Origin: Achromobacter insuavis
Lineage (GTDB): Bacteria > Pseudomonadota > Gammaproteobacteria > Burkholderiales > Burkholderiaceae_B
Length of the DNA stretch: 50,977 nt
Assembly (NCBI RefSeq): GCF_902859645.1
Contig: NZ_CADIJR010000046.1
Location: 1 to 50,977 of the forward strand
Direction: 5' to 3'
Shown: one piece after another, positions 1 through 50,977 of the stretch
How positions within the stretch are numbered: the stretch's first letter is position 1
Layout of the letters: each line of letters opens with the position of its first letter
The notes under the pieces: generated by a model
What the model was told of the DNA's origin: nothing
Databases searched by the model: none
Seen by the model: only the letters and a program-made list of their open reading frames with translations
Position numbers and translations under genes: made by a program

Positions 1-102
1 CGCGTCGGCGGCGCGGGCGGCGGGCGGCGCGCCCAGGGCCAGGGCGGCCAGGGCCAGCGCCAGGGTGCCGCGGACGGCGTTCAGGGGAGTGCGGACAGGC
101 AT
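1..102 (-). CDS. N-terminal fragment, probable TonB-dependent siderophore receptor
   Basis: Only the first 34 codons are in the window; the gene runs off the left edge. They encode a basic start followed by an Ala/Leu-rich hydrophobic stretch ending in Ala-Arg-Ala, which reads as a Sec signal peptide for an exported protein. A GAGG sequence lies about ten bases before the ATG. The gene sits 70 bp downstream of fecR on the same strand. In fecI-fecR clusters the next gene is normally the TonB-dependent receptor that the pair controls. The receptor call therefore rests on context only, since none of the plug or barrel domain is visible. Confidence 0.55.
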   Translation of the reverse strand, partial: MPVRTPLNAVRGTLALALAALALGAPPAARAADA

Positions 103-172
103 GGAAAAGGATCCTCGTTGCGGGCGTGAATACTGCGGTTATGCAGGGTTCCCGAACGAGAAAGAAAAAGTG

Positions 173-1147
173 CTACGGCCGGCCCGGATTTTTGGGTTCC
201 ACCACCACCCAGTAGCCGGTGTAGCGCGACACCTGTACCGGCAATGCCGCCGCCAGCGAGGCCAGGATGCGGTCGGTGTCGGCCAGCGGATAGACGCCCG
301 AGACGATCAGGTCGGCCACCCGCGGGTCGCAGCGGATCACGCCGTGGCGGTAGCGCCCGACCTGGTCGAGGAAGTCGGCCAGCCGCAGGCGGTCGGCCAC
401 CAGCTGGCCCTGCAGCCAGGCGGGCGCGGCGGCGGGGGCCGCCGGCAGCAGCCCGGCGGCGTCCGGGGTGACGCCGGCGGCCTGGCCCGCCTGCAGCCGC
501 AAGGCGGCGCCTTGCCGCGGCCGGATCTCGACCGCGCCTTCGTATACGGCCACCCGCATGCGGTCGCGCTGGATCTCGACGCTGTAGCGCGTGCCCAGCG
601 CCAGCACGCTGCCGTGGTCGGTGGCCACCGAGAAGGGGCGGCCGGCGGCCAGCGCGCCGTGGCCGGTGGCCACGTACAGCTCGCCCCGGCGCAATGCCAG
701 GCGGCGCGCGCCGGCGCTGTATTGCACGTCGACGGCGCTGTCGCTGTTGAGGGTGAAGCGGGTGCCGTCTTCCAGCACCACCTCGCGCCGTTCGCCGACG
801 GCGGTGCGGTAGTCGGCGGCGTAGACGGCCCAGGGCAGCCGGCCGGCCGCCAGGGCCGCGCCGCCGCCCATCAGGCCCCAGCCCATCAGCCGCAGCGCCT
901 TGCGCCGGCCGGCCTGGCGGCCGGACTGCGCCAGCGCCTGGGCCGAGGCCTCGGGCGACACGCCCAGCAGCCGCGCGTCCAGCCGCTGCACCTGCTGCCA
1001 GGCGCGCTCGTGGTCGGGATGGGCGTTGCGCCAGCGCTGCCAGGCGGCGCGCTCGTCGGCGGTGGCTTCGCCCGACCACATGACCACCAGCCATTCCAGG
1101 CCCTGCGCCAGGATGGGTTCGGGGATGCCCGCGGCGCCGGCCTTCAT
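173..1147 (-). CDS. fecR: FecR-family anti-sigma factor
   Basis: A 324-residue inner-membrane regulator that relays the state of an outer-membrane TonB receptor to its partner ECF sigma factor. The N-terminus (about residues 10-55) has the DUF4880-type pattern with Trp-rich helices (WLVVMWSGE, AWQRWRNAHPDHERAWQQV). A short hydrophobic segment near residues 80-100 would cross the membrane. The FecR periplasmic domain follows, recognisable from VVLEDGTRFTLNSDSAVDV and LALGTRYSVEI, with a C-terminal STN-like region. The ATG overlaps the sigma-factor stop as ATGA, so the two genes are translationally coupled. Length and order match the family. Confidence 0.93.
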   Translation of the reverse strand: MKAGAAGIPEPILAQGLEWLVVMWSGEATADERAAWQRWRNAHPDHERAWQQVQRLDARLLGVSPEASAQALAQSGRQAGRRKALRLMGWGLMGGGAALAAGRLPWAVYAADYRTAVGERREVVLEDGTRFTLNSDSAVDVQYSAGARRLALRRGELYVATGHGALAAGRPFSVATDHGSVLALGTRYSVEIQRDRMRVAVYEGAVEIRPRQGAALRLQAGQAAGVTPDAAGLLPAAPAAAPAWLQGQLVADRLRLADFLDQVGRYRHGVIRCDPRVADLIVSGVYPLADTDRILASLAAALPVQVSRYTGYWVVVEPKNPGRP

Positions 1148-1650
1148 AGCGCCGCCAGGCAGGCCTGGGCGGCGCGCAGCATATGCTTGCGCACCAGCGC
1201 CACCGAGACGCCCAGCCGCGCGGCGATCTCGGAATAGGTCAGGCCCTCGAAGCGCGACAGGATGAAGACCTGGCGGGCGCGGGCGGGCAGGGCGTCGAGC
1301 GCGGCGTCCACCGCCATCAGCGTTTCCAGCGCCAGCGCGCGGGTCTCGGCCGAGGGCATGTGGGGTTCGGGCAGTTGCGCCAGCGCGTCGAGATAGGCGG
1401 TTTCGAGGGTGCGGCGGCGGAACAGGTCGATCACCAGGCCCTTGGCGATCTGGGTCAGGAAGGCGCGCGCCTGACCGGCCTCGGGCAGGCGGCCGGACAC
1501 CATCAGGCGCTCGTAGGTGTCGTGCGACAGATCGGCGGCGTCGTGCGCGCTGCCCAGCCGCCGCCGCAGCCATCCGGCCAGCCAGCCGTGGTGGTCGCGG
1601 TAAAGCGCGCTCAGGGTGGGATGCGCCGTGGGCTGGTTGGCCGCCGTCAC
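1144..1650 (-). CDS. fecI: FecI-type ECF RNA polymerase sigma factor
   Basis: A 168-residue extracytoplasmic-function sigma factor. Region 2 contains AADLSHDTYERLM and AFLTQIAKGLVIDLFRRR, the -10 recognition helices. Region 4 contains LPARARQVFILSRFEGLTYSEIAARLGVS, the -35-binding helix-turn-helix. The start is a GTG at 1650 with a purine-rich GAGAGAG site eight bases upstream; no in-frame ATG fits better. It is first in a fecI-fecR-receptor operon, and a Fur-box-like sequence lies just upstream, so iron repression is likely. The inducing siderophore cannot be told from this fragment. Confidence 0.94.
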   Translation of the reverse strand: MTAANQPTAHPTLSALYRDHHGWLAGWLRRRLGSAHDAADLSHDTYERLMVSGRLPEAGQARAFLTQIAKGLVIDLFRRRTLETAYLDALAQLPEPHMPSAETRALALETLMAVDAALDALPARARQVFILSRFEGLTYSEIAARLGVSVALVRKHMLRAAQACLAAL

Positions 1651-1683
1651 AATGGAATCTCTCTCGCCGATGTCAAAGACCGG

Positions 1684-1702
1684 AAATGATAATCGTTGTT
1701 AA
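1684..1702 (-). promoter_or_regulatory. Fur-box-like operator upstream of fecI
   Basis: The 19 bases AAATGATAATCGTTGTTAA closely match the Fur consensus built on GATAAT/ATTATC hexamers, including an intact ATGATAATC core. It lies 34 bp upstream of the fecI GTG start, in an otherwise GC-rich gap shared with the divergent chemotaxis-receptor gene. Position and content fit iron-dependent repression of fecIR. Confidence 0.75.
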
Positions 1703-1836
1703 TTCTGTCCGGCAAGCCGGCCCGCGCGGCAAGGGGGTGTAACCCAATGAGATATTTAACTTTTCATTGCAATAAGCCGTAAACAGGGGGACAGCCGCCC
1801 GCGGCGGCCTCCTGCAAACCCCGAGTGGCCCTCCCC

Positions 1837-3462
1837 ATGTTCAAGAATCTGAGTATCCGCGCCGTCCTGACGACCGCGCTCTGTATTTTTTTCGCCCTTT
1901 TCCTGGTGACCGGCATCGCCGTCTACCAGCAGCTGACCTCCAACCGCACGTCGATCGAGGTGATGCTGGATACCAACCTGGTGCGCGCCAACGCCGTCGA
2001 CTCCGCCGGCGCCGAGTTGCTGCGCGCGCGCCTGGTGCTGCTGGCCGCGCAGACCACGCTGCTGGAAGGCAAGAGCATCGACAACCTGGCCAGCATGCAG
2101 CGCCTGGATGGCTACACCAAGAAGGCCGCCGACCTGATCCAGACGGCGCGCCAGACGCCCGAGACCTCGCCGGTGGGCAAGCCGCTGTTCGACGAGGCGC
2201 TGGCCGCCTATGAGGTCTACCAGCGCGACGCGATCACGCCGATGATCGCCGCGATCCGCGCCGGCAAGGCGCAGGACGCCAGCCGCCTGAACCTGGAGAA
2301 GGTCACGCCGCTGGGCATCGCCTTCACCCAGGCGATCCAGAAGTACGTCGATTACGCCGATGAAGTCGGCCAGCGCGTGGCGCGCGAGGCCAACACCCGC
2401 ATCAATGGCGCGATCGCTTTCCTGATCGGCCTGCTGGTGGTGGTGGCGGTGCTGGTGGTGGGCCTGTACGCGGTGTTCGCGCGTTCGGTGTTCCGGCCGC
2501 TGCACGAGGCCGGCCGCCTGTTCGACCGCATCGCCGGCGGCGACCTGACCAACCGCATCGAACAGCGCGGCAACAATGAAATCGGCGTGCTCTACGCCGC
2601 CGTCAAGCGCATGCAGGACAGCCTGGCGCGCACCGTGGCCGCCGTGCGCCAGGGCGTGGAAGAGATCCACACCGGTTCGCGCGAGATCGCGGCCGGCAAC
2701 ATCGACCTGTCCTCGCGCACCGAGCAGCAGGCCGCCTCGCTGGAGGAAACCGCCGCCAGCATGGACGAACTGTCGTCCACCGTGAAGAACAACGCCGACA
2801 GCTCGCGCAACGCCTCGCAGCTGGCGACGGCGGCGTCCAATGTGGCCACCCGCGGCGGCCAGGCGGTGGGTGATGTGGTGGGCACCATGCGCGCCATCGC
2901 CGACAGCTCCAACCGCATCGCCGACATCGTCGGCGTGATCGATGGCATCGCCTTCCAGACCAACATCCTGGCGTTGAACGCGGCGGTGGAAGCGGCCCGC
3001 GCCGGCGAGCAGGGCAAGGGCTTCGCGGTGGTGGCCAGCGAAGTGCGCGCGCTGGCGCAGCGCAGCGGCCAGGCCGCCAAGGAGATCAAGGGCCTGATCG
3101 ATGACTCGGTGCAGAAGGTCTCGATCGGTTCCGACCAGGTCGAAGCCGCCGGCGCCACCATGCAGGAGATCGTGACCTCGGTGCGCCGCGTGACGGACAT
3201 CATCAACGAGATCTCCAGCGCCTCCGAAGAGCAGTCGCAGGGCATCGAGCAGGTGAACCAGGCGGTGTCGCAGATGGACAGCGTGACGCAGCAGAACGCC
3301 GCGCTGGTCGAACAGGCCGCCGCGTCGGCCGCCTCGCTCGAAGCCCAGGCGCAACGCCTGCGCGAAGCGGTGGCGGTGTTCAAGCTGCAGACCGGCCGGG
3401 TGATCGACGCCGAGGCGCCGGCCCTGGGCCACGGCGCCGAGCCGGCGCTGCTCGGCGCCTGA
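1837..3462 (+). CDS. Methyl-accepting chemotaxis protein
   Basis: A 541-residue transmembrane chemoreceptor that would signal to CheA/CheW. It has a first membrane helix (about residues 9-31) and a periplasmic four-helix ligand domain of about 160 residues. A second helix (about 191-213) leads into a HAMP domain and a long cytoplasmic signalling coiled coil. The highly conserved hairpin tip is visible from about residue 378 ([20 protein letters not shown]). Methylation-helix Glu/Gln pairs flank it. No NWETF-type CheR tether is present at the C-terminus. I chose the ATG at 1837; a GTG at 1825 would add four residues and has no better ribosome site. The ligand is unknown. Confidence 0.95.
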
Positions 3463-3477
3463 GCCGCCGCCGTTCCG

Positions 3478-3510
3478 GACGCGGGACGCTTGCGCGTTCC
3501 GCGTCTTGTC
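3478..3510 (+). terminator. Hairpin after chemoreceptor gene
   Basis: About 12 bp of imperfect stem (GACGCGGGACGC against GCGTTCCGCGTC with one G-T pair) and a TTGC-region loop begin 15 bp after the stop codon. The following bases are only weakly T-rich (TTGTC). It could end transcription of the chemoreceptor gene. Confidence 0.45.
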
Positions 3511-3533
3511 GATAAGGGGGCGCCGCGCCGCCG

Positions 3534-4256
3534 TCAGCCCGCCAGCGCTTCGGTCAGGTGCGCGATCAAGGCGCGGGCGCGCGCCGACAGCCGGGGCGCG
3601 CCTGTCAACGCATACAGCGTCACCGGCTCCAGTTCCCATTCCGGCAGCACCGCCACCAGCCCCGGCGCGCCGTCGCGCAGCGGCGCGATGCCGGCGCCGC
3701 GCGCGGCCAGCTGCCGCGCCATCTCGGGATCATCCACGCAATAGCGTTCGCGCGTCATGACGACGGCGCGGTCCTGCCCGCGCCGCAGCTGCCAGCGCGC
3801 GGGCGCGCCGTTGTCGTCGGCATGCACGCCAATGCAGTCGTGCGCGGCCAGGTCCGCCGGGCATTCGGGCGCGGGCCGCCGCGCCAGGTAGTCGGGGGCG
3901 GCATAGAGCCGGGCGCGCAGGGCGCCCAGGCGATGCGCCAGCCAGGATGGGTCGGTGGGCGGTTCCAGCCGGATCGTCAGATCGGGACGGTCCGGCGCCG
4001 CGGGCGCGGCCCGCGTCACGCTCAATTGGAACCGCAAGCCGGGATGGCGCGCCGCGAAGGCCGCCAGCGCGGGCGCCAGCGCCTGCCGGGTGCGGGCGTC
4101 GGGCAGGTCCACGCGCAGCAGCCCGGCATCGCGGCCCGCCGTGGCCGCCTGGCGCGGCAACGGCGACAGCGGAATGCCCAGCGCCGCGGCGGCGCGGCCG
4201 AAAGCATCGACGCTGGTGACCTTGGCGAACACTTCCATCCTGGGCAGCGGTTTCAT
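3534..4256 (-). CDS. LysR-like protein with an internally shortened DNA-binding region
   Basis: The 240 residues match LysR substrate-binding domains (ArgP/AaeR-like subgroup): FAARHPGLRFQL, LYAAPDYLARR and the closing GIAPLRDG region are recognisable. The N-terminus begins like a normal LysR helix-turn-helix (MEVFAKVTSVDAFGRAAAALGI). After about residue 35 it jumps directly into sequence equivalent to the start of the effector domain. Compared with the intact 300-residue LysR at 45254-46156, about 50-60 residues covering the wing and linker helix are missing, with the frame kept open. It lies 36 bp downstream of the mipA-like gene on the same strand. It may be a decaying gene or an effector-binding remnant; normal DNA binding seems unlikely. 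Confidence 0.7.
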   Translation of the reverse strand: MKPLPRMEVFAKVTSVDAFGRAAAALGIPLSPLPRQAATAGRDAGLLRVDLPDARTRQALAPALAAFAARHPGLRFQLSVTRAAPAAPDRPDLTIRLEPPTDPSWLAHRLGALRARLYAAPDYLARRPAPECPADLAAHDCIGVHADDNGAPARWQLRRGQDRAVVMTRERYCVDDPEMARQLAARGAGIAPLRDGAPGLVAVLPEWELEPVTLYALTGAPRLSARARALIAHLTEALAG

Positions 4257-4292
4257 GGCGCTGGTTTCCTGGGAGGGCGCGGCCGGGGCCGC

Positions 4293-5066
4293 TCAGAAGG
4301 CGTAGACCACGCCGACGCTGCCGAACAGGTTGGCGCGGCGCTCGGTCAGCGGGCTGTCGCGCGCGTCGCCCAGCAGCGTGTTCACGCCCAGCGTGGTGAT
4401 GGTGCTCCAGCTGGGGTTGATGCGGTACGACCAGCTGGTGAACAGCGCCGCCGACTTGAAGCCGGAGGACGGCGAGTAGGTCGACAGCCCGGCGCGGCTG
4501 CTGGCGGCCTGCGAGGACGTGACGCCGTACCAGGTCTGCATGGCGTCGTGGCTGGCCCACTGCGTGCTGGCGCCGACGTTGACGCGGTTGGCGCCGTCCT
4601 GCCAGGCGGCGTAGGTGGCGCGCAGTTCGAGCGTGCCGCCGTAGCCGCTGCGCGCGGCCTGGCGGTAGGCGGCCCCCAGCGAGAACGGGCCGGGCGCCCA
4701 TTCGACGAAGGCGCCGTAGGTGCCGTGGAAATCGATGTCGTCCAGGCCCTTGGTGCGGTCGGCGTCGCTGGAGTCTCGGCCCAGGCCCATGCCGACGAAC
4801 ACGCCCGCCTTCCAGTCGGGCGCCAGCGTGGTCTGCAGGCCCGCTGCCGGCAGCCCGGCGCGCGGCGAGATGAAGAAGTTGCCGGAATGGTAGTTGATCA
4901 GCGGCACCGGCAGGGCCCGGTATTCGCGCGAGCCTTCGTAGACCGGCACGTAGCCGACGCCCAGTCCGATGAAATTGGTGCCAGGTTGATCGGCCAGGGC
5001 CGGGGCGGCGGCGCAGGCCAGGGCGGCGGCCGTGGCGGCGCCAGTTGCTAACATAGCCAGCTTCAT
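4293..5066 (-). CDS. mipA: MipA/OmpV-family outer-membrane protein
   Basis: A 257-residue protein with an N-terminal signal peptide (about residues 1-25, ending Ala-Leu-Ala) and a predicted beta barrel. Landmarks of the MipA/OmpV family are the early GVGYVPVYEGS motif and the alternating aromatic strands through to the C-terminal VYAF. In E. coli MipA scaffolds a murein synthase-hydrolase complex; other OmpV relatives are porin-like and respond to osmolarity or cationic peptides. A purine-rich AAAGGAAAG site precedes the ATG. The gene is divergent from an OmpR/HK pair, which often controls such neighbours. Substrate or partner cannot be inferred. Confidence 0.88.
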   Translation of the reverse strand: MKLAMLATGAATAAALACAAAPALADQPGTNFIGLGVGYVPVYEGSREYRALPVPLINYHSGNFFISPRAGLPAAGLQTTLAPDWKAGVFVGMGLGRDSSDADRTKGLDDIDFHGTYGAFVEWAPGPFSLGAAYRQAARSGYGGTLELRATYAAWQDGANRVNVGASTQWASHDAMQTWYGVTSSQAASSRAGLSTYSPSSGFKSAALFTSWSYRINPSWSTITTLGVNTLLGDARDSPLTERRANLFGSVGVVYAF

Positions 5067-5144
5067 TGCGGGAACTTTCCTTTCTCGTGGGGCAGGTGCC
5101 CGGCGGCGGCCGGAGCGCGACAAGGCGCCATTGTCGGAGCCGGC

Positions 5145-5163
5145 TTTTAAAAATTCTTTAAAT
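5145..5163 (+). promoter_or_regulatory. 11-bp-spaced TTTAA direct repeat, candidate response-regulator box
   Basis: TTTAA occurs at 5146-5150 and again at 5157-5161, exactly 11 bp apart, in an AT-rich patch inside the GC-rich gap between mipA and the OmpR-type regulator gene. OmpR-family dimers bind head-to-tail repeats of this spacing (for example PmrA/QseB boxes). It could serve both divergent promoters. Confidence 0.45.
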
Positions 5164-5186
5164 CCAGGGCGGCACAATGCGGCGCC

Positions 5187-5876
5187 ATGGAGAGTCAGGG
5201 AGCGTTCTTGCAAGTTCTGCTGGTGGAAGACGATGCGATGCTGGGCGACGCCTTGCGCGCCAGCATGGCGCAGGCGGGCATGCGCGTGGACTGGGTGCGG
5301 GACGTGCCCGAGGCCCGGCTGGCGCTGGTCGACCATGGTTATGGCGCCGTGCTGCTCGACCTGGGGCTGCCCGGCGGCAGCGGCCTGGCCGTGCTCAAGC
5401 ATCTGCGCGGGCGCTATGACGCCACGCCGGTCCTCATCATCACCGCGCGCGACCGCCTGAGCGAGCGGGTGCAGGGGCTGGATGCGGGCGCCGACGACTA
5501 TATCGTCAAGCCGTTCCAGCTGGACGAACTGCTGGCCCGGCTGCGCGCAGTCGTGCGCCGCAGCAGCAATTCGGTGGTGTCGGTCCTGCGCTGCCGCGAC
5601 GTGCTGCTGGACCCGGTGCGCCGGGTGGTGACCCGCGCGGGCGCCGAGGTGGTGCTCAGCGCCAGCGAATACCGCACCCTGCTGGCGCTGATGGAGCGCG
5701 CCGGCCAGACCGTCAGCCGCGAGCAGCTGGAATCCGCGGTCTATGGCGGCAGCGGCACCATCGAAAGCAATACCGTGGCGGTCTACGTGCACCAATTGCG
5801 GCGCAAGCTGGGCGAGGACCTGGTCGCCACCGTGCACGGGCTGGGCTATCGCATCGCCGCGGGGGACGCGCCATGA
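5187..5876 (+). CDS. OmpR/PhoB-family response regulator (QseB/PmrA-like)
   Basis: A 229-residue transcriptional regulator. The receiver domain (about residues 8-125) has the acidic pocket E14-D15-D16, phospho-acceptor D58 (LLDLGLPGG), T86 and K108 (YIVKPF). The winged-helix DNA-binding domain follows (about 135-225), with LSASEYRTLLALM and SNTVAVYVHQLRRKLG. Its stop overlaps the kinase start in ATGA, so the two proteins are made as a pair. The annotated ATG has no ribosome site. A TTG at 5208 preceded by AGGGAG would give the more typical start MQVLLVEDD and may be the real one. Likely targets are itself and the divergent mipA-like gene. Confidence 0.94.
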   Translation: MESQGAFLQVLLVEDDAMLGDALRASMAQAGMRVDWVRDVPEARLALVDHGYGAVLLDLGLPGGSGLAVLKHLRGRYDATPVLIITARDRLSERVQGLDAGADDYIVKPFQLDELLARLRAVVRRSSNSVVSVLRCRDVLLDPVRRVVTRAGAEVVLSASEYRTLLALMERAGQTVSREQLESAVYGGSGTIESNTVAVYVHQLRRKLGEDLVATVHGLGYRIAAGDAP

Positions 5877-7234
5877 AGACGCTGCGCAAGCGCCTGACCG
5901 TCACGTTGTTGCTGACCCTGCTGCTGACCTGGGCGGCGGTGTTCCTGTGCCAGCAGCACGCCATGACCGAGGCCCGCACCGGCATCCGCGACCAGGCGCT
6001 GGTGGACTCGGCCAACCAGACCATCCTGTCGCTGCGCCGCAGCCTGCTCGAAGAACGGCCGGACGAGCGTTTCGAGCTGCCGCCGTCCAGCCATTTCCGC
6101 GGCGAGCGCGCCTCGGTGCAGATCTGGTCGCTGGCGGACCGGCGCCTGGCGCTGCGCTCGCCGGAATCGCCGGCCCAGCCGCTCAATCCGCATTTCGACG
6201 ATGGTTTCCGCGACAGCGTGATCAATGGCGAGAGCTGGCGCGTGTATTCGCTCAGCGACGCCTCCGGCCAGGTGCAGGTGCAGCTGGCCCGCGCCGACAG
6301 CGTGCTGCGGGCCGAGGCGGTGGCCGCGTTCAAGCGCGGGCTGGTCATCGTCACCGCCTTGTTCCTGCTGCTGGCGGCGGCCACCTGGATCGTGGTGCGC
6401 CAGGCCTTCCGGCCGGTCAACCAGGCCGGCGAGGCGATCCTGCGGCGCGCGCCGTTCGATCTGGCGCCCCTGCCGCTGGACCGCCTGCCGGGGGAATTGC
6501 ATCCCTACGTGCAATCCATCAATGCGCTGTTGCTGCGCCTGCAGGCCGCCATGGACCACGAGCGCCGCTTCCTGGCCGACGCCGCGCACGAACTGCGCAC
6601 GCCGCTGGCGGCGCTCAGCGCCCAGACCGAAGTGCTGCTGCAACGCATCGCCGACACGCCGGCCGCCGACGCCGCCCTGCAACTGCGCGCGGTGGCGCAG
6701 CGCACCGCGCGCCTGGCCGAGCAATTGCTGGACCAGGCCCGCATGGACGCGGCCAGCGAATCCGACGCCGGTCCCGGACCGGTGGCGCTGGACGCGCTGG
6801 TGGTGCTGCTGGTGCGCGACTGCGAGGCGGCCGCGGCGCGCAAGCGCCAGCGCATCCAGCTGGACGTGCAGGCCTGCGGCGCGCGTGGCGACATGGACAC
6901 GCTGGGGGTGCTGGTGCGCAACCTGCTCGACAACGCGCTGCGCTACACCCCCGAGGGCGGGCAGATCGCCGTGGCCTGCGGCGCGGGCGAGGGCGGCGCG
7001 GCCTGGTTGCGGGTCGCCGACGATGGCCCCGGCATCGCGCCGCGCGAACGGGCGCGGGTGTTCGACCGCTTCTATCGGGCCCCGGGCGCCAACGCCGGCG
7101 GCAGCGGCATCGGCCTGTCGCTGGTGGCGCAGATCGCCGCGCGCCATGGCGCGGTCGTGGCGTTCGCGCCAGGCCTGAACGGGCGCGGCGTGGGCTTGAC
7201 GGTCACGTTCCCCGGCAACTTCACGCCGGCCTGA
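5873..7234 (+). CDS. Sensor histidine kinase (QseC/PmrB-like)
   Basis: A 453-residue inner-membrane kinase partnered with the preceding regulator (4-bp overlap). Membrane helices at about residues 9-27 and 157-178 bracket a 130-residue periplasmic sensor. A HAMP-like stretch precedes the phospho-accepting H239 in DAAHELRTPL. The ATP-binding domain shows the N box (LVRNLLDNALRYTP), G1 (DDGPGIAP), F box (FDRFYR) and G2 (GGSGIGLSL). The domain order is that of QseC/PmrB-type kinases. The stimulus is not evident from the sensor region. Confidence 0.94.
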   Translation: MKTLRKRLTVTLLLTLLLTWAAVFLCQQHAMTEARTGIRDQALVDSANQTILSLRRSLLEERPDERFELPPSSHFRGERASVQIWSLADRRLALRSPESPAQPLNPHFDDGFRDSVINGESWRVYSLSDASGQVQVQLARADSVLRAEAVAAFKRGLVIVTALFLLLAAATWIVVRQAFRPVNQAGEAILRRAPFDLAPLPLDRLPGELHPYVQSINALLLRLQAAMDHERRFLADAAHELRTPLAALSAQTEVLLQRIADTPAADAALQLRAVAQRTARLAEQLLDQARMDAASESDAGPGPVALDALVVLLVRDCEAAAARKRQRIQLDVQACGARGDMDTLGVLVRNLLDNALRYTPEGGQIAVACGAGEGGAAWLRVADDGPGIAPRERARVFDRFYRAPGANAGGSGIGLSLVAQIAARHGAVVAFAPGLNGRGVGLTVTFPGNFTPA

Positions 7235-7251
7235 CGCTTGGCCGCCATGCA

Positions 7252-7275
7252 CCGGGCGAGGGAACCTCGCCGGCT
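7252..7275 (+). terminator. Hairpin downstream of the two-component operon
   Basis: GCGAGG and CCTCGC pair around a GAA loop, with further CGG/CCG pairing outside, 20 bp after the kinase stop. The following bases are CTGCTTCGTT. A second perfect 7-bp hairpin (CGGGCAG/CTGCCCG) sits at 7297-7314, just before the next ribosome site. Either may limit read-through. Confidence 0.35.
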
Positions 7276-7340
7276 GCTTCGTTACTCACCGGGATGCGGG
7301 CAGCTCCCTGCCCGTGGACAACGATGCGCGGAGGCGTTCC

Positions 7341-8600
7341 ATGAACGACATTGCGGCCTTGCGGTCAGGCGCGAATTACCTGCAGCATGAAGTTACCGAT
7401 TTGCAGGAAGACCATATCAAGACGGCCAACAATTACTCCCGGCTGGCCCAACTGCTGGACGGCATCGCCGCCTCGAAGCAGGAACACCGGACCAATCTTG
7501 AGGCGCAATACCCCACGGCGTTCCAGCCCGATGCCAGGAATGGCGAGGCGGTCGCCAAGGGCGCCGACGAAATCCTGCAGCAGCAGCGATTGGTCCACGA
7601 ATGCCTGTCCCTGGTGGGAGCGTTGAGCGAAGAAGAGCAGGTCCACGGCGAACAGCTCAATCGCGTCAACGAGCGCCTGCACGACGCCTTGGCGCTGGTC
7701 CGGCATGGTCATACGCCTTCGGTCGAGGATGCGACCCGGCTGCGCAGCCATCTGCAGGAGGTGCGCGACGACGTTTCCGCCATGGCCGACCGTCATCAGA
7801 TGATGCTCCAGGCCAATGCCGCGTTGATGGAAATGATTGGCCAGTTGAAGGCCGAGGCGCCGAACGTGCCGCCGCCGGTGCGGGATCCCCGGCAGGCCTT
7901 GGACAATATGCGGACGGAAGGGGATATCCAGATTCCCGTGGGCGGCATGGTGGCGCCATCCACCTCGGCGTTCCCCGTGCCGACCTCGTACGCGGTGAGC
8001 AGTCGTATCGAGGAGGGGTTGCAGCCTGGCAGCGCGTTGGGCTCGCGCGCCATCGTCAGTGCCGACGAGTCGAGCAGCCAGGTGGTCTGCAACAACCTGG
8101 TGCGTGTTTCGGCGCAGGATCTCGAGGATCCCGCTCGCCTCGAGCGGGTGGTCCAATCACTCACCCACAATCCCGCCCGGGGCTGCTTTTCGGTCGCCGC
8201 GGAACGGCAGGGAGAGCTGACCGCGCCCTCTGACCAGATATTGTCGGCTCGCATGTTCAACACCGCGATCCTCATCATCGATCCGAAGAAGCTCGACCAA
8301 CAGGATCAGGAGGGCCTTGGCGGCCTGCTGCTCGATCCGACGGTCAGTACGGAATGCTCGGTGGCCAGGGTCGGCCGGGATGCGATCATTGCCGCGATCG
8401 TGCCGCAGCGAACGGGCGGCGACGTGGGCGTTCCCACCCTGCAGGTGGGCGACACGACCGCCAATTTCGAAATGCGCGTTGGCGGCGGCAGCACGGCATT
8501 CCTGAACCTGACCATGCCTGACTACGCCCAGGGCCTGACCGACTTGCTGCGCGCCAATTCAGATCGGACGATGCTGATCCACCTGACGCGGTTCAAGTAA
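7341..8600 (+). CDS. Unrecognised protein with helical N-terminal half
   Basis: I do not recognise this 419-residue protein. The start is the ATG at 7341, set by a GGAGG site seven bases upstream; an upstream GTG at 7314 lacks one. There is no signal peptide or membrane segment. Residues 1-180 are rich in Glu, Gln, Leu and His and look like long amphipathic helices, possibly coiled coil (LQEDHIKTANNYSRLAQLL, LRSHLQEVRDDVSAM). A Pro/Ser-rich linker (about 185-235) leads to a 180-residue mixed alpha/beta domain containing two Cys. Base composition is visibly less GC-biased than its neighbours, which suggests later acquisition. No secretion or toxin gene is adjacent. Confidence 0.8.
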   Translation: MNDIAALRSGANYLQHEVTDLQEDHIKTANNYSRLAQLLDGIAASKQEHRTNLEAQYPTAFQPDARNGEAVAKGADEILQQQRLVHECLSLVGALSEEEQVHGEQLNRVNERLHDALALVRHGHTPSVEDATRLRSHLQEVRDDVSAMADRHQMMLQANAALMEMIGQLKAEAPNVPPPVRDPRQALDNMRTEGDIQIPVGGMVAPSTSAFPVPTSYAVSSRIEEGLQPGSALGSRAIVSADESSSQVVCNNLVRVSAQDLEDPARLERVVQSLTHNPARGCFSVAAERQGELTAPSDQILSARMFNTAILIIDPKKLDQQDQEGLGGLLLDPTVSTECSVARVGRDAIIAAIVPQRTGGDVGVPTLQVGDTTANFEMRVGGGSTAFLNLTMPDYAQGLTDLLRANSDRTMLIHLTRFK

Positions 8601-8610
8601 GCGCAGGGAC

Positions 8611-8651
8611 CGCGCCCGCTCGGCCGCCTGTAGCGCGGCGGGGCGGGCGCG
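8611..8651. terminator. Bidirectional hairpin between convergent genes
   Basis: CGCGCCCGC at 8611-8619 pairs perfectly with GCGGGCGCG at 8643-8651, with further inner CGCC/GGCG pairing, between the stops of the unrecognised gene and the bug gene. There is no clear T tract on either strand, so it may act as a stabilising hairpin rather than a strong terminator. Confidence 0.4.
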
Positions 8652-8673
8652 AGACCGCTGGGGCCTGACAGCC

Positions 8674-9660
8674 TTACTGATCCAGCTGGATCTTGGCGTC
8701 GGCCGCCACGTTCTTCCACTTCTTCACGTCGTTGGCGATCACGTTCTTGAACGCTTCCGACGTGCCGGCCACCACCGTGCCGCCCAGGCTGGCCATCTTG
8801 GCCTTGACCTCGGGGTTGTTGAGCGCCTTGACCGAGGCGTCGTGCAGCTTCTGCGTCACGTCGGCCGGCAGGCCCTTGGGCGCCAGCAGGCCGTTCCAGG
8901 CGTTGGCTTCATAGCGCGGCAGGCCGGCTTCCTTGAAGGTCGGCGTGTCGGGCAGTTCCGGCGAACGGGTGTCGGCGGCGATGGCGATGGGACGGATCTG
9001 GCCGCCCTTGATGTACGGCAGCGAGGCCGGCACCGGCTCCCAGATCATCGAGACCTGGCCGCTGATGACGTCGGTGAAGGCCGGGCCCGCGCCGCGGTAG
9101 GCGATGTGCATGAGCTTGGCGCCGGTCATCGACTTCAGCAGTTCCATCGCCAGGTTGCCCAGGCCGCCCGCGCCCGACGAGGCGTAGGTGTACTTGTCCG
9201 GGTTGGCCTTGGCGCTGGCGATCAGGCCGTTCAGGTCGGTGGCGGGGAAGTCCTTGGTCACGCTCAGCACGCCCGGCACGGTCACCAGCTGGGTGATGGC
9301 GGTGAAGTCCTGCACCGCGTCGTAGGTCAGGTTCTTGTAGACCGCCGGGTTGGTGCCGTGGGTGCTGGACGAGGCCAGCAGCAGGATGTAGCCGTCCGGT
9401 GCGGCGTCGGCCACGAAGCGGGTGCCGATCGAGCCGCCCGCGCCGGCCTTGTTCTCGACCACCACGGTGGCGCCCAGTTCGGTGCCCAGCTGCGCCGCGA
9501 ACACGCGGCCGATGATGTCGGCGGTGCCGCCGGGGGCGAACGGCACGATCAGGCGCACGGGCTTGTTGGGATAGTCGGCCTGCTGCGCCGAGGCCGCGCC
9601 CGCGATCAGCGAGGCGCCGCTCAGCAACGCCACGGCGATTGCGGTTTTGGTCAGTTTCAT
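8674..9660 (-). CDS. Bug/TctC-family periplasmic solute receptor
   Basis: A 328-residue tripartite-tricarboxylate-type binding protein. It has a signal peptide (residues 1-25, ending ASAQQ) and then the family opening YPNKPVRLIVPFAPGGTADIIGR. Further hallmarks are VVVENKAGAGGSIG, PDGYILLL, the YRGAGPAFTDVISGQV segment and the closing NGLLAPKGLP region. Members bind organic acids or amides in the periplasm. No TctA/TctB membrane partners are nearby, which is usual for the many orphan Bug genes of Bordetella and relatives. It is 18 bp downstream of an alpha/beta hydrolase gene on the same strand, suggesting capture and hydrolysis of one compound. Confidence 0.95.
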   Translation of the reverse strand: MKLTKTAIAVALLSGASLIAGAASAQQADYPNKPVRLIVPFAPGGTADIIGRVFAAQLGTELGATVVVENKAGAGGSIGTRFVADAAPDGYILLLASSSTHGTNPAVYKNLTYDAVQDFTAITQLVTVPGVLSVTKDFPATDLNGLIASAKANPDKYTYASSGAGGLGNLAMELLKSMTGAKLMHIAYRGAGPAFTDVISGQVSMIWEPVPASLPYIKGGQIRPIAIAADTRSPELPDTPTFKEAGLPRYEANAWNGLLAPKGLPADVTQKLHDASVKALNNPEVKAKMASLGGTVVAGTSEAFKNVIANDVKKWKNVAADAKIQLDQ

Positions 9661-9678
9661 GGTGTCTCCAGGCGAAGG

Positions 9679-10632
9679 TTAGTCGAGGCCGTTGAGCCAG
9701 TCGACGATCAGTTCGGCGATGCGGTCGCTGTTGCGGTCCAGCATGCAGAAATGGGAATTGCCGGCGATGCCGGCGGCGGGCAGGTCCAGCACGTCGGCGC
9801 GCCGGCCGGCCCGCCGCAGGGCGTCCCAGTAGGCGTCCGTCTGGGCGCGGTAGCGCCGCCAGGTGTCGTTGTGGTCGAAGTGGTCGCCCCAGACCAGCAG
9901 TTGCGGGGGCAGGGGGCCGTCGACGCGCTCGGGCGTGCCGGTCGGCTCCAGCGCCACCACGGCGCGGATCGGGCCGGGACATTCGCGCGCCAGCTGGGTG
10001 GCGTAGCCGCCGCCCTGGCTGTGGCCGATGACGATGCAGGGGCCGGCCAGATCGAGCAGTTGTCGGTAGGCGTCCAGCGCCATGGCGTCATGCGCCAGCC
10101 AGCGTGGCACGAACTGCTTGGCGAAGGCGTCGAAGGCATCGTCGGGAAATTGCTGCGCCGGATAAGCGCGGCGCGGCTGGCCGGCGGGCGCGTAGCCGTC
10201 GGCCGGACCGATGCGGAACAGCTGCCAGGCCTCTTCCTTGGAACGGAAGATGGGCGCCGCGTCATAGATCTGCGGATACATCGCCCATGAGGCGCGGCCG
10301 CGCTCGGGCGCGTCGGCCACGAACACGTCATAGCCGGATTGCAGCAGCCGCCAGAGCCAGCCCTGGCGGCCGTCGGGGGTGCTCTCCCATTGCGCGCCGG
10401 TCATGCCGCCGCCATGCCACAGCAGCACCGGGTGCGGGTGGCGCGGCTCGGCCAGGCGGTATTCCTGCACGTAGAGCTGGCCGGCGCAGTAGCTGCCGTT
10501 CATGTCGATGGCGCGCGCGGCGCCGTTGCCCACCACCTGCTTCTGCAGCACCGGCAGTCCGCCGGCCGCGACCTCGCGGCCGCCCAGGAAGTGGCTGCGC
10601 AGGGATTTCAGCAGGACGGGGGCGTCGGACAT
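9679..10632 (-). CDS. Alpha/beta-hydrolase, probable esterase
   Basis: A 317-residue alpha/beta-hydrolase. The oxyanion region LLWHGGGMTG and the nucleophile elbow GHSQGGG (Ser in G-x-S-x-G) are clear. An Asp in the VWGDHFDHND loop and the His in GNSHFCMLD complete a plausible triad. No signal peptide is seen. The ATG at 10632 is chosen because GGAG lies six bases upstream; an ATG at 10638 overlaps that site. It is the first gene of an operon with the bug gene and divergent from a LysR regulator, so it probably hydrolyses the compound the regulator senses. The substrate is unknown. Confidence 0.88.
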   Translation of the reverse strand: MSDAPVLLKSLRSHFLGGREVAAGGLPVLQKQVVGNGAARAIDMNGSYCAGQLYVQEYRLAEPRHPHPVLLWHGGGMTGAQWESTPDGRQGWLWRLLQSGYDVFVADAPERGRASWAMYPQIYDAAPIFRSKEEAWQLFRIGPADGYAPAGQPRRAYPAQQFPDDAFDAFAKQFVPRWLAHDAMALDAYRQLLDLAGPCIVIGHSQGGGYATQLARECPGPIRAVVALEPTGTPERVDGPLPPQLLVWGDHFDHNDTWRRYRAQTDAYWDALRRAGRRADVLDLPAAGIAGNSHFCMLDRNSDRIAELIVDWLNGLD

Positions 10633-10701
10633 CGGCATCTCCAGAAGACGCCGTAATACTAGTTGTAACAAGCGCGGGGTTTGTGCAAAATGTGCAGGGC
10701 T

Positions 10702-10718
10702 TGTGCCGATACGGCACA
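10702..10718. promoter_or_regulatory. Inverted repeat, candidate LysR operator
   Basis: TGTGCCG-ATA-CGGCACA is a perfect 7-bp inverted repeat and contains a T-N11-A arrangement, the hallmark of LysR binding sites. It lies 28 bp before the LysR gene start and 70 bp before the divergent hydrolase start, the normal position for an autoregulatory site. Confidence 0.55.
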
Positions 10719-10745
10719 GCGACACAAGAAGAAGGTGGAGACGGG

Positions 10746-11663
10746 ATGGATATCAAGTGGCTCGAGGACTTCGTGGCCCTGTCGAAGGCGCGCAACCTGT
10801 TCCAGGCGGCCGAGGCGCGCAACGTCACGCATCCGGCCTTCGGGCGCCGCATCAAGGCGCTGGAGGACTGGGCCGGCGTGCCGCTGGTCGAGCGCGGGCA
10901 TCAGGTCTCGACCCTGAACGCGGCCGGGCGCAGCATGCTGGCGGCCGCCATCGATGTGCTCGACATCCTGCGCGAGACGCGCCAGGGCCTGCAGAAGCCC
11001 GAACTGGAACGCACCCGCCGCATCGCCATCGCCTCCGGCAAGACGCTGGCGCATTCGGTGCTGCCGGGGCTGATGGCCAAGGTGCAGCAGGGCATGCAGC
11101 CGTTCCAGCTGAAGGTGGTCACCACCACGCTCAACTTTGGCATCGACATGCTGGCCGACGGCGAGGTCGATTTCCTGCTGTGCCACGCGCACGAGCCGCT
11201 GTACGCGCAGATCGACAACCCCAACTACCGCTTTCGCCGGGTCGGCGCCGACAAGCTGGTGGCCGTCAGCGCGCCGCTGGCGCCGGGCAGCCGCCACCCG
11301 CGCCACGCGGTGCCCAAGCTGGCCTCGGATCCGGCCGTGCCGTTCTTGGCCTACGCCGACAGCATGTCGCTGGGCCGCATCCTGCGCGACCGCCTGCGCG
11401 GCCTGTGCGTGCCGGCGCAGTTGCAGACCATGTACGAATCGGACCTGGCGGACGCGCTGCATGCCATGGCGCGGCAGGGCTTCGGCCTGGCATGGCTGCC
11501 GCATACGCTGGTCGAAGCCGACCTGCGCGCCGGCGTCCTGGCGCGGGCCGACAGCGCGCGCAACGACATCCACATGGAGATCCGGCTGTACCAGTCGGTG
11601 GACAACGCCAAGCCGCTGGCGCGCCAGGTGTGGAGCCGGATCGAGGCCTACGCGGCGCGCTAG
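10746..11663 (+). CDS. LysR-family transcriptional regulator
   Basis: A 305-residue regulator. The helix-turn-helix lies in residues 1-65 (WLEDFVALSKARNLFQAAEARNV, with FGRRIKALEDW as recognition helix). The effector-binding domain follows. The ATG at 10746 follows a GGTGGAG ribosome site. The WLEDF...HPAF subtype is shared with the LysR at 17972-18880, suggesting a paralogous pair with parallel roles. It is divergent from the hydrolase-bug operon and probably activates it in response to the bound substrate. Confidence 0.94.
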   Translation: MDIKWLEDFVALSKARNLFQAAEARNVTHPAFGRRIKALEDWAGVPLVERGHQVSTLNAAGRSMLAAAIDVLDILRETRQGLQKPELERTRRIAIASGKTLAHSVLPGLMAKVQQGMQPFQLKVVTTTLNFGIDMLADGEVDFLLCHAHEPLYAQIDNPNYRFRRVGADKLVAVSAPLAPGSRHPRHAVPKLASDPAVPFLAYADSMSLGRILRDRLRGLCVPAQLQTMYESDLADALHAMARQGFGLAWLPHTLVEADLRAGVLARADSARNDIHMEIRLYQSVDNAKPLARQVWSRIEAYAAR

Positions 11664-11799
11664 GGGGAGGGCGGGGCGGCGCGCCAGCCGGCACCGTTTT
11701 CCGGTGGCCGGGCAGGAAACAGGGACAAAAGATGCCGAGCGCGCCCGGCAGGCATAAAATGGCGGATTCTTCTGCCATCCGACCACAGGATCCCGCGCC

Positions 11800-13272
<1,473 letters not shown>

Positions 13273-13288
13273 TCGGCGTTGGCGGATG

Positions 13289-13317
13289 AAAAAAGCCCGG
13301 CCTGGCCGGGCTTTTTT
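13289..13317 (+). terminator. Strong intrinsic terminator
   Basis: A perfect GCCCGGC-CTG-GCCGGGC hairpin (13295-13311) is flanked by six A and six T residues, so it can act on both strands. It follows the dipeptidase stop by 16 bp. Its T tract touches the stop codon of the convergent small gene. Confidence 0.92.
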
Positions 13318-13700
13318 CATGGCGTCGGAGGCGCTGCCGAGGGGCGTGCCGATGGGCGGAACACGACGCGCATGGCTGTCTCGGAGGTCACTCGCAGGAG
13401 TACGTCGCAGCGGGGACGGGTGAATCGTTGCGCGATCCGCCGCAGTAATGCCCACAGGCCGCTCAGGATGAAGACGGTGTCCGTGATCGGGTTGGGAATG
13501 AATGAGAGGGGGGCCGCATTTTGGGGCGCGATCTGTACCACGCTGTGCAAGCCGTCCGTCGCCAGCAGCGCCTGCATGCGCTGTGTCAGCATATCCATGG
13601 CGCTGATGTTCTCGACGTAGAAGTTCTCGCGTTGCCGCAGCAGCATCACCAATTCATCGTCGGACAGGCGGTTGGCGAAATAGGTGAGCGCGATGGCCAT
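13317..13700 (-). CDS. Small hypothetical protein
   Basis: A 127-residue protein I do not recognise. The ATG at 13700 follows an AAGAGAAACGG stretch; the open frame extends further upstream but only through Ala/Arg-rich sequence typical of GC-rich shadow. The N-terminal half is helical and charged (LSDDELVMLLRQRENFYVENIS). A hydrophobic segment around residues 80-95 (ITDTVFILSGLWALL) could be a membrane helix. The basic C-terminus is followed by a Pro/Ser/Ala-rich tail. Codon use is less extreme than in neighbours. Its stop codon abuts the bidirectional terminator of the dipeptidase gene. Confidence 0.55.
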   Translation of the reverse strand: MAIALTYFANRLSDDELVMLLRQRENFYVENISAMDMLTQRMQALLATDGLHSVVQIAPQNAAPLSFIPNPITDTVFILSGLWALLRRIAQRFTRPRCDVLLRVTSETAMRVVFRPSARPSAAPPTP

Positions 13701-13828
13701 CCGTTTCTCTTGTCGTAGTCGTGGCGCCACTCTAGCGCGGCCCCGTCGCGCGGCGCCACAGGCTCCGGCAATGTCGGACGGATGGCGAATGGCGAGCGCG
13801 GCCGTCAACGGCGCCCCGGCCGCCGCCG

Positions 13829-14200
13829 TCACAGCGTCCGCACCAGCGCCATCCCGCCGAACAGCGCCGCCAGCCCCAGGCCGAGCGACAGGCCGGCGTA
13901 CAGCAGCGCCAGGCCGGCGCGGCCCTGTTCCACATGCAGCGCCGTTTCCAGCGCGAAGGTCGAGAAGGTGGTGAAGCCGCCGACGATGCCGGTGGTCAGG
14001 AACAGCCGGGTCGGCTGCGACACCGAGAACTTCAGCGCCAGCAGTTCGGTGATCAGCCCCATGACGAAGCAGCCGATCACGTTGGTGGCCAGGGTGGCGT
14101 AGGGGAAGGCGATCCAGCCCAGCCGCAGCGCGGCCAGGCTCATGCCGTAGCGCGCGGCGGAACCCAGGCCGCCGCCGACGAATACCAGCAGTAGATTCAA
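13829..14200 (-). CDS. crcB: CrcB/Fluc fluoride channel
   Basis: A 123-residue membrane protein with four hydrophobic helices, which as an antiparallel dimer exports fluoride. Family signatures are GGGLGSAARYG near the N-terminus, TLATNVIGCFVMG (conserved Asn) and GIVGGFTTFSTFALE (Na+-site and Phe-box region). No ATG fits. A TTG at 14200, six bases after GGAGAG, gives the usual CrcB start and length, and is my choice. An upstream extension to 14356 would add sequence that is not CrcB-like. A fluoride-riboswitch-like leader lies about 170 bases upstream on the same strand. Confidence 0.93.
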   Translation of the reverse strand: MNLLLVFVGGGLGSAARYGMSLAALRLGWIAFPYATLATNVIGCFVMGLITELLALKFSVSQPTRLFLTTGIVGGFTTFSTFALETALHVEQGRAGLALLYAGLSLGLGLAALFGGMALVRTL

Positions 14201-14300
14201 GATGTCTCTCCAGATCAAACGATGGAGAGCAACAGCCGGGGCTTGCCCACGGGCCGCGCGGTGGGGCAGCGCGGGCGGCCTCCAGCGAGGTCGCGGCCCG

Positions 14301-14326
14301 AAAACAAGATACCCGCCGCGGCGGGT
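14301..14326 (-). terminator. Leader terminator hairpin before crcB
   Basis: On the minus strand ACCCGC-CGCG-GCGGGT (14311-14326) forms a 6-bp hairpin followed by ATCTTGTTTT, resembling an intrinsic terminator. An alternative pairing of 14321-14328 (GCGGGTGT on the plus strand) with 14340-14347 (ACACCCGC) shares six bases with it, so the two structures exclude each other. This is the arrangement expected for riboswitch control by transcription attenuation. Confidence 0.5.
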
Positions 14327-14367
14327 GTTTGTCCGGACGACACCCGCTGCGGGCATGTTGCCCGGTC

Positions 14368-14415
14368 AGCAGGAGCCATCAGCCGAGATCGGCGGTTTTG
14401 GGAAGCTCCATTCCC
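14368..14415 (-). ncRNA. Fluoride (crcB) riboswitch aptamer
   Basis: Read on the minus strand, GGGAA pairs with TTCCC across a TGGAGC segment, which reproduces the aptamer pseudoknot. The conserved AAAACCGCC follows, then a GCCG/CGGC stem and GGCTGATGGCTCC, whose GCTCC pairs back with GGAGC. The order of elements matches known fluoride aptamers, especially the shared stretch CTGATGGC. The downstream gene on the same strand is crcB, the classical regulon member. A few 5' consensus positions differ (A for G in the GAUGG region). Confidence 0.82.
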
Positions 14416-14447
14416 ATTGCCGGCCATTTTAGCCCAGGTCGGTCGCC

Positions 14448-14453
14448 TATACT
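14448..14453 (+). promoter_or_regulatory. Probable -10 element of the DUF1415 gene
   Basis: TATACT, a near-consensus -10 hexamer, lies 25 bp before the ATG at 14478 in otherwise GC-rich DNA. It implies a very short 5' leader. The -35 region is not obvious. Confidence 0.4.
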
Positions 14454-14477
14454 CGCGTTTTGCCAGGATTACCCGCC

Positions 14478-15038
14478 ATGATTTCCACTTCCGACGCCTA
14501 CGCCAACGTGGTTGCCGAAACCCGCCATTGGCTCACCCAGGCCGTGATCGGCCTGAATCTCTGTCCGTTCGCCAAAGCGGTTCAGGTCAAGGACCAGATC
14601 CGCTTTGCCGTCAGCGATGCGACCGACGCCGAAGGCGTCCTGACCGACCTGCAGGACGAGCTGGCCCTGCTGGCCGAGGCCGATCCGGAAAAGATCGACA
14701 CCACGTTGTTGATCATTCCCGACGCGCTCGACGATTTCCTCGAGTTCAACGACTTCGAGGACCTGTCGGACCGCCTGCTCAAGCGCATGCGCCTGGTGGG
14801 CGAGCTGCAGGTGGCCACGTTCCACCCGCAGTTCCAGTTCGCCGACACGCAGCCGGACGACATCGAGAACTACACCAACCGTTCGCCGTACCCGATCCTG
14901 CATCTGCTGCGCGAGGACAGCATCGACCGCGCGGTCGAGTCCTTTCCCGACGCCGCCGAGATCTACGAGAAGAACATCGACACGCTGACGCGGCTGGGCC
15001 TGGAAGGCTGGCAGCGGCTGATGCGCAAGCCCGCCTGA
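14478..15038 (+). CDS. DUF1415-family protein
   Basis: A 186-residue soluble protein of the DUF1415 family, whose function is not established. Recognisable features are the N-terminal WLTQAVIGLNLCPFAK motif with its conserved Cys, and RLVGELQVATFHPQFQFA followed by the YTNRSPYPILHLLREDSI segment. No signal peptide or membrane helix is present. The ATG at 14478 is preferred to the TTG at 14460, which lies at the probable transcription start. It is divergent from crcB and convergent with the SDR gene, so it is probably monocistronic. Confidence 0.88.
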   Translation: MISTSDAYANVVAETRHWLTQAVIGLNLCPFAKAVQVKDQIRFAVSDATDAEGVLTDLQDELALLAEADPEKIDTTLLIIPDALDDFLEFNDFEDLSDRLLKRMRLVGELQVATFHPQFQFADTQPDDIENYTNRSPYPILHLLREDSIDRAVESFPDAAEIYEKNIDTLTRLGLEGWQRLMRKPA

Positions 15039-15150
15039 TGCCGGGCGCGGCCGGCGGCGAAGGCCGTCGGCGCCGTTGTCGCATCTGTCGGGACGCCGCC
15101 GCATCGGGGCGCGACCGCGCGGGCACGGTCGGCCGCGCGCGAACGTGAGT

Positions 15151-15855
15151 TCAGCGGGGCAACGATGCTCCACCGCAGATGGCGATGTCCTGGCCGGTGA
15201 TGGCGGCCGCCTCGGCCGACAGCAGGAACGCCACCAGGGCCGCGATCTCGGCTGGCTGTATTAGCCGGCCGATGGGCGGCAGGCGCGCCGGACTGGCGGC
15301 CCGCGCGGGGTCGTCCAGCATGCCCGTCTGCGTCGCGGCGGGGGACACCACGTTCACCGTCACGCCGTTGCCCGCCAGTTCGGCGCCCCAGCTGCGCGCC
15401 AGCGCCACCAAGGCGGCCTTGGACGCGGCGTATTGGCCGCGGCCGGGCATGCCCTGCGCGACGCGGCTGCCGACCAGCACCACGCGGCCTGCGCCCCGCG
15501 CCACCATCGCCGGCGCCAGGTCCCGGGTCAGGCGGACCGCGGCATCCACGTGCAGCTTCCACATGCGTTCGCCGTCGGCGGGGTCCGATTGCGCCAGCGG
15601 CGCTACCCGCAACAGCCCCGCCGCATGTACCAGGGCCGTGACGTCGTCCAGGGCCTGCGAGGCCTGGCGGGTGGCGGCGTCGTCGCACAGGTCGACCTCG
15701 ACATGCCGGTAGGCGGCATGCCGGGCCACGGCGGGCCCGAGGTCCAGCCCGGTCACGCGCCAGCCGCCGTCCAGCAGCCGCTGCACGATCGCCTGGCCGA
15801 TGCCGCCGGTGGCGCCGGTGACGACGGCGTGGCCTGGCGTGGGATCAGTCGACAT
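15151..15855 (-). CDS. Short-chain dehydrogenase/reductase
   Basis: A 234-residue Rossmann-fold oxidoreductase. The cofactor motif TGATGGIG is at residues 13-20. LVHAAG replaces the usual NNAG. The catalytic Ser (VLVGS) and the YAASK Tyr-Lys pair are present, and the C-terminal CGGASLPR resembles the common GG ending. The pattern resembles 2,3-dihydroxybenzoate dehydrogenase (EntA)-like SDRs, but there are no siderophore genes beside it. Its start overlaps the bug stop by 11 bp, so it is the third gene of a coupled DapA-like/Bug/SDR operon and probably oxidises or reduces the imported compound or an aldolase product. Confidence 0.92.
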   Translation of the reverse strand: MSTDPTPGHAVVTGATGGIGQAIVQRLLDGGWRVTGLDLGPAVARHAAYRHVEVDLCDDAATRQASQALDDVTALVHAAGLLRVAPLAQSDPADGERMWKLHVDAAVRLTRDLAPAMVARGAGRVVLVGSRVAQGMPGRGQYAASKAALVALARSWGAELAGNGVTVNVVSPAATQTGMLDDPARAASPARLPPIGRLIQPAEIAALVAFLLSAEAAAITGQDIAICGGASLPR

Positions 15856-16813
15856 GGATGTGCCCCTCTTCGATGATCTTGCGCGAGCGCGCCATGTCGT
15901 CCTTCTGGAAACGCGTGAACTCGGCCGTGGTGATCGGCGTGATCGTCACGCCCAGCTGTTCGTACTTGGCCGCCATGCCCGAGGACAGGGCCTTGTTGAC
16001 CTCGGCGTTGAGCTTCTCGACGATCGGCGCGGGGGTGCCGGCCGGCGCCCACAGGCCGTACCAGCTGTAGTACTGGTAGCCGGGCAGCACTTCGCCCACC
16101 GTGGGCACGTCGGGCAGGTTGGGCAGGCGCGCTTCCGAGGTGACGGCGAGGATCTTCAGCATGCCGCCCTTGTAGTACGACAGGGCGCCCAGCACCGGGT
16201 CGATGAATCCGTCGATGCGTCCGCCCACCAGGTCCTGCAGCGCGGGCGAGGTGCCGCGGTAGGGAATGACCATGTAGTCCAGGCCGCCCTGGCGCTTGAG
16301 CAGTTCGGTGGCCAGATGCCCGGCCGATCCGATCGAGCCGACGGCGAAGGTGAGCCGGCCCGGGTTCTGCTTGGCGTAGGCCAGCAGGCCGGCCAGGTCC
16401 GACACCGGCAGGTCCTTCTTGACCGAGACCGACAGCGGCGCCTTGCCGGCCATGGCGACGGGCACGAAGTTCTTGTCGACGTCGAAGGGCACCGACTTCA
16501 TCGTCATCGGCGCCGTGGTGAAGGTCGAGGCGTTAAAGAGCAGGGTGTAGCCGTCGGCCGGCGACCGGGCCACCACGTCGGCGCCGATGATGCCGTTGCC
16601 GCCCGAACGGTTTTCCACCACGAAGCTCTGGCCGGTCTGCTCGCTCAGTTTCTGGGCCACGTCGCGGCCCAGCATGTCCAGCGTGCCGCCCGGCGGAAAG
16701 GGAATCACGAACCGCACCTGGCGTGCGGGATAGGCCGCCTCGGCCTGCGCCGCGCCGCCGCCCAGCGCCGTGCACAGGGCCAGCACGGCGCGCAACAGAA
16801 TGGTTTTTCGCAT
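15845..16813 (-). CDS. Bug/TctC-family periplasmic solute receptor
   Basis: A 322-residue binding protein with a signal peptide (residues 1-25, AAQAEA). The mature start YPARQVRFVIPFPPGGTLDM is the Bug hallmark, followed by SFVVENRSGGNG, ADGYTLLF and VIPYRGTSPALQDLVGGRI. The ligand is probably a carboxylated metabolite handled by the DapA-like aldolase 78 bp upstream and the SDR that overlaps its 3' end. No dedicated membrane transporter subunits are in the window. Confidence 0.95.
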   Translation of the reverse strand: MRKTILLRAVLALCTALGGGAAQAEAAYPARQVRFVIPFPPGGTLDMLGRDVAQKLSEQTGQSFVVENRSGGNGIIGADVVARSPADGYTLLFNASTFTTAPMTMKSVPFDVDKNFVPVAMAGKAPLSVSVKKDLPVSDLAGLLAYAKQNPGRLTFAVGSIGSAGHLATELLKRQGGLDYMVIPYRGTSPALQDLVGGRIDGFIDPVLGALSYYKGGMLKILAVTSEARLPNLPDVPTVGEVLPGYQYYSWYGLWAPAGTPAPIVEKLNAEVNKALSSGMAAKYEQLGVTITPITTAEFTRFQKDDMARSRKIIEEGHIHVD

Positions 16814-16891
16814 GATGTGTCTCCTCGGGTTTTGATGTCGTCGCGGCGTGGCCGGGGCTGTCCCGCCCCTTGGCCGCCGCGCGATGCGGCT

Positions 16892-17830
16892 TCAGCGCGC
16901 CAGCAGTTCCGCCTTGGCCAGCGCGGCGCGCAGCGCGTCCATCTCGACCGGGCCGGGGGCCTCGGTGGGCGGACGCACCGCGGCGCTCTCCAGCACGCCG
17001 GCCAGATACATGCCGGCCTTCATGCGGGCATGCGCTTCGCCAGTGGGCTCGCCGGCGCCATACACCGCGTCCTTGAGCGGGGTGATCAGCGCCTGCACCG
17101 CCTGCGCGCGCTTCAGATCGCCGGCCTTCACCGCCTCCCACAGGTCGATGATGAGCTGCGGGATGAAGGTGGCGAAGCCGACCAGCGCGCCGTCCACGTC
17201 CTGCACCATCGAGGCCAGCAGGTATTCGTCGTGGCAGGTGAGAATGGCCTTGGAGGCATCGGCGTCGCGCAGCGCCTGGATGTCGCGGGCATACTTGTTC
17301 ATGTCGCGCTGGCCGACCTTGAAGGCCTGCACGTAGGGCAGCCGCGCCAGGTCGGCCAGCAAGCTCGACGAATAGGACGCGCGCGTCCACGCCGGATAGA
17401 CGTGGCAGACCAGGTCGAGATCGGGCGCGGCCTCGTGGATGGCCTGGAAGTATTCCAGCGCGTGGCCGGGCGTGAAGCCGAAACGCAACCAGTGGTGGGG
17501 CGGCATCACATCCAGCGCGGCGGCGCCGGCGGCGCGCGCGGCGCGGGCGTGTTCGGCGGCCTCGGCGATGCCTTCGCACACGATCGAGGAAATCACGGGC
17601 AGCCTGCCGCGCAGCTCGTCGGCCACGATGCGGGTGACCTGCGCACGTTCGGCGGGCGTCAGCGAAAACACCTCGCCGGTGTGGCCGTTGGTCATGACGG
17701 CGACCACGCCGTCGTGGCCCGCCAGCCAGCTGGCCAGGCGGCGCAGCGCGGGCTCGTCGATGCGGCGGTCGGCGGTGAACGGGCAGGCGATCGCGGGGAT
17801 GATGCCACGGTAATTCGGGATGGAAGGCAT
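16892..17830 (-). CDS. DapA/NanA-superfamily aldolase or lyase
   Basis: A 312-residue class I aldolase of the dihydrodipicolinate synthase superfamily. Family marks are the RGIIPAIACPFTADRRID opening, the TNGHTGE loop (equivalent to the GTTGE site), CHVYPAW with the catalytic-type Tyr, and AFKVGQRDM with the Schiff-base Lys. Divergence from true DapA and location with a Bug receptor, an SDR and a LysR gene point to a catabolic 2-keto-acid lyase rather than lysine synthesis. The start follows a TGGAAAA ribosome site. The exact substrate is not predictable. Confidence 0.9.
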   Translation of the reverse strand: MPSIPNYRGIIPAIACPFTADRRIDEPALRRLASWLAGHDGVVAVMTNGHTGEVFSLTPAERAQVTRIVADELRGRLPVISSIVCEGIAEAAEHARAARAAGAAALDVMPPHHWLRFGFTPGHALEYFQAIHEAAPDLDLVCHVYPAWTRASYSSSLLADLARLPYVQAFKVGQRDMNKYARDIQALRDADASKAILTCHDEYLLASMVQDVDGALVGFATFIPQLIIDLWEAVKAGDLKRAQAVQALITPLKDAVYGAGEPTGEAHARMKAGMYLAGVLESAAVRPPTEAPGPVEMDALRAALAKAELLAR

Positions 17831-17910
17831 GGGTGTTTTCCAGGTCCTGTGGGTGGGGGAATGGCCGCTATGATTGCGGCATCCCCTTTGGGCCGTCCAA
17901 TACTCGAATT

Positions 17911-17928
17911 GCATAGAATTATCTATGC
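17911..17928. promoter_or_regulatory. Inverted repeat, candidate LysR operator
   Basis: GCATAG-AATTAT-CTATGC is a perfect 6-bp inverted repeat with an AT-rich centre (ATAG-N6-CTAT), lying 43 bp upstream of the LysR gene and 80 bp from the divergent aldolase start. Its placement and form fit the recognition site of that LysR protein. Confidence 0.6.
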
Positions 17929-17971
17929 TGCGCTGCAAACAATCATGGGACCTGGAAACCGACCTCTGGAC

Positions 17972-18880
17972 ATGAATTGGCTGGAGGATTTCCTCGCGCT
18001 GGCCGACACCGGAAGTTTCTCGCGCGCGGCGGAAGCGCGCGCCATCGCGCAACCCGCGTTCAGCCGCCACATCCGCGCGCTGGAGGAATGGGTGGGCGCC
18101 GATCTGTGCGATCGCAGCTCGCACCCCACCGAGCTGACCGCCGCCGGCCGCCGCTTCCTGCCGCTGCTCAAGCAGGTGCTGGCCGACCTGGAGGCGGCGC
18201 GCATCAAGGCGGTCGCGGCCCACGCGCAGGATGCCGCCAGCCTGCGCTTCGCGGCGACCCATCTGCTGTCGCTGACCTTCTTTCCGAAATGGCTGGCCGG
18301 CCTGGAAGCGGACATGGAAGTCGGCGCGATCCAGATGATGTCCGACAGCTTCCAGGCCTGCGAAGACCTGATGGCGCAGCGCCGCGTGCAGTTCCTGCTG
18401 TGCCACCGGCATCCGGGCGTGGCCAGCCGCCTGGATGAAACCGCCTATCCCATGGTGCGGCTGGGCTCGGACACGCTGGTGCCGGTCAGCGCACCGGCCG
18501 CGTCCGGCCGTGATGGCGAGCCGGCGCACCGCCTGGCGGGCGACGCCGCCGTGGACTTCCTGGCCTATGGGCCGGCCTCGGGCCTGGGGCGCATCGTGGC
18601 CAGCCAACTGCGCAAGAAGGATCTGGGCGAGGAACGCATCCGCGCCAATTTTGTCGGGCCGCACGCCACGCTGCTGCGGACCATGGCGGTGCAGGGCCGC
18701 GGCGTCGCCTGGCTGCCCGGCATGCTGGTGCAGGACGATCTGGCGCAGGGCAGGCTGGTGCGCGCGGGCGGCGCCGAATGGGATATCCCGGTGGAGATCT
18801 GCCTGTACCGCCAGCCGACCGACATGGCCGCGGTAGCTGAACAGCTATGGCGGCTGGCGCAGGCGCGCGCGGCGGCCTGA
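17972..18880 (+). CDS. LysR-family transcriptional regulator
   Basis: A 302-residue regulator whose helix-turn-helix (residues 1-62: WLEDFLALADTGSFSRAAEAR, FSRHIRALEEW) is closely related to that of the LysR at 10746. The effector domain follows and ends after the ICLYRQP segment. The ATG at 17972 gives the standard WLEDF start; an ATG at 17944 would add nine residues. It is divergent from the aldolase-bug-SDR operon and is its probable regulator. The autotransporter gene 119 bp downstream is on the same strand but has its own ribosome site and may be independent. Confidence 0.94.
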   Translation: MNWLEDFLALADTGSFSRAAEARAIAQPAFSRHIRALEEWVGADLCDRSSHPTELTAAGRRFLPLLKQVLADLEAARIKAVAAHAQDAASLRFAATHLLSLTFFPKWLAGLEADMEVGAIQMMSDSFQACEDLMAQRRVQFLLCHRHPGVASRLDETAYPMVRLGSDTLVPVSAPAASGRDGEPAHRLAGDAAVDFLAYGPASGLGRIVASQLRKKDLGEERIRANFVGPHATLLRTMAVQGRGVAWLPGMLVQDDLAQGRLVRAGGAEWDIPVEICLYRQPTDMAAVAEQLWRLAQARAAA

Positions 18881-18999
18881 CCGACAGCGCCGCCCGCGCG
18901 CATGGGCATGATCCTGGACCCCTTGCGCTAGGGGTTGCGATGGAACCTTTCCCGTCCTGGGGTTACTGAATGGCGTTTTCGGGCTGTCAGGAGTTCCCC

Positions 19000-21546
19000 A
19001 TGAAGAAATATCGTTGCCGTCCCTTGCCACTGATGCTGGTCCTTGCCGGTGTCATGCTGCACGGCGCGCCTGCCGCTTTCGCCGCGGGCTCGGGCGGCGC
19101 GGGCGCGGTGGGGATACCCGGCGGCGGCGCCTTTGGCGGGCCGGCAGGCAACGGCAATGGCGGCCAGGCGATCGGCCAGCCGGGGCAGAATGGGCTCGGG
19201 CCAGGCGGGAGCGGCGGCGGCGGGGGCAGCGACGGTAGCGATGTGCCGGCTTCCGGCGGCGCGGGGCTGCCGGGCAATGAAGCGCCCTCTGTCTCCTTGA
19301 ATTCCTCTGCCTCCATGATCGGCGGCGGCGGGGGCGGCGGGGGGCTGCTGATCGTGTGGTCCGACCCGCATCCCGCCGCGGCGGGCGGCGCCGGCGGCAG
19401 CGGGGTGCGGCTGTTCGGCGCCGGCGCGACCCAATTGGACAACCAGGGGCTGATCGTCGGCGGCGGCGGCGGGGGCGGGGGAGTGATCGACTGGGGCGGC
19501 TGGGTCAATCCGCCCCTGACGCTGTCCAGCGTCGCCGGCGGCCAGGGCGGCGCGGGCGTGGTCGCCGAGGGCGCGGGCGCGGTGCTGGTGAACAGCGGGC
19601 AGATATGGGGCGGCGGCGGGGGCGGCGGGGGCCAGGTGACCAGCCTCGAGGGCGGCAGCTCGGTCCCCCGGATCGGCCGCGGCGGCGACGGCGGCGTGGG
19701 CGTGGCCCTGGCTGCCGACAACCAGCGCCTGCTCAACATTGGTGAAATCCGTGGCGGCAACGCCGGGGCCAGCGGCGCGTACGATTTTGGCCTGGGCGGC
19801 GTCGGCGTGCGGGTGTCCGGCAACGGCACCATCGTCACTCAGCAGGGCACGATCATCGCCGGCCTCGACTCGCGCAATGCGCGCGGCACGGCGATCTGGC
19901 TGTCGGGCGCTGGCAATACCCTGGCGCTGGCGCAGGGGTCGACCACGCTTGGCGATGTGCTGCTCAGCCCGGCGGGCGGCAATCGGCTCAAACTGGCGGG
20001 CGGGGCGACCGCCGCCGTTGCGGTCACCGGCAATGTGACGTTCGGCGCGGGCGGCATCTACACCGTGCGCGCCACGCCCGCCGCGTTCGACCGGCTCGAC
20101 GTCACCGGCCGGGCGGCGCTGGGCGGCGCCACGGTCGAGGTGACCGCGCAACCCGGCGCGTACAGCGAACACTTCAGCCAGGTCGTGCTGAGCGCCAGCG
20201 GCACCTTCGTCGGCTCGCGCTTTGCCGGGGTGACTTCCGACCTGGCCTACCTGACCCCGACGCTTACCTACTCGGCCGACGACAAGCAGGTGACGCTGAC
20301 GTTGACGCGCGCGCGGGTCCCGCCGGTGGACCCCGTCGACCCGGTCGACCCCGTCACGCCGGTGGATCCGGGCACGGGCGGCACGCCGCTGCGCTTCGCC
20401 GACCTGGTGTCGGGACGCAATGCCCGCGCCGCGGCCAACGCGGTCGAATCGATGCCCGCCTCGCACAGCGTGTACGGCGCGGCCATTTCGCTGCCGGCCG
20501 GCGCGCCGCAAGGCTTCTTCTCGGGCCTGTCGGGCGAGGCGCATGCCACGGTGGCGGCCGGCCTGAACAATCTGTCCAGCGCCGTGCGCAACACGCCGCT
20601 GGACCAGCTGCGCGGCAACCTGGCCGCCGGCAGCGCGCCCGGCGCGCCGACCGCCGCGGCCGGCGTCAGCGACGCCTCGCCATTGCCCTCGGCCATGCCC
20701 GTGTCGCAGGCGCGTCCGGCCTGGGCGCAGCTCGTGGGCAACTGGCAGAGCATTGGCGCCAGCGGCGGCAACGCGGCGGCGCGCCAGCGCACCGGCGGCG
20801 TGTTCGCGGGCGCCGATGGCGCCGTCGGAGGGGGCTGGCGCATGGGCGGCGCGTTCGGGTATACGGATTCGCGCCTGTCGGTGGACGACCTGGCGTCGCG
20901 CGCCGATATCTCCAGCTACAGCGCGATCGTGTATGGCGGCAAGGCCTTCGCGGTCGGCGCGGGCAAGCTCAACCTGATGGCCGGCGCCGCCTATTCCTGG
21001 CACGACATCCACACCCGGCGCCAGATCGGCGCGGGGGGCCTGGACCAGACGCTGACGGCGGACTACGGCGGCAACACCACCCAGGTCTTCAGCGAGCTGG
21101 GTTACGCCCTGGGCGTCGCCGATGGCCTGACGCTGGAACCTTATGCCGGCGTCGCCTGGGCCGGGCAGCGCGTGCGCGGTTTCAGCGAGTCGGGCGGCAG
21201 TGCGGCCCTGTCGGGCGCCGCGAGCCGCAACGACACCACCACGACCACGCTCGGCCTGCGGGGCAGGCAGACCGTGGCGCTGGGCACGCTGGCCGGCTCG
21301 GTGTCGGCCGGCCTGGGCTGGCGCCATGCGTTCGGCGACCTGACGCCGGTCTCGCGCGTGGCCTTCGACGCTGGCCAGGCCTTCACCGTCACCGGCGCGC
21401 CGATCAGTCGCGACGCCGCCCTGGTGGAGGTGGGGGCCGACCTGGCCGTCGGCCGCGGCGCCACCCTCGGCCTGGCCTATGCGGGCCAGTACGCCAGCGC
21501 CGCCCGCGACCATACGGGCCGCATTGAAATGCGCTGGCAATTCTGA
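19000..21546 (+). CDS. Type Va autotransporter with glycine-rich passenger
   Basis: An 848-residue surface protein. The ATG at 19000 is set by AGGAG six bases upstream and opens a basic, hydrophobic signal peptide ending near residue 27. The passenger (about 28-440) is very Gly-rich, with repeated units of the form GAGA..L.N.G.I followed by runs of eight Gly, as in beta-helical autotransporters. A Pro-Val-Asp linker lies at about residues 440-458. The C-terminal 280 residues form the autotransporter barrel, from RPAWAQLVGNWQ through alternating strands to the terminal Trp-Gln-Phe. No protease triad or RGD motif was noticed. Adhesion or aggregation is the likely role. Confidence 0.92.
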   Translation: MKKYRCRPLPLMLVLAGVMLHGAPAAFAAGSGGAGAVGIPGGGAFGGPAGNGNGGQAIGQPGQNGLGPGGSGGGGGSDGSDVPASGGAGLPGNEAPSVSLNSSASMIGGGGGGGGLLIVWSDPHPAAAGGAGGSGVRLFGAGATQLDNQGLIVGGGGGGGGVIDWGGWVNPPLTLSSVAGGQGGAGVVAEGAGAVLVNSGQIWGGGGGGGGQVTSLEGGSSVPRIGRGGDGGVGVALAADNQRLLNIGEIRGGNAGASGAYDFGLGGVGVRVSGNGTIVTQQGTIIAGLDSRNARGTAIWLSGAGNTLALAQGSTTLGDVLLSPAGGNRLKLAGGATAAVAVTGNVTFGAGGIYTVRATPAAFDRLDVTGRAALGGATVEVTAQPGAYSEHFSQVVLSASGTFVGSRFAGVTSDLAYLTPTLTYSADDKQVTLTLTRARVPPVDPVDPVDPVTPVDPGTGGTPLRFADLVSGRNARAAANAVESMPASHSVYGAAISLPAGAPQGFFSGLSGEAHATVAAGLNNLSSAVRNTPLDQLRGNLAAGSAPGAPTAAAGVSDASPLPSAMPVSQARPAWAQLVGNWQSIGASGGNAAARQRTGGVFAGADGAVGGGWRMGGAFGYTDSRLSVDDLASRADISSYSAIVYGGKAFAVGAGKLNLMAGAAYSWHDIHTRRQIGAGGLDQTLTADYGGNTTQVFSELGYALGVADGLTLEPYAGVAWAGQRVRGFSESGGSAALSGAASRNDTTTTTLGLRGRQTVALGTLAGSVSAGLGWRHAFGDLTPVSRVAFDAGQAFTVTGAPISRDAALVEVGADLAVGRGATLGLAYAGQYASAARDHTGRIEMRWQF
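19321..19800 (+). repeat. Glycine-rich tandem repeats in autotransporter passenger
   Basis: Three octa-glycine runs begin near 19321, 19459 and 19611, spaced 138 and 152 bp. Each follows a hydrophobic motif (SMI, NQGLIV, NSGQIW), and a fourth, decayed unit (NIGEIRGGNAG) follows near 19740. The DNA is almost pure G on this strand in these runs. Confidence 0.8.
20321..20370 (+). repeat. Pro-Val-Asp linker repeat
   Basis: A 9-bp unit close to GACCCCGTC recurs three to four times and encodes PVDPVDPVDPVTPVDP. It separates the passenger from the translocation unit and could vary in length by slippage without shifting frame. Confidence 0.7.
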
Positions 21547-21594
21547 CGGCATCCGGCGCGCACCGGGATATCCCTAGATAGCCCCCGCGCCATA

Positions 21595-21604
21595 TTGCAT
21601 ACAA
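21595..21604. promoter_or_regulatory. TTGCATACAA near-palindrome
   Basis: This decamer differs by one base from the TTGTATACAA palindrome bound by many GntR/FCD regulators, and lies in a small AT-rich patch 128 bp upstream of a bug gene that has no adjacent regulator. The assignment is tentative. Confidence 0.25.
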
Positions 21605-21731
21605 GATACCGTCATTGAGACCCCCCGCCGTTCGGCGGGCGGCCTGTGCTTCCTTCCCCCCTTGTTCATCGCATGGCTCGCGCGGCCGCCTGTCGCGCGG
21701 TCGCCGTGCGCGCCTGTCTGGAGAGAGCCTT

Positions 21732-22718
21732 ATGCCGTTCACCCGTCGCCACGCCCTGGGCGCGCTTGCCGCGCTGCCGTTGCTGCCTCGCCTGGCGCTT
21801 GCCCAGGCCAATTTCCCCACCCGCCCCGTGCGCCTGCTGGTCGGCTTCGCGCCCGGCGGCCTGACCGACATCGCCGCCCGCGCGCTGGCCGAGCGCATGG
21901 GCAAGATCCTCAAGGGCAACGTGGTGGTCGAGAACCGGCCGGGCGGCCAGGCCATCATCGCCACCGTGGCGGTGGCGCGGGCCGAGCCCGACGGCTATAC
22001 GCTGGGCTTTGCCGGCACCAACGGCATGATCCTCAACCCCTTGCTCTACAACAACCTGCCGTACCAGGCCTCGGACTTCAAGCAGCTCGGCTCGATGGGC
22101 AAGTCGCCGATGCTGCTGATCGTGCATCCGGCGCTGGGCGTCAAGAACGTGCAGGAGTTCATCGCGCTGGCGAAAAAGAAGCCCGGCGACATCACCTGCG
22201 CCCATGCCGGGCGCGGCGTCATCAACCACCTGGCGCTGCTGCACTTCCAGTCCAGGACCGGCACCCAGTTCCAGGACGTGCCGTACAAGGGCAGCGGCCC
22301 GGCGCTGCTGGACCTGATGGCCGGCACGGTGCAGAGCACGTTTGATTTCCCGACCTCGGCGCTGGCCAACATCCAGTCCGGCAAGCTGCAGGTGCTGGCG
22401 GTGACGGCCGACCAGCGCCTGTCGAGCCTGCCCGACGTGCCGACCATGAAAGAGGCCGGCGTCGATGGCTTCGAGCTGTACACCCGCATGATGATCTCGG
22501 GCCCGGCGGCGATGCCGGCGGCGGTCGCCGCGACGCTGGAGAACGCGGTGCGCGAAGGCACGCGCGACCCCAGCCTGGTCAAGCAGTTTGCCGAGCAGGG
22601 CGTGACCGTGGAGTTCACCTCGTCGGCCGACCTGGACCGGGTCATCGCCGAAGAGTCCGCCATGTGGGCCGGCGTGATCCGCGCCAACAACGTGCCCAAG
22701 ACCGACCTGAAAGGCTGA
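21732..22718 (+). CDS. Bug/TctC-family periplasmic solute receptor
   Basis: A 328-residue binding protein whose signal peptide starts with a twin Arg (FTRRHALGALAALPLLPRLALAQ) and may use Tat or Sec. The mature part shows FPTRPVRLLVGFAPGGLTDIAAR, VVVENRPGGQAI, PDGYTLGF and VPYKGSGPALLDLMAG. The ATG at 21732 follows GGAGAG. Nine bp downstream is a BAAT-type acyl hydrolase gene, so the pair probably forms one operon for uptake and cleavage of a single compound. Unlike the other two bug modules here, no LysR gene is adjacent. Confidence 0.95.
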   Translation: MPFTRRHALGALAALPLLPRLALAQANFPTRPVRLLVGFAPGGLTDIAARALAERMGKILKGNVVVENRPGGQAIIATVAVARAEPDGYTLGFAGTNGMILNPLLYNNLPYQASDFKQLGSMGKSPMLLIVHPALGVKNVQEFIALAKKKPGDITCAHAGRGVINHLALLHFQSRTGTQFQDVPYKGSGPALLDLMAGTVQSTFDFPTSALANIQSGKLQVLAVTADQRLSSLPDVPTMKEAGVDGFELYTRMMISGPAAMPAAVAATLENAVREGTRDPSLVKQFAEQGVTVEFTSSADLDRVIAEESAMWAGVIRANNVPKTDLKG

Positions 22719-22727
22719 GGACGCGCC

Positions 22728-24026
22728 ATGACCGAACAAGCCCGCATCACCGTCAGCCCCGAATCCGCGCTGATCGACGTGCCGCGCGAGATCCGCATCG
22801 ACGGCTTTCCCGCCTACGCCTTCGTCACCGTCACGGCCCGCATGTCGATGAGCAGCGTGCCGTGGCGTTCGCAGGCGGTGTTCATGGCTGGCCACGACGG
22901 CAGCCTGGACCTGGCGCGCGATTGCCCGGTGTCCGGCAGCTATGCCGAGCCGTCCGCCATGGGACTGGTGTGGTCGATGACCTGCGAGCAGATGGACCGG
23001 GTGGTGTTCCCGCCCGATCGCACCGAGCCGCTGGTGACCGACCTGCACGCCACCGACGGCCGGCACGAGGCCACGGCGCGGCTGGTGCAGACCTTCGCGG
23101 CCGAGGGCGTCACGCACCGCGCCGTACGCGAGCAGGTCGGCGGCATGACGCTGTCGGGCGAGCTCTACACGCCCGCCGGGCCCGGCCCGCATCCGCTGGT
23201 GATCTACATGAACGGCTCGTCCGGCGGCGTCAACGCGCCGCGGGCCGCGCTGTTCGCCGCCCGCGGCTACCAGTGCCTGGCGCTGGCCATCTTCAACTAC
23301 GACGGCCGGCCCAAGTACCTGAACGACATGCCGCTGGAGTATTTCGAGCATGCGCTGCGCTGGGCCCGCGCCGAACTCAAGCCGCGCGACGGCTTCGTGG
23401 CGCTGTCCGGCATCAGCCGCGGCGGCGAGACCTCATTGCTGGTGGCGTCGCACTATCCCGACCTGGTGAGCGCGGTGGTGGCCTACGTGCCGTCGCCCGT
23501 CACGCATGGCGTGGTCAGCGCCGGCGAGCCGGGCACCGGACGCAACGCGCAGGTCTGGCGCAAGGCCGGCGAGCCCTTGCCGCACCTGTGGCAGGACAAC
23601 GCCAGCGCCGATTGGGAGGCGGCCTACGCCTCGGATCCGCCATACCGGCAGACCCACGCGTTTCTCAGCGCCAGCCGCGATGCCGCCGCGTTCGAGCGCG
23701 CCCGCATTCCGGTGGAACGCTATCCCGGCCCGGTCATGCTGGTCAGCGCGTCGGACGACGGTTTCTGGCCCAGCACCGCGTATTCCGAGATCGTCGTGCG
23801 CCAGCGCCAGGCGCATGGGCTGCCGACCTTGCACCATGTCTGCCATGGCGCGGGGCACCACGTGCACTATCCGTGCCTGCCGGCCACGCTGATCAGCAAG
23901 CCGCACGCCATGTCGGGCCTGTTGCTGGACGCGGGCGGCACGCCGCCGGCCAACGCGGCCGGCAACGAGGCGTCCTATCGCGCGGTGCTGGCCTTCCTGG
24001 CGCGCGCGGCCGGGCAAGCGTCATAA
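22728..24026 (+). CDS. BAAT/acyl-CoA thioesterase-family hydrolase
   Basis: A 432-residue protein with an N-terminal beta-sandwich of the acyl-CoA thioester hydrolase/BAAT type (about residues 10-135) and a C-terminal alpha/beta-hydrolase (about 140-430). The nucleophile elbow is GISRGG (Ser rather than the Cys of mammalian BAAT). The acid is probably in SASDDGFW and the His in CHGAGHHVHYP. Ser at the nucleophile favours hydrolysis over amino-acid conjugation. No signal peptide is seen. Coupling to a Bug receptor suggests catabolism of an imported ester, amide or CoA-activated acid; the substrate is unknown. Confidence 0.87.
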   Translation: MTEQARITVSPESALIDVPREIRIDGFPAYAFVTVTARMSMSSVPWRSQAVFMAGHDGSLDLARDCPVSGSYAEPSAMGLVWSMTCEQMDRVVFPPDRTEPLVTDLHATDGRHEATARLVQTFAAEGVTHRAVREQVGGMTLSGELYTPAGPGPHPLVIYMNGSSGGVNAPRAALFAARGYQCLALAIFNYDGRPKYLNDMPLEYFEHALRWARAELKPRDGFVALSGISRGGETSLLVASHYPDLVSAVVAYVPSPVTHGVVSAGEPGTGRNAQVWRKAGEPLPHLWQDNASADWEAAYASDPPYRQTHAFLSASRDAAAFERARIPVERYPGPVMLVSASDDGFWPSTAYSEIVVRQRQAHGLPTLHHVCHGAGHHVHYPCLPATLISKPHAMSGLLLDAGGTPPANAAGNEASYRAVLAFLARAAGQAS

Positions 24027-24030
24027 CGCA

Positions 24031-24064
24031 CACGGCCCCGACCGGCGAGGCCGGCGGGGCCGTG
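24031..24064. terminator. Bidirectional hairpin between convergent operons
   Basis: CACGGCCCCG-a-CCGGC and GCCGG-c-GGGGCCGTG form a long GC-rich stem with a GAG loop, five bases after the BAAT-type stop and 47 bp from the sapC-like stop. It lacks a T tract on both strands, so full termination is uncertain. Confidence 0.5.
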
Positions 24065-24110
24065 GGGGCGCGGGCCGGCGCATGCGCCGGCCCGCGGGCG
24101 TTTCAGAGGA

Positions 24111-24869
24111 TCACGCCTCGGCGGCGGCTTCCTCGGTCGCGGCGACCGGCTGCACCTGATCGATCAGGCTGGGCCAGGTGTTGATCGACAGCAGGTGGCA
24201 ATAGACCAGCGGCAGCCAGCCGTTGGCGCGCCAGCGCAGGAATTCCGCTTCCGGCAGCTTGTTGAACTTGGCTTCGTCGATCACCTTGAAACCGGACATG
24301 GCCAGGCGCTGACCGTCGGCCAGGGTGATGTCGGCGCGGTTCTCGATCAGCAGGTCGGCGTCGGCCAGCGCGCGCGCGAACTCCAGCGTGTAGGCGTGCT
24401 GGTTCTGGTAGTCGCGGCAGAACTCCAGCGCGCTGCGCGCCAGCGCGGTCGGCTCGCCGGCCTCGTCGAAGAACGGGTTGTCACGGCCCTCGACCACCGC
24501 GGCGGCCTTCTCGTCGACGCACAGCGTGTACTGGCTGCGGTCTTCGTTCTCCATGAAGATGAAGGGATAGCGGCGCACGTAGGCCGGGATGTAGGTGCCG
24601 GGGCGCCATTGGCCCTGCGCGTCGACGAACAGGTTTTCCTGGCCGCGCACGCCCAGCACCGCGACCGGCGTGGGCTGCTCGCCATCGGTGAAGACGATGG
24701 GGAAGTGGCGGCACGCGGTCGGCAGCTCGGTGGCCACCAGCGGCACGGCGTTGGTCTTGGCGGCGTAGCCGAAGCCCGTATTGCTGGCCAGCGACAGGTT
24801 GTCATGCACGCCGGCGGCGAGCGGACGGGGTTGTTCGTAGAACAGGGGAAGCGAAGTCTGCGTAGTCAT
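24111..24869 (-). CDS. SapC-family protein, third gene of the TPS operon
   Basis: A 252-residue protein of the SapC family (named after a Campylobacter fetus S-layer locus gene). The family's core is visible as HFPIVFTDGEQPTPVAVLGVRGQENLF, then GTYIPAYVRRYPFIF, and the later SGFKVIDEAKFNKLP and LPLVYCHLLS segments. There is no signal peptide or membrane helix, so it is probably cytoplasmic. Its ATG is only nine bases after the stop of the 4889-residue TpsA gene, with no clear ribosome site, implying translational coupling. The biochemical role of SapC is not established; context suggests a maturation, modification or chaperone role for the adhesin. Confidence 0.88.
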   Translation of the reverse strand: MTTQTSLPLFYEQPRPLAAGVHDNLSLASNTGFGYAAKTNAVPLVATELPTACRHFPIVFTDGEQPTPVAVLGVRGQENLFVDAQGQWRPGTYIPAYVRRYPFIFMENEDRSQYTLCVDEKAAAVVEGRDNPFFDEAGEPTALARSALEFCRDYQNQHAYTLEFARALADADLLIENRADITLADGQRLAMSGFKVIDEAKFNKLPEAEFLRWRANGWLPLVYCHLLSINTWPSLIDQVQPVAATEEAAAEA

Positions 24870-24878
24870 GATGTCGGA

Positions 24879-27800
24879 TCAGAGAGTGCGGGATTGAATG
24901 TCGAGTTCGCGGCGCGCGTCGTCGGCGGGGGGGATGCCTTCGACGGCGGGGCGCTGCGGGTTGCCGGCGGGCGTGTGCAGCACCGGGCCATTGCCGTTCG
25001 GCACGGTCAGCACGGCATTGTCGCCGGAAGGCAGCTGCCAGGAAAAGGCGGAAGCCACCGTTAGCACCTGCGGATCGGCGAAGGCGCCCAGCACGTCGGG
25101 GCCGAAGCCCTTGGACGGCACGGTGCCCTGGAACAGCGGGTTGGCGGTGGGCGTGCTGGGGATCACCGAGCGCGGGGCCGTGACCGCCGCCAGGCGGTCG
25201 ATCACGTCCGTCTGGCCCCAGGTGGCGCCGTTCATGTAGTACGGCGCGCCGGTCAGCGAGCTGCGGATCGTGGTGGCGGCCATGGAGCCGGTCTTGCCGC
25301 CGATCGTGCCCCACATGTCGGCCGAGCCGGCGTTCGGCACGGTCAGGCCGGCCACGTCCAGCTTGTGGCTCGGGTCCGCGTCGTTCAGGCCGATGCGCAG
25401 CGCGCCCGAGCCCGAAGCCAGCGTCAGGGACGTCTGCGGGCCGGTCAGGCCAATGGCGGTGATGTCGCCGTTGGTCTGGATGACCGCGTTGCCGCCCTGC
25501 AGCTTGGCCGGCGCGCCCAGGTTGATCGGGCCCTGCGTCACCAGCAGCTGGGCCGGCAGCGTGAGGCCGGCGCCGCCGGTCTGGGTGAAGCCGGTGGCGG
25601 CCTTGACCGTGCTGCCGCCGCCAAACGACGTGGTGCCGGTGGGGCTGGTGTTGGCGATGCGGATCGCGCCGGTGTCGGCGGTGACATCCTTGCCAAACGA
25701 CACGGTGCCGCCGGAGATGTCGATGCCGTCCGGGCCCGAGGCGCGCACCGCGCCGTTGTAGCTGGCGGTCTTGGCCTCCAGCTGCTGCACGCGGTAGGCG
25801 CTGACGTCGCCGTTGAACACGATGGTGTCGACGGCGCGCAGCGTCAGCGAACCCAGGCCGGTGGCGTCGCCCGCGACCTGGATGTTCTTGGCGGCGTTGA
25901 CGTTCAGGTTGTTGCCGTTGCCGCCGTCCAGCTTGCTGCCCAGGATCACCGAGCCGGTGTCGCTGGTCAGGTCACGGTCGCCCTTCAGGGTCACGGCGCC
26001 GTTGTAGACCTGGTCGCCCGTGGTGTGCGTCTTGCCGCCGCTCAGGGTGGTGGCGCCGGTGACGGCCACGGTGCGCAGCGGCGTGGTGGCGCCGACGTCG
26101 CCCTGGATATCGGCGTTGCCGACGATGACCAGGCCTTGCTGGCCCGGCTGGGTGCCGTCGACGCCGGCCTTGAGCTGCACGTTGGCGCCGGTCAGGGTGG
26201 TGTCCACGCCGCTCAGGATGACGTGCTGGCCATACTGCTGCGCGCCGGTGGTGTCGATCGAGCCGCCGTTGATCAGCACGTCGCCGTTGCCGCCGGTCTG
26301 CACCGAGGCGGCGCGGACGGGGCCGTCCAGCACGATGTCGCCGGCGGCGCTGACCTTCAGGTCGCCCAGGCGCGTACCCTGGCCGACCGGGCCGGAGAAC
26401 GTCACGTCGCCCTGGCTGGCGACGACCGTCAGGCCGCCGCCGCCATCGACCGCGCGGTCAAAGCCGATGTCGCCCTGGCGGCTGGTCACGGTGACGTTGC
26501 CGCCGAGCGTGACGTTGCCCTGGTACGACTGTTCGCCCACGGTAGTGATGGTGCCCGCGCCCAGCGTGGCGTTGCCCTTGACCGTCAGGTTGGCCAGCGG
26601 GTCGTTGGCGCCCAGCGGTCCCTTGAGCACGGCGTCGCCGTCGATGGTCAGGTCATGCCCGCCGTCGCCGCCGCCCAGCAGGCTGACGGTGCTGCCCTTG
26701 AGCACGGTGTCGGTGCTGAACACGGCGCGTTCGCCGTAGGACTGCGTGCCGGTGGTGTCGACCAGGCCGCCGTTGATGGCCACGGTGCCGCCGACGTCGG
26801 TGTTGACCGACGCTGCGTACACCGCCTTGTCGAAGGTGGTGGCGCCGTTGCTGTTGATGGCCAGCGCGCCCAGGCGGCCGGTGGTGGCGTCGCCGACCTG
26901 CTGGGTGAAGCGCACGTCGCCGCTGCCGCTGCTGACCGTCAGGCCGTTCGCGGTGGCGCCGCGGCTGGCGACGGTGTCGCTGAAGGTCACCTTGGCATTA
27001 CTGGTGCTCATCTGCGTGGCGTCGGTCAGCCAGACCTTGCCCTGGTAGGACTGCTCGCCCACCGTCTTGATCGGGCCGCCGCCCAGTTCCACGTCGTTCT
27101 CGACGGTCAGGTAGGCCAGGCGGCCATTGGCGCCGGCGCCGACCGGGCCGCCGATCACGGCCGGGCCCTGCAGGGTCAGGCCCTGCTGTTCGTCGGTCGA
27201 ATTCGCGCCCTGGGCCAGGGTGATGCTGCTGCCCTTGAGCGTGACGTTGCTGGCCAGGGTGACCAGTTCGCCGAAGCGCAGGACGCCGGTGGTGTCGATG
27301 CGTTCGCCCTTGATCGTCACGGCGCCCGGGTCGTCGGTCTGCAGCGACGCGGCATAGACCGAGCCGTTGAACGCGGTCGTGCCGGCGGTGTCGATGCTCA
27401 GGTTGCCCAGGCGTTGCGTGGCGCCGCCCACGGCGTCGAAGCTGACGTTGCCGCCGGCCGTCGAGGCCACGTGCAGGTCGCGCGAGCCGTTCAGCGTGCT
27501 GTCGAACGCCACGTTGCCCGAGGTGGTGCTCAGCGTGTGGTCGCGGCCCAGCGTGACGGCGCCCTTGTAGCGCTGGTTGCCGGTGGTGGCGATGGTGCCG
27601 GCGTTGAGCGTGGCGCTGCCGTCCAGGGTCAGGCTGGCCAGCTTGGTGGTGGCGCCGATGGCGCCGGTCAGCGAGGCCGCGCCGTCGATCTCCAGCGCAT
27701 GGGCGCCGTCGACGCCGTTGGCCAGGGTGACGGTGGCGCCGGTCAGCACCGCATCGTCGCCCAGCTCCACGTGGCCGGCGTAGGTCTGCGCACCGCTGGT

Positions 27801-30800
27801 GGTGACGCTGCCGCCGTTGATGGCCGTGCCGCCGGTGCCCGCCTGGTTGAGCGAGGCGATGTCGACCGCGCCGCCATAGGTGGTGGTGCCGCTGCTGGTG
27901 ACGGTCAGCGCGTTGGCGCCCGACACGCCGCCCGTGAAGGCGACCGCGCCGCTGCCGGTGGACACGCTGACGGCGCTGGCCAGCGTGGTCGCGCCGTCGA
28001 CGCCGAAGGCGCCGTTGGTGGTCGTGTAGGCGCCGCGCAGCGTGGTGGCGCCGTTGTACTGCTGGGCGCCGGTGCTGGTGACCTGGCGCAGGTCGATGTT
28101 GTTGCCGGTGATGGTCAGGCTGGCCAGGTTGGAGGCATTGCCGCCCAGCGTGACGTCGCCGTCGCTGGCGACGATCACCGCCTGCTGCGCGCCGCCGTTC
28201 AGCGTGCCCGAGAGGGCGACGCCGCCGTTGGCGCCGTTGGCCGTCAGGGTGCGCTTGGCGCCGGCCAGCGTGGCGCTGCCGGTGATGCCGATGGCGCTGC
28301 CGGTCAGGTCGCCGTTCAGGGTGACGTTGCCGCTGTAGGCCTGGCTGCCGCTGGTGTTGGCGGCGGCCATGGCGATGGCCGCGCCGCTCACGGACAGGTC
28401 ATGCACGTCGGTGCTGGCGATGTCGTGGCTGACGGTGACGTTGCCGGCGCTGGAGGCCAGCGTGACATCGCCGCTGTTGCCGGCCGACAGGCCGACCGCG
28501 CTGACCAGATTGCCGGTGGCGCCGATGCCGATGTTGCCGTCGGCCGTGGCCACGCGGCCCAGCGTCAGCGGGCCGCTGCCGTCCACGTAGATGTCGCCGC
28601 TGCCCAGGACGTTGGCCTTGAGGTTGCGTGCCGTCGTGGTGACGTGGTCGGCCGAGGTGCCGATGCCGGTCTTGCTGGTCAGGTCCAGGCTGTTGGCGAT
28701 CAGGCTGTTGCCCAGGCCCAGCAGCGAGCCTTCGGCGGCGCTCAGGACCACGGTGCCGTTGGCGGCGCCGGCGTTGACGGTGTCGATCTCGACGTTGCCG
28801 TGCTGCGAGGTCAGCGTGATGGTGCGGTTGCTGCCGGCGGCCGTGGCCGCGGCGGTCAGCGTGCCGGTGGCCGTGGCGTTGATGTCGCCGTTGGCGGTGC
28901 TCAGCGACGCGTCGAGCGCGCCGGTGTTGGTCAGCGTCAGGTTGGCCGGCGTGGTGGTGCCGGTCAGGCTGGCCGCGACGGAGCTGGCTTCGGTCACCAG
29001 ATTGGTGTTGCCGCCCGCGGCGCCGCTGCTGAAGCTGACCGTGGTGCCCTTGACGTTGATCGTGCGCGGCGCGGCGCCGGCCGCGACCACGTCTTGCGTG
29101 CCCTTGAGCGTGACGGTGCCGTTGGCCTGCACGCCGGCGGCGGCCAGCTTGAGCGTGCCGCCCGAGGACAGCAGCAGGTTGTCGGCGGTATTCGACATGC
29201 CGCCGCTGGCGTCCAGGTCGCCGGCGCTGGTCAGGTAGACGGAGCTGTTGGCGCCGGCCTGCTGGATGTTGCCGCTGTTGGCGGTGAGCGCCCGCGTGCC
29301 GACGTTGTTGAGCACGATGACGGCGCCGTCGGCGGCGGTCGACAGATTGCCCAGCGCGCCGAGGTTGGTGCGCAGCGCGATGCCGCCGGTGCCGTTGGCC
29401 AGGTAGGCGGCCGAGCCGATGCTGCCGCCGGCGATGGCGGTCAGGCTGTTGCCCGTGATCAGGTTGCCCACCAGCGCGCCCTTGATCGAACCGGCCGCCT
29501 GCAGCGTGACGTCGCCGGCCTGTTTGGCGTCGATCGTGTTGATCGACAGGTCGCCGCTGGTGGTGGCGATCGAGATGCCGTTGTTGGCCGAGCTGGTCTT
29601 GCTGACCGCGCTGGTGACCAGGGTCGGGCCGGCGGTGGTGATGCCGATGGCGCCGTCCTGGGTGATGACCGAGGCCAGCGTGGTGCCGGCCGCGCGGTTG
29701 TCGTTCAGGTAGAGCGAGCCGCTGCCGGTGACTTCGGCGATGATGTTGGCGGCGGTCGTCTGCAGGTTGTCGGGCGAGCCGGCCGCGCCGCCGATGCCCG
29801 CGCCGGCCTTGAGCGTGACGGTGTTGCCGATGATGCGGGTGGATTCCTCGCGGTCGTCGACGATGGTGCTGCCGGTCTTGCTGAAGTCGATGTTGACGGT
29901 GCCGGCGCCGGCGTCGATGTTGCCCGCGACCAGCTGGCTGTTGTTGCCGTTGCCGACGATCTTGATGGTGCCGTTGCTGGCGATGGCGTTGGCGATCTGC
30001 AGATTGCCGGCGGCCGCGATGTCGATGGTGTTGCCCGACAGGTACGAGTAGACGGAATTGTTGTCCGCCGCCAGGTACATGCCGCCGTTGGTGGTGACTT
30101 CGACGCGCTGGCCGGTGGCGTTGATGCGGCCGTTGACGGCGCCGACGGCGTTGGCGCCGTTCAGGGCGACGCCGTAGGCCTTGACGGTGGCGCCGGCGGC
30201 GTCGGCCAGGATCGAGCCGTTCTCGGCGTTGAGCGTGACCTGGCCGTGGTTGGCGCCGGCCTGCACGTTCTTGACCGTGATGTTGCCGGAGGTGGTCTTG
30301 ACCGAGATGTCGTTGCCGGCCGCGTCGGTGCCCGACGTGACGCTGGTCAGCGCCAGGCTGCCGTTGCCGGTGATGCGGGTCTCGCCGTTGGCGACCGAGG
30401 TCGTCAGGCCGCCCAGCAGGTTGCCGCTGCTGTCCAGGTAGAGCGAGCCGTCGCCGGTGACGGTGGCCGACACCGGGCTGTTCGGCGCGGCGATCTTGAT
30501 CGCCGCGTCGCGCGTGCCGATGCCGTTCTGCGCCGTCAGCGTGATGGCGCCGGTGCCCGCGCCCGAGAGCGTGCCGCCGCCGTACAGGATGCTGCCGGTC
30601 TGGGCGTTCAAGGTCAGGGCGTTGCCGGTGCCGTAGCTGACGGTGCCGACCAGGATGTCGCCGGTGGTGGTGGTGACCGACAGGTCGCCGCCGGCGCGCA
30701 GGTTGCCCAGGTTGATCGAGCCGTTCTGCTTGAGCCAGATGCCGCCCGAGGCGGTGGCGGCGATGTTCTTGACCTGGGTGTTCAGGGCCAGGCCGGCAGA

Positions 30801-33800
30801 GCCGATGGTGTTGGGCGTGTTGCCCGTGGCGGTGGACAGCGTCAGGTCGCCAGCGACGATCTTCGAGGACGCGTTCATGCCCTGGATCGAGCCGCCCGTG
30901 GTGTAGTACGGGTTGGTCGACAGGTTGACCGAACCGTTCTGGGTGACGTCGATGTCGTGTACGTTGATTGCGCCGATGGCCTGGTAGGTGAAGTTCAGGC
31001 CGGTCGTGTCGCGCACGATGGTCAGCGCGGTGGCATTGCTGCTGTCGCCGCCGCTGAATAGCAGGTTCTTGGCGCCGATGGTCAGGAAGCCGGCGCTGCC
31101 CAGGTTCGAGCCCTGCGCGTTGTTGCGGATGATGGTCAGGTCGGACAGGTCGGCCAGGTTGTCGACGTAGATGCTGCCGGGCGTGGCCATCGTCAGCTTC
31201 TCGGTGTTCAGATGCAGGAGAGCCGCGTTGGACGTGCCGATCTTCGAGGCCGTGCCGTAGTTGGCCGTCAGGCTGACGCTCTTGCCGGTGACCAGGTTGC
31301 TGTTGTCGATGCCGATGATGCTGCCGCGCGCGGTCGACAGCGTGACCGCGCCGTCGGTGGACGTGACGGTGCCCACGGTGAGGTTGCGGCCGTTGTTGCC
31401 GGTGTCGGCGGTCAGGGTGATGTCGCCCGGCGCGGTGACCGAGGTCGCCTGCAGGCCGTAGGTCTCGGTCAGCGCGATGCTGCCATCGGCGCGGTCGGTC
31501 TTGGTGGCGCTGAGGGTGACGGTGGTGGTGCCGCCGTTCAGGGCATTGGTGCGGATGGCGCTCTTGTTGCCGATCGAGCCGTTGGCCGTCAGGTTGACGC
31601 TGGTGGCGTTGTTGATCGTGCCGCTGAGGATCGAACCGCCGGTGTTGTTGACCGTGAAGGTGTTGCCGTTGGTGTTGACCGTGCCCAGCTCGATGTCGCC
31701 GGTGGTGTTGCTGACCGAGCTGGCGCCGGTCGAGGTCAGGCTCGGCAGGCTGGTGTTGCCCTCCACCGTGATGAAGGCGCCGCCGTTGTCGGCGCGGCCG
31801 CTCAGCGTGCTAACGCGGGTGTCGATGGCATTGCCGGCGCCGGCCGCGCCGATGGCGTTGGCCGCCGTCAGGGTCAGGCCGGCCGCGTCGATCTTGGTGT
31901 TGGCGTCGCCGTCGCCCAGCAGCGAGCCGCCGCGCGAGTTCAGCACCACGCTGTCGTAGCCGACGTTGATCGCGCCGACGGTGATGGTGCGGTCGCTGGT
32001 CACGCTCAGGTTCAGGCCGCCCTTGTCCTCGACCTTGGTCAGGACCAGGCCGGCGCTGCTGCCGCTGCCGCCGTCCGCGGCCTGGAACACGATGCTGCCG
32101 CCGTCGCGCGTGGGCGAGTTGATGCTGTAGCTGCGCGCGCCGTTGCCGGTGGAATACAGCGTCAGCGCGTCGATGTGGCGGTTGGAGTCGATGTACACGT
32201 CGCCGACGTTCTGGATGTTCACCAGCGGCGCCGACAGGTTGATCTCGCGGCCCACGGCGCCGATGGCGCCCGAGCCCTGGGTGGTGATCTGCACCGACGC
32301 CGCGGTGACGCGCTGGCTGTCGTCGGCGCTGCCCAGGATGCTGTTGTTGCTGGACAGGCGCACCGTGCCGTTCTGCGTGGTGTCGATGATGCCGATGTCC
32401 TGGCCGACGTTGCTCGACAGCATCAGGTTCAGCCCGGTGTTGTCGCGCACCTCGTTGACCTGCAGGCGGCTGCCGTTATGGGCCACATCGAACAGCAGTT
32501 CGTTCGACAGGATCTGGTAGGTGGCCGCCGACGAGCCGGTGGCGTACAGCGACAGGCTGGCCAGGTCGCGGTCGTTGTCCAGGTAGACGTGGCTGCCGGC
32601 CGTCAGGTAGAGCTCGCCGGTGGTGGTGTGGATCGAGCCCGAATTGTCGCCCGACGCCACGCCGATCTGGCCGCTCGTGCCCAGCGTGACCACGTCGCCG
32701 GTGATGTGCGAGGTCGGCGTCAGGTTCAGGATGTGGGCGCCTGAGCCATAGGCGCCCAGGCTCACGGTGTTGGCCGGGCCGACGTCGACGTTGCCGACGT
32801 ACAGCGTGCGGTCGCCGTTGAACGAGAAGTTCAGGCCGGTCAGGTCGCTGACCTGGGTCATGACATAGGAGCCGGCGTCCGTGACGTTGAACGTCAGGCC
32901 CTTGGCCGCCACCTGCAGCACGTTGTCCAGGGCGCTGTTGGCGTGGTTGGCGGTGATGTTCAGCGAGAACAGGTCGCTGGCGTTGTCGAGGTACAGGTTG
33001 CGGCCCGACTGCGTGGTCAGCTGGCGGGTGTCGGTCAGGATCTCGTTGCCGGCGACGCCGATCGACTGGGTGGCCGTGAGCGTCAGCACCGGCGTGACGA
33101 AGCGGCCGGCGCCCTGGGTGATCGAGCCGTTGGTCACGTTGACCTGGGCCGAGCTGGTGGCGCTGTTGTCCCGCAGCGTCAGGCTCTTGTTGTTCGACAC
33201 CCACAGGCTGCCGCGGATGTTGGACGAGAGCGAATCGACGCTGACGAACAGCGGCTGGTTGGTGGCGTAGGTGCCCGTGACCGAACCGGCGTTCAGGGTC
33301 AGCGCGCTGGTGGTGATGTTGGGCAGGCTGGCGCTGGAGCTGTTGCCGTAGATGGTGCCATTGCTGGCCAGCGTCACCGAGCCGCCGGCGGCGGTGGTGA
33401 CGTTGTTGACGGTCAGCGAGCGGTCCGACGAGATCGACAGCGCCAGGTTGCCGCTGTTGGTGATGTTGTTGAGCGTCAGGCCCGCGGTGCCGGTCGAGTC
33501 GCTCAACGAGAACGCCGTCATGCCGGTGGCGCTGATGTTGTACGTGTTGTTGACCGAGCCGCTGCTGCTGCTGTGGTTGGCGGTCAGCGACAGCGAATCG
33601 AACTGCTTGCTGTTGGCGATGGATACATTGCCGGCCGAGGCGACCGCCAGGTTGGCGGTGTTGGTCTGGGCCGATACGCTGCCGTTGGTGCCTAGCGCGC
33701 TCAGGCTGACGTTGTTGGCGGTGACCATGCCCGAGCCGCCGATGGTCGGGGCCAGGTCGCTGTTGGCGTAGCGCGACGTCAGCGACACCGAACCGCTGCC

Positions 33801-36800
33801 GGTGTTGATGGTGTTCAGCGTGATGGAGGTGTCGGTATTGACCGTCAGCGCGGCGCCGCTCATGTTGGCGCCGATCGCCAGGTTCGTGCCGCCGGAGATG
33901 CTCATTACCTGGCTGCCCAGGCCGCCGAAGGCGTAGCTGTTGGTGTCGAAGTTGACGCTGCCGGCGTCGCGGCGCGACAGGTACAGGTTCAGGCTGTTCA
34001 GCGCCAGCCCGCCGTTGTTCAGGTTGATGTCGCCGTTGTTGGTGATGGCCAGGTTGCTGGTGCTCAGGCGCAGGGCGCGGCCGCTGGTGCCGATGGCGCC
34101 GGTATTGGCGTCGCGCGCGGTGTAGCTGTCCGAGCCGGTGGCGGACAGCGTGACGCTGCCGGCCGTGATGCGGCCGGCGGTGCCGTCGCTGGTGATGCTG
34201 GAATTGACGCCGCCGCCGGTGGTCGTCAGGCTGATCGTGTTGCTGGCCGTGAGGGTGCCGACCTGGATGTTCTTGCGGCCGCTGAAGCTGAAGTCGGTCA
34301 GGCCGCCCGTGACCTGTTGCAGGTACTGCGTGGTGCCGTCGTCGCTGATGGTGATGACCTGGCCGGCGCCGCCGCTGATGGCGAAGGTGCTGGCGCTGCC
34401 CGCGTTCTTCAGGCTGTTGATGGCCAGGCTGCGCAGCACGGTGTCGCTGCCGACGTACATGTTGTTGCCGGCCGTCAGGCTGAGCGCCGAGGCGCCGGTC
34501 AGCGCCAGTGCGCCGCCCGTGGCGGACGTGCCGATGGAGCCGTTCGAGCCGGCCGTCAGCGCGACGGTCGCGGCGCGGATGGCGCCGGGGCTGGCCGGAT
34601 TGTCGTTGGCGATGTTCAGGCCCGACACCAGGCTGACCTTGCCGTTGGCGCCCGCGTCGATGTTGCCGACCAGCAGATTCTTGTTGTTGGCGGTGAAGCC
34701 GAAGTCCAGATTGGTCGAGCTGGCGATGTCCGCCAGGTGGATGCCGAGGCCGTCGTCGGTGACGGTGAAGGCCGTCAGGTTGGGCGCGGTGATGCTGTAC
34801 ACGCCATTGGCCGAGCCATTGCGCGTGACGTTCAGCCGAGTCAGGCCAGTCAGGCTGTCCACGGCGATGTTGCCGCCGCTGGTCAGGCTGACGTCGGGCG
34901 CCTGCAGCGTCAATGCCGCGCCGGCCGCGCCGATCGCACCGCTCGCCGTCAGGGCGATGTTGCTGGCGCGGATCAGGGTGGCGGCATCGCCGTCGTCCAG
35001 CAGCGAGCCGCCGGTATTGGCCAGCGTGGCCGCGCCGCCGGCGCGCAGGCTGCCGAGGGTGGTGTTGCCGGAAGACTGGGTGTAGCCGATCTGGCCGGTG
35101 CCGGCCTCCAGGCGCGTCAGCTTGATGTTGCCGGTGGTGCCGTTCAGATAGATGTCGGTGCCGGCGGTGGCCTGCACGTTGGCCTGGCCCGCGGCGCCCA
35201 CGCCGACGTAGCGCACGGCGCCGTTGTACATGCCGCCGATCGCGCCCGCCGCCGACAGCGTGATGTCGTTGCCGCCCGCATAGATGCTGCCGCTGCCGTT
35301 GCCGTACAGCGAGCCGTTGGCCACGTTCAGCGTCACGCTGCCGTTGTTGCTGCGCACCGTGTTGGCCAGCAGCGCGTCGCCCTGGCGCAGGTCGATCTGC
35401 ACGGCGTCGCTGGCGGTGATGTTGTTCAGCGTGACGATGCCGGTGTAATTGTTGGCGCCGGTCGGATTGGGCAGCTGCACATAGAAGCCGCCATTGCTCG
35501 CCGTGCCGCTCAGGTAGCCGGTCAGCACGTCCAGATAGCCCGTGCCGGTGGCGCCGACGGCCTTGCCGGCGATCAGGTTGACCGAGTTGGCCAGCAGGCG
35601 GGTCTGCTTGTTGCCGTCGTCGCGCAGGTCGCCCGCGGCGTTCAGCGTGATGCTGCCGCTGTAGCCGGCGTCGATGCTGCCGACCGTGATGTCGCGGTCG
35701 CTGTTGAAGCTGAAGTTGATCCAGTTGCTGTCGCGCACTTCACGGATCGTGTGGCCGCCGACGTCGTCGGTGATGTTGAACAGCAGCGACGGCGCGCGCA
35801 CGTCCAGCGTGTAGCGGTCGTCCGCGGCCTTGTGGCGCGCGTATACCGTCAGCGAGTTGAGGTCCGCGATGTCGGTGGCATAGAGGTTGCCACGGGTGTC
35901 TAGCGTCAGGCCCGGCGCGTTGATCGCGACGTAATTGGCGCTGGTGCCGATGTCCTGGGCGGCCGTCAGGCTGACGTTGTTGGCGGTGACGCGCATGTCG
36001 GCGATGCCGTCATCCAGGATGCTGCCCTGGGTGGAGGTCAGCGTGATGTTGCTGCCGGCGCGGATATTGCCCAGCTTCAGGCTCTGGTCGCCGGTGAACG
36101 AGAACTGGTTCAGCAGCGAGCTGTAGACCTGCTTGAGCTCGTAGGCGTTGCCCAGGTCGTCGTTGACGTCGAAATTCAGGAACGGCGCGGCCACCTGCAG
36201 CGTGTTGCGGCGGGCGGGGTCGGCGTGCCAGTTGTTGATCGCCAGGTAGGTCAGCGTCTTGGCGGGATTGTCGACATAGATGTCGCCGCCGCTGCCCAGC
36301 GTCAGGCTGGTGGTCGCGGTATTGATGTGGTCGCTGGCCGTGCCAATGTGCTGTTTGGCCTGCAGGTTGATGCTGCTGCCCGCCAGTGCGCTGTTGGCGT
36401 TGGCGCGCAGGATATTGCCGCCCTGGGCGTTGAGCGACAGCGTGCCGTTGCCGGCGTCCAGCATGTTGGCGGTCAGGTTGGCCACGCCGGTGACGTAGAT
36501 GCCGTTGCTGGCCTTCAGGTCGTCCAGCAGCACGGAGCCCTGGGCCTGGTTCAGGTAAATGCTGCCGCCGGTGGCGTGCAGTTCGTTGGCGGCCGTGCGC
36601 AGGTAGATCCCGGCGGTGCCCACCGTGTAGGCGGTGTTGGAGGCCGGGGCCAGCAGGGTGACGACGTTGCCGGTAATGAGCGAGGCGGCGTTGCCGGTGA
36701 TGCTGCCGGCGCGCGCGGTGAGCGTGACGTTGCCCGAACCCGCGTTGATCTGGCCGGCGGCGATGCTGTTGCCGGTCAGGTTGATGGCGCCGCCGCCGGA

Positions 36801-39548
36801 GCCGACGTTGTTGGCCGAGACGCTGCCCGCGCCGGTGATCACGATCGGACCGCCGTTGGCCTGCGCCTGCGTGATGTTCAGGTTGGTGCTGGTGCTGTCC
36901 AGGTACACGCCGCCGAGGCCGGCGTTGGCGGACACGGTGCTGGCGTTGGTCTTGATGGCGCGCGCGGGGCCGCCGATGATGCCTAGCTCGGCCGACAGCG
37001 TCAGCGAGGCGGTGGAGATGCTGGTGGCGTCGTTGCCGTCGTCGACGATGGTGCCGAGGAGCGAGGTCAGCGTGGCCGAGCCCGCCTTGATGTCGCCCAG
37101 CGTCAGGTGGGCGGAGGTCTGCGCGACCAGGCTGCCGGTGGTGTCGATCGCCTTCAGGTTCAACGTGCCGCTGTTATTGACGTAGATGCCGCCGCTGCCG
37201 CTGGTCGCGATCAGGGCGGCCGTCTGCGTGCGCAGCGCCTGCGCCGACGAACCGATGGCGCCCGTGCGGCCGTCGCCGCCGGCGGCGCTCAGGGTGATCT
37301 GGCTGGCGGTCAATTGTCCGGTCGGGGTGCCGAGGATGTGGCCGGCCGTCGACGTCAGGGCCAGCGTGCCGGCGCCCAGGCCGATGTCGCCGACGGTGAT
37401 GGTGCGGTCGCCGGTGAACGAGAAGTTCAGGCCCGACTGGTTGACCGTGTTCAGCTGGTAGCCGCCGTTGTCCTGCAGCGCGAAGGCCAGGCCCGGCGAG
37501 GTCAGCAGGAAGCTGTTGTTGGCGCCCGGTTGCGCGTGGCGGCTGGCGATGTCCAGCGAGGTCAGGGTCTGACGGTTGGCCACCGCCAGGTTGCCGCCGG
37601 TCGCCAGCGACAGCAGCGCCGTCTGGGTGTTGACCGGGGCGGCCAGGTCGCCGATGCTGCCGCCGCTGGCGTCCAGCTTGACGGTGTTGCCCGCCACCAC
37701 CTGGTTGGCGCCGCCGGTGTTGCGGATCGAGCCCGCGCTGGTGCGGATTTGCGCCGCGCCGGTGCCGGCGTTGATGACGTTGGCCAGGTTGATGTCGCCG
37801 GTGGCGTTCAGCGTGATCGCGCCGCCGCGGCTGGTCAGCTTGCCGATGTTGTCCAGCGTGCTGCCCACGCCCAGCGCTTCCAGCGTGATGGAGCCGCCCT
37901 GGGTGCTGATCTCGGTGTTCGAATTCTCGAAGCGGATGCCGCCCGTCTGGGTCGAGCGCATCGTGAAGCTGTGGCCGCTGGTGGTCTTCAGATTGATCGC
38001 GGCCATGTCCGCGACGGTGATCTGGCCGGTGGCTTCCAGCTTGATGTTGGTGGTGCCGGCCAGGCTTTCGAGCAGGCCGCGCGACACGGTGTTGTTGGCG
38101 GTGTTGGCGTCGCCGCCGTTGACGGTGCCGTCGCCGGCGTTGCCGTCCTGCGAGCCGCTGCCGCTGGCGGAGTCGACGATGCGCAGGTCGGTCGGGTCGA
38201 TCAGCAGCAGGCCGGTCTTGCCCTTGGGCGCGCGCAGGTCGGCCGAGCCGGTCAGGCCGATGTTCTTGTTGCTGGAGACTTCGGCGAAGCCGCCGTCGCC
38301 GCCCTGGGCGCCGCCGCGCGCCGACAGGCTGCCGGCGAACGCGGTGGCGTCGTTGGACCACATCGTGACGCTGCCGCCGTTGCCATTGATGAGCGCGTCG
38401 GCCTTGAGCGTGGCGCCCGCCGCCACCTTGACGGTGGACGACTTGCCGCTGAACGCGGCCGAGCCGTCGTCGGGCGCGACGCCCAGGCTGCCCAGCGCGA
38501 TCTCGCCGCCGCCCGCCGCGCCGGACACGTCGATCGCGGCGCCGCGCGCCACGTTGACGTGTTCGCCCGTCACCACGACCTTGCCGCCGCGCTCGCCGGC
38601 GCCGGCGCCGGTGGCGTCGACGGTGCCGGCCACATTGACCGTGCCGGCGTCGCCGCCGGACAGCACGATCTTGCCGTTCTTCGTGCCCACCGCCTTGGCG
38701 CTGATGATGCCGTCGGTGTTGACCACGTTGTCGATCACGCCCTTGACGGCGCGCGCCGTCAGCAGCACCGTGCCGCCGTCGGCGCGGATCACGCCGGCGT
38801 TGGTCACCAGGGCCGAGACCGGCTTGCCGTCGGCGTCCTTGGGCAGTTCGTTGACGGTCGAGGTGGCGTCGAAGCTCAACAGGCCGTCGCCATGGAAGTC
38901 GACCGTGACGGTCTTGGCGCCGGCCAGGGCCACGCGGCCCAGCTTGGCCTCGATCACGCCCGAGTTGCGCACCGCGGGCGCCACCAGCACGGCCAGGCCG
39001 CTGTCCTTGATGCTGATCGTGCCCTCATTGACGATCATGGCGTTCGCCTTGGGCGAAGCCTGGTCGAACTTGTACTTGCCCGCCAGGAAGTCCTTGTCGC
39101 TGATGTTGGCGGTGGTGGCGACCAGGCCGCCCACGTCCACGCGCGAGCCCTTACCGAACAGGACGCCGTTCGGGTTGACCAGGATCACGTTGCCGTTGGC
39201 GTTGAGGCGGCCGAAGATGGCCGACGGATCATTGCCGACCACGCGGTTCAGCGTGATGCTGTTGCTGCCCGGCTGACGGAAATTGACCGTCTCGTTGGCG
39301 CCGATGCTGAAGTCCTTCCAGTTGATGATCGCCTTGCCGGTCGACTGGTTGATGTCCAGCGTGCCGTTGCCGCGGTCATTGATGGTCGCTCCGCCGGCCA
39401 CGACGTTGCCGCCGGTGGGGTTGGCGTGGGCGCCGCCGGAGACCAGCGAGCCGATCACCATGGCCATGGTGGTCAGCGCGGGCAGGGGCGGGGCCTTCAG
39501 GGACGGGCGGCGGGCGGATTGGGCGAGGATGCGGGATTGACGATTCAT
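24879..39548 (-). CDS. Giant TpsA exoprotein, filamentous-haemagglutinin-like adhesin
   Basis: One unbroken frame of 4889 residues. A long signal peptide ends near residue 42 (AHA then NPTGG). The two-partner-secretion domain (about 44-290) shows NWKDFSIGANETVNF, VNPNGVLFGKG (NPNG at 125-128) and the ADGGTVLLTA region. The rest is a predicted beta-helical rod in two repeat zones: about residues 700-2870 and about 3720-4530. I noticed no cysteines on reading. The C-terminus (after about 4600) is non-repetitive and has no barrel, so secretion needs the TpsB encoded 24 bp upstream. The likely role is adhesion or biofilm. The frame is intact despite 14.7 kb of repeats, which argues for selection. 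Confidence 0.93.
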   Translation of the reverse strand: MNRQSRILAQSARRPSLKAPPLPALTTMAMVIGSLVSGGAHANPTGGNVVAGGATINDRGNGTLDINQSTGKAIINWKDFSIGANETVNFRQPGSNSITLNRVVGNDPSAIFGRLNANGNVILVNPNGVLFGKGSRVDVGGLVATTANISDKDFLAGKYKFDQASPKANAMIVNEGTISIKDSGLAVLVAPAVRNSGVIEAKLGRVALAGAKTVTVDFHGDGLLSFDATSTVNELPKDADGKPVSALVTNAGVIRADGGTVLLTARAVKGVIDNVVNTDGIISAKAVGTKNGKIVLSGGDAGTVNVAGTVDATGAGAGERGGKVVVTGEHVNVARGAAIDVSGAAGGGEIALGSLGVAPDDGSAAFSGKSSTVKVAAGATLKADALINGNGGSVTMWSNDATAFAGSLSARGGAQGGDGGFAEVSSNKNIGLTGSADLRAPKGKTGLLLIDPTDLRIVDSASGSGSQDGNAGDGTVNGGDANTANNTVSRGLLESLAGTTNIKLEATGQITVADMAAINLKTTSGHSFTMRSTQTGGIRFENSNTEISTQGGSITLEALGVGSTLDNIGKLTSRGGAITLNATGDINLANVINAGTGAAQIRTSAGSIRNTGGANQVVAGNTVKLDASGGSIGDLAAPVNTQTALLSLATGGNLAVANRQTLTSLDIASRHAQPGANNSFLLTSPGLAFALQDNGGYQLNTVNQSGLNFSFTGDRTITVGDIGLGAGTLALTSTAGHILGTPTGQLTASQITLSAAGGDGRTGAIGSSAQALRTQTAALIATSGSGGIYVNNSGTLNLKAIDTTGSLVAQTSAHLTLGDIKAGSATLTSLLGTIVDDGNDATSISTASLTLSAELGIIGGPARAIKTNASTVSANAGLGGVYLDSTSTNLNITQAQANGGPIVITGAGSVSANNVGSGGGAINLTGNSIAAGQINAGSGNVTLTARAGSITGNAASLITGNVVTLLAPASNTAYTVGTAGIYLRTAANELHATGGSIYLNQAQGSVLLDDLKASNGIYVTGVANLTANMLDAGNGTLSLNAQGGNILRANANSALAGSSINLQAKQHIGTASDHINTATTSLTLGSGGDIYVDNPAKTLTYLAINNWHADPARRNTLQVAAPFLNFDVNDDLGNAYELKQVYSSLLNQFSFTGDQSLKLGNIRAGSNITLTSTQGSILDDGIADMRVTANNVSLTAAQDIGTSANYVAINAPGLTLDTRGNLYATDIADLNSLTVYARHKAADDRYTLDVRAPSLLFNITDDVGGHTIREVRDSNWINFSFNSDRDITVGSIDAGYSGSITLNAAGDLRDDGNKQTRLLANSVNLIAGKAVGATGTGYLDVLTGYLSGTASNGGFYVQLPNPTGANNYTGIVTLNNITASDAVQIDLRQGDALLANTVRSNNGSVTLNVANGSLYGNGSGSIYAGGNDITLSAAGAIGGMYNGAVRYVGVGAAGQANVQATAGTDIYLNGTTGNIKLTRLEAGTGQIGYTQSSGNTTLGSLRAGGAATLANTGGSLLDDGDAATLIRASNIALTASGAIGAAGAALTLQAPDVSLTSGGNIAVDSLTGLTRLNVTRNGSANGVYSITAPNLTAFTVTDDGLGIHLADIASSTNLDFGFTANNKNLLVGNIDAGANGKVSLVSGLNIANDNPASPGAIRAATVALTAGSNGSIGTSATGGALALTGASALSLTAGNNMYVGSDTVLRSLAINSLKNAGSASTFAISGGAGQVITISDDGTTQYLQQVTGGLTDFSFSGRKNIQVGTLTASNTISLTTTGGGVNSSITSDGTAGRITAGSVTLSATGSDSYTARDANTGAIGTSGRALRLSTSNLAITNNGDINLNNGGLALNSLNLYLSRRDAGSVNFDTNSYAFGGLGSQVMSISGGTNLAIGANMSGAALTVNTDTSITLNTINTGSGSVSLTSRYANSDLAPTIGGSGMVTANNVSLSALGTNGSVSAQTNTANLAVASAGNVSIANSKQFDSLSLTANHSSSSGSVNNTYNISATGMTAFSLSDSTGTAGLTLNNITNSGNLALSISSDRSLTVNNVTTAAGGSVTLASNGTIYGNSSSASLPNITTSALTLNAGSVTGTYATNQPLFVSVDSLSSNIRGSLWVSNNKSLTLRDNSATSSAQVNVTNGSITQGAGRFVTPVLTLTATQSIGVAGNEILTDTRQLTTQSGRNLYLDNASDLFSLNITANHANSALDNVLQVAAKGLTFNVTDAGSYVMTQVSDLTGLNFSFNGDRTLYVGNVDVGPANTVSLGAYGSGAHILNLTPTSHITGDVVTLGTSGQIGVASGDNSGSIHTTTGELYLTAGSHVYLDNDRDLASLSLYATGSSAATYQILSNELLFDVAHNGSRLQVNEVRDNTGLNLMLSSNVGQDIGIIDTTQNGTVRLSSNNSILGSADDSQRVTAASVQITTQGSGAIGAVGREINLSAPLVNIQNVGDVYIDSNRHIDALTLYSTGNGARSYSINSPTRDGGSIVFQAADGGSGSSAGLVLTKVEDKGGLNLSVTSDRTITVGAINVGYDSVVLNSRGGSLLGDGDANTKIDAAGLTLTAANAIGAAGAGNAIDTRVSTLSGRADNGGAFITVEGNTSLPSLTSTGASSVSNTTGDIELGTVNTNGNTFTVNNTGGSILSGTINNATSVNLTANGSIGNKSAIRTNALNGGTTTVTLSATKTDRADGSIALTETYGLQATSVTAPGDITLTADTGNNGRNLTVGTVTSTDGAVTLSTARGSIIGIDNSNLVTGKSVSLTANYGTASKIGTSNAALLHLNTEKLTMATPGSIYVDNLADLSDLTIIRNNAQGSNLGSAGFLTIGAKNLLFSGGDSSNATALTIVRDTTGLNFTYQAIGAINVHDIDVTQNGSVNLSTNPYYTTGGSIQGMNASSKIVAGDLTLSTATGNTPNTIGSAGLALNTQVKNIAATASGGIWLKQNGSINLGNLRAGGDLSVTTTTGDILVGTVSYGTGNALTLNAQTGSILYGGGTLSGAGTGAITLTAQNGIGTRDAAIKIAAPNSPVSATVTGDGSLYLDSSGNLLGGLTTSVANGETRITGNGSLALTSVTSGTDAAGNDISVKTTSGNITVKNVQAGANHGQVTLNAENGSILADAAGATVKAYGVALNGANAVGAVNGRINATGQRVEVTTNGGMYLAADNNSVYSYLSGNTIDIAAAGNLQIANAIASNGTIKIVGNGNNSQLVAGNIDAGAGTVNIDFSKTGSTIVDDREESTRIIGNTVTLKAGAGIGGAAGSPDNLQTTAANIIAEVTGSGSLYLNDNRAAGTTLASVITQDGAIGITTAGPTLVTSAVSKTSSANNGISIATTSGDLSINTIDAKQAGDVTLQAAGSIKGALVGNLITGNSLTAIAGGSIGSAAYLANGTGGIALRTNLGALGNLSTAADGAVIVLNNVGTRALTANSGNIQQAGANSSVYLTSAGDLDASGGMSNTADNLLLSSGGTLKLAAAGVQANGTVTLKGTQDVVAAGAAPRTINVKGTTVSFSSGAAGGNTNLVTEASSVAASLTGTTTPANLTLTNTGALDASLSTANGDINATATGTLTAAATAAGSNRTITLTSQHGNVEIDTVNAGAANGTVVLSAAEGSLLGLGNSLIANSLDLTSKTGIGTSADHVTTTARNLKANVLGSGDIYVDGSGPLTLGRVATADGNIGIGATGNLVSAVGLSAGNSGDVTLASSAGNVTVSHDIASTDVHDLSVSGAAIAMAAANTSGSQAYSGNVTLNGDLTGSAIGITGSATLAGAKRTLTANGANGGVALSGTLNGGAQQAVIVASDGDVTLGGNASNLASLTITGNNIDLRQVTSTGAQQYNGATTLRGAYTTTNGAFGVDGATTLASAVSVSTGSGAVAFTGGVSGANALTVTSSGTTTYGGAVDIASLNQAGTGGTAINGGSVTTSGAQTYAGHVELGDDAVLTGATVTLANGVDGAHALEIDGAASLTGAIGATTKLASLTLDGSATLNAGTIATTGNQRYKGAVTLGRDHTLSTTSGNVAFDSTLNGSRDLHVASTAGGNVSFDAVGGATQRLGNLSIDTAGTTAFNGSVYAASLQTDDPGAVTIKGERIDTTGVLRFGELVTLASNVTLKGSSITLAQGANSTDEQQGLTLQGPAVIGGPVGAGANGRLAYLTVENDVELGGGPIKTVGEQSYQGKVWLTDATQMSTSNAKVTFSDTVASRGATANGLTVSSGSGDVRFTQQVGDATTGRLGALAINSNGATTFDKAVYAASVNTDVGGTVAINGGLVDTTGTQSYGERAVFSTDTVLKGSTVSLLGGGDGGHDLTIDGDAVLKGPLGANDPLANLTVKGNATLGAGTITTVGEQSYQGNVTLGGNVTVTSRQGDIGFDRAVDGGGGLTVVASQGDVTFSGPVGQGTRLGDLKVSAAGDIVLDGPVRAASVQTGGNGDVLINGGSIDTTGAQQYGQHVILSGVDTTLTGANVQLKAGVDGTQPGQQGLVIVGNADIQGDVGATTPLRTVAVTGATTLSGGKTHTTGDQVYNGAVTLKGDRDLTSDTGSVILGSKLDGGNGNNLNVNAAKNIQVAGDATGLGSLTLRAVDTIVFNGDVSAYRVQQLEAKTASYNGAVRASGPDGIDISGGTVSFGKDVTADTGAIRIANTSPTGTTSFGGGSTVKAATGFTQTGGAGLTLPAQLLVTQGPINLGAPAKLQGGNAVIQTNGDITAIGLTGPQTSLTLASGSGALRIGLNDADPSHKLDVAGLTVPNAGSADMWGTIGGKTGSMAATTIRSSLTGAPYYMNGATWGQTDVIDRLAAVTAPRSVIPSTPTANPLFQGTVPSKGFGPDVLGAFADPQVLTVASAFSWQLPSGDNAVLTVPNGNGPVLHTPAGNPQRPAVEGIPPADDARRELDIQSRTL
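25985..28362 (-). repeat. TpsA C-terminal repeat zone (TTG-x-Q-x-Y units)
   Basis: Ten copies of a motif like TTGAQxYxGxVTL start near 28340, 28065, 27785, 27562, 27270, 27045, 26735, 26520, 26230 and 26002. In the later copies the spacing alternates between about 220-230 and 280-300 bp. The true unit there is therefore a two-part super-repeat of about 520 bp (about 173 residues). Confidence 0.85.
30950..37440 (-). repeat. TpsA central repeat zone (FSFTGDRTITVG units)
   Basis: Ten variants of LNFSFTGDRTITVGDI lie near 37410, 36085, 35700, 34685, 34275, 33430, 32815, 32400, 31990 and 30975. Between them run recurring TLTS..GSILDDG, IG....A and GDIYVDN..DL..L elements. Several neighbouring copies are about 385-415 bp apart (about 135 residues), while larger gaps contain diverged units. 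Confidence 0.8.
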
Positions 39549-39572
39549 GGTCGGTCGCTTTTCTGTCGCGGA

Positions 39573-41306
39573 TTAGTACTGGGCCGAGAGGCTGAAGAAC
39601 ACGCGGGGATCTTTGTTGCCCTGGGTCAGGACATCGGAGCTCATGGGCTTGGCCACTTCGATCGTGGCGTACAGGTTCTTGGTCAGGTTGGCGCGCATGC
39701 CGGCGCCGTAGGAGGACAGCTTGGCGCGGGTCAGCAGCGCGCTTTCGCTGCGCGACCAGATGTGGCCGCCGTCCACGAACGTGTAGACGTGCGCGCCGCT
39801 GGGCAGGAAGCGGTCGGTGGACACGGCGTAGCGCAGTTCCAGCGACGCGGCCACGCCCGAGTCGGCGGACATTTCGCCGTCGTCGTAGCCGCGGCCGAAG
39901 TTGGGGCCGCCCAGCGCGAATTCCTCGCTGGCCAGCAGCGGGCGGGCGCTATATTGGCCGGCGAAGGTGGCCACCAGGCTGAAGCGGTCGGACAGCTGCT
40001 GCAGGCGGGTCAGTTCGGCGGTGAGTTTCAGGAAGTCCGGGCGGCCCTTGGCGCGCGAGGCCAGCTCGTTGCCTTCCTTGGAAGCGCCCATCGCGTCCAG
40101 GCCCTGGTGCACCGTGCCGCGCACGGCGGTGATGCCGTTCCAACTGTCGGTGCGGTCATAGCTCAGGCCGGCGCGCAGCACGCGCAGGCGGTCGCGCGTG
40201 AAGGGAATGTCGATGATGTCGGTGGCGACGTTGCGCACGTCCAGCATGCCGAAGGCGCGCAGGTTCTCCAGGCGCGACCGGATCAGCGGATAGGTGACGG
40301 TGGCCGAATAGGCCTGCACGTCGCTGGCGACGTTCAGCGGCGCCAGTTCGCGGCCCGGCTCGCTCTTGGCGTAGCTGGCGGCCACGTCGACGGTGGCGCC
40401 GCTGTCGGACACCAGCATGTTGTAGTTGGCGCCCACGGCCTTGCTGCGGTAGGCCGGGAAGCCCATGCGGCCGGTCAGGGTCAGGCTGTCGGCGCGGCCG
40501 CCGAACGAATTGAGCGTGATCTGGCCGGTCATTTCGCTCCAGCCCAGGTAGGGCGAGGCGCGGTTGTCGATGCCCAGGCGCGCGTCGACCGCCTTGCGTT
40601 CGCTGTGCACCACCAGCACCGAGCCGCCCACTTCCTTGGGCGAGGCCTCCAGCGTGGCGCGCACGGTCAGGCCGTTCAGGTCGTTGGCCAGCAGCAGCTG
40701 GCGCTCGACTTCCGCCACGTTGATGGGGCGCACGCCGCGCAGGCGCTGCACCAGCTTCTCGACCGCCGCCTGGGCCGGGCCGATATCGCCGTCGTACTTC
40801 ACGTCGGCGATGTAGCCCTCGACCACCATGATGCGGAAATGGCCATCATCGATGGTCTGCGCCGGCACGATCACGCGCGTGGTGACGTAGCCGTCATTGC
40901 GGTAGCGCAGCTCGATCTCGTTGGCCACCTTGAAGGCGTCCGCGACGGTGATGGTCTTGCCGACCAGCCCCTGGTAGAGCGGGCGCAGCGAATCGGCCGG
41001 GTAGCGGGTCACGCCTTCCACGCGCATGTCGGTCAGCGTGAAGGTCAGCTTGTCGGCGCCGGCGGGCGCTTCGGTCGCGCCGCCTTGCTCCACGGTCACG
41101 GACGGCGCGGCCGGGGTGCTTTCCGGCAAGACGGGTTGCGGCAGCTGGCGGCCAGGTTCGGCGCCTGACGGCAGGCGCAACTGCACGTTCTGCGCGGCCA
41201 CTGGTCCGGCGGCGAGCGCCAACACCACGGCGGCAAAGCCGGCGCGCAAGGAGAAGGGAGGCTGGCGGAGAACGGCGGGGCGGCGGGAGTGGGCTAGGCG
41301 GCGCAT
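39573..41306 (-). CDS. TpsB outer-membrane transporter (FhaC/ShlB family)
   Basis: A 577-residue two-partner-secretion translocator. A signal peptide (about residues 1-38, ending VAAQ) and a Pro-rich linker precede two POTRA domains (about 85-240), which include FTLTDMRVEGVTRYP and IVPAQTIDDGHFRIMVVEGYI. The 16-strand barrel follows. The conserved L6 tip motif appears as FGRGYDDGE near residue 470, and the chain ends in an aromatic Tyr. It lies 24 bp upstream of tpsA, so it is the dedicated exporter. No ribosome site is obvious before the ATG. The first gene of the operon, it starts next to the AT-rich region shared with the regulators. Confidence 0.95.
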   Translation of the reverse strand: MRRLAHSRRPAVLRQPPFSLRAGFAAVVLALAAGPVAAQNVQLRLPSGAEPGRQLPQPVLPESTPAAPSVTVEQGGATEAPAGADKLTFTLTDMRVEGVTRYPADSLRPLYQGLVGKTITVADAFKVANEIELRYRNDGYVTTRVIVPAQTIDDGHFRIMVVEGYIADVKYDGDIGPAQAAVEKLVQRLRGVRPINVAEVERQLLLANDLNGLTVRATLEASPKEVGGSVLVVHSERKAVDARLGIDNRASPYLGWSEMTGQITLNSFGGRADSLTLTGRMGFPAYRSKAVGANYNMLVSDSGATVDVAASYAKSEPGRELAPLNVASDVQAYSATVTYPLIRSRLENLRAFGMLDVRNVATDIIDIPFTRDRLRVLRAGLSYDRTDSWNGITAVRGTVHQGLDAMGASKEGNELASRAKGRPDFLKLTAELTRLQQLSDRFSLVATFAGQYSARPLLASEEFALGGPNFGRGYDDGEMSADSGVAASLELRYAVSTDRFLPSGAHVYTFVDGGHIWSRSESALLTRAKLSSYGAGMRANLTKNLYATIEVAKPMSSDVLTQGNKDPRVFFSLSAQY

Positions 41307-41726
41307 GGATACGTAAGTGATAATTCGTTACAATCAGAATTAAACGAAACTATTCGATATATTTCGTAAACATCAATAAACAAAGTTTCTAAAGTTCTTT
41401 ACAACTATCCGGCACTGCGGGATTCTTGCCTGGGCAATGGCATCTTTTCGGATGCTTCACGGAGAGGGCTTGCCGGACGTGCCGTCCCGGTATCTGCGGG
41501 ATGTTGTGATCGGGAGACGCTGCGGCGGTCCGGGTCGACGAAGCGCTACCTTTTCCGGCAAGTTGCCCTATGTAACAAACACTATCATGTGTGAACAATG
41601 ATTGCGCTTGCGAGGTTTGCCGGAATGCAGGGCACGTTTGCCACAAGGAAAAATATTCATAAACCCGCGACGGTTTCGTCGCGTGTTACCAACGCGCGCC
41701 CCCACCGGCATGAAAGAATGCGCGGC
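41307..41726. other. 420-bp intergenic regulatory region between tpsB and the REC-AraC gene
   Basis: No convincing gene lies here. The left part (41310-41410) is strongly AT-rich compared with the surrounding DNA and holds the likely tpsBA promoter. On the minus strand TTGTTT and TATATC, 16 bp apart, are candidate -35/-10 elements. The right part (about 41410-41726) is of average composition, with the regulator start near 41727. Confidence 0.6.
41344..41367. promoter_or_regulatory. ACGAAA-N12-TTTCGT inverted repeat upstream of tpsBA
   Basis: ACGAAA (41344-41349) and TTTCGT (41362-41367) are perfect inverted half-sites with centres 18 bp apart, 40-60 bp before the tpsB start and within the AT-rich patch. 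Position and symmetry fit an activator or repressor dimer site, with the divergent REC-AraC protein as the first candidate. Confidence 0.45.
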
Positions 41727-42548
41727 ATGAACGACGCCGCCTCCCATCCGCTCCTTCCTGGCCAGCTTGCGGGCCTGCGCGTGCTGGTCGTCGAGGACCG
41801 GCCCGAGGACCGCATGCTGCTGGTGGATTTCCTGACCAGCCAGGACTGCCGGGTCTATGTGGCCGAGGATGGCAACGACGGCTACCGCAAGGCGCAACTG
41901 GTGCAGCCGGACATCATCCTGATGGACGTGAACATGCCGGTCTGCGACGGCCTGGCGGCCTGCCGGCTGCTGAAAGCCGACCAGGCCACGCGCGCCATTC
42001 CCATCATCTTCCTGACCGCCGCCGCCTTGCCCACCGAGCGGGTGGCGGGGCTGTCGGCGGGCGCGGTCGACTATGTCGCCAAGCCGTTCGATTTCGAGGA
42101 AGTGCGCCTGCGCCTGCTGATCCACCTGCGGGTGGCGCCGGTCCCGGCGCCCGCGCCGGCGCCGGTCGAGGCGGCGCCCGGGGACGGCACCTCGGCGGTC
42201 GCCGCCGGCACCTCGCTCGACGGGGTGCTGTTCCGCGCCGCGCGCAAGCTGCTGCGCGAACGGCTCGACCACACGCCCGAGCTGGTGGCCCTGGCCCAGG
42301 CGCTGGGCACCAACGCGCGGCGCCTGAACCAGGCCTTCCGGCGCTGCGCCGGCACCACCGTGTTCGAGTTCCTGCGCGAAGAGCGCATGCGCGAGGCGCG
42401 CCGCCTGCTGTGCGAGACCGGCCTGGACATCCAGGCGATTTCGCAGGCGGTGGGCTTTGGCAACCGTGGCAATTTCTCCACCGCTTTCCGCGAGCGTTTC
42501 GGCATGGCGCCGACCGCCTTGCGCCAGGAACGGGATCCGCATGCGTAG
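41727..42548 (+). CDS. Response regulator with receiver and AraC-type DNA-binding domains
   Basis: A 273-residue regulator. The receiver domain (about residues 14-130) has the acidic pair in VVEDRPEDR, phospho-acceptor D67 (ILMDVNMPV) and the Lys in YVAKPFD. An Ala/Pro-rich linker (about 135-160) leads to a C-terminal AraC helix-turn-helix pair (about 175-270) with FEFLREERMREARRLL and ISQAVGFGNRGNFSTAFRERFG. I chose the ATG at 41727, with GAAAG about ten bases upstream; ATGs at 41718 or 41598 are possible. Its stop overlaps the hybrid kinase start by eight bases. It faces away from tpsBA across the shared promoter region and is the likely regulator of that operon. Confidence 0.92.
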   Translation: MNDAASHPLLPGQLAGLRVLVVEDRPEDRMLLVDFLTSQDCRVYVAEDGNDGYRKAQLVQPDIILMDVNMPVCDGLAACRLLKADQATRAIPIIFLTAAALPTERVAGLSAGAVDYVAKPFDFEEVRLRLLIHLRVAPVPAPAPAPVEAAPGDGTSAVAAGTSLDGVLFRAARKLLRERLDHTPELVALAQALGTNARRLNQAFRRCAGTTVFEFLREERMREARRLLCETGLDIQAISQAVGFGNRGNFSTAFRERFGMAPTALRQERDPHA

Positions 42549-45225
42549 TGTCCGTCCGGGCGTGTTGGCCTGGTTGCTGTGGCTGGTGCTGTCCTGCCTG
42601 ATCCTGCCCGTGCGCGCGCAGGCCGTCCAACCCGTCATCGACCTGAGCGCGGTGAGCGGCAGCCTGCCGCTCGACAGCGAGCTGCGCGGCATCGAGGACA
42701 AAACCGCCAGCCGGGACGCCAGCCAGATCCTGGATGACGCCTGGCAACCCGTGTCCGCCGGCTGGCTCAACCGCGGTTATTCCACCTCGGCGTTCTGGCT
42801 GCGGCTGGAAGTGCGTAACACCTCCGGCAGCACCCAGGAACGCTGGCTGTCGTTCGGCGTGCCGCGCCTGGAAGACGTGCGCTTCTACCTGTTCCCGGCG
42901 GGCAGTGCGACGCCGGCCAGCGTGCTGCTGCAGGGCAACCGCGAGCCGCTGGCCCAGCGCGCGGTCCCCGCCAGCGTGTCGGTGGCGCCGCTGCGGCTCG
43001 GGCCGGGCGAGCGGATGACGGTGCTGGTGCGGGTGCAGAGCCGCTCGGCCATCAGCATGGAGCCCACCTTGCGCACGCCGGCGGCGTTCGTGAGCCAGAC
43101 ACAGCGCAACACCCTGCTCGTGGCGCTGCTGGTCGGCGCGCTGGCGATGGTCGGCATCTGCGCCGGGTTGCTCGGCGTGGTCCAGCGCGATCCGGTGTTC
43201 CTGCTGCTGTCGGCCGCCATCTTTGTCGAGATTCTCTACAGCCTGTCGTTCCAGGGGCTGCTGTACCGCTACGTGCTGACCGGCGGCGGCGAGATGGCGC
43301 TGCGCGCGCCCAGCGTCCTGGCGACGCTGGCGGCGTCGCTGTTCGCCTTCATGGCGATGCTGTTCGCGGACCTGCACCGGGTGCCGCTGTGGCGCCGGGT
43401 GTACCTGTCGCTGATCGCCGCCGGCGTCGCCGGCACGGCCTGGGCGGCGCTGGGCGACTACCGCGAGGCCGCGCAGGCGCTGATCGGCCTGATCTTCCTG
43501 TGGGCGCTGGTCTGGCTCGTCTCCATGGCCGACGGCTGGCGCCGCGGCCACGCCAACGCCCGCACCTTCCTGTTGTCCTTCGCCGTCTATTGCGCCTGCC
43601 TGTTCCTGCGGGTGGCCTATATCCACGGACTGCTGCCGGGCCGCTGGGAGGGCGGGCCGGAAGTGGCCTGGGACCTGCTGTCGATTTCGCTGATGCTGGC
43701 CGTGCTGCTGTATGGCCGGTCGCGCCAGCATCGCCAGGAGCGGCTGGCGGCCCAGCGCGAGCTGGCGCAGGCGCGCGAACGCGAACACCAGCGGCTGGAC
43801 CAGGCCGTCACCGAGCGCACCCAGGCGCTGCAGGCGGCGCTGATCCTGGCCGACGAAGCCGGCCGGGTGCGCCAGGACTTCCTGGCGCGCATCAGCCACG
43901 ACCTGCGCACGCCGCTGACCTCGATCATCGGCTTCGCCGACCTGATCCAGGCCGGCGGCCGCGACGACGCGCCGCGCGGCGCCGTCATCCGCCGCAGCGC
44001 CGACCACATGCTGGGCATGGTGAACGACCTGATCGACTACGCCGCGGGCGCCGGCGGCCAGGCCCTGCGCCTGGCGCCCGAGTATGCGCATGCCTTGCTC
44101 GATACCGTCGCCAAGGAGTCCGCGCCGATCGCGGCCCGGCAGGACAACCGCTTCGAACTGCGGGTGGCGGACGCGGTGCCGGCCGTGCTGGAGATGGATG
44201 GCAAGCGCGTGCGGCAGGTGCTGTCCAATCTCATCGATAACGCCGCCAAGTTCACCCGCGACGGCGTGCTGACCCTGACCGCCGACTACGCCGCGCCCGC
44301 CCCGGGCGAGAGCGCCGGCTGGCTGACCTTGTCGGTGGCCGATACCGGCTGCGGCATCGCGCTGGAAGACCGGCAGCACATCTTCGAGCCCTTCCAGCGG
44401 CTGTCGGCCGCCGAGAGCCAGCCCGGCGTCGGGCTCGGCCTGGCCATCGTGCAGCAATGGGTGCAGCGCATGCACGGCCGCATCCACGTCTACAGCGAAG
44501 TGGGCCAGGGCACCACGATCCGTGTGGCGCTGCCGGTCAGGGAGGTGGACGAGTCGCGCGTGTCGCATCACTACATCGCGGCCGCGGCGCACGTCCTGCC
44601 GCTGCTGGACGGCACCGGGCGGCGCATCTGGCTGGCCGAGGATACGCCGGAAATCCGCGAATTCCTGGTCGAGGAACTGGCCAGCCTGGGCTTCCAGGTC
44701 GACAGCGAGGCCGACGGCCTGCGCATGCTGGCGCGCATCCAGGCCGATGATGCGAGCCGCCCCGACCTGATCCTGACCGACCATCGCATGGAAGGCGCCG
44801 ACGGCTCGGCGGTGCTCGCGGCCGCCCGCGCGCGCTGGCCGGACCTGCCGGTGGTGGCGGTGTCCGCGACGCCGCAGGAGGCGCCCACGCTGGATGGCGG
44901 CGGTTACGACGCCAGCCTGCTCAAGCCCATCAACCTGGTCGAACTGCGGCACGTGCTGGGCCGGCTGCTGCATCTGTCGACGCAACAGCCCGCCAGCGAG
45001 GCGGCGCCCGCGTCGGCGTCGCTGCCGCGCCTGTCGCGCGCCGAGCTGGAGCAGGTGCAACGCTTGCTGGACATCGGCGGGATCTCGGACCTGATGGACT
45101 GGGCGCGCGCGATCCAGGCGCGCGATCCGGCCTTCAAGGATTTCAGCGAGCAAGTGCAGCGTCTGGCGCGGCAGGGCGACCTGGCGGCGATCGGCCTGCT
45201 GTGCGAGCGGATGCCGGTGGCGTGA
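42541..45225 (+). CDS. 7TM-DISM hybrid histidine kinase
   Basis: An 894-residue membrane sensor. After a signal-like N-terminal helix comes a periplasmic 7TMR-DISMED2 domain (about residues 35-185: YSTSAFWLRLEVRN, RWLSFGVPRLEDVRFYL). A block of seven membrane helices follows (about 190-400), then a coiled coil (about 400-440). H453 lies in RISHDLRTPL. The ATPase has LSNLIDNAAKFT, DTGCGIALEDR and GVGLGLAI. A C-terminal receiver (about 695-815) carries D747 (LTDHRMEG) and a short helical tail follows. DISMED2 domains commonly bind carbohydrates. Overlap with the REC-AraC gene makes them a phosphorelay pair. Confidence 0.93.
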   Translation: MRSVRPGVLAWLLWLVLSCLILPVRAQAVQPVIDLSAVSGSLPLDSELRGIEDKTASRDASQILDDAWQPVSAGWLNRGYSTSAFWLRLEVRNTSGSTQERWLSFGVPRLEDVRFYLFPAGSATPASVLLQGNREPLAQRAVPASVSVAPLRLGPGERMTVLVRVQSRSAISMEPTLRTPAAFVSQTQRNTLLVALLVGALAMVGICAGLLGVVQRDPVFLLLSAAIFVEILYSLSFQGLLYRYVLTGGGEMALRAPSVLATLAASLFAFMAMLFADLHRVPLWRRVYLSLIAAGVAGTAWAALGDYREAAQALIGLIFLWALVWLVSMADGWRRGHANARTFLLSFAVYCACLFLRVAYIHGLLPGRWEGGPEVAWDLLSISLMLAVLLYGRSRQHRQERLAAQRELAQAREREHQRLDQAVTERTQALQAALILADEAGRVRQDFLARISHDLRTPLTSIIGFADLIQAGGRDDAPRGAVIRRSADHMLGMVNDLIDYAAGAGGQALRLAPEYAHALLDTVAKESAPIAARQDNRFELRVADAVPAVLEMDGKRVRQVLSNLIDNAAKFTRDGVLTLTADYAAPAPGESAGWLTLSVADTGCGIALEDRQHIFEPFQRLSAAESQPGVGLGLAIVQQWVQRMHGRIHVYSEVGQGTTIRVALPVREVDESRVSHHYIAAAAHVLPLLDGTGRRIWLAEDTPEIREFLVEELASLGFQVDSEADGLRMLARIQADDASRPDLILTDHRMEGADGSAVLAAARARWPDLPVVAVSATPQEAPTLDGGGYDASLLKPINLVELRHVLGRLLHLSTQQPASEAAPASASLPRLSRAELEQVQRLLDIGGISDLMDWARAIQARDPAFKDFSEQVQRLARQGDLAAIGLLCERMPVA

Positions 45226-45253
45226 TCCGAGCGGCGCCAGGGCCTGCGCCGGG

Positions 45254-46156
45254 CTAGGCGCGGTCGCCGTCGCGGAACAGCCGCTCGCCCAGGAAGTCCA
45301 CGAACACGCGCACCTTGGGCGACAGGTTGCGGTTCGACGGCCACAACGCCTGGAAGCGGCCCGCGCCGCGCACTTGTGCGTCCAGCACCGTGCGCAGCGT
45401 GCCGGCCGCGAGCGCGTCGCGCGCCAGGAAATCGGGCATGCAGCCGATGCCGAACCCCTGGATGGTCGCGCCCAGCAGGGCTTCCATGTTGTTGCAGGTG
45501 AACGCGGCGGTCAGCCGCGGCTCGGCTTCGCCAGAGGCCAGCGCCAGCGGCCACGCCTGCAGCGTGCCGGCGTTGGGGTAGCGGAACCGCACCGCCCGGT
45601 GCCGTTCCAGGTCGCGCGGCCGTTGCGGCGCGCCGTGACGCGCCAGGTAGTCCGGCGCGGCGCACAGCAGCAGCCGGAAGGTGCCCAGCGGCCGCGCCGT
45701 CAGCCGCGAATCGGGCAGGTCGCCGCTGCGGATCGCCACGTCCACGCGCTCGCCGATCAGGTCGACGATGCGGTCGTTGAAATCCATGTCCAGCTCGATG
45801 CCCGGATAGCGCGCGGCGAAGGCCGGCAGCACCGGCAGCAGGAAGTGGTAGCTCACCAGCGGCGCGCTGACGCGCAGCCGGCCGCGCGGTTCGCGCAGCG
45901 TCTGCGACAGCATGTCGTGCGCCTCGTCCAGGTCTTCCAGGATGCGCTTGCAGCGCTCGTAGAACAGCCGGCCTTCCTCGGTCAATTGCATGCGGCGCGT
46001 GCTGCGCTGGAACAGCCGCACGTGCAGGTCCTGCTCCAGCCGCGCCACGGCCTTGCCGACGGCCGAGGGCGACAGGTCCAGGTCGCGGCCGGCGGCGGCA
46101 AAGCCGCCCAGCTCGGCGCTGCGGACAAAGGGCAACAAGCCGCTCAGGCGGTCCAT
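45254..46156 (-). CDS. LysR-family transcriptional regulator
   Basis: A 300-residue, full-length regulator of the subgroup with DLSPSAVGKAVARLEQDLHVRLFQRSTRR as helix-turn-helix and wing (residues 20-55). The linker helix and a complete substrate-binding domain follow (RLRVSAPLV, APDYLARHGAPQ, GFGIGCMPDFLA). It is divergent from an MFS exporter gene across 109 bp and probably controls it. It convergently meets the hybrid kinase gene with a 28-bp gap. Confidence 0.94.
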   Translation of the reverse strand: MDRLSGLLPFVRSAELGGFAAAGRDLDLSPSAVGKAVARLEQDLHVRLFQRSTRRMQLTEEGRLFYERCKRILEDLDEAHDMLSQTLREPRGRLRVSAPLVSYHFLLPVLPAFAARYPGIELDMDFNDRIVDLIGERVDVAIRSGDLPDSRLTARPLGTFRLLLCAAPDYLARHGAPQRPRDLERHRAVRFRYPNAGTLQAWPLALASGEAEPRLTAAFTCNNMEALLGATIQGFGIGCMPDFLARDALAAGTLRTVLDAQVRGAGRFQALWPSNRNLSPKVRVFVDFLGERLFRDGDRA

Positions 46157-46190
46157 GGCGGTTCCATTGAAGAAATTAATTCCGTGATGT

Positions 46191-46215
46191 GTGGATTTTT
46201 AACCTATTTATCCAC
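46191..46215. promoter_or_regulatory. GTGGAT-N13-ATCCAC inverted repeat
   Basis: Perfect 6-bp half-sites at 46191-46196 and 46210-46215 flank an AT-rich centre in the gap between the LysR gene and the MFS gene. It is a plausible LysR-protein site controlling both promoters. Confidence 0.45.
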
Positions 46216-46240
46216 CAGGCGAGCCTCGGTATCTTCAATA

Positions 46241-46260
46241 CCGTTCCCGTTCCCGTTCCC
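46241..46260 (+). repeat. Three tandem CCGTTC hexamers
   Basis: CCGTTC is repeated three times without interruption and ends five bases before the MFS start codon, occupying the place where a ribosome site should be. A change in copy number would alter spacing or translation initiation. Confidence 0.7.
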
Positions 46261-46265
46261 TTGTG

Positions 46266-47813
46266 ATGCCGTCCATGCCATCGTCCGTTACCCCGCCGCC
46301 CGCCGCGGCCCGCAAGATCCTGATCCTGATCGCCGTGTGCCTGGCGTGCGCGGCCATGCCGTTCACCTTCACCGGCCCGGCCATCGCACTGCCGTCGATC
46401 GCGCGCGACCTGGGCGGCAGCCCCGAGGCGCTGAACTGGATCACCAACGCCTTCATGCTGGTGTTCGGCAGCACGCTGCTGGTGGCTGGCGCGCTGGCCG
46501 ACCGCTACGGCCGCCGCCGCGTGTTCCTGGCGGGGGCCGCGATCTTCATCGCCGCCTCCATCGGCCTGGTCTACGCGCCCGGCATCGTCGCCTTCGACCT
46601 GCTGCGCGCGGCGCAGGGCCTGGGAGGCGCGGCGATCTTCTCGGGCGGCGCGGCCGCGCTGGCGCAGGAGTTCGACGGCGCCGGCCGCATGCGCGCCTTC
46701 AGCCTGCTGGGCGCCAGCTTCGGCGCCGGCCTGTCGTTCGGGCCGATCGCCTCGGCGCTGCTGATCGAGCGCTTCGGCTGGCGCAGCATCTTCCTGCTGG
46801 CGATCGCGCTGGCGGTCCTCGCGTTCGCGCTGGGCGCGCGCGGCCTGCGCGAATCGCGCGACCCCGCGGCCGGGCGCCTGGACTGGCCGGGTGCGGCCAC
46901 CTTCAGCGCCGCCCTGGCGTTGCTGACCTGGGGCATCATGCGGGCGCCGCAAGGCGGCTGGGGCGATCCGTCCACGCTGGCGATGCTGGCGGCGGCGGTG
47001 GCGCTGTTCGCCGTGTTCGGCCTGATCGAATTGCGCGCGGCGCGGCCGATGCTGGACCTGACGCTGTTCCGCTATCCGCGCTTCCTGGGCGTGCAACTGC
47101 TGGCGGCCGCGCCGGCCTATGCCTTCGTGGTGCTGTTGATCCTGCTGCCGGTGCGCTTCATCGCCGTCGACGGCCTGGGCGAGATCGAGGCCGGCCGCAT
47201 GATGATCGCGCTGTCCGCGCCCCTGCTGCTGTTGCCGATCGTGGCCGGCCAGCTGACGCGCTGGCTGGCGCCGGCGTGGATCTGCGGCGCCGGGCTGCTG
47301 CTGGCGGCCGCCGGCCTGGCCTGGCTCAGTCTGGCGATGACGGCGGGGCCGGTGGCGGCGCTGGTCGGCCCGATGCTGCTGATCGGCGTCGGCATCAGCC
47401 TGCCCTGGGGCCTGATGGACGGCCTGGCCGTCAGCGTGGTGCCGGTGGAACGCGCCGGCATGGCCACCGGCATCTTCAGCACCACCCGGGTGGCGGGCGA
47501 GGGCGTGGCGCTGGCCGTGGTCAGCGCGCTGCTGACGGCATTGACCACCCGCCATCTGGCCACGGCGCTGCCGGGCGCCGCGCCCCAGGCGGGGCAGGCC
47601 GCGCAGCGGCTGGTCGCGGGCGATGTCGACGCGGTGGCGGCGATCCTGCCCGGCGTTGGCCGCGCGGCTCTTGCGCAGGCCTCCGCGGGCGCCTTCGCCA
47701 CGCTGTTGTGGATCCTGGCGGCGATCACGCTGCTGACCGCGCTGGTGGTGTGCCTGTTCCTGGGCCGGCCCGAGACGCGCGCGGCGGCCCCGGCGACGGC
47801 GGCGCGGGCCTGA
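46266..47813 (+). CDS. MFS transporter, DHA2 (14-helix) drug/proton antiporter type
   Basis: A 515-residue inner-membrane exporter with 13-14 hydrophobic segments. Motif A is present as GALADRYGRRRVFLAG, and motif C-like glycine-rich helices occur around GASFGAGLSFGPIASALL. The first helix region (MPFTFTGPAIALPSIARDLG) resembles EmrB/QacA-type transporters. The start is uncertain: ATGs at 46266 and 46275 and a GTG at 46263 are close together, and no normal ribosome site is present because of the hexamer repeat. Divergent from a LysR gene, it probably exports a compound that this regulator senses. Confidence 0.92.
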   Translation: MPSMPSSVTPPPAAARKILILIAVCLACAAMPFTFTGPAIALPSIARDLGGSPEALNWITNAFMLVFGSTLLVAGALADRYGRRRVFLAGAAIFIAASIGLVYAPGIVAFDLLRAAQGLGGAAIFSGGAAALAQEFDGAGRMRAFSLLGASFGAGLSFGPIASALLIERFGWRSIFLLAIALAVLAFALGARGLRESRDPAAGRLDWPGAATFSAALALLTWGIMRAPQGGWGDPSTLAMLAAAVALFAVFGLIELRAARPMLDLTLFRYPRFLGVQLLAAAPAYAFVVLLILLPVRFIAVDGLGEIEAGRMMIALSAPLLLLPIVAGQLTRWLAPAWICGAGLLLAAAGLAWLSLAMTAGPVAALVGPMLLIGVGISLPWGLMDGLAVSVVPVERAGMATGIFSTTRVAGEGVALAVVSALLTALTTRHLATALPGAAPQAGQAAQRLVAGDVDAVAAILPGVGRAALAQASAGAFATLLWILAAITLLTALVVCLFLGRPETRAAAPATAARA

Positions 47814-47828
47814 GGCCCGGGGCGCTTT

Positions 47829-48497
47829 CTAGCCCAGCCGCATCGACAGTTCCACATCGTCGCCGAACGGCGTCGACAGGTAGCCCGAGGCCGGCGAGCG
47901 CACCCGCGCCAGGTATTCGGGGCAATAGTCGGCGTTGTCCGCCACGATCAGCGCGCCGGGGCGCAGGCGGCTTTCCAGCAGGGCCAGCACGTCCGAATAC
48001 AGCGCCTTGGCGCCATCGAGCAGCACCAGGTCGATGCGCTCGGGCAGGCCGGCCGCCAGCGTCTGCAAGGCGTCGCCCTGGCGCAGTTCCACCAGATCGG
48101 CCAGCCCGGCCTCGGCCAGGTTTTCGCTGGCCCGCGCCACCTTGGACGGTTCGAACTCGGTGGTGATCAGCCGGCCGCCGCCGTTGTCGCGCAGCGCCGC
48201 CGCCAGGTGCAGCGTCGAGATGCCGAACGAGGTGCCGAACTCGATGATGGACCGCGCCTGCGTGCTGCGCGCCAGCATGTAGAGCAGCGTGCCGGTCTCG
48301 GGCGACACGGCCAGCGGCAGGTCTTTCATGCGGCCGTAGAAGTCGCGGTAGTCGGTCTTGCTGCGCATCAGCCGCGCCTGTTCGGCGTCGGACATGTTGG
48401 CCAGCGCCGGGTCGGCCCGGGACCACGAGGCGTCGGCGTGGGTGAACAGGCGGTCGAGCAGGGCGACCAGGGGAGGGGAAGTCAGGGTATTGGCCAT
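47829..48497 (-). CDS. Class I SAM-dependent O-methyltransferase
   Basis: A 222-residue enzyme resembling small catechol/caffeoyl-type O-methyltransferases. The SAM-binding motif I is FGTSFGISTLHLAAAL with a following acidic TEFEPSK. The metal-type Asp occurs in LVLLDGAK. The sequence ALIVADNADY corresponds to the conserved DN pair, and the C-terminus is short and beta-rich. No signal peptide is present. It is divergent from a TetR gene with an operator-like palindrome between them, so it is probably repressed by that protein. The substrate is not known. Confidence 0.88.
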   Translation of the reverse strand: MANTLTSPPLVALLDRLFTHADASWSRADPALANMSDAEQARLMRSKTDYRDFYGRMKDLPLAVSPETGTLLYMLARSTQARSIIEFGTSFGISTLHLAAALRDNGGGRLITTEFEPSKVARASENLAEAGLADLVELRQGDALQTLAAGLPERIDLVLLDGAKALYSDVLALLESRLRPGALIVADNADYCPEYLARVRSPASGYLSTPFGDDVELSMRLG

Positions 48498-48530
48498 GAG
48501 GCGGTTTTCCAGTAGCAATTGTGGGTTTAG

Positions 48531-48552
48531 AATACGACGGATTCGTCGCATT
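48531..48552. promoter_or_regulatory. Palindromic operator candidate for the TetR regulator
   Basis: AAT-a-CGACG-GATT-CGTCG-c-ATT is a 22-bp inverted repeat with eight of nine matched positions per arm. It overlaps the region where the promoters of the O-methyltransferase and tetR genes should lie, and ends 26 bp before the tetR ATG. Confidence 0.65.
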
Positions 48553-48578
48553 TCTCTATTCGCATTTCCCGAGCCGCC

Positions 48579-49262
48579 ATGACCACACGCCGCAGCACCC
48601 GGCTTTCCGAGAGAAAACAGCCGCAGCAGAGCCGTTCGGCCGAGCTGGTCGCGGCCATCCTGCAGGCCGGGGCTCAGGTTTTGGCCCAGGAAGGCGCCAC
48701 GCGCTTCACCACCGCCCGGGTCGCCGAGAAGGCCGGCGTCAGCATCGGTTCGCTCTACCAGTACTTCCCCAACAAGGCCGCCATCCTGTACCGGCTGCAG
48801 ACGCAGGAATGGCAGCAGACGTCCGACCTGCTGCGGCGTCTGCTCGAAGACACCCGCCACACGCCGCCCCGGCGGCTGCGCAACCTGGTGCACGCCTTCG
48901 TGCGCTCGGAATGCGAAGAAGCCGTGATGCGCGTGGCCCTGAACGACGCCGCGCCGCTCTACCGCGATGCGCCCGAGGCGCGCGCCACCAAAGAAGAGGG
49001 CGGCCGCATCGTGCTCGCCTTCCTCGGCGAGGCCTTGCCCAACGCGTCCGACGCCACCCGCGCGCTGGCCGGCGATCTCATCACCCACACGCTCAGCGCC
49101 GTCGGCAAGCAGTTCTCGGAAAGCCCGCGCACCGAGGCCGAGATCGAGGCCTACGCGGACGCGCTGGCCGACATGCTGTGCGCCTATCTCGACAGCCTGG
49201 CGGGCGGCCCCGAGGCGACGCGCCGGCGGGCCCGCAAGTCGTCCGCCACGCCTTCCCCCTGA
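48579..49262 (+). CDS. TetR-family transcriptional regulator
   Basis: A 227-residue repressor. The N-terminal helix-turn-helix (about residues 18-66) reads RSAELVAAILQAGAQVL, then FTTARVAEKAGVSIGSLYQYFPNKAAIL, the standard TetR recognition pattern. The C-terminal ligand domain (about 70-215) is of the AefR-like type and ends in a basic, Arg-rich tail. It is divergent from the O-methyltransferase gene and 27 bp upstream of an SDR gene on the same strand, which may form one transcript with it. Confidence 0.93.
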   Translation: MTTRRSTRLSERKQPQQSRSAELVAAILQAGAQVLAQEGATRFTTARVAEKAGVSIGSLYQYFPNKAAILYRLQTQEWQQTSDLLRRLLEDTRHTPPRRLRNLVHAFVRSECEEAVMRVALNDAAPLYRDAPEARATKEEGGRIVLAFLGEALPNASDATRALAGDLITHTLSAVGKQFSESPRTEAEIEAYADALADMLCAYLDSLAGGPEATRRRARKSSATPSP

Positions 49263-49289
49263 CGCCTTTCTCCTGGATTGCCTGATTCC

Positions 49290-50033
49290 ATGCCTGATTC
49301 CCTTCCCGTTGCGCTGGTGACCGGTTCCACCTCCGGCATCGGCGCCGCCATCGCCCGGCGCCTGTCGCGCGATGGCTATGCCGTGGTCCTGCATTCGCGC
49401 CAGTCGGCCGAGGCGGGCCGGGCGCTGGCCGCCGAGCTGGGCTCGGCGGTGTATGTGCAGGCCGATCTGGCGGTCGATGCCGACCGCGTCCGCCTGGTGC
49501 GCGAAGCGGTGGCGGCGTGGGGGCGGCTGGACGTGCTGGTCAACAACGCCGGCATCAGCCGCGTGATTGCGCACGCCGACCTGGCCGCGGCCACGCCCGC
49601 GGTCTGGCACGAGATGCACGAGGTCAACGTGGTCGCGCCGTTCCGCCTGGTGGCCGAGGCGCAGGCGGCGCTGTCGGCGGCGGCGGCGCGCGGCCGGCCG
49701 GGCTGCGTGGTCAACGTCAGCTCGCATGCGGGCGTGCGGCCCAAGGGCGCGTCGATTCCGTACGCGGCCGCCAAGGCGGCGCTGAACCATGTGACGCGCC
49801 TGCTGGCGGTGTCGCTGGCGCCGGATATCCGCGTCAACGCGGTGGCGCCGGGGCTGGTGGACACGCCGCTGACGCAGGACTGGACCCAGGCGCAGCAACT
49901 GTGGCGCGAACGCGCGCCGATGCGCCGCGCCGCGCAGCCGGACGACATCGCCCAGGCGGTGGCGTGGCTGGCGCAGTCCGACTACCTGACGGGCGAGATC
50001 CTGCTGTCGGACGGCGGCCTGAACCTGACCTAG
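49290..50033 (+). CDS. Short-chain dehydrogenase/reductase (FabG-like)
   Basis: A 247-residue classical SDR. TGSTSGIG (cofactor site) lies near the N-terminus, followed by NNAGIS, the catalytic Ser in VVNVSSHAG and the PYAAAKAAL Tyr-Lys pair. The C-terminus reads GEILLSDGGLNLT. I use the ATG at 49290; a TTG at 49278 lies within a short direct repeat (TGCCTGATTCC twice). It probably uses NADP(H), given the early Arg after the second strand (LHSRQS). It shares an orientation with the tetR gene and may respond to the same inducer; the substrate is unknown. Confidence 0.92.
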   Translation: MPDSLPVALVTGSTSGIGAAIARRLSRDGYAVVLHSRQSAEAGRALAAELGSAVYVQADLAVDADRVRLVREAVAAWGRLDVLVNNAGISRVIAHADLAAATPAVWHEMHEVNVVAPFRLVAEAQAALSAAAARGRPGCVVNVSSHAGVRPKGASIPYAAAKAALNHVTRLLAVSLAPDIRVNAVAPGLVDTPLTQDWTQAQQLWRERAPMRRAAQPDDIAQAVAWLAQSDYLTGEILLSDGGLNLT

Positions 50034-50070
50034 GGCCTGTTCGCACGACAAGGCGCCTCGCCCAGAGCGG

Positions 50071-50977
50071 TCACGCATCGGCGCCGGGCGGCGGCGTCAC
50101 GCCCGGCACGCCGCGCCGAATGTTGCGCGAGTACTGCGCCGCGTCCCGGGTGGCGCGGGCCCGTTCGGTGTAGCGGCCGGCGTCGCGGTAGGCCTGCACG
50201 CTGGCGGCGCCCTCCAGGGCGCCGAGCCGGTACAGGTAGTCCGGCAGATAGCCCGACAACAGCAGGCGGTAATCCAGCGGCAGTCCCGGCACGATCCTGT
50301 CGGCCAGCCGGTACACGATGGTGATGCAGTTGGCCGTCAGCGTGTTGTAGAAGCGCGGCTGGCGCCGCAGGCGCGTGGCCGTGTCCACGTACGACAGCAG
50401 CAGCTTGCGCGGCGCGCCGGCCGGCATGTGGATGCGGTACAGGTAGCCGTCCTCGCCGCGCACATTGGTGCGCACCCGCAGGCTGTCTTCCTCGGCCGAG
50501 GCCAGCACCGACAATTCGTACTGGCGGAAGAAACCGCCGATCTCCGAGAAGGTGTCGTTGCGCTTGCGCCGGATCTCCACCGAGAACACCACGTATTGGC
50601 CGTCGGTGAAGCCGAACGACACCAGCGCATGCGCGATCGCCGGCCGTCCCCAATACGACAGCGCCAGGTCCACCGAGGCCAGCTTCGACAGATCGTAACG
50701 GCGCGTCTCCCAGCGCGCGTCGAAGTCGCTGCGCGAGCGCCAGTCGAAGTTGCGCACGTTGTGCAGCGTCAGGCGGTCGCCGTCCACTTCGCCATAGGTG
50801 GTGCGGGCCACCTCGGGCATCCAGTCGCGGTCGTTGGATGGCCGCATGCCCCAGATCCACCAGGCCAGCAGGATCAGCAGCATCGCCCCGAACACGATGG
50901 CCGGCAGCCGATGGCCCCAGGCCAGCCCGGCCAGCGCGGCCGCGGCCAGCAGCAGCCAGGCCAGCGGCGCCAGCGCG
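50071..50977 (-). CDS. DUF4105-domain membrane protein, 5' end outside window
   Basis: At least 301 residues, with the start beyond the right edge: the open frame continues without a stop to the window end and begins with hydrophobic, membrane-spanning sequence. The visible part has one or two N-terminal helices (ending LLILLAWWIWGMRPSNDRDW) and then the Lnb-type DUF4105 periplasmic domain. Hallmarks are NVRNFDWRSRSDFDARWETRRYD, the ALVSFGF His/Ser region, FSVEIRRKRND and FYNTLTANCITIVYR with the conserved Asn-Cys. Such domains are thought to be thiol-protease-like, although the family function is unsettled. Confidence 0.87.
   Translation of the reverse strand, partial: ALAPLAWLLLAAAALAGLAWGHRLPAIVFGAMLLILLAWWIWGMRPSNDRDWMPEVARTTYGEVDGDRLTLHNVRNFDWRSRSDFDARWETRRYDLSKLASVDLALSYWGRPAIAHALVSFGFTDGQYVVFSVEIRRKRNDTFSEIGGFFRQYELSVLASAEEDSLRVRTNVRGEDGYLYRIHMPAGAPRKLLLSYVDTATRLRRQPRFYNTLTANCITIVYRLADRIVPGLPLDYRLLLSGYLPDYLYRLGALEGAASVQAYRDAGRYTERARATRDAAQYSRNIRRGVPGVTPPPGADA

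Follow-up and report, generated by a model that had tools for sequence, protein, structure and literature searches.

Organization of the locus

Five genes and two conserved intergenic blocks were identified in the window, the whole 50,977-nucleotide stretch of Achromobacter insuavis DNA that was analyzed:

24111..24869, minus strand: sapC (PF07277), 252 aa; Pfam SapC at 1.7e-68, without a hydrophobic N-terminus by hydropathy
24879..39548, minus strand: tpsA, filamentous exoprotein, 4889 aa; TPS domain PF05860, adhes_NPXG, EtpA match
39573..41306, minus strand: tpsB, outer-membrane exporter, 577 aa; POTRA_2 and ShlB, solved match CdiB (5.5e-15)
41325..41382, minus strand: conserved tpsB-side block (12-genome alignment), putative core promoter read by eye
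41570..41662, plus strand: conserved block at the REC gene, carrying GTTTGCC twice in tandem (alignment)
41727..42548, plus strand: REC-AraC response regulator, 273 aa, alternative starts 41598 and 41625; Pfam, PDB 12aw
42541..45225, plus strand: 7TMR-DISM hybrid histidine kinase, about 894 aa; Pfam on the longer ORF from 42457, motifs, start

All five genes named by the first-pass annotation were present, and the ORF coordinates confirmed its gaps of 24 bp between tpsB and tpsA and 9 bp between tpsA and sapC. The overlap it described between the REC-AraC and kinase genes also held, amounting to 8 bp with the most likely kinase start, the ATG at 42541, which has the ribosome-site-like GGAACGGG upstream; its 420-bp intergenic gap, however, applies only to a REC start at the ATG at 41727, because two further in-frame ATGs, at 41598 and 41625, would change it. 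The GC content of the genes (0.68-0.72) matched that of the flanks (0.70-0.72), so a foreign base composition was rejected and there was no sign of recent import.

The first 400 aa of TpsA searched alone matched the TPS domain PF05860 (4.5e-38), placed near aa 42-310 with an NPNG motif at 125; the whole protein had no Pfam match and matched NCBIfam adhes_NPXG at 2.9e-23. TpsA also carried eight T.G.Q.Y motifs (aa 3732-4509) and contained no cysteine. Its N-terminus had EtpA as best solved match (1.8e-53), and solved matches named adhesin and hemopexin-binding protein are presumably HMW1 and HxuA. TpsB comprised POTRA_2 (3.5e-18), ShlB (2e-26) and an Omp85 match, with CdiB as a solved match. 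The locus thus has the parts of two-partner secretion (type Vb), namely an N-terminal TPS domain in TpsA and an adjoining gene for a TpsB that combines POTRA with a barrel of the Omp85 type. The TPS domain, the NPNG motif and a TpsB with ShlB-type POTRA and barrel are shared with the adhesin systems EtpA/EtpB, HMW1, FHA/FhaC and HxuA, whereas the 4889-aa TpsA, the third gene sapC and the divergent kinase/REC-AraC pair set the Achromobacter locus apart.

SapC scored 230.9 bits against PF07277 (Pfam cut-off 28.9) over model positions 4-220 of 220, which places it in this family, and was 99 and 98% identical to its counterparts in A. ruhlandii and A. dolens, respectively. Lacking a hydrophobic N-terminus, SapC is predicted to be cytosolic, and it would be a partner of TpsA. 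An AlphaFold2 model built from 14 sequences was poor (pLDDT 52), two profiles retrieved no sequence relatives in the PDB, and none of 19 pattern matches in IMG/VR was confirmed. We found no paper linking SapC to two-partner secretion, and the papers found left the function of the family undescribed except for the Campylobacter fetus S-layer locus.

The response regulator combined Response_reg with HTH_18 and matched PDB 12aw over residues 17-268. The kinase contained 7TMR-DISMED2, 7TMR-DISM_7TM, HisKA with an intact histidine, HATPase_c and a C-terminal Response_reg (REC) domain, and had no match to an HPt domain.

Conservation of the core and of the regulator pair

The conserved core is tpsB-tpsA-sapC. 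Genomes were searched by TpsB rather than by SapC, and a sapC orthologue was present in all 14 of the 43 Achromobacter genomes that had a tpsB orthologue. At the family level, TpsB at 68% identity or more was found in 10 of 200 genomes, six of them from other genera; each had a sapC orthologue, and gene neighborhoods were inspected for nine. All eight plasmid records with TpsB of at least 48% carried SapC of at least 56% (gene order inspected in Thalassospira marina and Azospirillum brasilense), and four Azospirillum plasmid records with TpsB at 32-34% were absent among the SapC records. Two genomes, G105 and G083, had SapC at 66-70% and no tps genes found, and G227 carried, besides the sapC of its TPS locus, a second copy whose neighbors are an OEP gene and the gene for a giant DUF4347 protein.

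The REC-AraC/kinase pair is tied to this core only in Achromobacter. It was present in 13 of the 43 genomes, always directly beside tpsB at a gap of 377-420 bp and never without tpsB and sapC orthologues. Around the intact five-gene set, the flanking context took at least four different forms, compared over 1.3 kb per side, so that different flanks need not be different chromosomal sites. Regulators occurring mostly without tpsBA had been named in the first-pass annotation as the observation that would speak against a linked system, and within the genus this objection fails. However, A. insolitus (G207) and six other-genus genomes had tpsB-tpsA-sapC without the pair beside it, and three Bordetella-group genomes (G163, G068 and G176) had an orthologous pair that stood apart from any tps genes. 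These cases speak against the five genes as the unit, and we rejected them as a conserved entity outside Achromobacter. A plasmid search with the tpsB-to-kinase stretch matched nothing beyond 51 bases of the kinase, in five Salinibacter records.

Candidate control elements

The intergenic alignment covered 12 genomes in 13 rows (the window twice). Its tpsB-side block (41325..41382) would be a core promoter, reading by eye as a -35-like element, 17 bp and a -10-like element; similar sequence was seen by eye upstream of tpsB in seven genomes without a linked pair, being weakest in Pollutimonas. The block at the REC gene, the best-conserved element on that side, was also kept at the three unlinked Bordetella-group REC genes, and may be an autoregulatory site or N-terminal coding sequence. 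Within it, GTTTGCC repeats lie in tandem at 41615 and 41636, 21 bp apart, a pattern found once in the genome; with a REC start at 41598 or 41625, this element could fall within the coding sequence. A REC-AraC site common to both promoters was rejected, since inspection by eye of the 12 aligned regions and of the tpsB upstream sequence in the seven pair-less genomes gave no convincing candidate.

SapC neighborhoods across Pseudomonadota

SapC (PF07277) occurred in 139 of 397 sampled Pseudomonadota genomes. In 60 loci, picked by hand from the best-scoring listed matches and thus not random, tpsB lay within 5 kb of sapC six times against 0.20 expected (Poisson 8e-8); SapC itself was recovered in 37 of these loci by the first gene call and in 56 by a replacement call, and in the other four separately. 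Other sapC genes adjoined autotransporter, type I or LEPR-XLL giants, and in home-made gene calls giant genes were more frequent near sapC than far from it (9/219 vs 4/473, p 0.006). Neighbor labels were rule-based: L225 was labeled giant at first and TPS later, L247 was labeled TPS from a tpsB about 19 kb away, and L158 kept the label "other" despite a giant gene nearby. By these labels, 48 of 109 SapC rows had no surface-protein neighbor and 17 stood in TonB-receptor/halogenase loci, so giant proteins are not the only context of SapC; about half of the SapC loci had neither a giant nor a surface-protein partner. On the SapC tree, which left out L296 and L302, the TPS label needed nine changes, six of them forced by well-supported branches, and these changes may be losses. 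Two-component genes were suggestively commoner near SapC of TPS, giant or autotransporter loci (5/30 within 7 kb vs 1/57 in others; p 0.017, uncorrected, with an insensitive test). The two-component neighbor test overlooked L289, where sapC has a response-regulator gene at a distance of about 5 kb.

Interpretation and alternatives

We favor, at a probability of roughly 0.55, a portable surface-fiber module with a SapC partner, to which a regulator pair was added in Achromobacter; this reading builds on the gene content and order that were observed, on the phyletic linkage of the genes and on finding sapC repeatedly next to giant surface proteins. TpsA would be exported by Sec and then by TpsB, and would become a giant beta-helical fiber, either on the surface or secreted. 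SapC would be a cytosolic protein encoded on the same transcript as TpsA; as a chaperone or maturation factor dedicated to TpsA, it would work on the chain before export or while export proceeds. In Achromobacter, this module would have gained the divergently encoded 7TMR-DISM hybrid kinase and REC-AraC regulator, a pair that may respond to a cue from the envelope or outside the cell and adjust module expression.

It was also considered, as a rather unlikely case, that the pair is an unrelated two-component system, a chance neighbor in Achromobacter acting mainly on itself and other genes. The unlinked Bordetella-group pairs, at which the REC-gene block is kept as well, and a tpsB-side block that looks conserved where the pair is absent agree with this, whereas the position directly beside tpsB in 13 of 13 Achromobacter pairs, with a gap of 377-420 bp and in several flanking contexts, argues against it. 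The first-pass annotation had the REC-AraC protein switching the operon; the constant linkage favors that idea, but no DNA site linking the protein to the tpsB promoter was found, and because one block travels with the REC gene and the other looks kept with or without it, such putative control is plausible.

Doubt may equally be raised about SapC, which might be a regulator or small-molecule enzyme brought near surface-protein genes by shared mobile or regulatory contexts rather than a partner of TpsA. Its occurrence in TonB receptor/Cupin_8/Trp_halogenase loci would fit, and so would the solitary cases, such as one next to a Crp/Fnr gene; we nevertheless hold this to be unlikely, as sapC often lies directly behind a giant gene or exporter gene, also where the export route differs, and SapC was present in every close-TpsB genome and plasmid among the TpsB matches listed. 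That the locus is simply a TPS adhesin or contact-dependent-inhibition operon of the ordinary kind, with sapC along as a passenger, appears quite improbable. Its TpsB and TPS domains are standard, and the last 89 aa of TpsA are the most variable part in most other-genus rows (24-52% identity), as such an operon would have it; however, a Pfam search of the final 389 aa at E 0.1 gave no domain, toxin or other, and in five other-genus genomes SapC is 72-90% identical while the TpsA body (aa 601-4800) mostly reaches 32-62%. Behind tpsA stands the conserved sapC in place of a variable immunity gene. The earlier proposal that SapC assists the adhesin gains from the recurrence of sapC beside giant surface proteins, although no mechanism was shown.

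Related systems and significance

In the Bordetella bronchiseptica cluster, the bvgAS two-component locus is reported to be transcribed divergently beside the giant TpsA gene fhaB (PMC2225982). This arrangement is a precedent for the Achromobacter layout, in which two-component genes likewise lie divergent beside tpsB/tpsA. BvgA is of LuxR type and BvgS has Venus-flytrap sensors, whereas the Achromobacter locus has REC-AraC and a 7TMR-DISM sensor, tpsB directly before tpsA, and sapC. The Campylobacter fetus sapCDEF locus is reported to be indispensable for the S-layer (PMC4943207). There, as in Achromobacter, a sapC gene stands in a surface-protein locus. Its SapC we take to belong to PF07277, and that locus uses type I secretion in contrast to the TPS route of the Achromobacter locus. 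In LEPR-XLL/DUF4347 and autotransporter loci, the gene for a giant exported protein is next to sapC or only a few genes off, and the export machinery differs from the Achromobacter TPS as well.

More tentatively, SapC may be a general cytosolic partner for giant cell-surface proteins, a route-independent chaperone or maturation enzyme recruited repeatedly by type Va, type Vb, type I and LEPR-XLL loci, with the Achromobacter locus as a signal-controlled portable version. The Achromobacter module would also be a compact case of a surface fiber with its own sensor, parallel to bvgAS-fhaB. Genes resembling sapC recur next to giant surface proteins across many bacteria, a hint at an overlooked production helper, and if SapC serves such proteins by any secretion route, a step in their production has been omitted from secretion models.

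The five-gene locus

Open reading frame and domain searches recovered all five genes of the locus described in the first-pass annotation, each at its position and with the domains assigned to it, in an Achromobacter genome of 6.8 Mb; two conserved blocks are listed with them:

24111-24869 (-), sapC (PF07277)
24879-39548 (-), tpsA
39573-41306 (-), tpsB
41325..41382 (-), conserved tpsB-side block
41570..41662 (+), conserved REC-side block, GTTTGCC repeats at 41615 and 41636
41727-42548 (+), REC-AraC response regulator
42541-45225 (+), 7TMR-DISM hybrid histidine kinase

Among solved structures, TpsB matched CdiB (5.5e-15), and the TpsA N-terminus matched EtpA (1.8e-53), followed by entries annotated as adhesin and as heme/hemopexin-binding protein; PDB 12aw matched residues 17-268 of the REC-AraC protein. 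The kinase, whose start is most likely 42541, has HisKA, ATP-binding and receiver motifs that appear intact. SapC is 99% identical to its A. ruhlandii counterpart and 98% identical to that of A. dolens. Since hydropathy revealed no hydrophobic N-terminal stretch, SapC is likely cytosolic; its structure model was of unusable quality, and sequence search found no solved relative. An autotransporter gene (PF03797, 858 aa; 18970-21546 (+)), followed by a TctC-type receptor gene, is separated from the operon, on its sapC side, by ∼2.6 kb.

Distribution of the operon and its regulators

The evolutionarily kept unit is tpsB-tpsA-sapC, to which Achromobacter has added the sensor-regulator pair. The kinase (at least 73% identity) and the REC-AraC protein (at least 89%) occurred in the same 13 of 43 Achromobacter genomes, the best 20 kinase and best 59 REC candidates being scored per genome, so that distant copies may be missed. 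A tpsB orthologue (at least 79%; partial in G224) was found in these 13 and in A. insolitus (14/43), and a sapC orthologue (at least 89%) in those 14 and in G217 (15/43). A. insolitus carries tpsB, a 6266-aa tpsA and sapC and lacks both regulators, while G217 retains a sapC frame and a remnant of the tpsA end, with no tpsB orthologue. The gap between tpsB and the REC gene, counted to the start equivalent to 41727, spans 377-420 bp in all 13 genomes with the pair, as measured from the intergenic alignment in 12 and from match coordinates in G226. The 1.3 kb after sapC formed six unrelated groups among 14 genomes and that after the kinase seven among 13 (the 145-bp kinase-side flank of G224 is uninformative); four contexts, those of the window's group, the G168 group, G209 and G075, differed on both flanks.

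Searches of other genera and plasmids started from TpsB rather than SapC, which removes one bias and left the likelihoods of the competing readings as they were. TpsB at 68% or more was present in 10 of 200 family genomes, all ten with a close SapC. Six belong to other genera: two of Bordetella ansorpii (G068, G176), three of one genome group (G077, G100, G120; two of them labelled Bordetella sp. and Achromobacter sp.) and Pollutimonas bauzanensis (G061). All six have tpsB, tpsA and sapC clustered, with neither regulator alongside. Both B. ansorpii genomes carry an orthologous regulator pair on a separate contig (REC ∼75%, kinase ∼60%), and another genome of their group, G163, has the pair at 90 and 72%, respectively; no tps genes were found in the 20 kb read near these three pairs. 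Conservation of all five genes together, the check suggested in the first-pass annotation, was seen in the 13 of 13 Achromobacter genomes with the pair and not in A. insolitus and the six other-genus genomes, which lack adjoining regulators. The refuting condition given there, regulators occurring mostly without tpsBA, does not apply within Achromobacter, in which the pair stands beside tpsB in every case; outside the genus, three pairs stand away from tps genes. Relatives of the REC-AraC protein are widespread, frequently next to a 7TM-type kinase, and matches at 1e-25 or better occurred in 58 of 200 family genomes.

More distantly, two genomes of group g43 (G116, G096) hold diverged tpsB (30%), tpsA (48% in the TPS domain) and sapC (42%) together; five others of that group have sapC with no tps match on either side, as do two of group g20 (G105, G083; SapC at 66-70%). 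Among 14 plasmid records found by TpsB, eight (seven Azospirillum and Thalassospira marina) had TpsB at 48% or more, and all eight carried SapC at 56-60%, on the same strand and 14-20 kb from TpsB in seven and at a distance of ∼28 kb that spans the record start in NZ_CP012916.1. Four other Azospirillum records (TpsB 32-34%) were not among the SapC records; the rest of the 14 come from Niveispirillum and Skermanella. T. marina and A. brasilense share one annotated gene order: ShlB/FhaC/HecB, then filamentous hemagglutinin N-terminal, then SapC family.

The region between tpsB and the REC gene

Alignment of 12 genomes (13 rows, the window counted twice) displayed two conserved blocks. The tpsB-side block is reminiscent of a -35/17 bp/-10 arrangement, and similar sequence was seen by eye upstream of tpsB in seven genomes without a linked pair, most weakly in Pollutimonas. 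The REC-side block, which contains a pair of GTTTGCC repeats spaced by 21 bp, is also found at all three unlinked REC genes, and its pattern occurs once in the source genome. These observations favour autoregulation, or a longer REC protein (alternative starts 41598 and 41625), over a shared switch. The regulator pair is nonetheless a likely, if putative, controller of the operon. This divergent layout has precedent, since in the B. bronchiseptica cluster bvgAS adjoins fhaB and is divergently transcribed, according to PMC2225982; the regulatory layout is alike, but the protein families differ.

Partners of SapC across Pseudomonadota

PF07277 was detected in 139 of 397 Pseudomonadota genomes, and 60 loci from 58 genomes were hand-picked from the matches listed. 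TpsB lay within 5 kb of SapC in six (L225, L234, L237, L239, L257, L269), against 0.20 expected from 71 ShlB matches and genome sizes (Poisson 8e-8; earlier estimate 0.18). In a seventh locus, L247, a giant gene probably separates SapC from tpsB, and G619 has a further SapC, outside the 60 loci, that adjoins a tpsB. Other loci combine giant proteins with HlyD, M50-HlyD, OEP or SecA-like genes, or hold TonB receptor, Cupin_8, Trp_halogenase and DUF6445 genes; the remainder have no recognisable partner. We examined 22 of 50 plasmid SapC records, one unannotated; by rule, the 21 annotated ones comprised 3 TPS, 4 autotransporter, 4 type I or LEPR-XLL and 10 with no clear partner. In many of these SapC directly follows the giant gene or its exporter, and in others it is one or two genes off, ahead of them or divergent.

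Several neighbourhoods showed further features. G227 has two sapC genes in two separate giant-protein loci, as its second SapC (L286, G227:C1:1747500-1756500; 36% identical) adjoins a 289-aa gene, an OEP gene and a DUF4347 giant of >2062 aa. Near SapC and giants, a SecA-like protein of ∼660 aa repeatedly accompanies HlyD-GAF and M50-HlyD proteins (L268:10366-12345, L264, L273), possibly an unusual export set. In Methylobacterium and Terrarubrum (L290, L307), Invasion-associated locus B family genes separate giant autotransporter/TPS genes from sapC. Solitary sapC stands beside Crp/Fnr-type regulator genes in Thiodictyon (L294) and a g43 genome (L048), the latter neighbour presumably Fnr, as read from the start of its sequence.

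A tree of 109 SapC proteins (23 TPS, 17 giant, 17 TonB, 4 autotransporter and 48 other) requires nine changes of the TPS label, six forced by starred branches; the corresponding figures are eight and seven for giant, three and three for autotransporter, and two and one for TonB. An earlier 89-protein tree gave six TPS changes. Judged from these label changes, SapC has retained or acquired different giant exported partners on several occasions. Among the papers listed by literature searches, none joins SapC to two-partner secretion or to halogenase, and none addresses what the SapC family does; the Campylobacter fetus sapCDEF genes are reported as essential for the S-layer in PMC4943207. The more interesting lead from the locus is that SapC may repeatedly partner giant surface proteins.
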